This document shows, piece after piece, positions 1 to 64,000 of a stretch of 64,000 nucleotides of DNA; positions within the stretch are counted from its first letter, which is position 1; each line of letters starts with the position of its first letter. Origin of the DNA: Membranipora membranacea (lineage: Eukaryota > Bryozoa > Gymnolaemata > Cheilostomatida > Membraniporidae). The notes under the pieces are model-generated. The model ran no database searches. It was not told the DNA's origin and worked only from the letters and a program-made list of their open reading frames with translations. The stretch is from positions 21,082,001 to 21,146,000 of the forward strand of contig OU612072.1 of the NCBI GenBank assembly GCA_914767715.1. Direction: 5' to 3'. Position numbers and translations under genes: made by a program.

Positions 1-1199
1 TACTCGTGCAACATACTGCTGTTGTGTTTTGGAACTGAAATGATTGTTAAATAGCATGATTCTGCTAAATACTATTCTGGTTACTCACAGCTGTCTTTTT
101 AATCAACCACAGTTTAATGCTATACATATCAGGTTCATGTTGTTTATGAGAACCCACATCTGGGTTTTAAGATTTCCGAATTAGTAGGCTACATTTAAAA
201 GACATCTGATTGGGGTAACATAACAGATGTACCTTTTGTAGGCTATGGGTTTGGTTTGACCCTTTGTATATAAACTATTCCAATATTAGATTGTGTATGA
301 GGTGGCATTTCATCTTGAAATAAACTAATAATAGTTTCTGTCATTGATGTAACAGAAAAATGTTGTCATGAGGTCAAAGTGTGATGTCTGTGTTTCGTTT
401 AATCAAGTCAAAGTCAAACTGTAACTAAATCTGAATAAACATGTATATAAAAAGCCTTAGATACTTAACAAGCCAATAGAAATATCAAGTTATTTGGCAT
501 CAATATAACAGGAAAAGATGTTGTTGTGACAGATTTTGAGCTGAATCATTTTTTTAGACTGGCAATCGGCCAGATAAATGCGTTTCGCAACGCATGTGTG
601 CAGCAAAGCCATTAATATCTACTGTCATCCAACAATATCAGATTAATATCGAGGCATTAGATTCATACACAGCAGGGAGGAGGAATTTCAGCAGTTACTA
701 AACATATCTGGTCGATAGGAGAAGCACATCACATCACAAAATAATATCTTAACACCAGAACTAAGCCAAAGGAATCAGAACGCAGTGCATTGCCTGTAGA
801 TTAGAGACTATAATGCAACAATGAATATTAATCTGTAAATATTTCAGAAAAATTTTGTTGTGGCAGATTTTAACCCACATGATCAACTCGCATTGGCAAG
901 TGGCCAGATGAAGTGTTTTTTCATATCAACTGCCATCTAACAAAATCAAGCTAACATTGTAGCATCAGATTCATCACTTAGCATCGAGCGAGGAATGTCA
1001 GTTTCATTATTTGGCAGATATTTTTGTAGGAAAAAGACATGAGCTCCACGTGTGATGTCTGCGTATCATTTTACCAAAAGTCAAAGTCAAACTTTGTGTC
1101 CCTCAAGCTGCTTTGGCAGGTTATGGTTGTTTCTAGCAAACACAATTTATTTCACAGAACCTGTCAGAAAAATAATTTAACAATAACAGACATATCGAG

Positions 1200-1475
1200 A
1201 AGAAGTTTAATCCAACTTCCTGCATTCCGGTTGCTCCCTCTCACTGGTCTCGCTGCAGGCGTGACCGCTGGTGTGACCGCTGGTGTGACCGGCAGTGTGA
1301 CCGGCAGTGTGACCGGTGTAGCGACCGGTAGAGTGACCGGCGGCGTGACCGGCGGAGTGCCCGGCGGCGTGCCCGGCTGCGTACCCGGCTGCGTACCCGG
1401 CAGGGTGACCAGCGGAGTGACCAGCGGTGTGACCAGCGGCGTGCCCAGTGTGGTGACCAGTGACCAATGTCAATA
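1200..1475. repeat. 12-bp minisatellite (GTGACCGGCGGC-like) in a MITE-like repeat
   Basis: From about 1257 to 1460 a 12-nt unit of the form GTGACCRGYGGY is repeated some 17 times with point variants. The left flank (TTCCTGCATTC, then TTGCTCCCTCTCACTGG) matches the flank of the second array at 9705. The long open frames here on both strands (Gly-Val-Thr repeats one way, Gly-His-Thr/Ala the other) are products of the 12-nt period, not genes. Confidence 0.85.
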
Positions 1476-1539
1476 TTTTGTGCCTGTCATAATTAGCCTT
1501 GAATTCATCTTGAATTGATGAATGTTAACTTATTATTTA

Positions 1540-1772
1540 CACCCAGTGGTGTTTTTTTATTAGCCAATGATGTGACATTGTTATTTTTAGCCGATTTGTC
1601 GCGCATGTACACGCAGCTTAATAATGACCCTGCGACCTGATGATGTTCAATTCAGCTGTCCATAAAATGATTTATGGCGAATGTATTATAATTTCTGCTT
1701 TTTAGTGGTAGATAGTCCTTCGTATTGAAGCTAATCTGATATTACATAGCCAGTGTGAAGCATTCTATCACA
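1540..1772. repeat. Dispersed repeat, copy 1 (second copy at 11588)
   Basis: Shares an ordered series of matches with 11588-11850, including CCAGTGGTGTTTTT at the start, TAATAATGACC, a GTGATGATGTT-like stretch, GATTTATGGC, and ATTACATAGCCAGT near the end. It is noncoding and of unknown class. Confidence 0.6.
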
Positions 1773-2461
1773 GAGTAAAGATATATCCTTACTCTGTTTT
1801 CCTTCTTAATATAACCTGTTGTATGAGCGATGTATATGTGTTTTACTAGTATTCAGATGGGACAGTCATGGGGTCAGAGATTGATGTCTATATATGTATC
1901 AGGAAACAAAGTATCAAAATCTGAATGAAGCTGTATGAAAATATAGCCTTAGGCACTTAATCCTGGTTGGCGGTTACTTGACATGCTACTATAAATAAAC
2001 AGTTTCTGGCAAACCACTAACAGCAAAATGTTGTTGTCATTTCAGATTGGCAGACAGCCAGACTAAATGGTTTTGCAACACAAGTGTGCTGCCAAGGCTC
2101 TTAATATGAACTAATAGCAAACAATATAAGACTGACATCGAGGAAACAAATTCATAGCATAGCAGTTTGCAGATAGTAGATTTAAGTTAGTACAAATTAG
2201 TGTACTTCATATCTCCATATTAGCAAGTAAATCAGTATCTGGTAATGCTTACATACATCATCATTATGAGCATGTGCTATTCATTCTCAACATGACACTT
2301 CCTCGCCAATCTGTCTCAATCAATCAATAGTGTGATAATCCAGGTGACAAAATCAAATAAACCCTAATATGAATCTTCAATATAAATCATCCTATTGAAA
2401 TCCAATTATGCTAATTCATTTGCATAGAGGAATCCGTTTTTTTGAGACATGATCCAAAGCC

Positions 2462-3051
2462 AATGGTCACCGTTGCCATCGTCAATGAGATGGATCGTAA
2501 CCATTTTAAAACAGGAAGCAAACCGTTAATTGACTTCCTATTTATCAATTTGATCACAAGAATAGTGGATTTCACATTTTTATAATTGGTTATTTGTTTG
2601 ATTCATACAATGACACCTCACATAGCAGTACAGAATGAGACCAAATGATCTTATCCACTCCAACCAAAAGGAGGTTTGGAACAGATGTCAGATTCTGAAG
2701 TTTTTGACCGATGGACTCATATTTAACATCTAGTGGTAGGAGACCAGGTTAGAGTGTCAAATCTGTGAGCTACTTTCGAGGGAGGTGGCAGTGGTATTCA
2801 CTAGTATGTCCGGCATGGCCTAAAATTAGTCATCCTTTGATCTGAGTTACAATTTATTATTAAACTTACACAGATCATTAATTTTATGATAGAACTTTCT
2901 GAATACTTCCTCGATAAGATATGAAGGTTGGGGAAATGGTCACCGTTGCCATCGTCATTGAGATGGATCGTAACCATTTCAAAACAGGAAGCAAACCGTT
3001 AATTGACTTCCTATTTATCAATTCTCAGATCTCAAGAATAGTGTATTTCAC
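2462..3051. repeat. Direct repeat pair of about 115 bp, 473 bp apart
   Basis: 2462-2575 and 2935-3051 are nearly identical over their first 85 bases (AATGGTCACCGTTGCCATCG at the start of each), then drift apart. The second copy abuts the Gypsy-derived sequence. They may be remnants of a terminal repeat or a simple segmental duplication; sequence alone does not decide. Confidence 0.7.
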
Positions 3052-3383
3052 TCATCTAGCCTCTGTTGGTACGTCCTGGTGTTTTGTTCAAGCAGCCTAT
3101 GGCGGCGTTCTTGGTACTCTGCTCTAACTTCCTCTAACGCCCTTTCCATCTCTTCTCGATTACTTCTCCTGATGTTTTCTTCCTCTCTATCTCTTTCTCT
3201 CCTTGGCTCCTCTCTGTCTCTTCTTGCTACCAGTTCCTGCCTAACTTGCCTCTCTTGCTACCGGTTGGCCTTAATTCTATCTCTTGCATCCTCTCCTTCT
3301 CTAATTGCTGGTGCTCTCGCTTCTCCCCTCTCTCTTAGCCTTCTTTCTCTAGTCCTGATAAACTGCTTGATCGTGTCGGACAT
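3052..3383 (-). pseudogene. Charged coiled-coil ORF, possible Gag-like piece of the Gypsy element
   Basis: Read on the minus strand from an ATG at 3383 the frame starts MSDTIKQFIRTRERR and is very rich in Arg and Glu (for example RDREEPRRERDREEEN), as expected for a long charged helix. One in-frame TAG lies at 3260-3258, and the frame then stays open to a TGA at 3054-3052. It lies downstream of the integrase piece in the same orientation, where a Gag would be expected only if a shared LTR followed by a second element copy had been here. No zinc knuckle is visible. Gag is therefore an inference; a host-derived or satellite origin is possible. Confidence 0.4.
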
Positions 3384-4086
3384 TTACCTTGCTAAAAATT
3401 GGCCTGGGTGGGCCTCGTCCCTTAGTTTTTCTGGTGTAAAATATAAGTCCTGGCTGCCGCTCTGCCTTCCGAATTCTCCCACTGTGAGGCAGGGAGTCCC
3501 TTCATCTTTTCGCGAGTTAAGATCTCAGATCATGTGATTTAATCTGTTCACTACCCAGTGATCGGGTGTGAGTGATCGGGTGGGGGGGATAAAATATCAT
3601 GGGGCCCGCTGCGTTGGTTTCCCCCTTCATACAATATCTGGTATCCCTGATACCAACAGCTTGATTCCCGGTTGGTCTAGGTATTGTCTCATGTGAAATA
3701 GTTTAGACCCTGGGTAGCTAAACGTATCGATCTCAGGGAGTTCCAGGTATCTCACGATGCTGTTACCGATGTCAACATAGGTGTTGTGAGTTGCCATCTC
3801 TTCCTTTCTAAATCTCACAAGTCCTTTCTATATCTCTCAAGCCCTTCCTAAATGTCACAAGTCTTTCCTAAACTCTTAATTCCTTGCTAATTCCACTATC
3901 CTTTCCTTTCTCCTATGTTGTCCTCTATCCACCTCTGTTCCTTCGACTCAATTCTACAACATAATAAGTTTTAATTACCATCAATCCTAATATTACACAA
4001 ACGACGGGTCTTGTTTCTTCTTTGCATTTCTACCGGGCCTCTTAGGTTGTACTAGTTGCTCCTTGCTACCCGAATAACTCTCTTTA
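3384..4086 (-). other. Gap between integrase and the charged ORF; possible LTR/leader
   Basis: About 700 bp without recognised coding sequence, apart from a 63-codon minus-strand frame at 3627-3818 that resembles nothing I know. The direct 'GTGATCGGGTG' repeats near 3560 and a C/G run near 3585 lie next to the minus-strand start of the charged ORF. Its place between pol and a Gag-like frame would suit an LTR plus leader, but I did not find a matching second LTR. Confidence 0.25.
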
Positions 4087-4913
4087 TTAATTTCTCCTGT
4101 CTTCTGCTATTGCAGTTGTTGGGCCTTCCGCTGGTAGTGAGCGTAAATGTTTTCTAGTCCGCCGTAATAGTCTCTTCTCTGTTTCAACCCAGTAACTGTT
4201 AGGTTCTTCCGCCTGGTATTTAATCACTCCCTTCTTTCCTTTATCTTCATGGCTAATCTTTATCCACACTAATTGGCCTTCCTTCAGCTCCTTCTTTAGC
4301 TCTTCTTCCCCGGTCAAAGTTCAACTTTGTTCTTCTTTTCAAATGTGAGTCTCGCTCCTTAAATGAGCCCTTGTCTGCTTGTTGTTCATGTTGTATTGGC
4401 AACTCTTTTCTCATTCTACGTCCGTAGAGTAACTCACCGGGCCGGGACCCACTTTCCAGTGGCGTTGTTCGGTAGGCCAAGAGTGCCTTGTCCTTATCCG
4501 CTTCCTTTTTCCACAGCCCCTTTACGATCTCTACTCCTCTCTCTGCTAGTCCATTCGCCTGAGGGAGATGTGGACTGTTTGTAGAGTGTATTATATTATA
4601 CTCTTCGATAAGTGGTCTCCATCCCTGAGATACATAACAAGGGCCGTTATCTGTTCTAATCCTATTTGGTGCTCCTAATCTTGAGATGACTGCTCTAAAT
4701 TTCTCATTCTTTTTCTGCTCCTGTTAGTCCCTTCATCTCGACCACCTCTATCCACCTTGAGTAATAATCTATGAAGAGTGCATAGTTCCTTCCCTCTAAT
4801 TTGAATAAATCTGACGCTATATGTGTCCAAGGCTTGTCTGGCAGCTGGGTCTGTTTCAGCGGCAGATTTTGCATTCTCCTAAATTGAATGCACTTGGGGC
4901 ATCCTTCACCCAT
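4087..4913 (-). pseudogene. Gypsy-type integrase, core and C-terminal part, broken
   Basis: Minus-strand frames give the second half of the zinc finger (CPKC), then an integrase core with all three acidic positions: Asp in IDYYSRWIEV, Asp in RTDNGPCY, and Glu in PQANGLAERGVE. They continue through AYRTTPLESG to a basic C-terminal region. The reading shifts frame near 4700 and near 4300, so it cannot be translated intact. The first (His) half of the zinc finger lies at about 6550-6650, on the far side of the LINE insertion. In the family this enzyme joins element cDNA to the host chromosome; this copy is dead. Confidence 0.85.
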
Positions 4914-6546
4914 ATCTTATGACATTAAAAAGATTAGTGGATTACCTACTAATAGCCCAAAACCAACTCAACAAAATCCATTCAACTCAGATGACCTTAA
5001 CACCTTCTTCACAAGATTTGAGAAGCCTCTCGCTGACCGTCCTGACATCAATAACAACGCCACCATAGCACCACCTTTAGAAATAGAAGAGGCTACTGTC
5101 TTAAAGCAGTTGAAATCGTTGAACTCGAGGAAAGGTCCAGGCCCTGATGGCCTCATCCCCAAAGTACTTAAGCTATGTGCCTATCAACTGGCGCCTGTCA
5201 TAACGAAACTTTTCAATTTATCTTTCACGTCTAAGTCAACCCCTACTTCCTGGAAATCGGCCATTATCAAACCCCTACCCAAAGTTAAGAATCCCAATCA
5301 ACTTAAACAATACAGACCAATAGCGCTCACCAGTTGCCTGTGCAAAATGATGGAGAGACTTGTTAAACATTACATTATTACTCATACAGCTATGGACCAC
5401 CTTCAGTTTGCTTATCGTGCAAACCGCTCAACTCAAGATGCCCTTTTATGCCTCACTACTACCATCACAGATTTCATTGACAAGAAAGCTTCAAATTATG
5501 CCAGGTGTCTGTTCCTTGACTTTTCTTCTGCATTCAACACAATACATGTTCCAGACTTAATCTCGCAACTATCACATCTCGACTCCAATGTCACTGAATG
5601 GATATACAGCTTCCTAACGAATCGCACCCAAAGAACAATAGTAGATGGCAATATCTCAAAACCCTTCATAACCAACACTGGCACTCCCCAGGGTTGCTGT
5701 TTATCTCCACTTTTGTTTTCAATATATACCAATAGGATTACCTCAGACTTGAGCAATATTGCTGTCATTAAATACGCAGACGACACCTGTATAATTGGAT
5801 GCATATCAAATCAATCAGATCTTAGTGCCTATCTTGATTAGAAGAATTTCAAAGCAATGTTGTGATTAAAACCTATTGTTAAACGTCTCCAAGACTCAAG
5901 AAATGATGTTTTCTACTCAGCTTGTTAGGCCCATTACCCCTACTCTTATCCTTAACGGCACGGAAGTTGATTTTTGTGACAAAGTAAAATACCTTGGTGT
6001 TACTGTGGACGATAAACTCCGCTATCATGATCATGTGCAATCCATAGTGACTACTGCATCTCAAAGCATGTATATTGTGAAAAATTTTGTATACTATAGC
6101 TCAAAGCCCCTTTCTCATATGTTATTCAAGAGTTTTATTGTATCCCTCATCACTTACTGTCTCCCCATACTTTTTACAAGCATCCATGCAAGCGACAAGA
6201 AGTCCTTACGCAAAATATTTAAAGATGCCGCCAAGTTAGGGATTGAGCACCCCGATATATAGATGCTCTGGTGGCCAACCAGATCAAGACACTTGGACTA
6301 CGGTACATACACGATGAAGAGCACTTTATCAATGACTTTCTAACTAAATGCCCCTCAGGTTGCTACCGCACCGTTAAATATCGGGGTACTTGGGGTAGAG
6401 ACAGCTTTTTAAGACATCTCATACATACACTTAATAATATACTATTCTAAAAAACTTTTTATACAACAGAGATCTGATTTTTCCATGTTTTTCTTTCTTG
6501 TCAGTATTAACAACGTATTTCGTGCTGAATCCATCCATCCATCCAT
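4914..6546 (+). mobile_element. 5'-truncated LINE inserted into the Gypsy integrase
   Basis: A plus-strand non-LTR element lies inside the minus-strand integrase gene. Its left edge (about 4912) falls right beside the CPKC of the integrase finger. Its right edge is a short ATCC tandem (CCATCCATCCATCC, about 6532-6546), a typical kind of 3' tail for CR1/L2/Jockey-type LINEs. The target duplication is at most a few bases (CAT) and cannot be proved because the tail repeats the same letters. No endonuclease is present, so it is 5' truncated. Confidence 0.8.
4915..6450 (+). pseudogene. LINE reverse transcriptase, broken
   Basis: The first frame (to the TAG ending at 5841) contains the non-LTR RT blocks in order: PDGLIPKVLKL, QYRPIALTSCLCKMMERLV, LQFAYRANRSTQDAL, the palm Asp in LFLDFSSAFNTI, GTPQGCCLSPLLFSIYTN, and the catalytic YADD (KYADDTCIIG). 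A second frame (5876-6262) gives the thumb region (YLGVTVDDKLRYHDHV and following), and a third carries the C-terminal tail to about 6450 (CYRTVKYRGTWGRDS). The stop and two frame changes make it a pseudogene. The blocks suit the CR1/L2/Rex side of the Jockey group; the exact clade is not certain. Confidence 0.9.
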
Positions 6547-6547
6547 G

Positions 6548-7745
6548 ATCTCTCTCCTAATGGTGGGCCACCAGATTGAATCCTGGCTTTTGCGGTATGT
6601 TTTTACTATGCCTTGGTGCCCCGAATGCAACTTTCCCAAAATTTGAGTTCTCATCTTCTTTGGAATGTATAACAAATTATTCATCATCACCAAGCCGTTT
6701 TTCTCGCTTAATAGGTCTGCACTACCCTTAACTTGCCTCATTTCCCCTTTCAATTCACCGGGCCACCCTTCTCTTATAAATTTGACAATATCCTGATACT
6801 CCTTATCTAATACGCTTTCGACCTTTATCTCCTCAATAAGATTATCTTCCTTGGCTGATAGTAGGCTCTGTATATGCATCTCCACTCGTGATATCTTATC
6901 TGCTTCATCTTTGGTTGGTGGCCTTGACAAGAGATCTGCTATAAACATCTTGTTCCCGGGAAATGGAAAATGTTGTAGCAGTATCTCATCAACCTCATTT
7001 TAAACCTCTGGATTCTTAAGGGAAGCTCTGAGAGGTCCTTGGATCCTAGTAGCGCTATCAACGGTTTATGGTCCGTTTCTATCTCAAACCGCCTTCCCAC
7101 CAAATAGAAATCAGACTTTCCACATGCCCATGTGATTGCTAAGCCTCTTTCTTGATTTGACCGTATCTCCTCTCTGCATCTGTCAGTTTTCGTGACGCAT
7201 ATGCCACTGGTCTCCATTCTCCATTACCTTGGTTTTGTAGTAATGCTGTACCTAGTGAATAGCAGCTAGCGTCCGCTGTCACCCTATGTTCCTTATTATA
7301 GTCGAACAGGGCCAATAGCGGAGCAGACGTTATCAAGTCCTTAACTACTTCAAAACTTCTCTGATGAGTTTCCAGCCAAATCCATTCATTTTTCTGTTTA
7401 TCCAGCTCTCTGAGGGCCACTTCTGCTTCAGACAACTGTACCTACTCAAATAATTGACCATTGCCAAAAATCTTTGGAGACCTTTTCTGTCTGTTGGGGG
7501 TGGCATCTCTCTAATTGCTCTCTCTTTCTCGGGGTCCACACTTATCCCCTTCGTGCTGAGTATGTGCCCCAAGAACTTCACTTCCTTAACGCCAAATTCA
7601 CACTTGGACTTATTTGAGGTCATACCATACTTTTTCAATTACTCCTAAGCTTTCCATCCTCTCTAATTCGTCTTGTGTGGCCTGCCTCAAGCCAATCGGT
7701 AGCCTCCTTGGGACATTAAAGGGATTATACACTTCTGATCTCTGT
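6548..7745 (-). pseudogene. Gypsy pol: RT ends, RNase H and zinc finger, with RT palm missing
   Basis: Minus strand. The RT start (IGLRQATQDELERMESLGVI) runs almost directly into SNKSKCEFGVKEVKFLGHIL, so the palm with its YxDD box is deleted. RNase H follows: ALFDYNKEHRVTADASCYSL, WRPVAYASRKLTDAERRY, and FEIETDHKPLIALLGSKDL. Then come RIQRFKMRLMRY and FIADLLSRPP, and finally the HxxH half of the integrase finger (LHSGHQGIVKTYRK). The reading changes frame several times. Without the palm this copy cannot copy RNA even if its frames were intact. Confidence 0.85.
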
Positions 7746-7760
7746 TTGGCAGCCAATGGA

Positions 7761-8119
7761 GCACAGAAAAATGTATGTACATACAAAAACTCCTTATTTG
7801 TAATTCAAAACCCCTTGTTCTGCTCAAATGTGCATTCTAAATTGTAGCTGTGCATCTCCAACAAGAAATAAGACAACTAACAGAATTGCTTGTGATCTGA
7901 AAAAAGCTGATTTTGTGTGCAGTTGTGTGCTCCTACCCCTTGGTTAGTGTTTCAATTGTCCAGATACTCAAAGTGCGCATGTGCAATAAGGATGACCTTT
8001 TGACTTTAGCTTGTTATTTTCTAACAGCCCAGCTTAACACTTTTATTACCATATCCGGTTCCACCACAGGAATAAGGATATCTAACAGTACACAGCCTAC
8101 GGAAAAGAGAAAACAATGT
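7761..8119. other. Intergenic sequence
   Basis: I see no gene, RNA or clear repeat here. Short open frames look random. Confidence 0.5.
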
Positions 8120-8400
8120 AACTATGAATATTAATTTGTAAATATTACACAGATTACTGTCTCAGAAGGACAGATCAAGCGGAATCTCAAAAGGTTTACC
8201 TGAGGGATCACAGGGGACCAGCTTGATACTCTGAAGGATCACAGGGGACCAGCTCGATACTCTGTATGATTCAACCATCAATTATCTATTTATATAGGTA
8301 AGTGAAGTGAAACTTAGCTGCAAACATGGATACCATAGTTTAGTAAAACAATCTACAGCAAAGCTTATTGAGTCAGAAATCATGTGACATAGTTTTTGTA
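8120..8400. repeat. Dispersed repeat, copy 1 of 3
   Basis: Begins TATGAATATTAATTTGTAAA, then has GATTACTGTCTCAG, two copies of GGATCACAGGGGACCAGCT, a TTCAACC.TCAATTATCT block, a GGTAAGT-like block, and ends near GAGTCAGAAATCATG. The same order recurs at 9495-9690, and the latter half recurs at 63776-64000. It directly precedes the GT-rich minisatellite. Confidence 0.75.
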
Positions 8401-8407
8401 GGCGAGA

Positions 8408-8808
8408 CAGTGTTGGGTGTGGTGTGTGGTGTGGGGTGTCGGGTGTGTGGTGTGTGGTGTGGGATGAGCGGTGCGGGGTGTGGGGTTTGTGGTGTGAGGG
8501 GTGGGGTGTTTGGTGTGTGGTGTGGGGTGTGGGATGAGGGGTGCGGGGTGTGGGGTGTGTGGTGTGGGGTGTGTGGTGTGGGATGAGGGGTGTGTGGTGT
8601 GTGGTGTGTTGTGTGTGGTGTGGGGTTTGAGGTGTGGGGTGTTTGGTGTGTGGTGTGGGGTGTGGGATGAGGGGTGCGGGGTGTGGGGTGTGTGGTGTTG
8701 GGTTTGTGGTGTGAGGTGTGGGGTGTTTGGTGTGTGGTGTGGGATGTTGAGCGTGGGGTGAGGGGTGTGGGGTGTGGGCGTTGGGGTGTGTTGGGTGTGT
8801 GGGGTGTA
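8408..8808. repeat. GTGTGG/GGTGTG-rich minisatellite, about 400 bp
   Basis: The plus strand is almost purely G and T, built from GTGTGG, GGGTGTG and GGGATGAGGGGTGCGGGGTG words. A higher-order unit of about 85-130 bp begins with GGGATGAG and recurs at least four times. The dense G-runs on one strand could form G-quadruplexes. Long frames here (Cys-Gly-Val forward, His-Thr-Pro reverse) are artefacts of the repeat. Confidence 0.9.
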
Positions 8809-9494
8809 GCGATAGATACTTTTAGCACGCTTTTTCTGCTGCCCATCTAAAGATATCTTCACAAAGTGAACAGATTATACGCAGTACAAACAATCAGCAG
8901 TCTTCTCTTCGGTGTTGAGACCCAACGAGGACACAATGAAACTTCTTTTTTGACCAGGAAATCAACATCTGGTAACGCTTTAATATATCATTATTACTGT
9001 TTTGTACTACATACCATTCATAGCGGGAAGTGACCTTCCTCCTCTATCTAAAAACCAAAAGGTGCAATTAGTTATTGCATTGATTCTAAAGGAATGTAGG
9101 AATCTTCATTCTGATGTAACTCTGGCCGCTGTCACTGCATGGATCTAAATCTAGCAATATATTGACCTAATATGGATTTCACCAGCCGTGAAATTAGGTA
9201 GATAATCCGGTTAGTTTACAAAAGAATAGCTACTTATTTCTGCACAATATTCAACGACAAACCAAAGCAGCAAGATATCAGTTTGACGGAACAAAATATG
9301 AAAAAATGACGCTTTGTAATAGGTGATTAATTCAGATATGCTTCACCTTCCTAAGTCTTTTCCACTGCTTTTCGATGGGATATCTCGGTTATATACGAGA
9401 AACTAACAGCTGTGTTTGTTTTATTGGCTAATCCTTTCTTATGATTAAATAAAACTTGCTTTGTGGCCTGACATGTTTAAGAGAATATAATGAA
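8809..9494. other. Intergenic sequence
   Basis: AT-rich, with no convincing coding sequence or repeat seen. Confidence 0.5.
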
Positions 9495-9700
9495 ACTATG
9501 AATATTAATTTGCAAATATTTTACAGATTACTGTCTCAGGAGAACAGATTGAAGATAATCTCAAAAGGTTTACCTGAGGGATCACAGGGGCCCACCTCTA
9601 TACTCTAAAAGGATTTAATCCTCAATTATCTGTTTAGGTAAGTAAAGTGAAACCATTCTGAAAACAAGTTTTCTCTAGGTAAGAAAGTGTGGGGTGAGGG
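9495..9700. repeat. Dispersed repeat, copy 2 of 3
   Basis: Same order as 8120-8400: TATGAATATTAATTTG, GATTACTGTCTCAGGAG, TCAAAAGGTTTACCTGAGGG, ATCACAGGGGCCCA, CAATTATCTGTTTAGGTAAGT. It directly precedes the second MITE/12-bp array, as copy 1 precedes the GT-rich array. Confidence 0.75.
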
Positions 9701-9912
9701 GTTTAATTTAATTGCCTGCACTCCAGTTGCTCCCTCTCACTGATGTCACCGCAGGCGTGACCAGTGTCGTGACACGCAGCATGACCTGCGGCGTGACAGG
9801 CGGCGTGACCGGTGGCGTGACCGGCATCGTGACCCGCGGCGTAACCCGCGGCGCGACCACTTGTTCTGGAGGAACTCTGAATGCAGGAAAATGGACAAAC
9901 TTTGTCTAGACA
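9700..9912. mobile_element. MITE-like element with internal 12-bp satellite
   Basis: The left end TTGCCTGCACTCCAG and right end GAATGCAGGAAAATGGACAA are inverted relative to each other. Between them lie about ten GTGACCNGCGGC units. The same ends, without the expansion, enclose a plain palindrome at 24508-24630, so this is a small inverted-repeat element whose centre has expanded. Confidence 0.65.
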
Positions 9913-11587
9913 TACCTGGGATGTGAGAAAAGATGTCAATATTTAGTGCCTGTCATAATTTACCTTGAATTCATGAATTTTAACTCATTAGCTACTACCA
10001 AAGATTATAAATACTAAGATATGACACTCCTATCAAACTGCGGTCTTCAGTTGAATAGGCAAGCGGCCGCATGAAAACTAGTGTTACGCTTCAATTATGA
10101 GCTTTATGATTAGTGGCTTTCAATAGAATTTCAATAGGAAATTCAAAATTTACACAGGTAGCCTGGTTGTTTTTCATGAAAATTATGTATTTCCAAATTT
10201 CACTGAAACTTCAAATAAAAATATTTTAGATCTAGACATTTCAGGCATCTCAATGATGTACAAATCAAATTCATGTGATGATTACTAACAAGTGATTTTG
10301 AGTTTTGAGGATTTTGTTTAGCAATCTTTACAAACTTTAAGATGTTTTGACACACAAGACTTACTCAGATAAACAGTTCTCTTTACATCAAAAACTAGTA
10401 TTTGCATGACTTAAAGTTGATCCATGTAAATAAATGTGTTATCTAGTTATTTCAGTCTTCAGGGTGATAAAAAATCCAAATGAATTTGACGGCCTCCTAG
10501 AGAGTAGTATTGAAATGTGTTAGCAGTGGGTGACTTGGAGAAGCTTTCTGTTTTGTGGCATCAGATCTTGTCCATTTGTGCACCACAGTTACTCAGCACA
10601 TCTAAACATGGACTATCAATATTACTAAATAAGTGCAGTCTATGTCAATGCACAGATCAGTTTCTATGAAAATGAATTCAAATTTTTGAGTATCGAGTTA
10701 ATATGGATCTTACTCGAGAGGATATCGTAGGATCTTATTGCAAGATTTGGTAAAAAACTATAAAGTACACTGTAGGATCAACTAAGTGACATTGGCCTTA
10801 TCATAGCGTTTGAGGGGAAACATGACTAACGATAGTGTGACTACCAAGGGAAGGTGATATAAATGCAACTGTGGTGATCTTACCACTTACTATTTTGCCA
10901 GCGACTAAACGCCTGGTAGGTTAACTATATGTTAGCTGTGATTATGGATGGAGTTTCACTGATGTAGTTGAGTACTAGAGTATGGAGCTGAGTTTTCATG
11001 CTATAACGCTAAGCTCAATCTAAAATAAAGATCTTGATTGAGGTGATTGGTAATAATGATTATTTTCATGGTTCACAAAAAGATTATGTTGGAGGGGGAG
11101 GGAGAAAAGAAGCCTGTTTTTGGGCTGTTTTTATCTAGTTTTCAGCTTGTGAATGACAAATTCCATAAATCTGACACCTTCCTTTGGTCAGCTTAGAATG
11201 ACTGTTGGTCATAGGAAACTTTGTTTGATGTAAGGGTTATCTAGTATGGTGTGTACCTTGTCTTACTCATCTCACAAAGGAATGTAAGCCACTAAATCAA
11301 ATATATCTGCAAAATCCATTGAATGACTACATGAATAAATGCCTAGACTGTGGCCCATATGTTCTAGTAACACATGTAAAAAAAATCAAGAGAATTGCAT
11401 GAACCATTCTCAGGCAAATCTGAAACAAGTAAGGCTATGTCTGCAGAAAGAAATCATTTCTACATTGTAATCTTATATAAACAGAGCAAGCGAGCACAGC
11501 ATCCTAAAATGACAAACACTCGTTTTCACGCTTGAATTGCTGTGGACAGGGAACAGCAGGAGTGTCATGTCATAGGCATTGCTACTA
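9913..11587. other. Intergenic sequence, nothing recognised
   Basis: About 1.7 kb of AT-rich DNA. The first 50 bases (ATGTCAATATTT then GTGCCTGTCATAATT) match the sequence after the first 12-bp array, so the duplication extends beyond the MITE. No exon-like segment was found. Confidence 0.5.
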
Positions 11588-11850
11588 CCAGTGGTGTTTT
11601 TAATTATAGGCTAATGCTGTGAAATCACACATTGCAGTGCTATAGACCAGATATGTTACGATCATCTAATAATGACCTGGGAGGTGATGATGTTTTAATT
11701 AAGCTGTTTATTTGATGATTTATGGCAAGTTGTGGTATTACAATTTCAGCTTATCAGCGGACTGTTCATTTTTTGCAGATAGACAGCCCTTTGTATACAA
11801 ACTATTCTGATATTACATAGCCAGTTGAAGAAGAAGCATTCTGTCAGATG
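11588..11850. repeat. Dispersed repeat, copy 2 (first copy at 1540)
   Basis: Ordered matches to 1540-1772, including ACATAGCCAGT near the right end. Noncoding. Confidence 0.6.
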
Positions 11851-12700
11851 ACATTTTCTTATGTAATCATCATAAAAAACATCACTTTTTTATAATTACC
11901 TTAGGGTATAAGAGCAGCCATATTTTCTTCCGAATGTGCAATGATCACTTACACAACACCGTATTGAAGTATCCTTATTCTCAAATTATTTATTATTAAT
12001 AAGTGAAGTGTACTGAGCTTGTGTCAACTAATTATGATTGATGGATCTTGAGTGCAAAATTCAAGGGTTAAACACATTTGTCATTTGTCAAATTGACACA
12101 ATAAGCTGTCAATTAATTATCTATTATTGTCTTTTTATTGTTTTCAATAATCTTGAAAAGGTTAGGAATTAGAACCAAGAGTTCATCTCAGGTCACCAGA
12201 CATGGAAAATTAACTTTAACCAAATGATACAAAATTAAACAAAACTCAAGGACTTTAAAGTTATAGATATGAGATGAGTTCTAGCAGTAGTGTGGTAAAG
12301 TATTCTTTAGAGAATAAAGGTTGCACACTGTAATGTGAAGACAGGAAATCACCATTAACCCACACGACCTGTAAACAAACAAACAAAGTAAATCAAAATT
12401 AGTTTAAAACCAACTTTCACTTATAGGGTAAACTGAGACCAAACATACTTAGGCATTCAGGGCATGGTGACGGGTAGTTTTAGTTTCAAATTGAATTAGT
12501 TAGGCGCTTACTACATGGTGATTGGAATAGAGGACTAAGTAGAGTGAGTGATACACCGAATTAGTATTGAAATATAGCTAACCATTATTTCAAAGTCATG
12601 AGACATCTGGGCACTTGTGACAACCTGACCAGATTTACGCATTTGGAAAGCCAAACAGATTACACCATAGAAATGGCATTCATAATAATTGTTTCTTTAA
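11851..12700. other. Upstream region of the LRR-Roc-COR-caspase gene
   Basis: AT-rich. No TATA box or initiator that I would trust. Any 5' untranslated exon or promoter must lie here or further left, because the first coding exon is preceded by a splice acceptor (TTTCTTTAACTTCAG ending 12706). Confidence 0.3.
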
Positions 12701-12706
12701 CTTCAG

Positions 12707-12798
12707 ATTGCTGCCAAAGCTGTCCTGTGAATCCCACAACTTGCAGCTTTCAATCATGGAGCAAGGCAGAGAAGAGGAAAATCTTAGCACAGACAAAA
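12707..12798 (+). CDS. First recognised exon: N-terminus
   Basis: Acceptor CTTTAACTTCAG before 12707, donor GTGAGT after 12798. ATG at 12756 starts MEQGREEENLSTDK, ending in phase 1. This joins exactly the two bases that open the next exon at 13526. The 49 nt before the ATG are also open in the same frame (LPKLSCESHNLQLSI), so the Met may be internal and the true start further upstream. No signal peptide is seen, in line with a cytosolic protein. Confidence 0.6.
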
Positions 12799-15700
12799 GT
12801 GAGTTCTGAGATTGATTCAGCATTTAAAGGGTGAATACAGCATATCAAATTGTGTACATGGCCTCATAAGGGGTCCGTAATGTTCATTGCTTTCGCTGAT
12901 TAGTTGGTTCGAAGTCCGAAAAAGTTTAGGGTACTGACCTAGTTTTTTTGACAGTCTACGGACTGAGGTCTCATCTACTGTGTACCAGTTCCACAACAAC
13001 TAGAATCTCGAGGATGTGTGACTGCATCAGCAACATTATGATCTAACAAGTAAATCTCTTCAACCACACTATGAAGAGCTTCACTGTGATGCTATGAACC
13101 ATCATTTTATTGATATGAGATGATACTGGGAGGATATTGGCAAAAAAACAGTGCACACAGTCTTGGTCTTAATTTCAACCTTCACTCCTAAAGAGAGAGT
13201 TTGCGGTTGACTATTGATACAACAAGAGTATACAACTCCAAATTGAACATCAATTTTGGTAGTAAATTGCATTGCTCATTGCAAACTATTTGCACAAGAA
13301 TCATCTCCTCAGCAAATAATATAACTATGCTCAGTTCGTGGGATGGAATCATTAGCTGATGCCATGTGTGTGTAATGCATGTAGTATTTGTTCCAGATTT
13401 CAAAATTTTTACAAAAATTAGATAATGAATGTTGAGAATCGTCACTTAAAACATAATAATTATATTACCTTTATTTCAAAGGTTCATTCATGACCATTTT
13501 ATTAGTTTGCTTCTGATTATTTCAGGATACGATGTGGCTTGGGAGGAGCAGGGTAACAGTAACTGGGATGATCCTCATGTCCGGGAACAAACCTTCATAC
13601 GATTACTTGTAAGCCATAGATATCTGACTCTAGTAGAGCTGGAGAGAGAGACAGCTTCAGCTGGTCAGCCAGCTTTAATCTTTATAGATGACACACCTGC
13701 AGAGCTATCAGAGAGGCTATCTAAATCAGTGAAATATCTGATGCTCCGAGAGATACCAGAAAGTAGCCTTAAAAGTCTGAGGTTGGTGAGCTCAGATTTT
13801 TATCAAACTGATTTTAATTTTATAGATCCAAACTAATTTCTCACATATTCCCCCTTCAGAATAATGCTGACTTTACCGTAAGTATCAGTACCAAGCTTGC
13901 ATGCAGAGGTTTGATCAAACCATGTTAGTCACCATTCTCCAAGGGTAGGAAAAATTGATGTGAGGTTATAATGTAGGCTCTAATGCCATTGACATACTTG
14001 ATGTATGTATATCTGTATTGGTATGTTTTAGATTATCGGAGATGAGATCACTGAAGCATCTGTGGGTTAACGGGAGTGGAAGTGATGAGCTGAATCAGTG
14101 TCTATCCACACTGACAGATCTGGTATCTCTGCGGGCCTGTATGCTGACTAAGGTACCTGACAGGTAAATATATCATTACATCATTAATATAAGCAGGATG
14201 TGAGATTAACACGTTGTCACATTATTCACTTATGATTATTAATATTATATAACACAGACCATCTGTAACCTCCTATTAAACTAACAATGGTACACATTCT
14301 GTGTGGGCGATTTAAGTTGTCTCAGTAAACTTATAAACTGAGTGAGCCTATAAGGTAATGTCAAAGATCGATCCGAATATCAACACATCATATACCGTTG
14401 GAAAGCTGCAGAGCTACTGAAAATGAATACCTGAACAAAAACTAGTTTCGATGACTTGTGTCATTTTACGGAGGAAATGAGGCAGAAAACGCTGTTTTTG
14501 TCAATGCAGATGGCGGAGCCAAATTAATTTCAAGAAATTTTAAAAACAGGTGCAATGTATACTTAAAGATTGCCTTCATCGTAAAATTTGATTTTCTTTG
14601 ATATATGACTAGTCTAAATTGACATTTTGCGTCACGTCATACAATGCATCTTTTTTGTGAAGCCGTGAAAATATATGAAGTTTCAATCATTTATTCAGAA
14701 CAGATCATAGGCTCAAAACAAAATTCATTATGATTTTCTCTTAGAGTATTCTTCAAATGTCATGCATATTGACTTTCAACGAACCAGCTTGCATATTGCA
14801 ATGACATTAGACTTTCGAATACAGCTAATACTTTCGCCACATTTGCATAACATCACACAAGCTGTCCAAATGACCATTGTTGTGGCCAAACGAAGTATTT
14901 TTGAAAATTCTCACATACAAAGCCACTTTCATTAACCAGGGTGCACACAGAAAATTTTAACAGAACTTCTCATTGCATCTTCATTTTTCTTGAATTTAAC
15001 GCAAAATAATGCCCAAAAACACCTCAAAAGTCCCAAAAAATAGCTGTTTTTTTGGCATTCTCTTGCGTTAAATTATAAAAAAATGAAGATGCAATGAAAA
15101 ATTCTGTTAAAATTTCCTGTTTGCACAATGGTTAATGAAAGCGGCTTCGTATGTGAGAACTTTCAAAAAAACTTAGTTTGGCAACATCAATGGTCATTTG
15201 GACAGCATGTTTGACGTTATGCAAATGTGGCGAAAATATTAGCTGTATTCGAGAGTCTACTGTCATTGCAATATGCAAGCTAATTTGTTGCTAGTCACAA
15301 TGAAATTTGTTCCGAGCCCATGATCTCTTCTGAATTAATGATTGAAATTTTACATATTTTCACAACTTCACAAAAAAATGTATTTAGTCAAATGTAAAAA
15401 GTCAATTTAGACTAGTCATATATCAAATAAAATCTAATTACACGATGAAAGCAATCTCTAAGCATACATTCCACCTGTTTTGAAATTTCTTGCAATTAAT
15501 TTGACTCCTTCATCTGCATTGACAAAAACAGCGTTTTCTGCCTCATTTCCTCCGTAAAATGACACAAGTCATCGAATCAAGTTTTTGTTCAGGTATTCAT
15601 TTTCAATTGCACGGCAGCTTTCCAACGGTATATGATATGATGATGTTTGGATCAGTCTTTGAAATTACCTCAAAGCTAATGGCATAACTTACCATAGTAA

Positions 15701-18700
15701 TTATGACAATTTTAAATAATCTGAGCGTATAGATTGTTGGCCAACTTAATTGTATTATTATACGTCAGTCAGGCCTCAGTAAGGTAAATGATAGTCTTGT
15801 GTTTTCTGTTTTGATAATTATTCAAAATTTACATTGTACCATCACATATAATGAGGTATGTTAGGGTGATTATGTCTTTGTATTATTATGTGAAATACAG
15901 TGTTGATGATACCAAACCATACCATAATTTTCTTTACAGTTACATTCGCCTATTCGGCTGGTCACCCGACGATATTACTATTTTATATCTTTACCAAAGT
16001 CTTCAATTCCCATTTATCTTTTTCCAGTGTCATTGTTAGAAATTGTATTGTATGAAAGGTCATTCTTTTGCATGCATGAATGGGTATGCGATACAATCAT
16101 CAATAGAAGTAGCCTAATTGACAATTTTCATATTCAAAATCCGATCAAAATTGCTCGAGTTATGAACAAAAAACATGGATTATGGACAGTAAATCAATGA
16201 TAGCATCATTGCTTCTACACCTTCCAATGACGTTATGAAGCCCCAAAAATAAGTGCCTCACTTCAGCTGTATATAGTTTCCCGTCTAGGTTTATTATTAA
16301 GTGAGGATCAGATGGTGAATGGCTGACATGAGACCATTACTTACTTAATTTGTGTATTTGAAAAAGTTAAAAATGGATGAAAAAAAACAATAAATATATC
16401 AAAATGTACTCCATTTATTCCATGCTATCAGCTACGACAATTTTCAACGCTGTATTCTGTTTGTGAAGTATTTAAGATTCTTATGATGTCACGTCAAATT
16501 CTGCCGTCAGTAGACAGCGGATCAATTGAGACAATTTGCAATGCATTACTCAGTTATCTGAGGGTTTATTATCCAATGACTTGTTTTTTCATCTGTTCGC
16601 TAAGTATTTGAGCTTTTCCTGAACTCATGCCAACTGCTACCATAGCTCGACAGCAGGCAATTGATTCCATAAAAAACCTTCATATTCTTGCTCACCATGC
16701 TTGAAAACCCCAACAAACCTAAATACATTGAATTCCAGCATGTTTAAAATTTTGACAAAAATAAGCCAGTGTGTTGCAAATTAAATCAGCTGACTTATAT
16801 AACCAAATCGAGCAACTCTTTTTTTTAATCCAAACTCACTACTGTAACAATTAATTTTCGAGTTGTTCTCTCTTGACAAATGGATATACACAGACTGAAC
16901 GGTAATATGCAAAAGTTTTTCATGCATTGCGCTGCTGGGAAATAGCTATACAAACTTTGTTTGTTTTTGTACGTCATCGAAATTTGCAAATCATCAAAAC
17001 ATCACAGCCTTAATTAATTTCTAGACAATCATTATTTATGTATTTTTGTTGTCACTTATTTTACTCTGTAAAAGGAATTACCAAGTGTGGTCCATTTTCC
17101 TGCATTCAGAGTTGCTCTCTTATGAGTGCAAACTTGATACAAGAGAGAAATGGATCAAACTTGATCTAAGAATACACTGCACTTTAGGAAATTCCTGTGA
17201 GGCGAAGAAATCAATGCGACTCAGGGCTAAACGAAAAATAATTGTATAAAGCAGGAAATAATGTGAAAATCATATTTCTTTGTCTGCAGCGTTGCAATGA
17301 TGATATCACTGAAACAGCTACACTTACATGATAACTATCTAAGTAGAGATGATAAGCTGAGTCGGACATTGTCTTGACATTGCACGCTGTGTGGATACAT
17401 CTAAAGTGGGAATAATGTGAAGATTATATTTTCTTTGTCTGCAGCATTGCAAAGATAAAATCGCTGAAGGAGCTGGACTTATACGATAACAAACTAAGTA
17501 GAGATGATCAGCTGAGTCAGACATTGTCAGCACTAACTAATCTGGAGATACTGTACCTGGGATAATGTGAGCTGACTAAGATACCTGAAAGGTAATGACA
17601 CTCATTGGCTGATACCTCAGTATACTCATATTTATCCTACCGTTATCATCATTTAGGTCAAGGTATATGAAAGTCTATCTTTAAAAATCACTAAAACCCA
17701 CAAGCAGCAAAACAAACATGAATATAAATATTAAATTGATTGGGAGTCGTGTCATCACTTAAAACTGTCTAATGATTTCCCAGGGCCCTCTAATTTTAAG
17801 AACTAGTCATGCGTTCAATTGCCCAACAAATAAAAAGTGTTTCTAAATTTTTGTCAAAGACAGTCATCATATATGCTGAAAATCAATTAGGTTTATTATT
17901 TCCCTGATTTAGTGTTGGGTAGAGAACGCTAATATGCAACAGCTTTTTTTGCATTCCTCTGTTGAGAAACCTATAGAAGCTATACAACATTTCTGTCTTT
18001 GGTTGATAAAATGGATTTAACAAGTGTACAGACAGCACCTTAATAGAAGAACATTACTTATTATGACCTTTTTTGTCGTGTTGATACATCATCAAATCTT
18101 GCAAAAAAAAAGAAAACATTACAGCCTTAAATATTTTGTAAACACCTGTTTTATGTATTTTTGTTGTCGGGACAGCCAAAGCCCCTTATTTAACTCTGTA
18201 AGACGAATTACCAAGTTTGGTCCATTTTCCTGCATTCAGAGTTGCTCTCCTATCAGTTCAAACTTAATGCAAGAGAATAATGGATCAAACTTGATCTTAG
18301 ACACACTGCATTTTAGGGAGTTCCTGTGAGGCGAAGAAATCAGAATAACTCTGAACTATCCGAAAAATAATTGTATAAAACAGGGAATAATGTGAAGATT
18401 ATATTTCTTTTTCTGCAGCATTGCAAAGATGACTTCGCTGAAGGACCTAAACTTAGACGTTAACAATCTAAGTAGAGATGATCAGCTGAGTCAGACATTG
18501 TCAGCCCTAACTAATCTGGAGATACTGAACCTGGGAGACTGTCAGCTGGTAAAGATATCTGACAGGTAATGACACCCATCGCCCAAAACCTCAGTTTATT
18601 TAGTTTATTCATCTTTACCCTTTTGATTTCATCATTCAGGTCAAGGTATATGAGAGGTATATAAGGTTTACTAAGGGCACTGTAACCCCAATTCAGCAAA

Positions 18701-21700
18701 AAAAAAACAAATGTCAGACTGTTAAATTGATTGGAAGTCATCTTATCATTTAAAACTGTCCAATGATTTCTTAGGGTTCTCTACTTTTTTTAGATTTGGT
18801 CTTGGTTTACTTGCCCAAAAATGAAAAGTGTTTCTAAATTTTTGTCAAAGACAGTCCTCATATAGGCTGAAAATTATTTAGGTACTTTTATTTCCCTGTT
18901 TTAGTATTGGGTAGTGAATGCCAAAACGCAACAGTTTTTTTGCATTGCTCTGTTGAGAAACCTATGTAGCTATACAATATTTCTGTCTTTGGTTGATAAA
19001 ATGGATTTAACAAGTGTACAGACAGCACCTTAATAGAAGAACATTACTTATTATGACCTTTTTTGTCGTATTGATACATCATCAAATCTTGCAACAAAAA
19101 AAACAATACAGCATTATTTTTTTTTTGTAAACACCTGTTTTATGTATTTTTGTTGTTGAGACAGCCAAAGCCCCTTATTTAACTCTGTAAGACAAATTAC
19201 CAAGTTTGATCCATTTTCCTACATTCAGAGTTGCTCTCCTATGAGTTCAAACCTAATACAAGAGAATATTGGATCAAACTTGATCTTAGAATACACTGCA
19301 TTATAGGGAGTTCCTGTGAGGCGAAGAATTCAGAGTAGCTCTGGGCTATCCGAATAATAATTGTATAAAACTGGGAATAATGTGAAGATTATATTTTTTT
19401 TGTCTACAGAATTGCAAAGATGAACTCGCTGAAGAAACTAGACTTATGCAATAACAATCTAAGTAGAGATGATCAGCTGAGTCAGACATTGTCAACACTC
19501 ACTAATCTGGAGATACTGAACCTGACAGGGTGTCATCTGACTAAGATACCTGACAGGTAATGACACCCATCGGCCAAAACCTCAGTTTATTTAGTTTATT
19601 CATCTTTACCCGTTTGATTTCATCATTCAGGTCAAGGTATATGAGAGGTATATAAGGTTTGAAGGCACTGAAACCCCAATGCAGCAAAAAAATGTATGTC
19701 AGCATGTTAAACTAATTGGGAGTCATCTTATCACTTAAAACTGTCCAATGATTTCCCAGGGTTCTCTAATTTTTTTTAGATTTAGTCATGCGTGTACTTG
19801 CCCAACAAATGAAAAGGGTTTCTAAATTTTTGTCAAAGACAGTCCTCATATAGGCTGAAAATTATTTAGGTATTTCTATTTCCCTGTTATAGTATTGGGT
19901 AGTGAATGCTAAAACGCAACATTTTTTTTGCATTGCTCTGTTGAGAAACCTATAGAAGCTATACAACATTTCTGTCTTTGGTTGATAAAATGGATTTAAC
20001 AAGTGTACAGACAGCACCTTAATAGAAGAACATTACTTATTATGACCTTTTTTGTCGTGTTGATACATCATCAAATCTTGCAAAAAAAAAGAAAACATTA
20101 CAGCCTTAAATATTTTGTAAACACATGTTTTATGTATTTTTGTTGTCGAGACAGCCAAAGCCCCTTATTTAACTCTGTAAGACGAATTACCAAGTTTGAT
20201 CCATTTTCCTGCATTCAGAGTTGCTCTCCTATGAGTTCAAACTTAATACAAGAGAATAATGGATCAAACTTGATCTTAGAATACACTGCATTATAGGGAG
20301 TTCCTGTGAGGCGAAGAAATCAGAGTAGCTCTGGGCTATCCGAAAAATAATTGCATAAAACTTTGAATAATGTGAAGAATATATTTCTTTGTCTGCAGCA
20401 TTGCAAAGATGACATCGCTGAAGGACCTAAACTTAGACGTTAACAATATAAGTAGAGATGATCAGCTGAGTCAGACATTGTCAGCACTCACTAATCTGGA
20501 GAAACTGAACCTGACAGGGTGTTATCTGACTAAGATACCTGACAGGTAATGACACCCATCGGCCAAAACCTCAGTTTATTTAGTTTATTCATCTTTACCC
20601 GTTTGATTTCATCATTCAGGTCAAGGTATATGAGAGGTATATAAGGTTTGAAGGCACTGAAACCCCAATGCAGCAAAAAAATGTATGTCAGCATGTTAAA
20701 CTAATTGGGAGTCATCTTATCACTTGAAACTGTCCAATGATTTCCCAGGGTTCTCTAATTTTTTTAGATTTAGTCATGCGTGTACTTGCCCAACAAATAA
20801 AAAGTGTTTCTAAATTTTTGTCAAAGACAGTCATCATATATGCTGAAAATCATTTAGGTTTTTTATTTCCCTGTTTTAGTGTTGGGTAGTGAATGCTAAA
20901 ATGCAACAGTTTTTTTTGCATTGCCCTGTTGAGAAACCTATAGTAGCTATACAACATTTCTGTCTTTGGTTGATAAAATGGATTTAACTACTGTACAGAC
21001 AGCCCCTGAAAAGAAGAACATTACTTATTATGACCTTGATACATTATCAAATCTTGCAAAAAAAAAGAAAACATTACAGTGTGAAAGTCAACAAGAGTCC
21101 GGAAACTTGATACTATCACTGGTCGACAGCTGAAGTCGGCTGCACCGGTCCTAGCTGAGCCGTTGAACACCATATTCAATAGATCAATCCAGCAGGGTAC
21201 TATGCCTCAGATATGGAAGACGGCGACGATCAAACCCATACCAAAATGTGCAGGTGCCGTTGAACCAAAACACTTTCGTCCAATAGCGTTAACTTCTGTA
21301 GTTGGGAAGTGTCTTGAGCAACTAGTAATGAAACGCTTAGCCCCTAACCTTAACGATCCCACTCAGTTCGCATATCAGCCTAACAAATCCACTGAAGATG
21401 CGTTGATATCTCTATTAGACACTGTTACCGAACACCTAGACAGAAATGCTAAGAATAGTGTGAGAGCACTCTTTATAGACTTCTCCAGCGCATTTAACAC
21501 CATAAACCCGGCTACCATGATAAGAAAACTCCAAACCTATGACATTCATCCAAACATCACTAATTGGGTATTCGAATAATGGATCAAACTTGATCTTAGA
21601 ATACACTGCATTTTAGGGAGTTCCTGTGAGGCGAAGAAAACAGTGTAACTCTGGGCTACCCGAAAAATAATTGTATAAAACTGGGAATAATGTGAAAATT

Positions 21701-24700
21701 ACATTTCTTTGTCTGCAGCATTGCTAAGATTACATTGTTGTTCATCTTTATCCTACTGTTGTCATAATCGAGGTCAGTGTATATGTACCAGTTTGATAGT
21801 TTGATCCCCTAGTCCCTTGGAGAAAAGTTTGTTAACGAGAATATTAGGATCCATGTTATCAAAGGCTTTACGATTGTCAATGAGTAATACGTGAATACCT
21901 TTGACTTGTTTCTTATCCAGTCTCAGGGCAGCGTCAGTGATAAATCTGACAAGAGCATCTGTACATCCTTTCCCAGGTGTATATGCAAACTGGTTAGGCT
22001 GGATTGAGACTAGTCGCACCTGTTTGACGATAAAATGTTCCATAATTTTCCCACTGTGCCATAGGAGTGAGATCGGTCTGTAGTCATTGTGGGTTTAGGG
22101 TGACGTCGTTTTCGGTATCGGTAGGATCTTAGCTGTTTTCCAGAGTGAAGGGGACACTCCGCCTTGGAGGCAGCAGTTGATGATGTGTGTCAGCGGTTCA
22201 CTCAGAAATTCAGCATTGTTCTTGCTGATCCATGATGGGAAGTCGCTACTGTGATTGGCTTTCTTTGTGTTGAATCGGCGGAGCTGGTTGTAGACTTCTG
22301 CTTCATTGGTGGTGGCAGAAGTGAGGCTGATTTGATCTGGTTGGTTGATGGTTACAGTGGATGGTGTAGTAAGTGTAGCGTAGTAGTGGTGTTGCTTTCT
22401 TGGTCAATCATCCATGTGTCGTTTAGATATCACCTGGTTGGAGCAGCAGATGATGTAGAATCTGGGTTGGTTAACTGTTTGACACTGTGCCACCATTTCC
22501 TAGAGCCCTGTGTGATGCTGTTGATTTCTGTAGCAGAGAAGGAGCGGCGTTGGTTGCGTAGCCCTTTGATAAGTGTTTTATTTATCACTTTTTCCCTTCT
22601 GATGGAGTTTCTCCTTTAATCGTCTCAATTTTATTGTTTTGGGATTCTCTAAGAGGGGTTTCCCAGCTTTCACCTTAACATTCCTTTTCGGACAGTGTTT
22701 AGTGAATATTAAATGAATTGTTTGTTGAAAGCGCTCTACTTTTGTACTCACATCATTTGTATTATATATGACAGACCATGATTGCTCATTGAGTTCTCTA
22801 GTAATTAGCGCTTTTGCCTTCTGCGTGACCATGTGTTATGTTTTGGTGACATATTTAGATCGCAATTGTTTGGGTGCATCTATTTGTATTACACAGTGGT
22901 CATTAGATCCAATGGGGGCAAGCTTTCTGATGTTGGAATTTCTGTACTCATTCACATTGGTCATATCGAGATCTAGCGTAGCATTACCTCTCGTAGCAAA
23001 AGTGATTAGCTGATCTAGATCGAAGGTTTGGCAGATTGGTGTTACATCTAGGTCGTTAAAATCCCCATGTATCAGCAGTTCAGCGCTTGAAATTTTTGTG
23101 AGGCATATTGTAATGCATTCGTGGATGTGGTCTCTAAGATCTGCCTTCTGGTGTTTATTGAATCCTCCTGGATAGTATATTACTCCATAGATAATGGCTG
23201 GTAATTTATCCTCTCGTTCCAATTTTATCCATAGAGATGAGACAGTGGTACTTGTGTATTTGTGAACTAGTTTGGTGGTCAAACTGGGTTTGCAGTAGAT
23301 GGCTACTCATCCTCCAGTTCGGTTGCTGACACGATTTGATGTGTAGAGATTGTAGTCTGGTAAGGTGTAGATGTTTTCTTTCCCGCTAGTGAGCCAAGTT
23401 TCGGTGAGCATTATAATATCATTTCATGGTGTCAATTGTAGTAGTTCCTAGTGCTTGTCGGCAGTGATGAATCTCATGTTAGTGGCAAGCACACCAGGCA
23501 GTTGTCGTTCTGGTGGAGTTGGTTTGGTGATTCTCGTTCAGTGTACTCGTTTCAGGTTTGGTCGTTTTGATGCTGATTTGGTAGACTGTCGACGGCTGTT
23601 GCCAGACTCTTGCTGCCAGACATCTTCTTCTTCCCTAATACTAGAATTCAGACATTGTGCGCCTGTCAATAACTTTGGACCATAGCCATGGTGGGAGATC
23701 GACCAAGGTACATGATGATGCACTCCTGCTTCCCCATTCACACCGTCATGGGTTCTCATCTGCAGAGAGAAAACTTTACATTGTGTAATAGTTAGAAATG
23801 CAACATTGATTGATGAGTCTATGTAATGAGCAACAGGCTTGTGGGGTTTAGGCCAGAAGCAGCCTAGCTGTAACTGCTCTTCAGAATAATGGCACTGACA
23901 ATTTTTGATGACAGGAAACTGATCACATATTATACTTCATTGATGTTTCTTCTGTAAAATTCACCGGGTGTACCCAGTTGTGGTGGTCATATTTAGAAAT
24001 TAAAAGGTGTTTTGTTTTTTGCATTATATGTGTGGGGACATAACTCCTATTCTGTGTAATCTTACTAATCTAATCTATAGGGAATTCCAGGTTGAAACTG
24101 CATTGTGGGGATTTTGTTGACTTGCCAATTTATTTACCAAGTAAACTTGCAGAAGTCTGCTCGTGTTAGATCAGGACAAATTTAAAATTTTCAATAAGTA
24201 TAATGTCAGATCTTTATGAAGTTAGTATGATACTGTCTTGCGGCAGCATATCCGCAATATTTCTCAAAATTGCATATAATAAGTGAAATGTTAAGAATTC
24301 AATAAAAGGTGTTTCTAGGTTGGAACAACGTGGTGAATCCAAAATTAAGGTTGTACCCAGTTGTAGCGATCATGTCAGCGGCAGCGCAGCAGCATATCCT
24401 AATTTCTTCTTAAAATTGCTTTTAATGAGTGAAATATTAAGAGTTTAATTAAAATGTGTTTCAAGGGTATAAAAACGTGCTGAATATAAAGACATAGGGT
24501 GTAACCTAGAACAAGTTTTATCCAATTGCCTGCATGCCTGTTGCCCCCAATCCATTGGTCACGCCATGGCGTGACCAGTGGATCGGGAGCCACAGCTCGG
24601 AATGCAGGCAAATGGACCAAACTTGCTCTAGTGTACCCAGTAGTAGCAATCATGTCAGCAGAAGATCGGCAGTGCGGCAGCATATCAAGATCGCTAAAAC

Positions 24701-27700
24701 AAAGGTATGTCTAGGGTAGAACAACGTGCTGAATCCAAAACTGAGAGTGTACCCGGTTGTAGCAATCATATCAGCGACATCGCGGCAGCATACCTGCAAC
24801 TTCCTTCACAATCGGTTAGGTAAGTGAAATGTTATCGATTAATATGGTCAGCAGGAAACACGACTATATGTATGTTTAACAAGATATTATATCACATCAT
24901 TTTAAAAGGTGGTCAGCGACAGCACTAGATCTCAACGAGAACAAGACAAAAAGCAGCCTAGACATAAGACTGCTCAAAACATGATAGCGTGAGACAAATT
25001 TGATGTAGGAAAAAAGTGTGTACCCAGTTGAAGAGGTCAGCCACAGCACTACTGCATATCCCAAATATTGACACTATCGATATGTGATTAGTGGGAAGTC
25101 AAGAGTTTGATGCAGTTGGCACAAGTCAAGACTATAGTATTAAGTTCTACATTGTATATGTTTTATCATTGCATGAGATGGTTGATGAGAGACAGCGCTA
25201 CCGCATATCCCCATATCATGTCATTAGCATGTTAGGAAAGTATGCGAAGCTGGCATATCTTTTTTCAGACTATGGCAGTTTGGTTTCTTTCTGAAAATTG
25301 AGGCACTCATTGAACTCTTTGCTCATGTGTTATGCAAAAGATATCCAGCCAAAAATGACATAAGAGGCAATTGAAACGTCAAAAATGTTGTTTGTAATTG
25401 CCCCAAGACAGTGGTCTTAGGACCATACAATATCATACTAGCATCAAAGTATCCTGCCATCAAGTATTTATAATCTCTGATACTAGTCCCATAAGAAGTT
25501 TGACATAATTCAATTGAAATTTTTCAATTTGTGCTGGTCTGATACGAGCAGCCTTCTCTCCAAGTTTACTTGGTGAATTAATTGCCATGTCAACAAAATC
25601 CCACAATGCAATTTCAACCTGGAATTCCCTGATGATTAGATTACTTAGATTACACAGAATAGGAGTTATTTCCCCACACATATAATGCCAAAACAAAACA
25701 CCTTTTAATTTCTAAATATGACCACTACAACTGGGTAAATTCAAGACAGCAGTGTGTCAAGTTTTCTGGACAATTTTCCCATACAAGCTCATTGATGTTG
25801 GTGCACCACAAGGCACTAAGCATGGGCCTATTCTCTGGCTGATATACGTTAATGACTTGAAAGCTGAAGGTTTTAATTGTGTGAAGTACGCAGATGACAC
25901 CACATTTTATAAGCCTATTGTAAACCTCACCGATGACAATGTCTCTGATGCTATATCAAATGCTAATAGTTGGTCTTTAGAAAACAGTATGCTTCTCAAC
26001 TCAAGTAAGACTGTTGTATTGAATATTGCTTTTTCTGACCGACCTGGTATGAACCTCGATGTAAACCCCAGTGATTATACTTTTATCTCCCCATCTAAAT
26101 CTGCTAAACTATTAGGAGTCACTGTAGACTCTCAACTGTCTTTTAGTGACCACATAGACTCTGTCGTGAGCAAATGCAATAGCAGACTGTATCTGATGAA
26201 GCAGCTTAAGACCATGGGTATGAACACTGCAGGACTGATAACATTCTATGCTGCCAATGTCAAACCCGTTCTTTCCTACGCCTGCCCAGTATGGTTTCAG
26301 TTTATCTCCGAAGCCGATAAAGAGAAACTAGAGAAAGTGCAGAGATACGCTACACGCATGATGATGCCACACATAGAGCACTATGACGATAGACTGACCA
26401 AGCTAGCCTTACCCTATATATCCGACTTCTTAATGTCTGCGAACACTTTTTAAAAATTTCAACCGATAATACCCATCCGCTGAACAATAGAATCAGACCT
26501 AACACTCAAAGAAAATCCGCCCGTAAAGCAGTAATCGACAAATACCGACCCAGCAAATGCCGCACTGTAAAACGGCAGAACAGCTTTTTTGAATTCTATA
26601 TGAGATTTTTCAACAAGTGCAATATTTTTCCATCAATTTTTATGTAAACATTTCAATTTTGTCAACCTTTTTAGGAGTGATACCGGAAATGTCTAAATAA
26701 ACAAACATCAAAACATACACCCGGTGAATTTTACATAACATACACCAATGAAGTATAAAACGTGATCAGTATCCTGCCATCAAATATTGTCCGTGCCATA
26801 ACAACTTATGCTATAGCTGCTTCTGGCCTAGTTGTGATATTACCTTGGATGGTGTTTGAGTTTACCTTTTTTCACTCGATTTCCACAATTTATGGTGTGT
26901 TCAACTAGTTTATCAGAAAACTAATTGCAAATCTGGTCGGAACTCTTGAAATAAAAAATGTCATTAGTGTGAAATTTTGAAAAATTAGATCTGAATTATA
27001 CCATCCACTCATAGGTTGGTATTGACCAATTGTTCAGGCAATGGTACAAGACCAACATCTTATTGTCAGGTGTTGTTACTCGGTGCTAATTTGTTTCACT
27101 CATTGAGCGTAGTCACTGATTACTTAAGTTGATTTCCTCTGGTACATAACTTATCAGGCTTTATAACTTTTTAATTGGATGCTCCCAAACTTACCCCAGT
27201 CCGTGAATATGATTAAATTTGTACCTAGATTAAGTTTTATGCAGTTTGCTGTCTTGAGAAGTTTTCCCTTTTCCCTTCACTTGATAGCCGGCTAGCTCGC
27301 TCCATCTCCTACCCAGGAGAGAATCCCAGGTAGAGAGAATCCAAGGTGAAACAATATTGACCCTAGCTGATAGTCTTTATGTTTGGAGGGGCAAGCAACT
27401 CTGGGATTGGTCGGATTTGCGCTGCCTTGCATTTATCTGGAACATAGATCGCATCAAACTTAATATGTTATTGAGAGACAAGCAAACATCTTCTTCACTG
27501 AGACCTATGGCAGAACTCCCCCTACAACTATTTTCAGTGAATACAGCCGTAGAATATAGCGCAACAAACATGAATTGTGGTATATTTGTATATATTATAT
27601 AAAAATAAAAAGGTCATCCCATGCTTCCTCCTCACGGTTTTTAATCTGGCCTCACCAGAATTTGAACTCTGGCCTCTGGTGCTGAGATCAACCGCTCAGC

Positions 27701-30700
27701 CACGCTTGGCCGCTGAAGCTTGCAAAGCTCAGTGTGAAATACTCAAGATGTTTAAATTTAATGATGTAGTGGGTGTAAGTAGTAATATATAAAAAAGTGG
27801 GTTATACCCATCCACCTCCTTGCTTCTTTGGGTCTCAACAGGGATTTGAACCTGGACCACTCACTGTGATCGAGCACGCTAGCCACTCGGCCACGCCGTC
27901 CCGCTGAAGCTTACAGATTTTCATTGATTTATCTTTGAGATACGTGGGTAAAGTAAGCATACCCTCATCTGGTTTTACTACGCATATGTGGTAGGACACA
28001 GGACTGTGTTTCAGCCGTTTCTTCTATTTTTTTCCAAAAAGCTTTTTGAAAAAGTGATATGAGGCACTGGATATGGGTTTTATATTCACATTCTGCAGTT
28101 TCGTGGATTATATCCTGCTCAGATATCAAAAAATCATAAATTAACACCGCTACTCCTCTCAACAAATGACATGTGCTAATAAAGTCTGTATATTAATTAG
28201 TGAATCTATTGAAGTAAAACTGCTATCACCATCAATTAAATAGGACACATATTTGTTGAATCTGGTTTTTATTTTAAAACAGTTCAAATGATCAAAGCTC
28301 TGCAGAAAATTTACAATACCAATTGCCATCCTCCCCCTATCAATATTCTGTGCATGATGTCTGGGCAAGATTGCAGTCATCCCGTTAATCCGAATAGGAA
28401 TAAATTATTTCATAGTAGACCTGGAGCAACCGTAAATCCAACATAACAATAGGTAGTCCGATGAAAGCAACTAATAGCTAACTTTCAGTTTCATGATATC
28501 TCTTCGAAGCTTCAATTTGAATGTTTACAGTTCATCAGAAAGCTTAGGAATGTTCAAAACCGCAAAATTTACACCTCTCAGTGTACACAATAGAGAGATG
28601 GGGCCGTTTTTAGGGGGCAAAAAATATTACATTAGGAGAAAACTATCATAAGAAATGGGAGAACCCCTACTATTGTAATGGAAAATCCAGGTCACATGAT
28701 GTTGTGTACAACTTTGACAGTGTATTAGTAAACAGTGTAACATATTTGTGTGGAATGTGGTAACAGAGAGCAGACTCACAGAATTGTAGTCTTTACTAGA
28801 TCTCAGAAGAGGAAAAGTAATGATGACATTTTTATAATGATTATGAAAAACATAAAGCAGTCAGCTGGTCTATCCCCGAATTTCTCCGGGATATGTAATT
28901 CCCGTTAACTGCTGCCTCAAGAGAACCCTCTGATTTCTTATATTCACCTTCAATGCGGCCACACAGTTCTCAATCGAATTGTTCACTTCCACAGTGATTG
29001 TGATTTATACGGGCGCCATGATTTTTCGAGGATAATTCAAGGTGATTTGCCCGTTGGGTTCAGTTACAGTTTTCAAATATTGGACACTACTGTGCCTAGT
29101 TTCTTTCTAGTAAAGGTAGTTCCCAGTGAGGGGTGAAGTAGGTTGGTAAATTCCCGCCGGCTATTTGATGATATTGTCTTCTCGTTTTCGCCGATTTAAT
29201 TTCTCATCAGGTGAAATGAACGTTGAGGTGCCATTATTTGTGTCTCAATCTCCCCAACAACACCTTCATTGGGGCCGATAGACATAGCTTCAGAAAATGA
29301 AGGCATTGGATATGGTGAAATATATTGTATATATTATTGTGGTATTTTATTTGTGTCAAAATCACAGATGACGCACCATTTAACTACATATTTCAAGTGA
29401 GCCTACAGGCGAATCAAATTTCAATTTTATATTGACATTTTTATGACTGTGACTGATGGGAAGGGGTTTGCAACACAGAACTCTCATTTAAGACAACTCT
29501 GAAAAAGATGAAAATACAATCCATTTCACTCATAATTGCCTAGCAATAATCCCATTCAGATTATTAGTTTATTTTAACATCGACGACTTACCTAGTGGTA
29601 CATTGATCCACATTTATGCTGTGGAATGCTCAAATATATTGGCTCCCAGCTGCAGGTAAATCCATTGGATGCCGCATATACTGTTGAACGAATAACTGAA
29701 CTGATCTCGGTATTTGGAGAGCAATAAATTTGACCAAAATGAAATCAAAATGAGATAAATAATCATAATTATCTGATTAGTATAATATACACATAAATAT
29801 CTCATCTTATTCAGTATAAGAACCATGGGGAGACTGAAACAGCTGGCGTTGCGCGATAATAACATCAAACAGTTACCTGAATGGATCGGTGAACTAGTCT
29901 CTCTAACTTATCTGAACCTTGATGAAAACTCTGATCTCATCCGATTACATTCCAGTATTAGTTCGCTGAATCTCTCCACATTCAGCTGTAAGAAGTGCAA
30001 CAAGCTAATAGAGCCACCCTATGCTGTGTGTGAAGGAGGTTGGAGCGACATAAAACACTACTACACAGACATGGAAAGTGGAAAAGAAGTCATCTCTTTA
30101 ACACCTATTGTCCTCATTGGTAGAAAAGAGGCAGGGAAGTCTTCTCTTCTAAGTGTCATGAAGCATAAGTTCAAAGCTCGAAGTCCACATGATGCAAGCG
30201 TTGAAAAAACAAAGGTTTTTGGTTTTGAGAAGGTACAGATTCAAGGCCCTGATTCAGAGAAAAGTGATGTCGAGGTTATTGACTTTGGAGGTGATGAAAT
30301 TTACCATCACGGATACCACCTGACAATGCGTGAAGACTGCATACCAGTAGTTGTGGTGAATATGTCAGAAATTGAAGAAATAGCCAAAAAGCGAGGACCA
30401 CGTGAAGCCACTAGAAAGGTGGCATTTGATTGGGTCGCACACCTTGGCTCAGCAGTTCAGAAGATACAGGACCCAATCGTAGTTCTCACCCACCGTGATG
30501 AATATGAAACTGAATCAGACCTGTATGAAAAACTAGCAGTGGATTTCACAGACACTCTAAAAAATTTGACTGGTGAGCTTCTAAAAGGAAACAGTCAAAT
30601 AGAAAGGCTCGCTGATCGTTCTGACGGGGATCATTTTTTACCCGTGTTCAGCCAGGAAAATGTGTTCTCAGTAGGCTTTTCTCAAGATGAAGTCTATTCA

Positions 30701-33700
30701 TCAGTATTCCAGAGGCTAGAGAGAACCCTCTACAACAGAGTAGAGGGTTCAAAATGCTCTATTCCCAGGGATTGGCTTTTTCCCTTCACCAAGAATAATG
30801 ACAGCTATCTCAAATATGACCTTATTTCTCCTTCTCTGAAGCACCCTCGGACTGTTTTTGACTTCATGAAGCGATCTGGTCAGATATTGTGGTACCCAGA
30901 TTCCTCTTCCCCTGGTCTGGCAAATACTGTGTTCCACAAAATACCAGTTTTAACAGAGCTCATAGAATCATTGTATAGTCACACCATGATTCCTGATATC
31001 GTCATGCAGCAATCAGCAGATGGAATAGTTACTTCAGGACCCAGCAGCTATCAGAGAAATGGAATTATGAGCAAAGCTGACCTTCATTCCCGCATTTCTA
31101 CCCTCTCCTCTAAGATACCGTCTGATATTGCTATTGCGCTTTTGGTAAAGTTCAAACTTCTGTTTGGCCCAACTGTAATCAATAATCAGGATGAATGCTA
31201 TCTGATGCCATACTTCATGCCTGAACATTCATTTTCTCATCATAGAGCTGAGTTTCAGCTATATGCATCTCTGAGTTTTGTTGGATTGAAAGTGCCTGAC
31301 TATGCATTTCACCAGCTGACAGTGACATTCCTTGAGCTTATGCAGGAAAGTTATCAAATTTACCCGTATGGTAATGGAGCATCCGCAAAAGTACACGGTC
31401 AAAGATCTAATCAACTGGATGTTGATGTTCACTTAGTTGCTGAGAAAGAAGCACAGAGATTGATTATTAAATTAGATGGGTCTGTATCTGTGATTCCGGA
31501 ATGCTGGCAGATATTCTATTTGCTTCTCAGAAAACTGTCATCTGCAGCGAAGGATGCCTGGCCTGCAACAAAGATAGCATATGAAATTCCCTGCCCACAT
31601 TGTTGCATGAATGAGAAATCCAATCCAGCACTGATGGACTACCCACCTACAGCCAGAAAACCAGCGGGGAAAACAGGTTCATGTAGTGGTGAAACTGGGA
31701 TACCATCTGCACTTTTAGGACAATGTAGGTTCAATTATCTGTTACGTTTAGTTTGTTAGAGGGTGATGGCAAGGAACTACCAGGCTGATCAAACTCAATA
31801 TCACAATATCATTGGTAACCATATGTATGATAACTTACAAGTTAAACTACCATTCCCTTGCTTTGCAATGAACAAATAAATTCATCAACAAATTATTGTA
31901 TTGTTACCAGGGACCATTTATTTTTTGTGGTTTTAACCAAACTCAAAAAATTTTGCCTGGTGCACATCGCACACTCCAAATCTGAATCCTCTTTTCGTTT
32001 TTGATTTAGGTTTCCTCAAAGAATACAATGATTTGAAAGATTATATCCTCAGGAAAGGACTCAATGTGAAAGCAGAGTTAAAGCGACTGGTTGAAGAACA
32101 GGAAGGAATTATAGACATGGTGCCTGAGTATCAGACGTCATTGTATGGCACACCTTATACTGAAAAGGTAGTAGGCATGCTAATCTTAGGTTCAGAATTT
32201 CATGACTGAATAACATAAATAATTCCATTCCTGGAATGCGTCTGCAGTTTACAATAATTTTGAGGTCCCAGCATTCAAAGCCTCGTTGATCATTATTGCT
32301 ATACATAAGATTCCATTGAATAGATGTTTCCATCGAACCAATCTAATATTTATCCTTTAGCATTTTCGTATCATTGTATACAACAAACACTTGAATCTTT
32401 TAAGGTTTACAGAATGACAGCCACTCGGGGTAGAGCCCTTATCCTAAATTACAGCATAACAGGAGAGAGAAAAGGTTCCCAGTATGACTATCAAAATCTC
32501 ATAACAATGTTCAAAAATTTTGGATTTATCATCAGTGAACAGAGTATGAACAAGGATTGGAGCCATCAGGTACGATTTTTGTGCCATTATAGGTACTTAG
32601 CTAGGATAAATATAATTGAATGACTTCTCTATGACTGGAATTTTTCCTCACAAAGTGTATCTGGTTAGAGCCAAAGATAAGCTCTGAAATTAGTCATATT
32701 GATTGTTGCTATGAATGAGCTCTGCGATAATTAATTTCATGACTTTGATGTTTGATCGCATTTAATGGTCATTTTGAATTGCCCACAGGAACTGTATGAA
32801 GCGATTGCATATGAGACCAAGTATGTAGACAAGGAGACAGGAAGGTCAGTTCATGCTAGTCTTGGAATGTTTGCACTGGTGCTGATGGGTCATGGTGGAT
32901 ATGGATATATAAAGACTAAAGAAACGGACATGCATCTCGAAGATATATACAGACTTCTGGCACCAGATGAATTTCCTGCCATGAGGGGAAAGCCAAAGAT
33001 GATTATACTACAAGCCTGCTCGGGAGGTGAGGTTTGCTAAATAAATGCTCGTATTCTTTACTTCTTTGCACATGAATCATCAAAATTGTGTAACTGTGAT
33101 GCATGTGTTTGAAGATTTTAAAAATGCTATTAAACATAGGTGAACTTAGTTTACTTATAAGGAATGTTCACATGGCTTCGCTTACTTTTTTTGAGGCTGT
33201 GGCGTTAAGTAAAAAAGGTCATTCCAGCAACACTGCTTTCTTTACTAAGATTACTTTGCATATGAAACACAGGAAGGTGTGAGTCATCAAAATACTAACA
33301 CCTAGTGTTACTAGATATATCAGCAGGGTATATTCACACTTATGGAGCGGTAATATAATTTCAAAATGCAGGTTCAAAGTGCTAGGACCACGTTTTGCAG
33401 GGTACTTGAAACTTAAAGACTGCTTTACATTTCAGAAGAGAAGATGAAGCTAGAGCGGGTACCCACAAGATCGACAGGTACAGATACTCTGGCTGGTAAG
33501 TAGAATCCCCTGTATGCTATCTGATCAGCTCATGTGATCACTTATATGTGGGTGAGCACTGTGTATTATGTTTATACTTTTTTGCAGAAAATTGCAGTAG
33601 TAGTAAAAGTATTTAATTGAGTTGAGACTGTGTATTTATAAGAATTTGGACATTGATGAAGCTAATGAAATATAAAAAAATTTCGATTAATTAAAAAGAT

Positions 33701-36513
33701 TTTCCCATTGCAGTGTCAGTATAATACATGTTCTCACTAATCAGACTTAATTATTAACAATATTAAACGTTGTCCATCACCCTAGGATAAAATATCAGTT
33801 TGATCTAAATGCTTGAGTATGTGAAATTAATATCAAAGTATATAATTGTGCCCTTATATTTGCAAATAATGAATGATGAAATCTATTTTAGAGAACCAAG
33901 ATATCCAGCCAATATCTGCCACAACATTGTCAGACGGAGATATGCCTTCAACATCAGATGGACAGTACAAAAAGCGAACACAAGACACGACACCAGGTCC
34001 TGCTCAAAAGAAAAGGAAAACCACAGGTACCTGTCATGCCTCCTCACTATTATAACTGTCAATCAAAATTAAAAGATCTGATGTATTCATGTTAGCCCAT
34101 TGCTGAAAAGAAAATCAACACTTGTAGGGGGTCTGAAGTCATTCAAAGAAATCTGTAACATACTTAACATTAAATGGTTTAATGAAGATGCCGGATACAC
34201 AATTGCAACTAATTTTGGCCATCATTGAAAAAATTTGGTGTGCCTTTTTAGTGTGCCCTGCACTGGCCGATTCACTTGTCGCAGGTAACTGTAATGATGC
34301 TATTTTAAAGTTATTAAGTTGAAATTGCTCCGTAGTGCCTCAAGGAGACACAATTGTAAAAGCTCTTCATTGTAGTAACTAAGTCGAATCAAAATCTGAT
34401 GCATTCATATGCAGACAAGTTCATCACATACAAAAACATCACATACAAAACGAACACAATCTATATATTATATAATATATAATATACAGTGTAAGCCGGT
34501 TAATTCGAATCCTGATAATTCGAAATTCCTATTCATTCAGACAACTGAGTGTGGTCCCAGCTCAGCCAATGATTTTTAGACTCGTTTAATTCAAAAATGT
34601 AACTGTAATTCGAAATTGTCTTCCCCTACCCAGGAAGAAAATAACTCCATAAATTCAGAGGGTTTATGATTCGGAGGTGTCTTTACTAACCAAGGAAGAT
34701 TGTAACTCCGGAAGTGATCAATATCTGGACTTAACATTTTTAAACAAAGCTGCCAACTCCGCATATCCAATTCCGTGGTTACTACAGTTCACTAGTCATC
34801 AGTGTTTTATTTCCATTTTCACTTGCATTGCACAATACAAAAAATAAAAAGTTGATGCTTGTCAAACCCCTGAAATACGCCCCACATTCGTTGAATTTAA
34901 ACAACTCTTAATTAGAACTGATTTCTTGGGTCCCATGGAGATGAATTAAGTGACTTACATGTAATATGTATTAGATTATGATTATAGCTGGAGCCTGGCT
35001 TAAATTGCTTGTTGATAATCACTTTTTTCACTCATGGTAGATCAACATTCACACAAGGCTGATAGTACCAGAAGAGACCAAACCAAGTATACAGAGGACT
35101 TTCCAGACGACAGTCATCTGTGTATGGATGATCTAATTATCTTCAAGCCTAGCTTTCCTGGTAATAATTTAGCTACAATAGTAAAGACATAATGTTATCA
35201 AAAGTACTCTCCCATTTATATGCACACTTAATTTTGATATTAAAGCTGATATATCATTAATACTATCAACAATGGGATGCAGACACACAGTGTGTCTCTA
35301 TTCTCGCATACAAAGTCGCATATGCTGGCAGAAAGACTGTAATTGTAGCCGTGCAGACTCCATTACAATTTTTTGCATACAATCAAACATATATCAACCA
35401 AAGGAAATGCAAATCAAATTCTGCACTGCAAATCTGGTTTCCCTGAAAATGATGCAAAAAATGCTTAGAACTGTGAGTGTTTCAGAATTTTCTGAGTTGT
35501 GATGGCCTTGACATCAAAGGTTATAATATTATGACATTTTGATATTGAACTGGTGAGTGGCATTACCTGATTCATAGAGCGTTGACTGTTAAAAACCACA
35601 ATACAAAAACATCCATTAACATATTTTCATTGCTATTCATCATTTTTATAGATTATGTTGCAAACAGGGATGAAACAGGGTCAGTCTTTATTAAAGCTCT
35701 TGTTACAACATTCTACAAGCAGGCGGGAAATAAGCATGTAGAACAACTGAGTAAACTGGTAAGTTTTCTCTCTATGTTATTTTAATGTTGGATATGATTC
35801 TTAAGGCGGCACCCGCCGAACTCGGCGCTTAGACTGCAGCGGGATTCAAAGCCTAGTGTTTGACAGGTCAGGTCCTCTAACCAGCTTACAAACATTCTAT
35901 TACAACATGCTTTGTCAGTTGTTCAACATTAATGCTCACAATAATTTATCTGACAAATTAGTGATGATATTTGAAAATAGTGGGCTCCGCATCAAAAAAT
36001 TAAGGAAAACTAAAAAATGTGACTACTGATATGTAGCTTTTGAGAAAGAAAACGACACATCAGGTCCATGTCAGGTGAAAATACCACCGATAAACTGTTA
36101 TACAGGTTATACACCAAATGATGCTTGCTATGAAACACACCGATGTAGAGGTGAAGTTTTATTTTGATGTTATGTCCAAATTGTAGATTGATGGAACTGT
36201 TTTCTGACATTGACTCAAATACGTGAATGCCTGATTGGCATATTTTGTTCAGCCTCCACAAGTTTTATGATCGAAAACCTGATTTAAATATGTTGTAATA
36301 TTCTAGATTCAGTCGATTGTGAGGGAGACTCCACCATTCAAAGATGAGGATAAAGGGGATCGGCAGATTCCTGTAACAACCTGCACTTTCACTAACGACA
36401 GGAAGCTCTTCCTATCACCAGGAGTTAATATGAGAACAGAACATCCTAAAGAACTCACTGAACCAGTACTACCTCCAGGTCTAAATACACCAAAACAGGA
36501 TTCTCCGAACTGA
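12756..36513 (+). CDS. LRR-Roc-COR-caspase fusion protein (spliced gene model)
   Basis: Hand-built exons: 12756-12798, 13526-13781, 14032-14163, 18419-18565, 19410-19556, 20399-20545, 29560-29655, 29815-31724, 32010-32167, 32405-32569, 32789-33026, 33436-33495, 33892-34026, 35041-35160, 35652-35758, 36307-36513. Every junction is GT-AG, every phase matches, and the sum is 4068 nt (about 1355 residues). Domains: N-terminus (1-100), LRRs (100-390), Roc GTPase (about 415-560), COR (about 640-860), helical linker (960-1012), caspase p20 (1013-1146), long linker (1146-1240), p10 (1240-1310). Roco proteins are GTP-controlled scaffolds, and caspases are Cys proteases that cut after Asp. The fusion suggests a cytosolic sensor that activates its own protease on ligand or nucleotide change; that is inference. 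The frame in the first exon stays open upstream of the ATG to the acceptor, so further 5' coding exons are possible. No transcript was available. Confidence 0.85.
13526..13781 (+). CDS. Second exon: N-terminal domain leading into LRRs
   Basis: Acceptor ATTATTTCAG; the donor is read as GTTGGT after 13781, because this gives the phase-2 end needed by the next exon. It codes 85 residues (YDVAWEEQGNSNWDD to SSLKSLR), acidic at first, then with an LRR-like end (SVKYLMLREIPESSLKSLR). I do not recognise a named domain in the first 60 residues. The donor is weaker than the others in the gene, so the exact 3' edge is less certain than the exon itself. Confidence 0.75.
14032..14163 (+). CDS. LRR exon 1 (132 nt, symmetric phase 2)
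   Basis: Starts after TATGTTTTAG and ends at GTAAAT. It codes LSEMRSLKHLWV, then a linker, then LTDLVSLRACMLTKVPD, matching the layout of the later 147-nt exons (SLKxLxL ... LTNLEILNL..C.L.KIPD). It is shorter and more diverged than the array exons, so it is probably the older unit of the LRR section. Both edges are phase 2. Confidence 0.8.
14354..15669. mobile_element. Long palindromic element, copy 1 (in intron 3)
   Basis: Left edge GGTAATGTCAAAGATCGAT; right edge is its inverted partner (ATCAGTCTTTGAAATTACC). The two arms of about 640 nt are inverted copies of each other throughout, for example GAGGCAGAAAACGCTGTTTT at left and its complement near 15530. The centre is near 15010-15040. A second copy lies at 38090-39470. 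It has no open frame, so it is a non-autonomous foldback-type DNA element. Confidence 0.85.
15670..16896. other. Intron sequence without recognised content
   Basis: AT-rich. One 62-codon open frame at 15851 has no features of a protein domain and is judged random. Confidence 0.5.
17290..17377 (+). pseudogene. Truncated LRR exon, array unit 1
   Basis: Good acceptor (TTTGTCTGCAG), then VAMMISLKQLHLHDNYLSRD and on to a TGA at 17375. The second half of the exon and its donor are missing; the sequence passes straight into the tail of the next unit's intron. Only 155 bp separate this acceptor from the next one. If spliced in, it would end the protein. Confidence 0.8.
17445..17591 (+). pseudogene. 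LRR exon with nonsense codon, array unit 2
   Basis: Full length (147 nt) with intact acceptor and donor (GTAATG), coding IAKIKSLKELDLYDNKLSRD and on through LTNLEILYLG. A TAA then stands where the other units have a Gly/Asp/Thr-Gly-type codon. Inclusion would truncate the protein before the GTPase. Because it is symmetric, skipping it keeps the frame. Confidence 0.8.
18419..18565 (+). CDS. LRR exon, array unit 3, intact
   Basis: 147 nt, phase 2 at both ends, acceptor TTTTTCTGCAG and donor GTAATG. It codes two LRR units of about 24 residues: IAKMTSLKDLNLDVNNLSRD, then ..LTNLEILNLGDCQLVKISD. The junction codon is AG|C (Ser). LRRs usually form a curved binding surface; here they would be the ligand- or partner-binding part of the sensor. 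Confidence 0.9.
19410..19556 (+). CDS. LRR exon, array unit 4, intact
   Basis: 147 nt, phase 2-2, acceptor TTTTGTCTACAG, donor GTAATG. Codes IAKMNSLKKLDLCNNNLSRD, then ..LTNLEILNLTGCHLTKIPD. It differs from unit 3 mainly at the variable, surface-facing LRR positions (KKLDLCNNN against KDLNLDVNN). Confidence 0.9.
20399..20545 (+). CDS. LRR exon, array unit 5, intact, mosaic
   Basis: 147 nt, phase 2-2. The first half (IAKMTSLKDLNLDVNN) matches unit 3 and the second half (LNLTGCYLTKIPD) matches unit 4. The upstream intron also follows unit 3 and the downstream intron unit 4. This is the footprint of unequal crossing-over or gene conversion with a junction in the exon. Confidence 0.9.
21079..21578 (+). 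mobile_element. LINE reverse transcriptase fragment inside the array
   Basis: About 500 bp coding MPQIWKTATIKPIPK, HFRPIALTSVVGKCLEQLV, FAYQPNKSTEDALISLLDTV and the palm Asp in LFIDFSSAFNTI. It is cut off before the YADD box and lacks a 3' tail. It replaces about 165 bp of the array unit (between ACATTACAG and AATAATGGATCAAACTTG). Loss of both LINE ends with loss of host sequence is not simple retrotransposition; a patch repair or conversion event is more likely. Confidence 0.85.
21719..21786 (+). pseudogene. Deleted LRR exon, array unit 6
   Basis: The acceptor (TTTGTCTGCAG) and the first codons (IAKITLL) remain. The rest of the exon and its donor are gone, and the sequence jumps into the downstream intron (TTCATCTTTATCCTAC). 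It cannot be spliced as an exon. Confidence 0.8.
21787..23760 (-). mobile_element. LINE, 5' half (endonuclease and start of RT), minus strand
   Basis: Minus strand, from 23760 downwards: a charged start, then an AP-type endonuclease (MLTETWLTSG; IHGDFNDLDV with the GDFN motif; SNDHC near the end), then a linker rich in Lys/Arg (KAGKPLLENPKTIKLRRLKE). RT fingers/palm A follow (QFAYTPGKGCTDALVRFI; the palm Asp in VLLIDNRKAFDNMD). It stops at 21787, before the catalytic box. Stops and frame changes are present. The RT class is of Jockey/CR1 type. Confidence 0.85.
23850..24190. repeat. Inverted repeat, left arm
   Basis: Inverted match to 26830-26714 and then 25735-25500, for example CTTCATTGATGTTTCTTCTG against CTTCATTGGTGTATGTTATG read on the other strand, and CATATTTAGAAATTAAAAGG in both. 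The right arm is interrupted by a LINE piece. Confidence 0.8.
24200..25120. repeat. Tandem repeat (unit about 130-300 bp) between inverted arms
   Basis: The words GTACCCAGTTGTAGCAATCA, TCAGCGRCAGCGCGGCAGCAT and GTGAAATGTTAA recur in the same order near 23965, 24225, 24355, 24630, 24750 and 25020. One unit is broken by the small palindromic MITE at 24508. No open frame of note. Confidence 0.7.
24508..24630. mobile_element. Palindromic MITE, unexpanded copy
   Basis: About 60-bp arms: CAAGTTTTATCCAATTGCCTG at left, and GCAGGCAAATGGACCAAACTTG at the right as its inverted partner. They close on the 20-base perfect palindrome GGTCACGCCATGGCGTGACC at the centre. The core word GGCGTGACC is the same word that is repeated in the 12-bp arrays at 1257 and 9750. 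Confidence 0.8.
25500..25735. repeat. Inverted repeat, right arm (first part)
   Basis: Inverted match to 23965-24190. It ends at ACAACTGGGTA, where the LINE fragment starts; the arm resumes at 26714. Confidence 0.8.
25736..26713 (+). mobile_element. LINE, 3' half (RT palm to tail), plus strand, inserted in the inverted repeat
   Basis: Codes GAPQGTKHGPILWLIYVNDL, the catalytic KYADDTTFYKP, then SAKLLGVTVDSQLSFSDHID and PVLSYACPVWFQF. A frame change near 26440 leads to a basic tail (KYRPSKCRTVKRQNSFFEFY). It ends AAATAAACAAACATCAAAA. It starts just before the GxPQG box, so it is 5' truncated. It splits the right arm of the inverted repeat exactly, which makes it younger than that structure. 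Confidence 0.9.
26714..27600. other. Right arm remainder, then intron sequence
   Basis: 26714-26830 is the rest of the inverted-repeat arm. The remainder is AT-rich intron without recognised genes; an 81-codon frame at 27357 looks random. Confidence 0.5.
27608..27725 (-). mobile_element. tRNA-derived SINE 1
   Basis: On the minus strand: head AGCTTCAGCGGCC, a box-A-like GTGGCTGAGCGGTTGA, a box-B-like AGAGTTCAAATTCT, then a short body and an AT-rich tail (TTTTTATTTTTATA). The spacing and boxes are those of a tRNA gene, but the arms do not pair well and there is an attached body. Confidence 0.8.
27788..27920 (-). mobile_element. tRNA-derived SINE 2
   Basis: Minus strand: the same head (AGCTTCAGCGG), box A GTGGCCGAGTGGCTAGC, box B CCAGGTTCAAATCCCTG, a body with AAGAAGCAAGGAGGTGGATG, and a tail ending TTTTTTATATATTACT. 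It is related to SINE 1 but its promoter boxes are better preserved. The tRNA part looks like a Ser/Leu-type (class II) tRNA. Confidence 0.85.
27921..29559. other. Intron sequence
   Basis: No recognised gene. Two adjacent minus-strand frames (28380 to 27965) are open for about 60-70 codons each and look weakly protein-like, but I can match them to nothing. Confidence 0.4.
29560..29655 (+). CDS. Small LRR exon before the GTPase exon
   Basis: Acceptor AATCCCATTCAG, donor GTAAAT, 96 nt, phase 2 at both ends. It codes LLVYFNIDDLPSGTLIHIYA and then VECSNILAPSC. The pattern (LP.GTL..IY...CSNILAPS) leads smoothly into IRTMGRLKQLAL of the next exon, as KIPDS leads into IAKMTSLK in the array. Length and phase fit, but without a homologue or transcript this exon is less sure than its neighbours. 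Confidence 0.55.
29815..31724 (+). CDS. Large exon: last LRRs, Roc GTPase and COR domain
   Basis: 1910 nt. The acceptor TTATTCAG gives IRTMGRLKQLALRDNN, then IKQLPEWIGELVSLTYLNL, classic LRR sequence. Roc follows: P-loop GRKEAGKSS, the switch DFGGDEIYHHGYH, and G4 as LTHRD (the THxD form usual in Roco proteins instead of NKxD). COR follows: RTVFDFMKRSGQILWYPD to CYLMPYFMPEH. After it comes a region ending with the CPHCC motif seen after COR in MFHAS1-like and other invertebrate Roco proteins. The donor is read as GTAGGT after 31724, because phase 1 is needed by the next exon. Known Roco domains bind GTP and dimerise through COR; here that would set the position of the attached caspase. Confidence 0.9.
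32010..32167 (+). CDS. Helical linker exon between COR and caspase
   Basis: Acceptor TTTTTGATTTAG, donor GTAGTA, in phase 1 and out phase 0. It codes FLKEYNDLKDYILRKGLNVK, AELKRLVEEQEGIIDMVPEY and a short end TPYTEK: charged and helical, and probably a hinge or pro-segment. I do not recognise a death-fold (CARD/DED) in it, although initiator caspases usually have one here. Confidence 0.8.
32405..33026 (+). CDS. Caspase p20: two exons with catalytic His and Cys
   Basis: Exons 32405-32569 and 32789-33026. Starts VYRMTATRGRALILNYS, the usual caspase opening (YxM...RGxALIxN). ERKGSQYDYQNL carries the Arg that in caspase-3 (SRSGTDVDAANL) holds the substrate Asp. The catalytic His is in LVLMGHGGYG and the catalytic Cys in IILQACSG (about residues 1102 and 1144). 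The usual QACRG has Ser in place of Arg here. Both catalytic residues are present, so proteolysis is plausible. Confidence 0.9.
33436..34026 (+). CDS. Caspase inter-subunit linker: two exons, basic and Asp-bearing
   Basis: Exons 33436-33495 and 33892-34026, phases 1-1 and 1-1. It codes EKMKLERVPTRSTGTDTLA, then ENQDIQPISATTLSDGDMPS and a basic part with KKRTQDTTPGPAQKKRK. Candidate self-cleavage Asp sites include LSDG and TSDG. The two basic clusters 11-12 residues apart look like a bipartite nuclear localisation signal. With the next exon's first half, the linker is about 95 residues, much longer than in typical caspases. Confidence 0.8.
34487..34961. mobile_element. Tc1/mariner- or pogo-like MITE in a caspase intron
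   Basis: Left end CAGTGTAAGCCGGTTAATTCG; right end GAATTAAGTGACTTACATG is its imperfect inverted partner; TA dinucleotides flank both ends. The interior repeats AATTCGAAAT-type words seen in pogo/Tigger-like ends. 475 bp, no coding sequence. Confidence 0.55.
35041..35758 (+). CDS. Caspase linker end and p10 start: two exons
   Basis: Exons 35041-35160 and 35652-35758. The first ends ..DDSHLCMDDLIIFKPSFPG, the strand that precedes p10's active-site loop. The second gives DYVANRDETGSVFIKALVTT and FYKQAGNKHVEQLSKL, matching the p10 pattern (YxxxR...GSxFI.AL...). The substrate-binding Arg is there, but the loop between it and GS is one residue shorter than in caspase-1 or -3. The PDD and MDD stretches are possible cleavage points to free p10. 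Confidence 0.88.
36307..36513 (+). CDS. Last exon: caspase p10 end and C-terminus
   Basis: Acceptor TAATATTCTAG, phase 0, TGA at 36511-36513. It codes IQSIVRETPPFKDEDKGDRQ, then IPVTTCTFTNDRKLFLSPG, which fits the end of caspase p10 (QIPxxxSTLxKxLYF). A 30-residue Pro/Thr tail with no known motif follows. No canonical AATAAA was found close downstream. Confidence 0.88.
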   Translation: MQSIVRETPPFKDEDKGDRQIPVTTCTFTNDRKLFLSPGVNMRTEHPKELTEPVLPPGLNTPKQDSPN

Positions 36514-38085
36514 ACAACCAAATAACAAAACGCTACCATAACATCCATATAATATTATCTGTCAAAAGGGCAGAACGAAGACAGATACTCCTTCTCGGAA
36601 GCAGGTTTGACTGACATGCTTGTACATGATGCCTCTCCTTTCATGAAAAACTGCAAGACTTGCAATATACTTGGCGTTTTAGATATTCCTCTATTAATTG
36701 TAACATCAGGATTTTCTTTCTTATACAAGAACTATCGTCAACCTGTTTCGTTACCTGTATGTACAAATAAGAGCAGCTGACTAAATCCTCCAAAATATGG
36801 CATATTTGTAAGCTAACTATCCATAGAGGTATACATTATACTTAAGGACACCTAATATTTTCATGTGATCTGTAATTTTGTGATTGATATAAATTATTAC
36901 TAAGTATCATCATTTTATATCATATTTATCTATTCTTTATTGTTTTGCCTCCATCCTGCACATGATTGGGACAGTGGATGCAGACTGCTCTGCACCTGGA
37001 GCTGATAGTGATGTGTACTATTTACTATTGTTAATTTTGATGAGACATTATCTCTCACAGCTATCACACAGTGTCAGTCAGGGCCATAGAGTTGGTAGCT
37101 GTAAAACAGTATCAGATGATCATTCAGAAATATCGCAGCACCCATAATGATGCACAATGTTTTAGATTGAATTGAACTAGTGCGGAAAATTTTGAAACTT
37201 GCTAAAAACTATTCTTAACTGCTCTATTAAGAAGAATAAGAACCCTGGTATAAGTTACTGTTAACAAAATTGCTCAAAGCTAGATTGAAGTGGCCACTCA
37301 ATAAGCTTCAGATTTCCATATACTTATACTATATATTGCATCTCGTGACTTTGGGTTTATGCAAAAAGGATCTGTGTTCTATCATCTTTTCAAAACAGGA
37401 GGGATTAGTCAGTAGGCTAGCTAATGGTATTGGAGGTGAGTAGACATCCGCTAGTTTTGTTGATAGTGCATCACTCGTGACTGTCATTGGTTTTATGGAT
37501 GCTGTTATACTCTCATCGCTACATTCTAGGATACGATTGAATATGGACTACAATTAACAGCAAGATGAACTTGTCACTGACACTATTACCTGGATTATGC
37601 TTGGCCTATATACCTTGGAGTTGTAATGCCGTGCTTATTCAACAGATTCTTTCTGCTTACAAAACAATTTCACATTTGAGGGATCTTCCAAATTATACTG
37701 CTCATCAATTTTGCATTAACATCTTTGTGACCTCATATTTTCCTATCATTTTCTTGGGTTTATGTAATACTCAACTAATGAGTAGGCCCCATCGGTTAGT
37801 GTACAAGATACATAATGCAGATGAGTTATATGGTCAGGGTTCTTCTCCACCAATACTCCCAGGTGGGCCTGATTATGCTTAATTCTCAAAATACTGCTAT
37901 TCCCATTGAATTTTGTATACTTTAATGTTAACAGAAGGCTTAATCTTGTAGCCTGAATAATAGGGAAATTATAAGCAGAAAGTTGCTCTCAAAATCCGGA
38001 AGTGAAATAATTGTTATTATTTTTTTCAAACTAGAAATACCGTCACATAGTTCATTAATTCCACACCCTGATTCTGACAACCAGA
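36514..38085. other. Downstream flank of the caspase gene
   Basis: Holds the 3' untranslated region. A 37-nt exon-like segment (37398-37434, AG before and GTGAGT after) and a 105-codon frame at 37565 are seen, neither with any recognisable protein feature. Confidence 0.35.
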
Positions 38086-38089
38086 TTAA

Positions 38090-39470
38090 GGTAATGTCAA
38101 AGACCGATCCGAATATCAACATATCATATACCATTAGAAAGCTGCCGAGCTACTGAAAATGAATACCTGAACAAAAACTTGATTCGATGACGTTGTGTCA
38201 TTTTAGGGAGGAAATGAGGCAGAAAACACTCTTTTTGTCAATGCAGATTGAGCAGTCAAATTAATTGCAGGAAATTTCAAAACATGTTGAGTGTATACTT
38301 AGAGATTGCATTCATCGTAAAATTTGATTTTCTTTGATATATGACTAGTCTAAATTGACTTTTTACGTCACGCCATACAACGTATTTTTTTTGTGAAGCC
38401 GTGAAAATATGTGAAATTTCAATCATTAATTCACAACAGATCATAGGCTCGAAACAAAATTAGTTATGACTTTCTCTTAGAGTACTCTTCAAATGTCATA
38501 CACATTGACTTTCAAAAAATTAGCTTGCATATTGCAATGACAGTGGACTCTCGAACACGGCTAATATTTTCGCCACCTTTGCATAACGCCAAACTTGCTG
38601 TCCAAATAACCATTATTGTGGCCAAACAAAGTTTTTTTTGAAAGTTCTCACATACGAAGCCGCTTTCATTAACCATGGTGCACACAAGACATGCCAACAT
38701 AATTTTTCATTGCATCTTCATTTTTCTTGAATTTAACGCAAAAGAATGCCAAAAAACACCTCAAAAGTCCCTAAAAAGACCTCAAAAGTCCCTAAAAATA
38801 GCTGTTTTTTGGCATTCTTTTGCGTTAAATTCAAGAAAAATGAAGATGGAATGGAAAATTATGTTGACATTTCTTGTGCGCACCATGGTTAATGAAAGCG
38901 GCTTCGTATGTGAGAACTTTCAAAAAAACTTGGTTAGGTCACAATAATGGTTATTTGGACAGCATGTCTGGCGTTATGCAAAGGTGGCGAAAATATTAGC
39001 CGTATTCAAGAGTCTACTGTCATTGCAATATGCAAGCTAATTTTTTGAAAGTCAATGTGTGTGACATTTGAAGAGTACTCTAAGAGAAAATCATAATTAA
39101 TTTTGATTCGAGCCTATGATCTGTTGTGAAATAATGATTGAAATTTCACATATTTTCACGGCTTCACAAAAAAAGTATGTTGTATGGCGTGACGTAAAAA
39201 GTCAATTTAGACTAGTCATATATCAAAGAAAATCAAATTTACCGATGAACGCAATCTCTAAGTATACATTCCACCTGATTTGAAATTTCTTGCAATTAAT
39301 TTGACTGCTCAATCTGCATTGACAAAAAGAGTGTTTTCTGCCTCATTTCCTCCCTAAAATGACACAGCGTCATCGAATCAAGTTTTTGTTCAGCTATTAA
39401 TTTTCAGTAGCTCGGCAGCTTTCCAACGATATATGATATGTTGATATTCTGATCGGTCTTTGACATTACC
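38090..39470. mobile_element. Long palindromic element, copy 2
   Basis: 1381 bp between TTAA sequences on both sides (38086-38089 and 39471-39474), with ends GGTAATGTCAAAGACCGATC and its inverted partner. The arms of about 680 nt are inverted repeats of each other, better preserved than in copy 1. The centre (about 38780) carries a tandem CCTCAAAAGTCCCTAAAAAG. TTAA flanks suit a piggyBac-like or similar TTAA-targeting transposase supplied in trans; copy 1 has degraded flanks, so this is not proved. Confidence 0.85.
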
Positions 39471-39474
39471 TTAA

Positions 39475-40380
39475 GCCAACTAGTTGGCCATGAGATAAAA
39501 ATTCTGAAACATAGCATATTTTCATGTTAACTTTTTGTCCACTGGCGATAAAATCATAATTGTTTCAGTATTCGCACCTCTATGTTGCACTGGATCAAAT
39601 TTGACCATAACTTCCTCATTATGGAGTATATTCTCAGATTTTGGGACATTCTCATCACATCTTAGTGGAAACAGGAGTGCACAAATCATGAATTAGCTTG
39701 AACTGGCCCTATGACAAAGCTCAAATGGCTAAGATTATGGATCTGATAAATCACTCTGTATATTGTGTTAGACGAAAAAAACCCTAAATAGGACATGGAG
39801 TTTTGAAAGGCTGAAATATTTGTGTCTTGTTGATTATTTTTCTTATGACTTGATAGCTATAAGAGCAATCCGAAGCACATCTTGTGATAGGGGTTAATAG
39901 TATATAAATTCCTCCCCAAAAAAATATGGTATTGAGCACATTCTCAAAAGGATTCTTTTTATAATTATTAATATCAAAGTCTGATCATACCATCTGTCTC
40001 GTGATATCCAATGTAACAACAAATACTATCAAGGAAAATAGATACAAATGGGAATTGATTGAAACAAGTGTCCAAGCCTAAAAATCAACCGAATATACTG
40101 ACAAGTCACATGAAGGGTTTGGTAACGAGGCTGATAACAAAATAAAGACTGGTGCATCTCCGAATAATAAAATCAGTTTTTTGCTTGAAAACAGCATGAT
40201 ATAATCCTCAGTATAATTGAAGTACCAATCGTCGCAAATTTTCCTCTATATAGCTATTGTCACACGATGGCGACATCGATACTTTATCATCCCTCCCTGC
40301 TGTCTAAATGTCGCAAAAGCAAGTGGTGATTGATTTGTCAACAATAATCTACCTTTAAAATTGGAGAAGGGAAGCCTGTT
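39475..40380. other. Intergenic sequence
   Basis: AT-rich, nothing recognised. Confidence 0.5.
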
Positions 40381-40439
40381 CTCCTCATATACACCTGTAG
40401 CCTACCATAAAATACCATCAAACCAGCCAAAGGCCACCT

Positions 40440-40603
40440 CCAAAATGAAGGCAGTAAATAAGCCTATGAGCGTTGCTGTTGATCAAGTTTTTCATTGGAT
40501 TGCTGCAGATGTGCACCAAAATGGTCAGACAATACTAACAACCAGACCACTGACCATACACGGCATATTTTATTTCATTTTGCTGGCAGAATTCATGAGA
40601 AGT
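40440..40603 (+). pseudogene. Possible duplicated coding piece, copy A
   Basis: The frame KPMSVAVDQVFHWIAADVHQ, NGQTILTTRPLTIHGI is shared, with the same reading frame despite a 6-nt length difference, with copy B at 43860 (QPMSFAGLMNQFAADVHRNG). Frame-preserving change hints at past coding function. Family unknown. Confidence 0.35.
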
Positions 40604-41204
40604 TGACCTTCTCACAATAGCTGTAAAATAATAAATGCTTAAAATAATTTTAAGATAATCACTAATTTAGAATATTGTACCAAAAAAAGCACTTGATCAA
40701 TTTGAAGATCTGGGAGCGTTGCAAAGCTTAGTCTGTGTTTAAGAGGCTTCACAGAAGTCTTCACATTCCATTCTCTATTAAAGCAACTAAGACGCCATTT
40801 ATGCTAAAATCAGTCAATATGATTAATGTTACCAACAGCTAAATTCCTCCAACTAGTATCTCCTTTTGATATGGGACTCAATACCATTCGGCTGTATATA
40901 TACATAGGGCTAGTTCACATAGCTATAACATGGTTAGTCTAAGTGCTCAGACTATAACATGGTATACCTGTGAAATGGATGATCCTGACAGAGAATTTAT
41001 GTCAATGGGTCTATTAGGTTAATGGAAAGGGTTTTTGACGAATTAGCAAACCATAGATTTTGTCACTAATCCATATCACTGTAACTATTTTATGCTGGGA
41101 GAGTCTTTTGACAAAGCGGGCAATGTGACTGAATGTATCAGTTCAAGACATCTGATTTACTTTATATTATAGTGCTAACTTCTAAATATCCCTGTGAAAA
41201 AATC

Positions 41205-41407
41205 CATAAATAGGGTGGATGAGATAAATTAGGAGCCGCCCCGTTCTTTCCTGTTGCAGAGCGAGCTATGAAGCCCATCGTTGACTGGTCTATTCTGCTC
41301 ATGAGATCATTCAAATCGACAGGTGTACCCCTATAAATAGAACGTCGAAAGTTTGTGCCTTGTAGATAAATATTGGAGTTGCTCCTCCTATGCCAAAGAG
41401 GGCACAA
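41205..41407 (-). pseudogene. Possible duplicated coding piece on minus strand, copy A
   Basis: Minus-strand frame GTPVDLNDLMSRIDQSTMGF, IARSATGKNGAAPNLSHPP is closely paralleled in copy B (45875-46090: GAPVDLNDFTSRIDQLTMGY, IANSATGQKGRAPNLSHPP). Conservation is higher for the protein than for flanking DNA. No stop lies within the shared part. Family unknown. Confidence 0.45.
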
Positions 41408-41604
41408 CTTTTGATGTTTTGTGTGAATATATACTAGCAGAAGTTATGCAAAAATGATGAAGGTATTATGATTAATTAGACCAAGTCTGGACAAGGATTA
41501 AAGAATCCCGCTAGATAAACCACAAAAAAGGATGATAAAGACTGCTATTCCTAATGCTTAAGAGAATAAAATGGCATTAGTTTATAGACAAAGAATAACT
41601 TTCA

Positions 41605-41740
41605 TATACCCAGTATCAGTAGCAGCTCCGGCAGGTCAGAGAATCGTTTGAATGGGGTATAAATCCTCACTATGAGTCAGCGGTGCCTGTAAGTAAATTT
41701 TACAGTCTGGTCCCATAACTAAATTATACCTCATAGTCTG
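41605..41740 (-). pseudogene. Decayed partner of 46275-46420, copy A
   Basis: Minus strand: YNLVMGPDCKIYLQAPLTHS then EDLYPIQTIL and a stop (TGA) where copy B has CAA-like sequence. The donor-like GTAAGT of copy B is changed to GAAAGT here. Confidence 0.45.
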
Positions 41741-41760
41741 AGAACCACAGCCTGTACTCG

Positions 41761-43840
41761 TATGTTATGAGTTAGAGATCATACTTGATTGATTACCGGT
41801 AGCAGAGATCATAGGGCCATCCTAAGACGCACTCAAACTTGAGCCACCTGAGCGATCATGGCTTGGTCGAATCATGTGAGATAATGTCCAGATAAAACAG
41901 CAGATTTAGGTAGGGATTTGATGTCAGAGTTTTTAGCTAGGCTGATGCTAAATTCTACATGCAGAATTGGTAGAGTCTCCATCTAAGAATAGTTTGACCT
42001 GAAATGTATACATTGTTGTGATTTAAATTATCTTGTCCACAATGTAATTAGAAATATACTTGCTGATTAAGAAACATCGATGTTGCTGGCCGACATCGTG
42101 AAATGATGAAAGTCTTTTATGACATCCAATAATTAAAGTAGGCATCTGACTGCCAGTGTAACAAACCTTAGTACTCAACTCAGACTGAACTCTGGCGGTA
42201 GATAGGGTTAGGGAGAGGTCGTTGACATGGTGAGGTATATAGGGGAGCTGGACTCCACTCGCTTTAAAGCTAGCTGATTTTCAAATGCTCAGAGCCTTGT
42301 TTCTCTATTTCAATTGATGTTAGCGGAATTTCTGGCTAGTGTTACATTTAGCGCTGTCAAAGAAAAACAAAAGACAAAGATAATACATTGACAACTTTAA
42401 AATCAAATTTTCCACTCAGAAGAAAGGAATGTAGAAGGCAAAGAAGAAAAGTGATTTGCCATGCTTTCAGACAAGATGTTTGAAGTGATTTGGGTCACAG
42501 GGCCAAGCTACGGGCGTAAAGTCTTTGCCTGGACATACTGCAGTAAAGTTTACAGGAAGCTCTGATCAGCTCAGTTTGGGACTGATTACCTGCATACAAC
42601 TGGGCAGCAGATCAACATCAGCTCACTAGAGCGACTGTTATAGACAAAAAATTATTTTTAGTACGATTAGTTATCTCCCCTGCTCATACATGAAAAAAAT
42701 CTTATACATTCTCCATCCCTTGCCATTAGAGGTCTATGTCTGCTTGGTGAGTTTGATGCGAAAGTGTCAATAGACAGAGATGGGGAGAGGGTCTGAATCC
42801 CTACTTGTTAAATCCCTACAAGCAAACTGTAGATGACTTTGTCTTCTCGAACTTTGAAGTAATTTTTTAAATCTCACTTTAACTTTCAAAATCCTTAAAA
42901 TAAAATCACCAGTTTTGCAGGACTTGACGCAGTCAGCAATAGAAACAAATAAATTGATCTCCTAAATTCTCACTTATCCACAAATAATTTTTTCAAAATG
43001 TCGGATTTGTTGGAGCTCTGCCAAAGTGTCTAAACTCATTATTATGGGAATTCTCCAAAATTCCTCCCTGATCACCTCCGATAACTAACAAGCTTGAGGC
43101 AGAGAGTTTTCTGTTGTTGATCTAGGCACATGCATGTTTCAACCAAGATACTAAAAACCATACGACATTTATGAATATATTTCGCTTTGGGTTGTAGCCT
43201 TCAGAGCTGGTTGTCATCAAATTACCCTACATGAAGCTTGATATAGCAGGCTTGACTATGATAATTTGTTTTCGATCTGAACTTGTCTAGTTTGTCACAT
43301 AAATTGGTGAGGTGATATTGGTAATACAGTATCATAAATAATTCCAAGCTTTACTGGATCGTGACAAAATACTGAAAAAACAAACAAATCATCTTCAATT
43401 AATCTGAATTGAATCATTCGGCTGCACATTCATATAATCAGCCTATGAGTATGCAGTGCAGTGCTGGCTTCACTGGTAAAAAAGAAAATAACTTTCAAAA
43501 GAGGGCAACTCCTGTTACTAAGAACGAAGATGAGAAGCAGTCTGGAAGTGTTGCTCGACTTTTCTGGGTAATTTATCCGCACTCAAATATTCATATATTT
43601 ATAACAATCAGATAAGTGACCATATGTGGTATATCACCTGATAGTATATCACATGATGATATATCATGTCAGGCAGGGTACATGAGGTTGGGCTAACACT
43701 AGCCTGTCATGACAAGCTTTGTTCGGTTCGGTTCTGCTCTCAACCTGATCCAATAAAATAAGCTGTATAGTTGTCACCAAGAGTACTAAACAAACTGTGA
43801 GCATTACTGGTGATTTATTGAAACTAGACAAAGGCCAGCG
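41761..43840. other. Intergenic sequence with a faint LINE endonuclease trace
   Basis: Mostly nothing recognised. Near 42730-42840 the plus strand gives LLGEFDAKVSIDRDGER-like sequence and then VDDFVFSNFE, which resembles the GDFNARVG...D part of an RTE-type LINE endonuclease, much decayed. 43640-43680 has short repeats of TATATCACATGATGATATATC type. Confidence 0.35.
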
Positions 43841-43849
43841 TCAAAATTA

Positions 43850-46425
43850 GACCAATATCACAGCCTATGAGCTTTGCTGGGCTAATGAACCAGTTTGCCG
43901 CAGATGTTCACCGGAATGGTCAGATAAATATTACAACCATACCGGTGACCATACATGGCATATCATGCTGGGTATAAATAACAACACAGACCATAAGACT
44001 ATCAAGGTCAAGGTGAACAGTGGTACGTCATCAAAGGTACAATCCTGCTATCAATGGTTAGCAAAGATATGGAGGCCACTGCGTAGTGATCGCCCTGAGG
44101 TAGTATTCAAATTGCTCCACAGAGTATCCCAAACCAATCAAACCAATCAAACCAATAAAACCATTATGGTTACACCGAGTAATATGCAAGGAGATGAACC
44201 CCTGACTTACATTGATACAAAATAAAGGAACCTGATTACCAAATGTTGCCAGCATTTAGGCGGCTCGATTCAACAAGATCCACTTCCAGACGAGAATCTG
44301 TAACATTGGCGGTGGTGGGGAAATAATAATATAATAAACCTATAATCATTGAAAGGCTCCAACCAATCATGGAACATGATTAGAGCAAGGCCAAACAGTA
44401 TACAAGATCAAAGAACTGTAACTTGAACTTATGAATTAATCATCATCATCATCATCATCAATCATTTATCAACATATTAAGTGGCGGATCTAGAGTTTTG
44501 GCTTGAGGGGGTCTGTATGGCCAAACGGTTGTAATGTGTGACGTTGTTCAGCTATCGCCACCATACAAGTATCAGTTGGTGGTGATTTCACATTTATCAA
44601 CTGGGACAACAGCAGGTTGAGATGATTTTCTTCTGCTCTTGAAGATTTATCGTTAAGATATGGGGGAGGGGGGAGCCTGTGCCCTTTAGATCCACCACTA
44701 GCTAACACATAGGCAGCAGACATTGTGTTATAATAGGAAAGGCTTGCGACTCTCATACCTCATAACATGATAGGCATTTGATTTTCCTGCTCGGCTGTAG
44801 GGAATAAAGATTTAGCTGGTTGATAACAATGAAGCGTGGGTATATGGATCATAAAGTCACCACCAGGAACGCTCAATTCATACGATATGTAGTGCTACCG
44901 TCAGCTCAATGCCTTAGACTGGTATACGCCCTAAGGATATAGGGCCACGTACCAGCAGGCTATATATATATATATATACAGAGGGCTATGTGATATTACT
45001 TAAACAAGGTATACTGAGAAGTGAATGATTTCTCCACTAATGCTATGATACACTCTGGGTATAACTCGATCTGAGTCTCGGGAGTGGACTGTTTAACCAA
45101 TTAGCAAACCCTAGATTTGGTAACTTTTTCGAATCACTATAAATTAATGCTGGGAGGGTATTTTGAACTTTCCCATCACACTGAAAGATGTAAACTGACT
45201 GAAAGTATCAACTTTGGACTTCGGATTTCCTCTATATGTTTAGTACTGGCCTCTAAATATGACCCTTCTGAAAAAATCCTGGAGGTAAAAAAAATCTTAT
45301 TGAAAGGTCAGACATACCCCGTTCTTTTCTCTCACATGTTGTTGGTGCCACTGGTTGACAGGCGGCAGGCCAGCAAAGCTTCTGTTCATCAGATTTCTGT
45401 CCCCACGGGGATCCATGAATCAGAGGCAGTCATCATCGGTGTAACAGCAGGTGACTTGGTGTTACTGTCATACGAGGCTGCTCATAAAAAGAAAACGAAA
45501 TGAATAATCTTTTATTACAGAAAGCGATGTGCTTATTTCTAGTGACTTGCTAAGGGACAGTTTGACCTGCAATGAGGTTTCTTAGCTCACAGTACTGACA
45601 CATAGATAGTTCCTGAGTGATGTGGCATATCCTAGTTTGCTGGTAGGGGCATTCCATCATCATTCATCACCAGTCAATAATGGAATACAACTACAAGCAA
45701 CTCTGGCAAAGTTTAACAGAGTAAATGTACAATTTTTATTAGAGAAAATTAAGTGACTAGGCTCCTCAAGTTAGCCTTGTCCTGGTGCAAAGTTATCGAT
45801 TATCCTTACAATTATTGCTGACGTTATCATAATCAGAGCCTATTCTTGATCTGTATTTTCTCTCAGAGGTTGAGGGTGGATGAGATAAATTGGGGGCTCT
45901 CCCCTTCTGTCCTGTAGCAGAGTTAGCTATGTAGCCCATCGTTAACTGGTCTATTCTGCTTGTGAAATCATTCAAATCGACAGGTGCTCCCCTATGAACA
46001 GAAGGATAAAAACGCATGCATTGTAGCTTTATGTTGGAGTTGCCCCCCTTAATATCAAAGAGGGCATAACTTTTGGTTGTTTGGTGTAGCAAGTCAATAA
46101 GTTGAATGTATACATATAGTTATGCAAATAATGATGAAATTAACTTAGCTAGAGCAAGTGCGAATGAGGCATAAACAAACTAAATATACCACACAAACTA
46201 TCTCAATGATAATGACTGCTAGTCCTCGTTCCCAACAGAATAAAATTACATCAGTTTACACACAAATAATAACTTACATATATCCAGTACCGGTAGCAGC
46301 TCCAGCAGGTTTGAGAATCGGTTGTATGGGGGGACAAATCCTCGCTCTGAGCCAGCGGTGCTTGTAGGTAGGTTTTACCATCTGGTCCCATAACTACATT
46401 ATACCACTTCACATGTAAACTCTGT
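43850..46425. repeat. Segmental duplication, copy B
   Basis: Partner of copy A with larger spacing. It also contains an ATC trinucleotide run (44442-44463), a TA run (44964-44982), and a 128-codon plus-strand frame at 45117-45503, whose first half matches noncoding-looking copy A sequence and which is therefore not taken as a gene. Confidence 0.75.
45793..46092 (-). pseudogene. Minus-strand coding-like piece, copy B
   Basis: Frame ends ..GAPVDLNDFTSRIDQLTMGY, IANSATGQKGRAPNLSHPPS, ERKYRSRIGSDYDNVSNN and a stop. A good acceptor (CCTTCTGTTCATAG) precedes GGAGCACCT. The tail with SDYDNV resembles a cytoplasmic tail with a tyrosine motif, but this is only suggestive. No family recognised. Confidence 0.45.
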
Positions 46426-46433
46426 GAGGTCAT
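46275..46433 (-). pseudogene. Minus-strand coding-like piece with donor, copy B
   Basis: WYNVVMGPDGKTYLQAPLAQ then SED..; an extra C in a C-run (compared with copy A) shifts the frame. If removed, the shared frame would continue through a Gly/Ala-rich stretch to a clean GTAAGT donor near 46275. One of the two copies broken by a frameshift, the other by a stop. Confidence 0.4.
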
Positions 46434-49400
46434 CTACTGATGTCTCGATACCTCGTATCACTCTCCTGTCATCATTGTAGAAATCAATTAGAAGTTTCAA
46501 CCAGTATAATATATAATTTATCCAATGTGTTGGAATGATTGGTGCCTGGGATAACTAGTAGCTAAGGAATGCAAAGCAAACATTTTGAACTCATGTTATA
46601 ATACAGTTATATTGACTTGTGAATTTCAAAAACAAGAGCCAAAGTAAGGAACTACTAAGGACTAATAATTATCTTAAGGGACCTTCGTATATCAACGATA
46701 TCAATTCTCAAATCGTTATTGCATTGCTTACAAGTTGCAAAAAAAGCAAACCGGGTTCTGTAGATGAGGAAACTAGATGTCAACAATGCAAAGTGAGTCA
46801 GGGTTCTGAGAACCCTGACTCACTTTGCATTGTCGACATCTACCAACTACCAACCACCAACAACAGCTCTAATTGTGACCTAAACAAAGTTAACTGCTAG
46901 GGAGCTGATTGTGGGGGAGTGGCGAGGTAGAGAGTTTGACAGAGTTTCAGGGTGCGACGTGACATCATTAACCAGTGGATGATAGAGACGCCTGCAATCC
47001 TCCCTGACTGGGTTTTTTAAATTGAGATGAGAGCTTGATAAATTATGAAATAAACAGTTCCATTATCTGCGCTGCACATCTAGATGATCTGACTTTTCAT
47101 TGAATTCACTGTCGAAGCTCTAGCTGCACGGAACCAAACTACGGTTGATACTCTACCATGTTGAGGTACCCTAGGGTTGCCATTCCGTGTTGAAGCCCCC
47201 TAAAGCCTCCGTTCCTCACTTACCTGGGATCCTCATTAGACATAAGACCAGTGATAAGAGTGATAAGTCCGAATATCTCCTCCAGAGCTACCGTAGCAGA
47301 GCCTGGTAATAATATCATGTTACTCTTATCTATAGCAAAGTTTATATACTTGAGAGCCTGAGTTACCTTCCTCTTTTCATTCTGAACCTTCCTGACATTC
47401 TACAAGGACACAATCAGTGTATGAAAACTACGCTCTCGCGATGCAGCAAGTTATTTTTAAAAATAATCATAACTAGGTACCAACATTTGCACCAGCTGAT
47501 ATCTTTCGGACGGCGAGATTATGGGATAATATTTCTAGCCTATTCTAGCTGTCCTTTCCTGACACCAAAGACATAGAGGCTGTGACACATAACAATAATA
47601 GTCCCGCAGAGCATTTTAAGATCTGAATTTCTGAGTAATGATACGCCCAGTATAAATGTAGTTAGACTGTGCTCAAACTAGCTCGGACTAGCGTCCATGT
47701 TAACACAAATATGAAACTCTTAAACTAGATTCAGGAGGGTTATATCTAAACAGGAAGATGGGATGTGGTCCCTAATTCCTCTAATTTATAGGTTATATAC
47801 TACCTACTATGAGCCACGAAATTTTAACTCACTACCCAAACTCTAAAATTAAGCCAGCACAGTACTGCCTGTAATACACATCCCAATGGAATACAAGGAG
47901 GAAGTTATCTAATTGTACGCCTACTCAAATAGATAGGTCATATTAGAGTTTTATGATATCTTCAGTGTTTCTCAAAGCTCAAAGGTAGATTGTTGTGGAT
48001 AGAAAGTTTTACTTCTAACAGTTATTTATTTCCTCTTCACTTTGCTCTCTTATTTCAGTTTTTGTATTACATGCAGATAAACTTCCCCGAAACAAGCAGG
48101 AATATCATCTTCATCACTAATACCACTACGATGTTTAACATTACAAACTTGTTTGCCAATTCTCTCTATCTATCGAGGAAGGTCAAGTGGCATTCCTTAA
48201 TTCCTAACAACCAGTCTATAAGAACAAAGGAGACAACTCCCAGTACTATATTTGGGTTTTTATTCACCCGCTGACTGTCTGACTGAGTGTTTGCGATATT
48301 CATACCCTGTAATCACTGATCATACCTACAGATGTCTGTACTGACACTGCAGAATGTGCTGGGTGACATCATCTAACTGTATGAGTGTGACAATGTTACA
48401 ATGTGACAATGTTATATAAAGTCATAACTAGCTATGTGATATTATGACGCTATTGCAAGTAGCTGATTGAGGCCGCTGCTGTGACCCAGGATAGGGTCTA
48501 CTACCTAACAGGATTAACTTTGGGGTGCTGATGTGTAACTTTGGCTTATAAGGCCATTGTCATAATAATCCTGCCTAGGCTGTTATATTGCATGACAAAT
48601 GGCACTGTTTGAGGAGTTCTAGGCTGCTACAAAAAATGCCACTCCTATATTGTATCAATATAACTAGTATACTATATCTCAGTTTGAGGAGTTGTGTCTG
48701 AATTACTTTTTAGTGCCATGTCAAAGTTATATGTGCAGTCCTACATTTTGTGCACAGTACTTAAGCTAGCTGTTCCAATGCACCATGAGAGCATATGATT
48801 CCCAAGAAGACTCTATGGCAGGGGTACACAAACTAATGGTCAGTGGACCGAATTTGGCCCACTTGCCATTTTTAGGTGGCCCACTTGCCGATATTAAAAC
48901 TCACCCGTTGCGACTGGTTTATTTAGGCTGAAAGTTAACTAATGGCGCAGATGTTGGGTTAAATAATAAACTCAATTTTTACGCCCCTGACTGACAGCCT
49001 GCTATCGGCCCACTTCAATTTGTTTATTTTTAAAAGTAGCCCGCTGGCAAAAAGGTTTGAGCACCCCTGCTCTATGGAATATATGGTATTCAATTCAAAC
49101 AGTATGTAATATCTATTGAGAGGCAATCAAACCATTAGAATGGCTCACAGATCGATTGATGAACCGATCAGTGATAAAATCATCTGAGAGTCATTCAATG
49201 ATCTATAAAATGAGACTTACCGGATGTACAGACTCAGCATTCAGCAGACTCAAACTCTTCTCATCAGGGCAGAGCTTGGTAGGCCTAGTTCCTCCTCCAG
49301 CCACCTCTCCATTTTCTGTCTGCTTGTCGGGGGTACCTGCACCGCCCCGCTTCCTGTCCTTACCAGTGATAGAGAGACTTCGGGCTAGTGTTGCCCTAAG

Positions 49401-49479
49401 AGCAGAGGTTGATGCTGAGGCCCTGTTGAGAGCGCCTCGTCTAAACTTTTCTCGGAATGAATTCGCCTTCTTGAGCATT
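46399..49479 (-). CDS. Unidentified spliced gene, three minus-strand exons
   Basis: Exons 49479-49221, 47399-47224 and 46465-46399 (minus). Acceptors are ATGATTGTAG, GTCCTTGTAG and ATGATGACAG; donors GTAAGT twice. Phases fit (2/0, 0/2, 2/stop). The protein piece reads MLKKANSFREKFRRGALNRA, an Arg/Ser- and Gly-rich part, NVRKVQNEKRKVTQALKYIN, a hydrophobic stretch (LEEIFGLITLITGLM), then RVIRGIETSVDDLTEFTCEV and a TAA. The basic helix followed by a single hydrophobic segment is faintly like the C-terminal part of PEX11-type peroxisome proteins; I do not claim that identity. The N-terminal exons lie beyond 49479 or the Met is the start. The last exon is the weakest. Confidence 0.45.
46774..46842. 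repeat. Near-perfect hairpin, 32-nt arms, 5-nt loop
   Basis: Arms 46774-46805 and 46811-46842 pair at 31 of 32 positions around the loop CTGAG. The left arm contains GCAAAGTGAGTCAGGGTT. No flanking terminal repeat was found. Confidence 0.9.
47470..48810. other. Intron or intergenic sequence
   Basis: Lies inside the intron of the minus-strand model. Nothing recognised; a 94-codon plus-strand frame at 47990 looks random. Confidence 0.4.
48811..49077. mobile_element. hAT-type non-autonomous transposon with perfect 8-bp target duplication
   Basis: Element 48819-49069 (251 bp) starts CAGGGGTACACAAACTAATG and ends GGTTTGAGCACCCCTG, imperfect inverted ends of hAT (Charlie-like) type. It is flanked on both sides by CTCTATGG (48811-48818 and 49070-49077). 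No coding sequence, so it was moved by an enzyme made elsewhere. Confidence 0.92.
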
Positions 49480-51660
49480 CTACAATCATAAGTTCCACGA
49501 AAACAATTAAACTAAATATAGGCACACTATATTAGACCAGCACATCCTAGAAAGCTGTGCTAAGCCATGGCTAACGAGCCCCAATGGCTCATTTTGAAAT
49601 ATTGGTGGCTCATTCACTTGATTCGCATTTGAGATAAAAAGTCACAGTAATAGCCTAGACTTTTCCGTTTGCCAAAATTTTAGTCCTTTAGCTCGGCCAC
49701 CCAATGTTCAGCATAAGTTCGGAAGATCAGCTCTTAATCAAAACATCAGATTCAGCTTAAGTTTTAACATTCTAAACAAGCCACAGATCAAAAACACAAA
49801 TGACATATAATATCTCAGTGCAGCTAGGACTCAGGACCCCCCCCCCCTCCCTCCTGTTAGACTACTGGTACCTTATTACTGAGCGATAGACAATGTAGAG
49901 GGTTTATGACCCACAGATTGAATCGGGTACGAATTTATTTCTGTAGCTTTTCACCACTGTATACTCACATATTTAGCTTTGATCAGGACAAACAGATATT
50001 ACCTGAACTAAATAAGTTTCTGTGTGACAATGGCTAAAAGCCAAGCTGCTTGAATACGTCATCCTAACCTCAGATTTATGACCAGCACAATATGTTGGTG
50101 ATTTACAAATCTATTAACTTTTGAAGTATAGTGACTGATTCAACTTTGGTTCTTCACATTCTGTTGACCTTTTATATCGGTAACTAACTTAGTGTTAAGA
50201 TGGTAAGCAAGTGGTACTAGGTCATCCTCTATAATACTGAATGGGACCTCATCTCAAATCAGCTCGCTCAGTGGTAGATTTAAGTATCAGAGAAGTAAGA
50301 AGGCAAGAATTTAATAGCAGCTTTTGAAGGATCGGTTGGGTCAGTCACCTACTACAGGGATATCAATAGCTTAAGAAATGAGAAAGCAAGACACCAGAGG
50401 TCACACCATCCAACAACTTTTGTTCTGTGCGGCTCTGAGTAGAGTAGAACTAACTAAACTATGGCATGATACATTGTATAGAAGTGGCAAGACAATCTTC
50501 CTGGTTCAAATTTCTCCATGATGATGGACCGTTTTCTATCATATGGCCGGGCCGGACCTCAGTCCCAATGTCAGAGGACTGTCTTATCACTTAGCTGTAG
50601 TATGAGGGTATGTGTCCTGCTGGAGAAAATAACTCTAATGCCAATTTTGCCAGTTTTGGTTGTGAACTTGCATGTGAAGTCCTCTATGTACTGGAGCAAG
50701 AAAGCAAACACTGTCCAGGTGTAAGGCCTACCTACTGCAGTCACTACTACATGATATAATTTTTTTTATGATTAATGGGCCCTAGAACTCCATGCTCAAA
50801 CATTCCTTTAAGTCATACAGAGTCATAGGAGTGTGCACTCTAAACTAATGAAGTTACAATCAATGTCTGTATTATTTATTGAATACAAGAGAAGACAATC
50901 AATGATAACAACGTCTCTATTGTACACAAATAAATAGGTGTGTGAGATGGCTGTGTACCTAACAAGATAAAGGTATAAGAGGTGTGGTATCTTATGATCT
51001 TGTTTTTGTCTGGATTACTTATTATGAGCACACCCATATAACTACCTAGTCCTAGGCCTACAAGAATAAAATAAGAATAATAGGAAAAGATAATAAATAA
51101 ATTGTTTTCAGTCAGGGTGGAAACTGGAGGGATTTATTGTTCTAAGACTCTAACTCACCTCAGTTGTTACCTAAGTCTTCTACTTAATCCAGTCTTTGTT
51201 GTGAAGTCAAACAATGTGAGCTCCCATTACATTAAGGCCGAGACTTGCATCCTGCTTGCATCAACCAAGTGGGTGCAGGTCTATGTTCCGTTCGGATCTA
51301 TGTTCCGTATGGGTCTATGTTCTGCTGATTTTTGGGTCTTTAGTCCGCTGCTCCTGCCTATACTCAATGCCCATATTATGTTTCGCCCCAACTGATACTT
51401 GATAACTCCAAAAAAAGGCAACTCCCTATAATAAAAAAGAGAATACAGGGAGAGTGGGAATCATAGCAAAACCCAACTGTTATCAATGAACCAATGAGTT
51501 GGTAATACACTTGAGCTCAACCATTTAAGTTAGGTTTGGCAATATGCCTTATCTTCTCATGGGATTTATCAACCTTGACAAAAGTTAGCATCACGCCATT
51601 TTTAATAACCGATGGAATTTGCATTACAAAAATTTATGCTGTTCTGAATGGGCATTAAAA
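49480..51660. other. Intergenic sequence, no gene recognised
   Basis: Contains a C-run at about 49838-49848 and, at 51270-51355, a short segment with repeated TCTATGTTCCG that recurs inverted at 62335-62405. Small open frames have no recognisable features. Confidence 0.45.
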
Positions 51661-51676
51661 ACAGGCGCTGGCAACA

Positions 51677-51786
51677 GGTGTTGTAAGACGTGTGGCCTGT
51701 GCTGTATGGGACACGTCTTACAGCACTCAAGGCCTATACAGTTTTGTTGTGTTCCATACAGCACCTGCCACAGGTCTTATAACACC
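51677..51786. repeat. Hairpin with 38-nt arms
   Basis: Arms 51677-51714 and 51749-51786 are inverted copies with a few mismatches (GCTGTATGGGACAC against GTGTTCCATACAGC), with a loop of about 34 nt that itself repeats part of the arm (GTCTTACAGCACTC). It is hairpin-precursor-like in size. Confidence 0.8.
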
Positions 51787-51789
51787 CAT

Positions 51790-54760
51790 TGCACCTCAGG
51801 AAGTTGTATGAGTGTTTAATGGAACTGAGTACTTAAAATGCATTTAGTACGCAACACTGCCTGCACCATCAAACTCTCTAATATGATATTTTTTTATAAG
51901 ATTGGGGACACAGTTGAAACTAACAGTTGGACAGCATGATATGAAATACAGATCTGATAATTTCACGCTGGTTATCGTTATGCCGGCTGTTGCTGCCGAG
52001 TGGTGAAGCCTTTTTAGAAAAATCCTGACAAACAAACGTTGCTCAAAATCCTCGCTCCTTAAGTCTTTCAATTTAGACAAATTCATTTCCAAATTGTCCA
52101 TTCAGAATATGGTTCCATCATCCAAAAAGCAATATGACTTGCAATTTGACATGTTACAGGCGGAATAATCAGATAGCGATTTTAATGCTTTTTAATCAAA
52201 CACCAGTTGTCTCCTCTCTCTCCATGGATAGACAACTAGCTGATAATTATAATAATAAAATTCATTATTAAAAACACTCGTAAAAATTTTTGATTACTAG
52301 ACATTGAACATTCAACATTATCAATATAAATCGTTTTCATTGATACTTATCACTGAGTTAAATGAAAAATCTAGCTTAGAATTATTATGAATAGCTTGTC
52401 AACTTTAGTGACTTAAGCGGTAAAATGCCCCTTTTTGCAGGCGAAAAGATGGTACACAATTATTATATTGTTAAGCAGTGAAACAGGAAAAGTTCCATCT
52501 AACATTTGATGTTTTTTGATGTGACTGCAATTATAATAGTATAATCAATGAGTTTTCAAACACTAAATCAACAGTTTGTGTCATCATAGTCTCTGAGAGA
52601 AAGGTTTCAGAGATAGGCACACTCTCTAATGTAGCTCAGCCACTCTAAAAATCACCTGCAAAAAATTGTCTCGCTTCTATTCCTAAGTACATAAAAAATG
52701 TCATGAGATTGTTTGGAAATAGGGTAACCGGTTCACACATATTCTGAACTGGGTAAAAACTGATCCAATATAATTGAACAGTGAAAACGTATTTAATCGA
52801 TAAAATCAATCTACACTTTTTCCCATGTTTTGAATTCAGAGTTTTGGCCCCTTATCAGTTAGGAGCGGAATGATTCAAGGACCATACATGTTCCTCTGTT
52901 ATAGATTTGTATGTCTATATATATATATATATATATATACATGATATATATACACATAGTATTTATATGAAACTTAACTCTACAACAATGGACTAATTGG
53001 GTTTCCCTAGATCATGTTTATGAATGAATGTGATAGGTTACCAAAAGTTGAGATGTAGGAATTATGTTTATTAAGTTTTTGAGATATAAATTAAATATTG
53101 AGGAGGGGCACCTTGTTTATATCAGTCAACATGGTAATGAATATGCGGAATGTTTTCAGATTTGCCATGTTATCACTGTTAACAATATACTGTTACCCCT
53201 ACAGATGTCACAGCTATTGGGGGTAGTTACATGTTGAGTTGGTGAACTGAAAAATCTAGAACCTGACAAGACCAAACTCATGAGTACTAGTGCTGCGGAT
53301 CTGTATTTTTATTATCATAACAGCATCATCCCCGTTTACTGTTGGAATTGTCCAAACAGTGTGATCATGAATTTACGACAGGCGAGCTCTATGTTAAAAG
53401 TATGCATGTAATTGCAGTAATTATTGACAGGGCACAATTAAACTAAGACAATCTGCTTGAAAGAGACAGCTGACAGCGCAACCTTGATGGTGAGCTTTCT
53501 GGTCAAGGAACCTGATATGAGCGCCCCTACATTTCTTTTCTTGTTTGAATATGAACTTGCTTGACATGAAGGAAACATTGTTGCTGCCGATTTTTGCTCT
53601 GATCTGTTTCATTTTATTGTTTAATTTTAAATATACGGAGGCGTGTATATTGAAAATTAGATCATTTTTGGAAGTAGAAACTCTATTTATGATGATCTCT
53701 GCAATCAATAGATTCAGCAACACTAGCTGAAAAAGTTGCCAAGTTGAAGATGTATCATTTACCAATCGTCATTTGATTATAGAACCATGGTATAACTTAT
53801 CATATCAATTTGAATCACAAGGTACTGGTGTGAGTGTATTTGTAGATTTCAAGATCAAAGAAACTAATAAAAATCAAACGCGATACTAGAACAACGCTAA
53901 AATTGCAAGAATCAAATCTACTCATTGGATCGAACGAAACGATGAACAGGTCTTCAAGAAGCTCAAGCCGGAGTAGTGTATCTGGTTGCTCATTTTAATA
54001 CATGAAGATTTTTTGCAAGGGTCATTTCAGGTAAACAGTATCACCTACTTAACTCGACAACTCTGCTGTTTGCTGCGTCGCAAATGATGCTGGTGGTGGC
54101 GTCAAAACCATTTTGATTGCACAGTGAAGTGCATTGAATTCAATTCAATTTCTCTCAATTTTTTCTAGACCACATAACGCTATACTTTGGCACCCTGCAG
54201 CGAATATAACATAATGCCCTGATGTAGTATATTTTTTGATGTTGGTGAGGTGCTCCAAAACCGGGGCAAATCCATTGGAGAAGGCCATCATTAACATACA
54301 TAATATGAAAAACAATTCAAGTTCCCAGGTTTCAGATATCAATTGTCATTTAATGAGGTTGTATTTTACGACATGGTGAGCTATGTTGGAATTGAAAGAT
54401 CAGTAGTTCTTCTATAATATTTCAATAAGCAAAAATCAATGCCCATAATGCGGCAGACGAAATACATGTAATGTCTGATTGCCAAAACTATGTTTATAAA
54501 AGCAATTTCACATGATACTTTTTTATGTATACCCGAACATAATTTAGGTTCTTACTCCTTAGATGGCTGCAAGTGCGAGTTTGTGGCATCACATTACAAC
54601 TATTCACTTTGGTTTGATAATGTTTGTAAGGAATTTGATGATGTGATGCCTCAAACTTGCATATACAGCTATCTGAGCACTTTTAACGCATCAGAATGTC
54701 TCTTAAAGTACAAATTGGAGTTGTCTGCTACGGGTTGTTGAGCAGACAATCTGAAAGAAG
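51790..54760. other. Intergenic sequence, no gene recognised
   Basis: AT-rich with a TA run at about 52915-52940. Frames at 53421-53765 (minus) and 54490-54741 (plus) lack any recognisable motif or splice context. Confidence 0.45.
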
Positions 54761-54764
54761 CTTG

Positions 54765-55540
54765 GCTTTAGCTGCACAGCATATTCCCGAGATCAATTGC
54801 TGCGGGACTCAGGCCAAAAGCAAGAGCTAAAATTGACAAAAATTTGTCGTTGGGTGATAGCTCGGCCACCAGACTACCTGTCGAGCAGCTCTGCAGGTTT
54901 AGCAGTACCCTTGTGTCCAGCATGTGCATGTGCAATATAGGCACTACGCAAACTAGCAGGTACATCAAGTCTATCATTAAACATGAGACATGCAATTTAT
55001 GACTGCTTGTTTCTTCGCCAACCCTCGACCAAATACTGCTTGAATTTAACTGCGACATCGTCAGTCACGGTGGCTTCAAACGCCTCTATTTCATGTATAT
55101 CAGGGACTAAGTCCTCACAAATACTGTCAATAAAGTACTCAACAGCTGCACAGTGCTTCACACTGGCTGCACTGTAAGCCTCGTTGGGTCGGCTCAAACT
55201 ATCGGCAACAAACATCTTAACACCAAAATTTTTATATCCATACCTCATTATCCTCATTTTGAACCTTTGCACCCTCGGTGGTAGATCACTCAGATCTTTA
55301 CCAACTAGAATTTGTACCAAGGGTTTATGGACCGTTTCAACTTCAAACTTTGGACCTATCATATAATAGTCAAACTGCCCACATGATGACAAGAGTTTCC
55401 TTCTCTACCATCGAAGAGCGTGTCTAAGTGTCAGTCATCTTACGCGAGGCATATTCCAATGGTTGCCAGATATCTTTACCAGATTCCTGGAGCAAAACAG
55501 CACCAAACGCGCTGGATATTGATAACAATCGCAACTTGCA
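54765..55540 (-). pseudogene. Gypsy pol fragment: RNase H region
   Basis: Minus strand: GAVLLQESGKDIWQPLEYAS, RKMTDT; then FEVETVHKPLVQILVGKDLS, DLPPRVQRFKMRIMRYGY and VKMFVADSLSRP. It is the same part as 6548-7435 but clearly a different lineage. It is cut off at both ends and interrupted by a stop/frame change near 55400. Confidence 0.85.
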
Positions 55541-56420
55541 TATTATTAGGAAGTTGCTTAGTCCTTGGTTTAAAAACGACAAAATTTTGGTTATCCATCA
55601 CTCATTACATTGTATTGAAGCTGTTATACTTTATCAAAATACACCATAAAATAATCGTATAAAATGAATTTTAAGCTTTATTCTCAGGGAGAGGAATAAA
55701 TAATTACCGGAAAATACATTTGAGGTTTGGCTGAGATCTATGGGAGCACAGAGGATCGAGTTCCATTTTCCCCTATGGGGATTATATAAAAATTATGGAA
55801 ATGGACCAAAATATAAATCCTCGTTCTTAAATCATTATAAATGGCTACAACGCCCATTAATTTTTTTTAAATCACAACACTGATGCTTCAGTAGGTGTGG
55901 TTATTTGTTTGCTTGTAGCTGGTGAATGGTACTGAGTTTCTTTAAGATGCTCTGTCTTTCTATGGCAGTCTAAAAAATAAATAAAGATTACAATATCCAG
56001 AAAGCTAGCTGCAACATTGATTGGCATCGCAAAGCAGCCAGAAAAATAACTATTAGTATTAGGTTATTATGGGATTATCATGTTAAAGGTGCTATGCAAT
56101 AACTAGCCACTAAAGATGCATGTAGTTTTAGCTACCGAGTGGGTACTAGTGTAAAATTAGGTCATTAGGTCATTCTGTGTATAGGTTTGTCATAATTATT
56201 TATATGGGTATTTCTATCCCTTGTCCGATATGAGGGAGGGTAGTGGTGTGAGACTGCACATTTCAGAGAGGTAATTGACACCCTAACTCGAAGACTGTTA
56301 GACAATTTTTTCTTTCATGTGTGTTTATTGCTAGAGATAAAATTGATAACATAATATATAGATAAAGTTCAATTGAGTAAAAAAAAGATTTAATCAAAAA
56401 TTGTAGATAATTGCAATAGA
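55541..56420. other. Intergenic sequence
   Basis: Nothing recognised. Confidence 0.5.
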
Positions 56421-56426
56421 AACATG

Positions 56427-56775
56427 TCAAAAGCAAAGGGACAGTCTTATAGCCTGCGCTAGGGCGTAGACAGCCCAATTGTAAAGCTTGAAGGTCAAAT
56501 ACGAGACACACGTACAGGACAAGTGCCCCTTCCAGCTGCAGTCATCACTGCCCCCCAGACAGGAAGCCAGTGGGTAAAAACAACGGTAATACAGGTCAAC
56601 CATTGTTTTGCTATCAAAATAAGGGAGAGCTGCCCTAATCAATGTTAAAATTAGGTTGAATTTTCGGCAGTGGTCCACGAGGTAATTCATATCAGTTATA
56701 TTAGAGTCAAGAATAATGCCTAAAAAATTGTGTTTTACAGCTGAGATCAATTTTATATTCCGCCAAAACAATTTG
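56427..56775 (-). pseudogene. LINE RT C-terminal fragment
   Basis: Minus strand: FLGIILDSNITDMNYLVDHC, RKFNLILTLIRAALPYFD, TMVDLYYRCFYPLASCLGG. This is the thumb region after the YADD box of Jockey/CR1-type RTs (compare LLGVTVDSQLSFSDHID at 26120). Truncated on both sides. Confidence 0.75.
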
Positions 56776-58170
56776 CTTTTTTGGCGATTTTAAAATAATT
56801 TGGAACGTTTTTGAATAATTTAGAGTGAGCCTGTTGGCCATGCACCAAGTTTCAACTTTTGAAATTTCTTGTCTTCATAGGTTTATTACTGATAGACAGC
56901 CTCTTTGATGTCGGTAGACTAAGAATGTTCCACACAGTATAGTTGTAGAGTCGTCGTTAGAGAAGTGGCGACTTTTGAGTCAGTTCAGTTGGTGTTGGTC
57001 GGCGTGTTATGGGATATGAGCAGGGAGATCTCTCATAACAAGAGGGGAAATTGAACCCAGGACCTCTTGCTATCAAAACTTATAACAACTGACAACAAAT
57101 TTAGGTATTGTGATTGTAAAAATACTTTCTTTCTGGGGAAAAAAATTTGCTGATTGCTATAAATAGAAATATAAACACTTCCACAGAGAGAAGCTATTTT
57201 TTGGTTACAGTACTTATGGAATGAAAATGAAAGTAACACCTTTGTACATACCCATATCTCGATACGCGGTAGGCATGATGGACACTACCTCCAAGCGGCT
57301 CAACACCTCAGCTGATAGTTCACATCCCCGTACATATCAATTCTATTTACCAACCAGCACTGTAGGTCACTCTGAAATAGTGTGAAGATTAACAGATGGA
57401 CACTTTCTCATCTTAGCACTGGTATCCTGTCATTAGGGATAGGGTGATGGGTTGATGCAGACCTCCCAATCAGGACATATTATGTTTTTCGGTACAAAAT
57501 TACCTTGATTGAAACTTGGAACCAAAATAGTTTATCCGCAAGGGTAGTTGATATGATGTACATTCAATGTCAATATTTTTACTGCCCAACTGCGAATTAC
57601 CATATGCATTATGTCTTTCAGCTTTGTTTTTTTTTCAATCCTCATATTGTACCTTCTGGGCTCACTTATGGGGCAAAGGCAAGTGGTATTTTTCACGTTC
57701 ATGATAACTTAACAAACCTGATGTAGATTGGTGGAAATCATCTCAAGTCGCAGCCAAATGCACAACTAATTTTCTCCGCATAGGATCTGATAAAAATAAA
57801 GCAAAATAATTATGTACTTTATGTATATACCTACATGTCCTGGTGTGCTATGGCAAGTGACCAATTCTTAGCTGGAACAGGTAGGGGGCAGGATAAAATA
57901 TGAAAACTAGCAAAAAAGTCAAGAACAAGACCAACAGTTATTTCTGCAATAGAGGTCGTTGTTTTGTAGATATTATGATATTATGAAAAATTTGCTTGAG
58001 GAATGTACAATCCGGTGCCAGACTCAGCCAGTCCCAATCCTGGATAGAGACGGGTTCAGCGACAGGCAGAGCATCCGGCCGGAAAAACTATGCCACAAAC
58101 TGTAATAAAACCAGAGAGAACCAGACTATGCCAAGGCATCTCCCTTGTTGGGGACCTTGTGGAAAGTAGG
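56776..58170. other. Intergenic sequence
   Basis: A possible tRNA-like SINE remnant lies at about 57025-57085 on the minus strand (AGGTCCTGGGTTCAATTTCC resembles a box B); its box A is not clear. Otherwise nothing recognised. Confidence 0.35.
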
Positions 58171-58174
58171 CGAG

Positions 58175-58720
58175 CGAGGTAGACGATTATCAAGCTAGCG
58201 GCCCTAAACATTGCTACACTCACAAATAAGAGTAGAGAGATAGCTGATACGATGGTGAGGCGTAACATATGCCTACAGGAGACCAGATGGGAGGAGAAAG
58301 GCCTGGAGGAAAGGCAAGATACATTGACGATGGCGTCAAGCTGTACAACAGTGGCGGGATAAGACCGAGGAATGGTGTGGGATGAGTCATGTAACCAGGT
58401 AATCTGAGTGGATTATCAATTTGAACTTGGTGACCAAAAGGCAGACCTATAACATCGTTTCTGCCTATGCGAACAGCAAGACTGTGACGAGGAGGCCAAA
58501 GAAAGATTTTGGACTGTTTGTTGCAGTGCTGCAGATGTGCTTATCTTGGCCGGAGACATGAACGGGCATACTGGAAGTGCAAGTTGATCGCTTAGAGACA
58601 AATGTGCAATAGCCATCAAAAACAGTGGAGTTCGAACAGAGATAAAATCGCATAACACAATGAACTACTTCCAGAACCAGGTATAAACAATATGCTAAAT
58701 TTTTCTTCTCGGACTTTGAT
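58175..58720 (+). pseudogene. RTE-type LINE endonuclease, decayed
   Basis: Plus strand: LNIATLTNKSREIADTMVRR, NICLQETRWEEKG (the QETRW motif), DDGVKLYNSGG, TYNIVSAYANSKT, and LILAGDMNGHTGSAS (the GDxN motif). These are the ordered blocks of an AP-type endonuclease as in RTE/BovB-like LINEs. Several frame changes and no RT follows. Confidence 0.8.
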
Positions 58721-58734
58721 AGCTATTCTGCGAT

Positions 58735-59815
58735 GAGAACCTACTATTTGGCAGCCGTCGGTTGCCCAACGGACAAATAGGCTTCCGGTTGCTTTTAACG
58801 CTACCGGACATAAAATTCATGGGACAGGATTGGTTTGTATCAGATGCAAATGCACTTTAGACAGAGATGGGTTTTGTTACGGTGGAGTTTGCTGTGAAAG
58901 AAACCCATCAGGACGCCTATTTGGTGTCCAACGGTTGCCAAATAGCCATCCGGATGGGTCTGTTTTACAATTGACATCTGCCATGAAGCCATCTGGTTGC
59001 AAAATTTGCAACAGGATTGGTTTGTGACTGCCGAGCTTTGAAATTGATATAATGTGAAATGGATATTTGTCATGAGTGGATGGACCTTTAACGTAAAGAT
59101 TTGTGGTGGACCGGCCACATTTTTCGCATTATAGCTGCAACAAACCCATCCAGACAGGCTTGGAATAGTAATGTTTGCTAAATTAACTCCATCCGGGTGG
59201 GTTTTGTTTGAGCAGTAATATTTGCTGTAACCATTCTTCCAGATGAGCCAAATGTGTCCGGTAAATGGCCATCAGCAACATATCTCTATAAAAGGGCCAT
59301 CCGCTTATGACGAATACCCATGCGGCAATGCTAACTGGCCATCCATTTCACCTTGTATCAATCTCGAAGTGTGACTGTAACAAACCCATCCGAATGGCCA
59401 TATGGCAACTGATGGTTGCCAACTACTCATCCATATGGGCTTGGAGCAGTAACAAACTCATCTGCATAGGCTGAGGATAGACCAGAGATGTGTGGCGGAT
59501 GGCCATTTACAGAAAACATTTTTAGTACAACAGCTTGTAGCAGTAATACTTTCTGTAACAAACCCATTTGTATGGGCTTGGAGCAGAAATTTTTGGTGTA
59601 ACAAACCCAACCAAATGGGCTTAGAGCATTAATATTTGCTGTTACAGCCCTATTCAGATGGGGTTGTCGCCCCGATGATGAGTGACCACAATCCATCCTC
59701 CTCTGCTACATACCAATCCACCTTTGTCAAATACGTGCCTGGATGCCTTTTATGTAACCGGATGTCTATTTGGCAACTAACAGATGTCGATGCCAGGCAG
59801 ACATCTAGCGGCTGC
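58735..59815. repeat. Degenerate tandem repeat (about 45-bp motif)
   Basis: The word GTAACAAACCCATCCRNATGG, often followed by GCTTGGAGCAGTAATATTTG, recurs many times with decay, on both strands in places (CATCCGGATGGG is itself palindromic). Short frames with HPDG/PSGR words are by-products. Confidence 0.75.
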
Positions 59816-60180
59816 AAATAGCAGAAACAGAGAGAAAGCATTTCTCTTTGCCGACATGCCTATATATAGGCGCGAAGTTACCACTGAACTCAATTAAGCA
59901 TACCATACTTACTTGATACTTGTAGAGTAATCGTTTCTTCATCTGAAGTTTCCAGTATTTTTTCAGGCTCGTCTATCGGTATTAGCCCGTGTCATAGATC
60001 GTATAACCAGATTTTCACCATTTACTGTAACCTTAACCTGCCACAGGAGGATCTACAAGTATCAAAGAGTGATAAAAAAGATCATTTCACAATTTAGCGG
60101 GGAGACAAAGAATCTCTTTTTGTGGAGGTCAGGGCTGCAGTGAGGTATTAGGTACTGTGGGTTGTGCCTTCTAGAACTGC
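59816..60180. other. Intergenic sequence
   Basis: Nothing recognised. Confidence 0.5.
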
Positions 60181-60184
60181 CAGG

Positions 60185-61625
60185 ATGTGGGTGAAGTTGA
60201 TGTAATCTCCCATGTCAGTCTCTACTTTACCAAAGTGGATGGCTCGGAAGAGTACAATTCTTCGCCATTCTGGTACTTAGGTTTTTCCATTCTAGTTGTT
60301 CAATCAGCTGCGAGGTGCTAGTTGTGTGGTCTGACCGCGGAACATTGTAAACACATGCGCACGGCCTTGCGTTACACAGCTTCGAGCTTTGTTGCTTGTG
60401 CTTGCGTCAGGCTACCATCCCATACTGATGATGTGTATTCTAGAATGGGCCTGACGAGTATGGGGCATACATGACATGTTACCCTATTTGGTAGGGTAAC
60501 ACCAGATATAAGGGCTGATTACCCTATGAGACCAGATGATCCCATAACCACCCCACTTTTGCACCTAAGAGCTTAGTGAAGTTTTATATGCTTATTTTGC
60601 TGTCATGAGGTCTAGTTTTCAACCTATTATAACAAATTGCATTAGTTTAAACATTAATACATAGTAAAATTCTGTGTAACACTTGCTAGAATTTGGTATA
60701 TTACAGTTATCTAACAATAAAACTACAGAAAATCAAATATTTTAAGAGCATGGGCGGCTCGGGTGTTACCCGGGGCCGGCGGCGGGAGTATTTTAGGGCC
60801 CCCTAGGGCCCCCAGACCAACCCAGCCTTCAAGTTTATACACCACCAGATATAGAGCCCAGCTAACTTGTCATGTATGGTATGGGGTAAGCTTTTGCTCT
60901 GAGATGTTTTAGAAAGTATGGTATTGTGTGCTCTTCTTATGAACCCTCACCTTATGCTGGCTGCTTTGTTGGTAATATAGTTGAAGTTTTCGTTCCATCT
61001 AAGAGAGCTCTCCAGCCTTAATCCTAGGTATTTTACACCCTTTGTCTTTGGGATATCTGTTTCATTATGTATGTGGTTGTTGTTGGCTCCTTTAGTTCTT
61101 TTTTGGGTAAATTTAACATGTTCGCATTTGAGAGGATTGAACTCTATCTTCCAACTACTCTCCCATACTTGGAGGGCATCTAGATTTTTTTGGAGCTGGA
61201 AAAAGTTTTCACCGGTCGAACAGATGACGTATCGTCTGCGAACATGCGGGTTTTGGATATGACTGAGTCAGCTAGGTCGTTTATGTAGACCAGGAACAGG
61301 ATTGGGCCAATTACTGAACCCTGGGATGACCTTGGCGTGGGCTATAACTATGGCCATCAACTGTAAATACTTGGGATTGACCTTCTAGTAGACTCTGTAC
61401 CTAGAAAGTAGCTCGAGGGGTAACTCCGATATAAGCGAGTTTCTGAAGAAGTTATTGTGGTCAACTTGGTCGAAAGCTTTACTGAAGTCTAGGAAACCGG
61501 CATCCGCTTCCTCTCCTTTGTCAAACTGTTGTGAAATGTCGCAAATCTGTTCTGTCAGCTGGCTCTCATAGCTTCTGAAACCATGTTGGCGCTTGCTTAT
61601 TTACCTGCGTATTTACCTGCATCTT
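60185..61625 (-). mobile_element. Jockey/CR1-like LINE RT, decayed, minus strand
   Basis: Minus strand from 61595: KRQHGFRSYESQLTEQICDI, DAGFLDFSKAFDQVDHNNFF (palm A Asp), GSVIGPILFLVYINDLAD, and MFADDTSSV (the catalytic F/YADD). Downstream, 60180-60480 (minus) carries the C-terminal region (PILEYTSSVWDG-type sequence can be read near 60430). Stops and frame changes are frequent. A GC-rich segment near 60740-60800 interrupts it. Confidence 0.8.
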
Positions 61626-61835
61626 CTTCGTCTCAAGCGCCAGCTCTCCAGCTGTGACTTTAGAAACTTCTGCTCAAAATCGGTTTAACATTTCCGGGTC
61701 ATTAACATGTGCTTAATTTGTTGCTTTAATCGAGGAATTTTGGAATCTGACTGGCAGCAATGACAATGCAAAAACAACAAATTAAGCAAGCGCCAAAATG
61801 GTTTCCAGAAAATACAGAAGCTATGAAAGCAGGGC
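61566..61835. repeat. Inverted duplication at the end of the LINE
   Basis: 61566-61597 (TAGCTTCTGAAACCATGTTG and on) recurs inverted at 61782-61830 (GCAAGCGCCAAAATGGTTTC, then AGAAGCTATGAAAGC). About 190 bp of unrelated sequence sits between. Confidence 0.7.
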
Positions 61836-61867
61836 AGTCATATAGTTCCATAAGTTAGGGTTTGCAT

Positions 61868-61999
61868 CACAGGCCTTCTATAGTTGTAGCAAGTCCAGTG
61901 GTAGAGTGCCCCAGTGGTCGAGGCCTTTTCTCTCAAGAAAAGGCCTCGGCCACTGGGGCACTCGACCACTGGACTTGCACCAACTACAGAAGGCCTGTG
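61868..61999. repeat. Long near-perfect hairpin, about 64-nt arms
   Basis: Arms meet at the loop CTCA near 61933. They pair at about 94% (AAGTCCAGTGGTAGAGTGCC at left against the complement of GGCACTCGACCACTGGACTT at right). GC content is far above the surroundings. Confidence 0.9.
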
Positions 62000-63470
62000 G
62001 TTTGCATGTCATCAGCAATGATGTCCTATGCAATAAGTGTACATTCAAACAGGGTTAAATTGATTCAAATCACTTACTCATTGTTCCAATGCACTTAAAT
62101 AGTCCATCATTAGATAATGTAAGAGTTAAAGTCAGTACATGGACTGGTGACTCAGTGGGGAATATCTTCACAATCTATAGATTCAGCTGTGGAGTTCAGT
62201 AACTCCTTGGTTTAGTGGTCTATAATGGGCAAGAAGGTCTAGTCCTATTGATTAATTTAGTCCTTGATAATGGGCTAAACTAACATGGAGCAGTTTGTAT
62301 GGATGAATAAGGATCGATACAGTGGTCTAAAAAACAGCGGACTATAGACCCATTTCAAGCGGAACATAGACCAGCGGAACATCGGCGAAGCGGAACATAG
62401 AACGCACCCGCAACCAAGTACCAAGTACAATTATCCAAAGAGTCTGTACCTCCCTGAATAATCTAATTGGTTCAATTTGGTCACATGGTAACTCTGATGT
62501 CATAAGGCGCCAAACCTTTCACATGCTCAATGCATGTAGCAGTTTCGCTTTCATATGGTAGCCTGTGTAATATATTACACACCTGCGATGTGTTAGAGTT
62601 GACTCTATGAAAGAAAGAGCTGAGTCCATTTGCAGACGAAATTGATCTGTCCATTGTCACTAAGGATTTTCACTTAGAAGATAAAAATGATAATTCAAGA
62701 ATCAGACTGCGCTCAATTCAAGTAAAAACATGTTATTTGAGCCTTGGCGGGCTGTAGCTGGAATGGGTGGAGGGAGGGGGCAGGGGCTAACTTTCAATGG
62801 TGTAAATATGAGGAGAATATCGAAACATTTAATTCTATCTTTTGTGGAGGAGTAAGTTTTAGCAGTAAGACATACGGTCCAAGATGTGCTGATCCCTCAT
62901 ATGTTCTATGAAATCGAAATCACTTAATCAAGATAGCCAGTCACTGTAGGCATCAGTTCCACACGCTAGTCCCTGAGGACAGTCATCACCGTATAGACGC
63001 TCTAGTCAAATGATGGACAATTTTTTTTTGAGGGAAACACTATAACACAGAAAATTATTTTTCCTTGATGGCGACAAGAGATTTTTATGAAATCCAATTC
63101 CAACTTTACCAGTGTTCGCCAACTGTTTTATGTAATACCCCGCGGTATTTCAACAGTGGAATATAAATAAATCTTCGAATCTGTAATTTGTAATCTGAAT
63201 CCTTTTGTTACAGGGAAATCCTATGCATGTTCACCCCTCTCCACGTAGAAGGGATCTACAACAAAGCCAATTAGCCAAAACCACCACAACAGTCCAAAGT
63301 CCCAAATAAGAGCATCAAATGGACACCGGAACTCTCTTTGAGATCTCGCTCCTAACACCACATACCAGTACCGAGTACATGTTATAGTCAAATAGACTTT
63401 TACTGGCTTTTAAATGACAAACTCTATACAGACTATTTGTGAAAAGCTTCTTAACGTCATATCTGATGAT
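62000..63470. other. Intergenic sequence
   Basis: 62335-62405 carries AGCGGAACATAGACC-type repeats matching 51270-51355 inverted. No gene recognised. Confidence 0.45.
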
Positions 63471-63610
63471 GCTGTAGCCATGATCACCAGGTTGTAACCT
63501 GAGTTCCGAGGCTCTAGCCAGGCTTTCCTGGCTGCAGCCTTGGTTCAAAGGCTATGACCAGGGTTTGCTGACTGTAGCCAGGGTTCTTGAGTTGTAGCCA
63601 AGGTGTCCGG
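63471..63610. repeat. 20-bp tandem repeat, seven units
   Basis: Seven consecutive 20-nt units of the form GSTGTAGCCAGGGTTCCTGG (consensus approximate), starting at 63471 and keeping exact 20-nt register. Each unit has one to six differences. Confidence 0.92.
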
Positions 63611-63775
63611 GATTGCTACTCTGCCTTATATTTTAATCATGGAGTCAGGAGTTGTCTGATGGTTAAGGGTAAGGACTTGTGATTGTGATTTATGGCGCTG
63701 GCTATCATTTCTGATTTGGCACAGGCAAGCCCCTCACCTTAGATCCATAAATACAGGAGGTATTTTTTGCACTTG

Positions 63776-64000
63776 AGATCACAGGGGACCAGATTGATAC
63801 TCTGAAGGATCACAGGGGATCAGCTCAACACTCTGAAGGATTCAACCCTCAATTATCTGTTAAGGTAAGTAGCGTAAAACTGAGCTGCAAACATTGATAC
63901 CAAAATTTAGTAAAACACTCTACAGCAAAGCTGATTGAGTCAGAAATCATGCTGCTAAGTTTTCGGTAGATAAGAGCAACTGCTCTGTCGAATATCTGAT
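63776..64000. repeat. Dispersed repeat, copy 3 of 3 (runs off the window)
   Basis: Matches the second half of 8120-8400: two GGATCACAGGGGAYCAG units, TTCAACCCTCAATTATCTGT, GCTGCAAACATTGATACC, TTTAGTAAAACA and GAGTCAGAAATCATG. Confidence 0.85.

Follow-up and report, generated by a model that had tools for sequence, protein, structure and literature searches.

In known Roco proteins the Roc-COR part is dimeric, and this dimer switch is the part mutated in LRRK2 disease. LRRK1, LRRK2 and a bacterial Roco protein carry kinase/WD40 domains or nothing at their C-terminus, whereas the bryozoan gene described here is predicted to end in a caspase. Activation of the well studied caspases of animals usually goes through separate scaffolds. 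In a PDB search, LRRs followed by Roc, as in the bryozoan protein, were aligned in LRRK1 (8e04, profile positions 3-183), LRRK2 (7lht, 3-162) and 6hlu (2-174), which we take to be the Chlorobium Roco; these alignments end before COR, and the top matches of the search were plain LRR proteins. The LRR-Roc-COR layout with a C-terminal effector has been reported for bacterial LRR-AP-GTPase(Roc)-COR conflict proteins, whose effectors comprise at least 24 domain kinds, including caspase, TIR and trypsin, with several paralogues per bacterium (PMC8195603, sections consulted). Two proteins, P0003 and P0002, have the orders LRR-Roc-COR-CHAT and LRR-Roc-COR-TIR. Unlike the bacterial conflict proteins as presented in those sections, the bryozoan protein has an animal-type caspase (p20, long linker, p10), many exons and cassette LRRs (PMC8195603).

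Brown-algal LRR-ROCO genes, proposed as immune receptors, combine LRR-Roc-COR with repeated phase-2 LRR exons whose concave sites show diversifying selection, and their group 3 has a C-terminal peptidase domain (PMC11378527). Tandem phase-2 LRR exons with concave-site selection were also found in the bryozoan. The brown-algal exons are of 72 bp and code one repeat, those of the bryozoan are of 147 bp and code two, and up to 47 genes per brown-algal species compare with at least 106 Roc-COR loci (not annotated genes) in the bryozoan; the word caspase does not occur in the text of that paper, whereas the window gene is predicted to end in one (PMC11378527). Since exon length and number of repeats per exon differ, the likeness to brown algae is one of working, and not a demonstration of the same lineage. 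In amphioxus, LRRs-caspase and TNFR-caspase hybrids fuse a recognition domain straight to a caspase with QACxG, and an adaptor-free shortcut has been proposed for them; their main text names no GTPase, in contrast with the Roc-COR of the bryozoan (PMC2575513, main text). Animal LRR-Roco proteins with an immune effector include sea-anemone NG1, which is LRR-Roc/COR-TIR_2 (PMC5094078), and the Aplysia TIR-Roco (PMC9334734), both with TIR instead of caspase; the relevant passages of these two papers describe no large family or LRR cassette selection, unlike what is found here. A figure-based statement counts up to forty ROCO domain combinations in animals (PMC11378527, in part), and one legend of a sponge NLR figure names CASc and COR among the domains drawn (PMC12909245, legend). 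The initial annotation of this DNA knew of no well studied protein with this order. That holds for animals in the passages of open papers that were searched, in which no report of an animal LRR-Roc-COR-caspase protein was found, but the same layout has been reported in bacteria (PMC8195603, in part). The bryozoan gene would thus be of a known kind, the Roco-effector receptors, in a combination and on a scale not found in print for an animal.

The gene lies in a 64-kb stretch of chromosome 8 of Membranipora membranacea (21,082,001-21,146,000), hereafter called the window. A spliced model of 15 coding exons (12756-36513, plus strand) gives an in-frame product of 1323 aa that ends at a TGA stop, with the domain order LRRs, Roc GTPase, COR and complete caspase (Table 1). 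All 14 introns are GT-AG and all exon phases are consistent. The initial annotation had counted 16 exons with agreeing phases; the phases hold and the number is corrected. Every motif it had quoted was found in the window exons, with GRKEAGKS, DFGGDEIY and LTHRD in exon 29815-31724, LMGHGG and QACSG together in exon 32789-33026 and RDETGSVFI in exon 35652-35758. Its observation that LRRs, Roc-COR and caspase are joined is confirmed by the in-frame model and by the same order across the gene family. Two LRR-exon copies near 17291 and 17445, both with stops, were excluded from the model. A chance splice model was rejected because the same order recurs through the family, and a paralogue repeats the same structure.

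Table 1. Predicted exons and tandem LRR array of the window gene (positions in the window).
Feature	Position	Strand	Remarks
Exon 1, start ATG	12756..12798	+	Donor gtgagt, phase 0-1; 5' end uncertain (by eye, an acceptor-like site some 50 bp further upstream)
Exon 2, N-terminal domain of unknown fold into first LRRs	13526..13781	+	Spliced model; 24 genomic copies
Exon 3, LRR	14032..14163	+	Phase 2-2
Tandem array, ~990-bp units, one LRR exon per unit	17055..21740	+	Start-to-start spacing 974-1320; also contains a truncated unit (near 21574) and dead copies (near 17291, near 17445)
LRR exon, two repeats, 147 nt	18419..18565	+	Phase 2-2
LRR exon, two repeats, 147 nt	19410..19556	+	Phase 2-2
LRR exon, two repeats, 147 nt	20399..20545	+	Phase 2-2
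Large exon: final LRRs, Roc GTPase, COR, Cys-x-His-Cys motif close to end	29815..31724	+	
Linker exon, COR to caspase	32010..32167	+	Preceded by phase-1 intron
Caspase p20 part 1, RKGSQYD	32405..32569	+	Presumably holds the S1-pocket Arg
Caspase p20 part 2, catalytic His (LMGHGG) and Cys (QACSG)	32789..33026	+	
p20/p10 linker	33436..33495	+	Spliced model
p20/p10 linker with Asp-Gly sites, basic KKRK run	33892..34026	+	Sites by eye
Linker end and p10 start	35041..35160	+	
Caspase p10 core, RDETGSVFI	35652..35758	+	
Last exon, C-terminal p10 and stop codon	36307..36513	+	

The identity of each domain was assessed with Pfam. Taken exon by exon, the caspase pieces gave E values of 0.01, 5.8e-10 and 0.025, and the joined protein matched positions 1-230 of the 233 of the caspase model at E 2.7e-25. 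In the PDB, the caspase part matched best with 3sir (1.6e-10) and 3sip (1.9e-10), whose chains are named Caspase, and next with a caspase-2 construct. The Roc match in the window gene is borderline, with 27.4-27.5 bits in the exon alone and 26.1 in the whole spliced protein for a cut-off of 27, and COR is below threshold in the window protein (COR-B, 13.9 bits for a cut-off of 27). Among 16 relatives that the window Roc-COR exon aligns with over its whole length, COR-A was called in 5 (best 3.3e-9) and COR-B in 4 (best 1.8e-6); through these aligned relatives, a COR domain directly after Roc is predicted in the window protein as well. Pfam Roc was found at E ≤0.01 in 16/16 members, and the G1, G3 and G4 motifs of the GTPase (GxxxxGK[ST], D[FV]GG and THxD) are present in all 16 aligned members. 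A Cys-x-His-Cys motif near the COR-B end of exon 29815-31724 (C593, H595 and C596 of the translated exon) is invariant in the same number of aligned members (16/16) and is possibly a metal site or a structural knot.

Of 50 loci scanned for the catalytic His/Cys dyad of caspases (Peptidase C14A) with a QACxG-type pattern, 30 gave it, 26 under the strict His pattern and four on reading the sequence. Among the remaining 20, 18 end before the Cys or fall short; the other two, L055 and L095, diverge in sequence but have both His and Cys. Wherever the alignment extends to the end of the p20 exon, both catalytic residues are there (30/30 loci). In L011 (C8:20068148-20068750), a 92% paralogue, the active site reads EACSG instead of QACSG, the rest being intact. 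The RxG[SA]xxD motif was detected in 30 and the p10 R..GS.F[IL]-type motif in eight of 51 loci scanned, most of which cover only part of the gene; we take the Args of both motifs to be the S1-pocket Arg (P1 Asp). No NACHT or NB-ARC domain, as expected of an NLR, no protein kinase, as expected of an LRRK or DAPK protein, and no TIR domain matched the model at E ≤0.1. A death-fold prodomain (DED/CARD) was found by Pfam neither in the 1323-aa model nor in 10 upstream ORFs, picked from the 22 plus-strand ORFs of at least 35 aa that start between 8851 and 12621.

We then sought relatives of the window gene in a genome sequence of 339,339,785 bases in 18 contigs; the published tzMemMemb1.1 assembly has 339,374,674 bp in 21 scaffolds (PMC10290214), so that a few small pieces lie outside. 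Innexins are encoded in this genome (55 rows, best E 9.3e-101), and a sponge was rejected as the host on that ground. With the window Roc-COR exon as query, at least 76 rows were obtained (243 candidates, 69 scored), none containing a stop, which merged into 69 distinct genes at 28-100% identity. Every one of the 69 genes listed has caspase sequence downstream on the same strand. For 41 of them, the at least 145 caspase matches listed include one no more than 10 kb downstream and on the same strand; none of these matches lies within 10 kb of the 69 genes on the upstream side or on the opposite strand. The other 28 were settled by reading the downstream DNA (18 and 9 loci, and lastly C3:25620517). 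That these 28 genes lack a caspase, as the matches listed would have it, was rejected, the downstream DNA having given one in 28/28; C3:25620517 was likewise discarded as an exception, with a divergent caspase downstream (Pfam E 9.7e-5). The figure of 69/69 includes L020 and L021, which rest on weak p20 matches (E 2.6e-5 and 9.4e-5), and the listed caspase C9:1315754, which sits 5.6 kb away.

A second search, in which a distant member served as query (71 rows, 70 of them stop-free), added 37 loci, for a total of at least 106 Roc-COR loci, which are loci and not annotated genes. Of the new ones, 21 have a listed caspase downstream, and C3:14198669 was assigned a divergent one by reading the DNA. 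A caspase is thereby present downstream of at least 91 of the 106 loci listed, counting the doubtful C5:28216752, whose nearest listed caspase is 9.9 kb away; the other 15 are loci left out of the downstream reading. Among the 145 caspase matches listed, 64 fall within 10 kb downstream of a Roc-COR locus, against about 0.2 expected by chance, and 81 have no adjoining Roc-COR locus among the matches listed. Roc-COR loci occur on at least 10 of the 11 chromosomes among the matches listed, where the nearest relatives of the window exon share 92% identity with it and lie at least about 1 Mb from it. The window gene is one of a large family of about 90 such genes, with recent copies. In a protein database search, all four matches among 4881 candidates were Roc-COR proteins, one named Nostoc and none named animal, so the database probably has few or no animals. 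Two loci, C1:30534693 and C3:14198669, have Roc-COR within one uninterrupted reading frame each (1634 and 1705 aa), far longer than in the other rows. A dense cluster of 21 listed caspase matches in one orientation was observed at C1:33.2-36.7 Mb, one of them paired with Roc-COR among the matches listed.

The predicted protein could also be read as two neighbouring genes, a Roco gene followed by a caspase gene, always duplicated together and separately transcribed. Pfam does see the domains in separate exons, as this reading would have it. However, COR and the linker exon are separated by a phase-1 intron that interrupts a Cys codon (T|GT) in L011, L012, L013, L015-L018, L019 and the window gene (acceptor frames by eye), so that the junction is kept in the window's own subfamily, in the 80% subfamily and in L019; in L010 the same junction splits C|GT, an Arg codon, and in L014, L027 and L031-L033 the donor side only was seen. 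A paralogue of 92% identity, 1.05 Mb distant, retains each of the nine exons that run from Roc-COR to the stop, with the same phases, the same stop and equal lengths except for one extra codon. Distances in Roc-COR and in p20 co-vary over 20 loci (Mantel r 0.805, with 0/2000 shuffles as high; L044, the last of 21 loci, was dropped, its p20 being outside the search pattern). We rejected the two-gene reading, which we hold to be very improbable, on junction conservation and on the order of the paralogues, same in order and strand in 69/69 listed Roc-COR genes. Because all 69 have a same-strand caspase downstream and the 92% paralogue keeps the structure, LRR-Roc-COR-caspase is very probably a single gene, presumably transcribed as one unit.

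For the Roc-COR to caspase half, conservation of order, junction and 3' exons among paralogues strongly supports the one-gene reading of the initial annotation; for the LRR to Roc half that reading is supported less strongly. The N-terminal exon has 24 genomic copies, all on chromosome 8, at 65-100% identity and 23 of them without stops. Among the matches listed, 19 of the 24 are followed within 90 kb by a Roc-COR exon of the same strand, 4 (including the window gene) have it within 16.1 kb, 10 have LRR exons in between, and no Roc-COR exon lies on the opposite strand within 90 kb (0/24). Again among the matches listed, nine also have a same-strand Roc-COR exon upstream, as expected in a tandem cluster, and five have none downstream within 90 kb, so that the tie is looser for the 5' half than for the 3' half. 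In the window gene, the link from LRRs to Roc spans a 9.3-kb intron with retroelement-like pieces. This intron (20546-29814) contains reverse-transcriptase-like and nuclease-like ORFs in both orientations, assigned by eye: 21085-21579 (+), 21774-22403 (-), 22836-23306 (-) and 25722-26453 (+).

The LRR array consists of tandem units of about 990 bp, and every unit carries a single exon of 147 nt that codes two repeats. When one LRR exon was used for a DNA search, at least 42 places were found (113 candidates, 40 scored), 41 of them on chromosome 8; the one cassette outside it, at C2:32070302-32070445, is 86% identical. For the analysis of selection, 40 full-length exons were used, 36 from elsewhere and four from the window, of which 39 are open and 35 unique. 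The ten most variable of the 48 codons all coincide with exposed positions of LxxLxLxxNxL, of which there are 12 (1e-8 if placed at random); these 12 positions were taken from the general motif but written down after the variability table had been seen, and positions 8 and 34 do not vary. Nei-Gojobori dN/dS was 3.3 at the exposed positions (2.5-5.4 in 60 bootstrap resamples), 0.47 elsewhere and 1.16 over the 48 codons, and none of 100 random sets of twelve codons reached the observed ratio (half sample). LRR exons diverge more than their flanking introns in two of three pairs (p 0.014 and 0.020; third pair 0.095), the pairs not being independent. The LRR exons are under diversifying selection at the concave face, their recognition surfaces evolving fast as in immune receptors.

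The remainder of the gene behaves differently with distance. For Roc-COR, pairs of about 80% identity gave dN/dS values of 0.36-0.40 and pairs of 41-48% identity gave 0.19-0.20, and for p20 the values were 0.12-0.25 in two distant pairs; since dS exceeds 1 in the distant pairs (1.3-3.1) and is therefore saturated, the low ratios there rest on saturated dS. Roc-COR and caspase appear conserved in these distant pairs. Ratios close to neutral were found in the closest pairs (Roc-COR 0.47-0.81; p20 1.03 and 0.64; p10 0.20). The window gene and L011 give 0.74 overall and 1.03 over p20, and the p20 of the window differs from that of L010 by 11 amino-acid-changing and no silent substitutions. Constraint among the closest paralogues is weak or relaxed.

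Identical LRR exons at different places, 39 being open and 35 unique, indicate that very recent duplicates exist. These, together with a single TAG in one of 71 Roc-COR rows and in one of 24 N-terminal exons and with the two dead LRR exons (near 17291, near 17445), would suit the view that the cluster is mostly a graveyard, rich in retroelements and made up of copies in decay or of haplotypes left uncollapsed. We find this view highly unlikely: Roc-COR rows are stop-free in 76/76 and 70/71 cases, the nearest window Roc-COR relatives listed are 92% identical at a distance of about 1 Mb or more, and older Roc-COR pairs have a dN/dS of 0.19-0.40, resting on saturated dS in the distant ones. LRR exons L064 and L065, near 20.64 and 22.31 Mb of C8 (1.7 Mb apart, on opposite strands), encode an identical protein, a hint that an inverted duplication took place recently.

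Some paralogues are mosaics. Along the Roc-COR exon, in blocks of 60 columns, the window gene is 75-97% identical to L013, L014 and L015 up to column 540, then 57-64% and finally 24-41%. L014 in turn is 80-100% identical to L013 up to column 660, and to L031 and L033 it is 43-67% identical before the last stretch and 93-95% within it; its p20 is of the L031-L033 type. We read these mosaics as probable recombination inside COR-B, by which effector halves would have moved between sensors.

From the predicted architecture and its conservation, we consider it probable that the gene encodes a cytosolic LRR recognition receptor with its own caspase executioner, set off by a Roc-COR switch. The LRR arch would bind a varying ligand, either microbial or, in a colonial animal, marking self and non-self, and ligand binding would shift the Roc-COR GTPase between monomer and dimer states. 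In such a GTP-driven assembly, two or more chains would be brought together, so that their C-terminal procaspase domains pair and cut themselves in the long p20/p10 linker, then cut cell targets. This linker has about 100 residues and several Asp-Gly or Asp-Ser sites which, judged by eye, seem suited to self-processing. The outcome would be cell death or inflammatory signalling with no separate apoptosome or inflammasome adaptor; this adaptor-free activation is inferred. New specificities could come from tandem duplication of phase-2 LRR cassettes with point changes at the concave face, and effector halves may at times be swapped between paralogues. The initial annotation had proposed a self-contained sensor, switch and protease acting as an immune or cell-death trigger. 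Diversifying selection on the LRRs supports the sensor part, and because this selection is at the concave face, an immune or death trigger is the best guess for its role.

The same chemistry could act on another ligand, in allorecognition rather than pathogen defence: colony tissue of kin and non-kin would be told apart and cells killed at incompatible contacts. We regard this as a minority possibility. Variable LRR surfaces fit either ligand, but the classic allorecognition locus is often a single region, whereas Roc-COR loci are listed on at least 10 of 11 chromosomes. In favour of allorecognition, bryozoans are colonial, and bryozoan allo-incompatibility is named as a use of cell death (PMC8195603, in one section). 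Symmetric phase-2 cassettes allow an LRR exon to be kept or skipped without frame shift. More tentatively, skippable cassettes and swapped COR-B/caspase halves over about 100 genes might form a combinatorial receptor system, an individual-specific, large repertoire with its own death proteases, adaptor-free and plant-NLR-like, which may serve immunity as well as allorecognition; we give this extension less weight than the single-receptor reading and only slightly more than allorecognition in place of defence.

Animal Roco and caspase proteins have roles in development and cell death, and polypide degeneration is an example of regulated tissue regression. The family could, on that background, be developmental death machinery whose LRRs bind endogenous partners. 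A dN/dS of 3.3 at exposed LRR positions and at least 106 loci would be unusual for housekeeping regulators, and we judge this improbable. If a recognition receptor with its own caspase is the correct reading, a single-chain LRR-GTPase-caspase with about 90 diversifying copies would be a simple model of recognition wired straight to death, the Roco dimer switch could be read through a protease assay, and bryozoans would gain a candidate immune or allorecognition repertoire.

Other features were observed around the gene. Rfam and tRNA scans of the 64-kb window gave no match. Upstream of the gene, integrase-like and reverse-transcriptase-like ORFs were seen by eye at 4253-4723, 4888-6262 and 6442-6999, and a THPTPH repeat in several minus-strand frames, by eye a minisatellite, at 8282-8874. 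The intron after exon 3 contains a large inverted repeat (14348-15675), with arm pairs of 255, 198, 93 and 83 nt that are 86-90% complementary, perhaps a foldback element.
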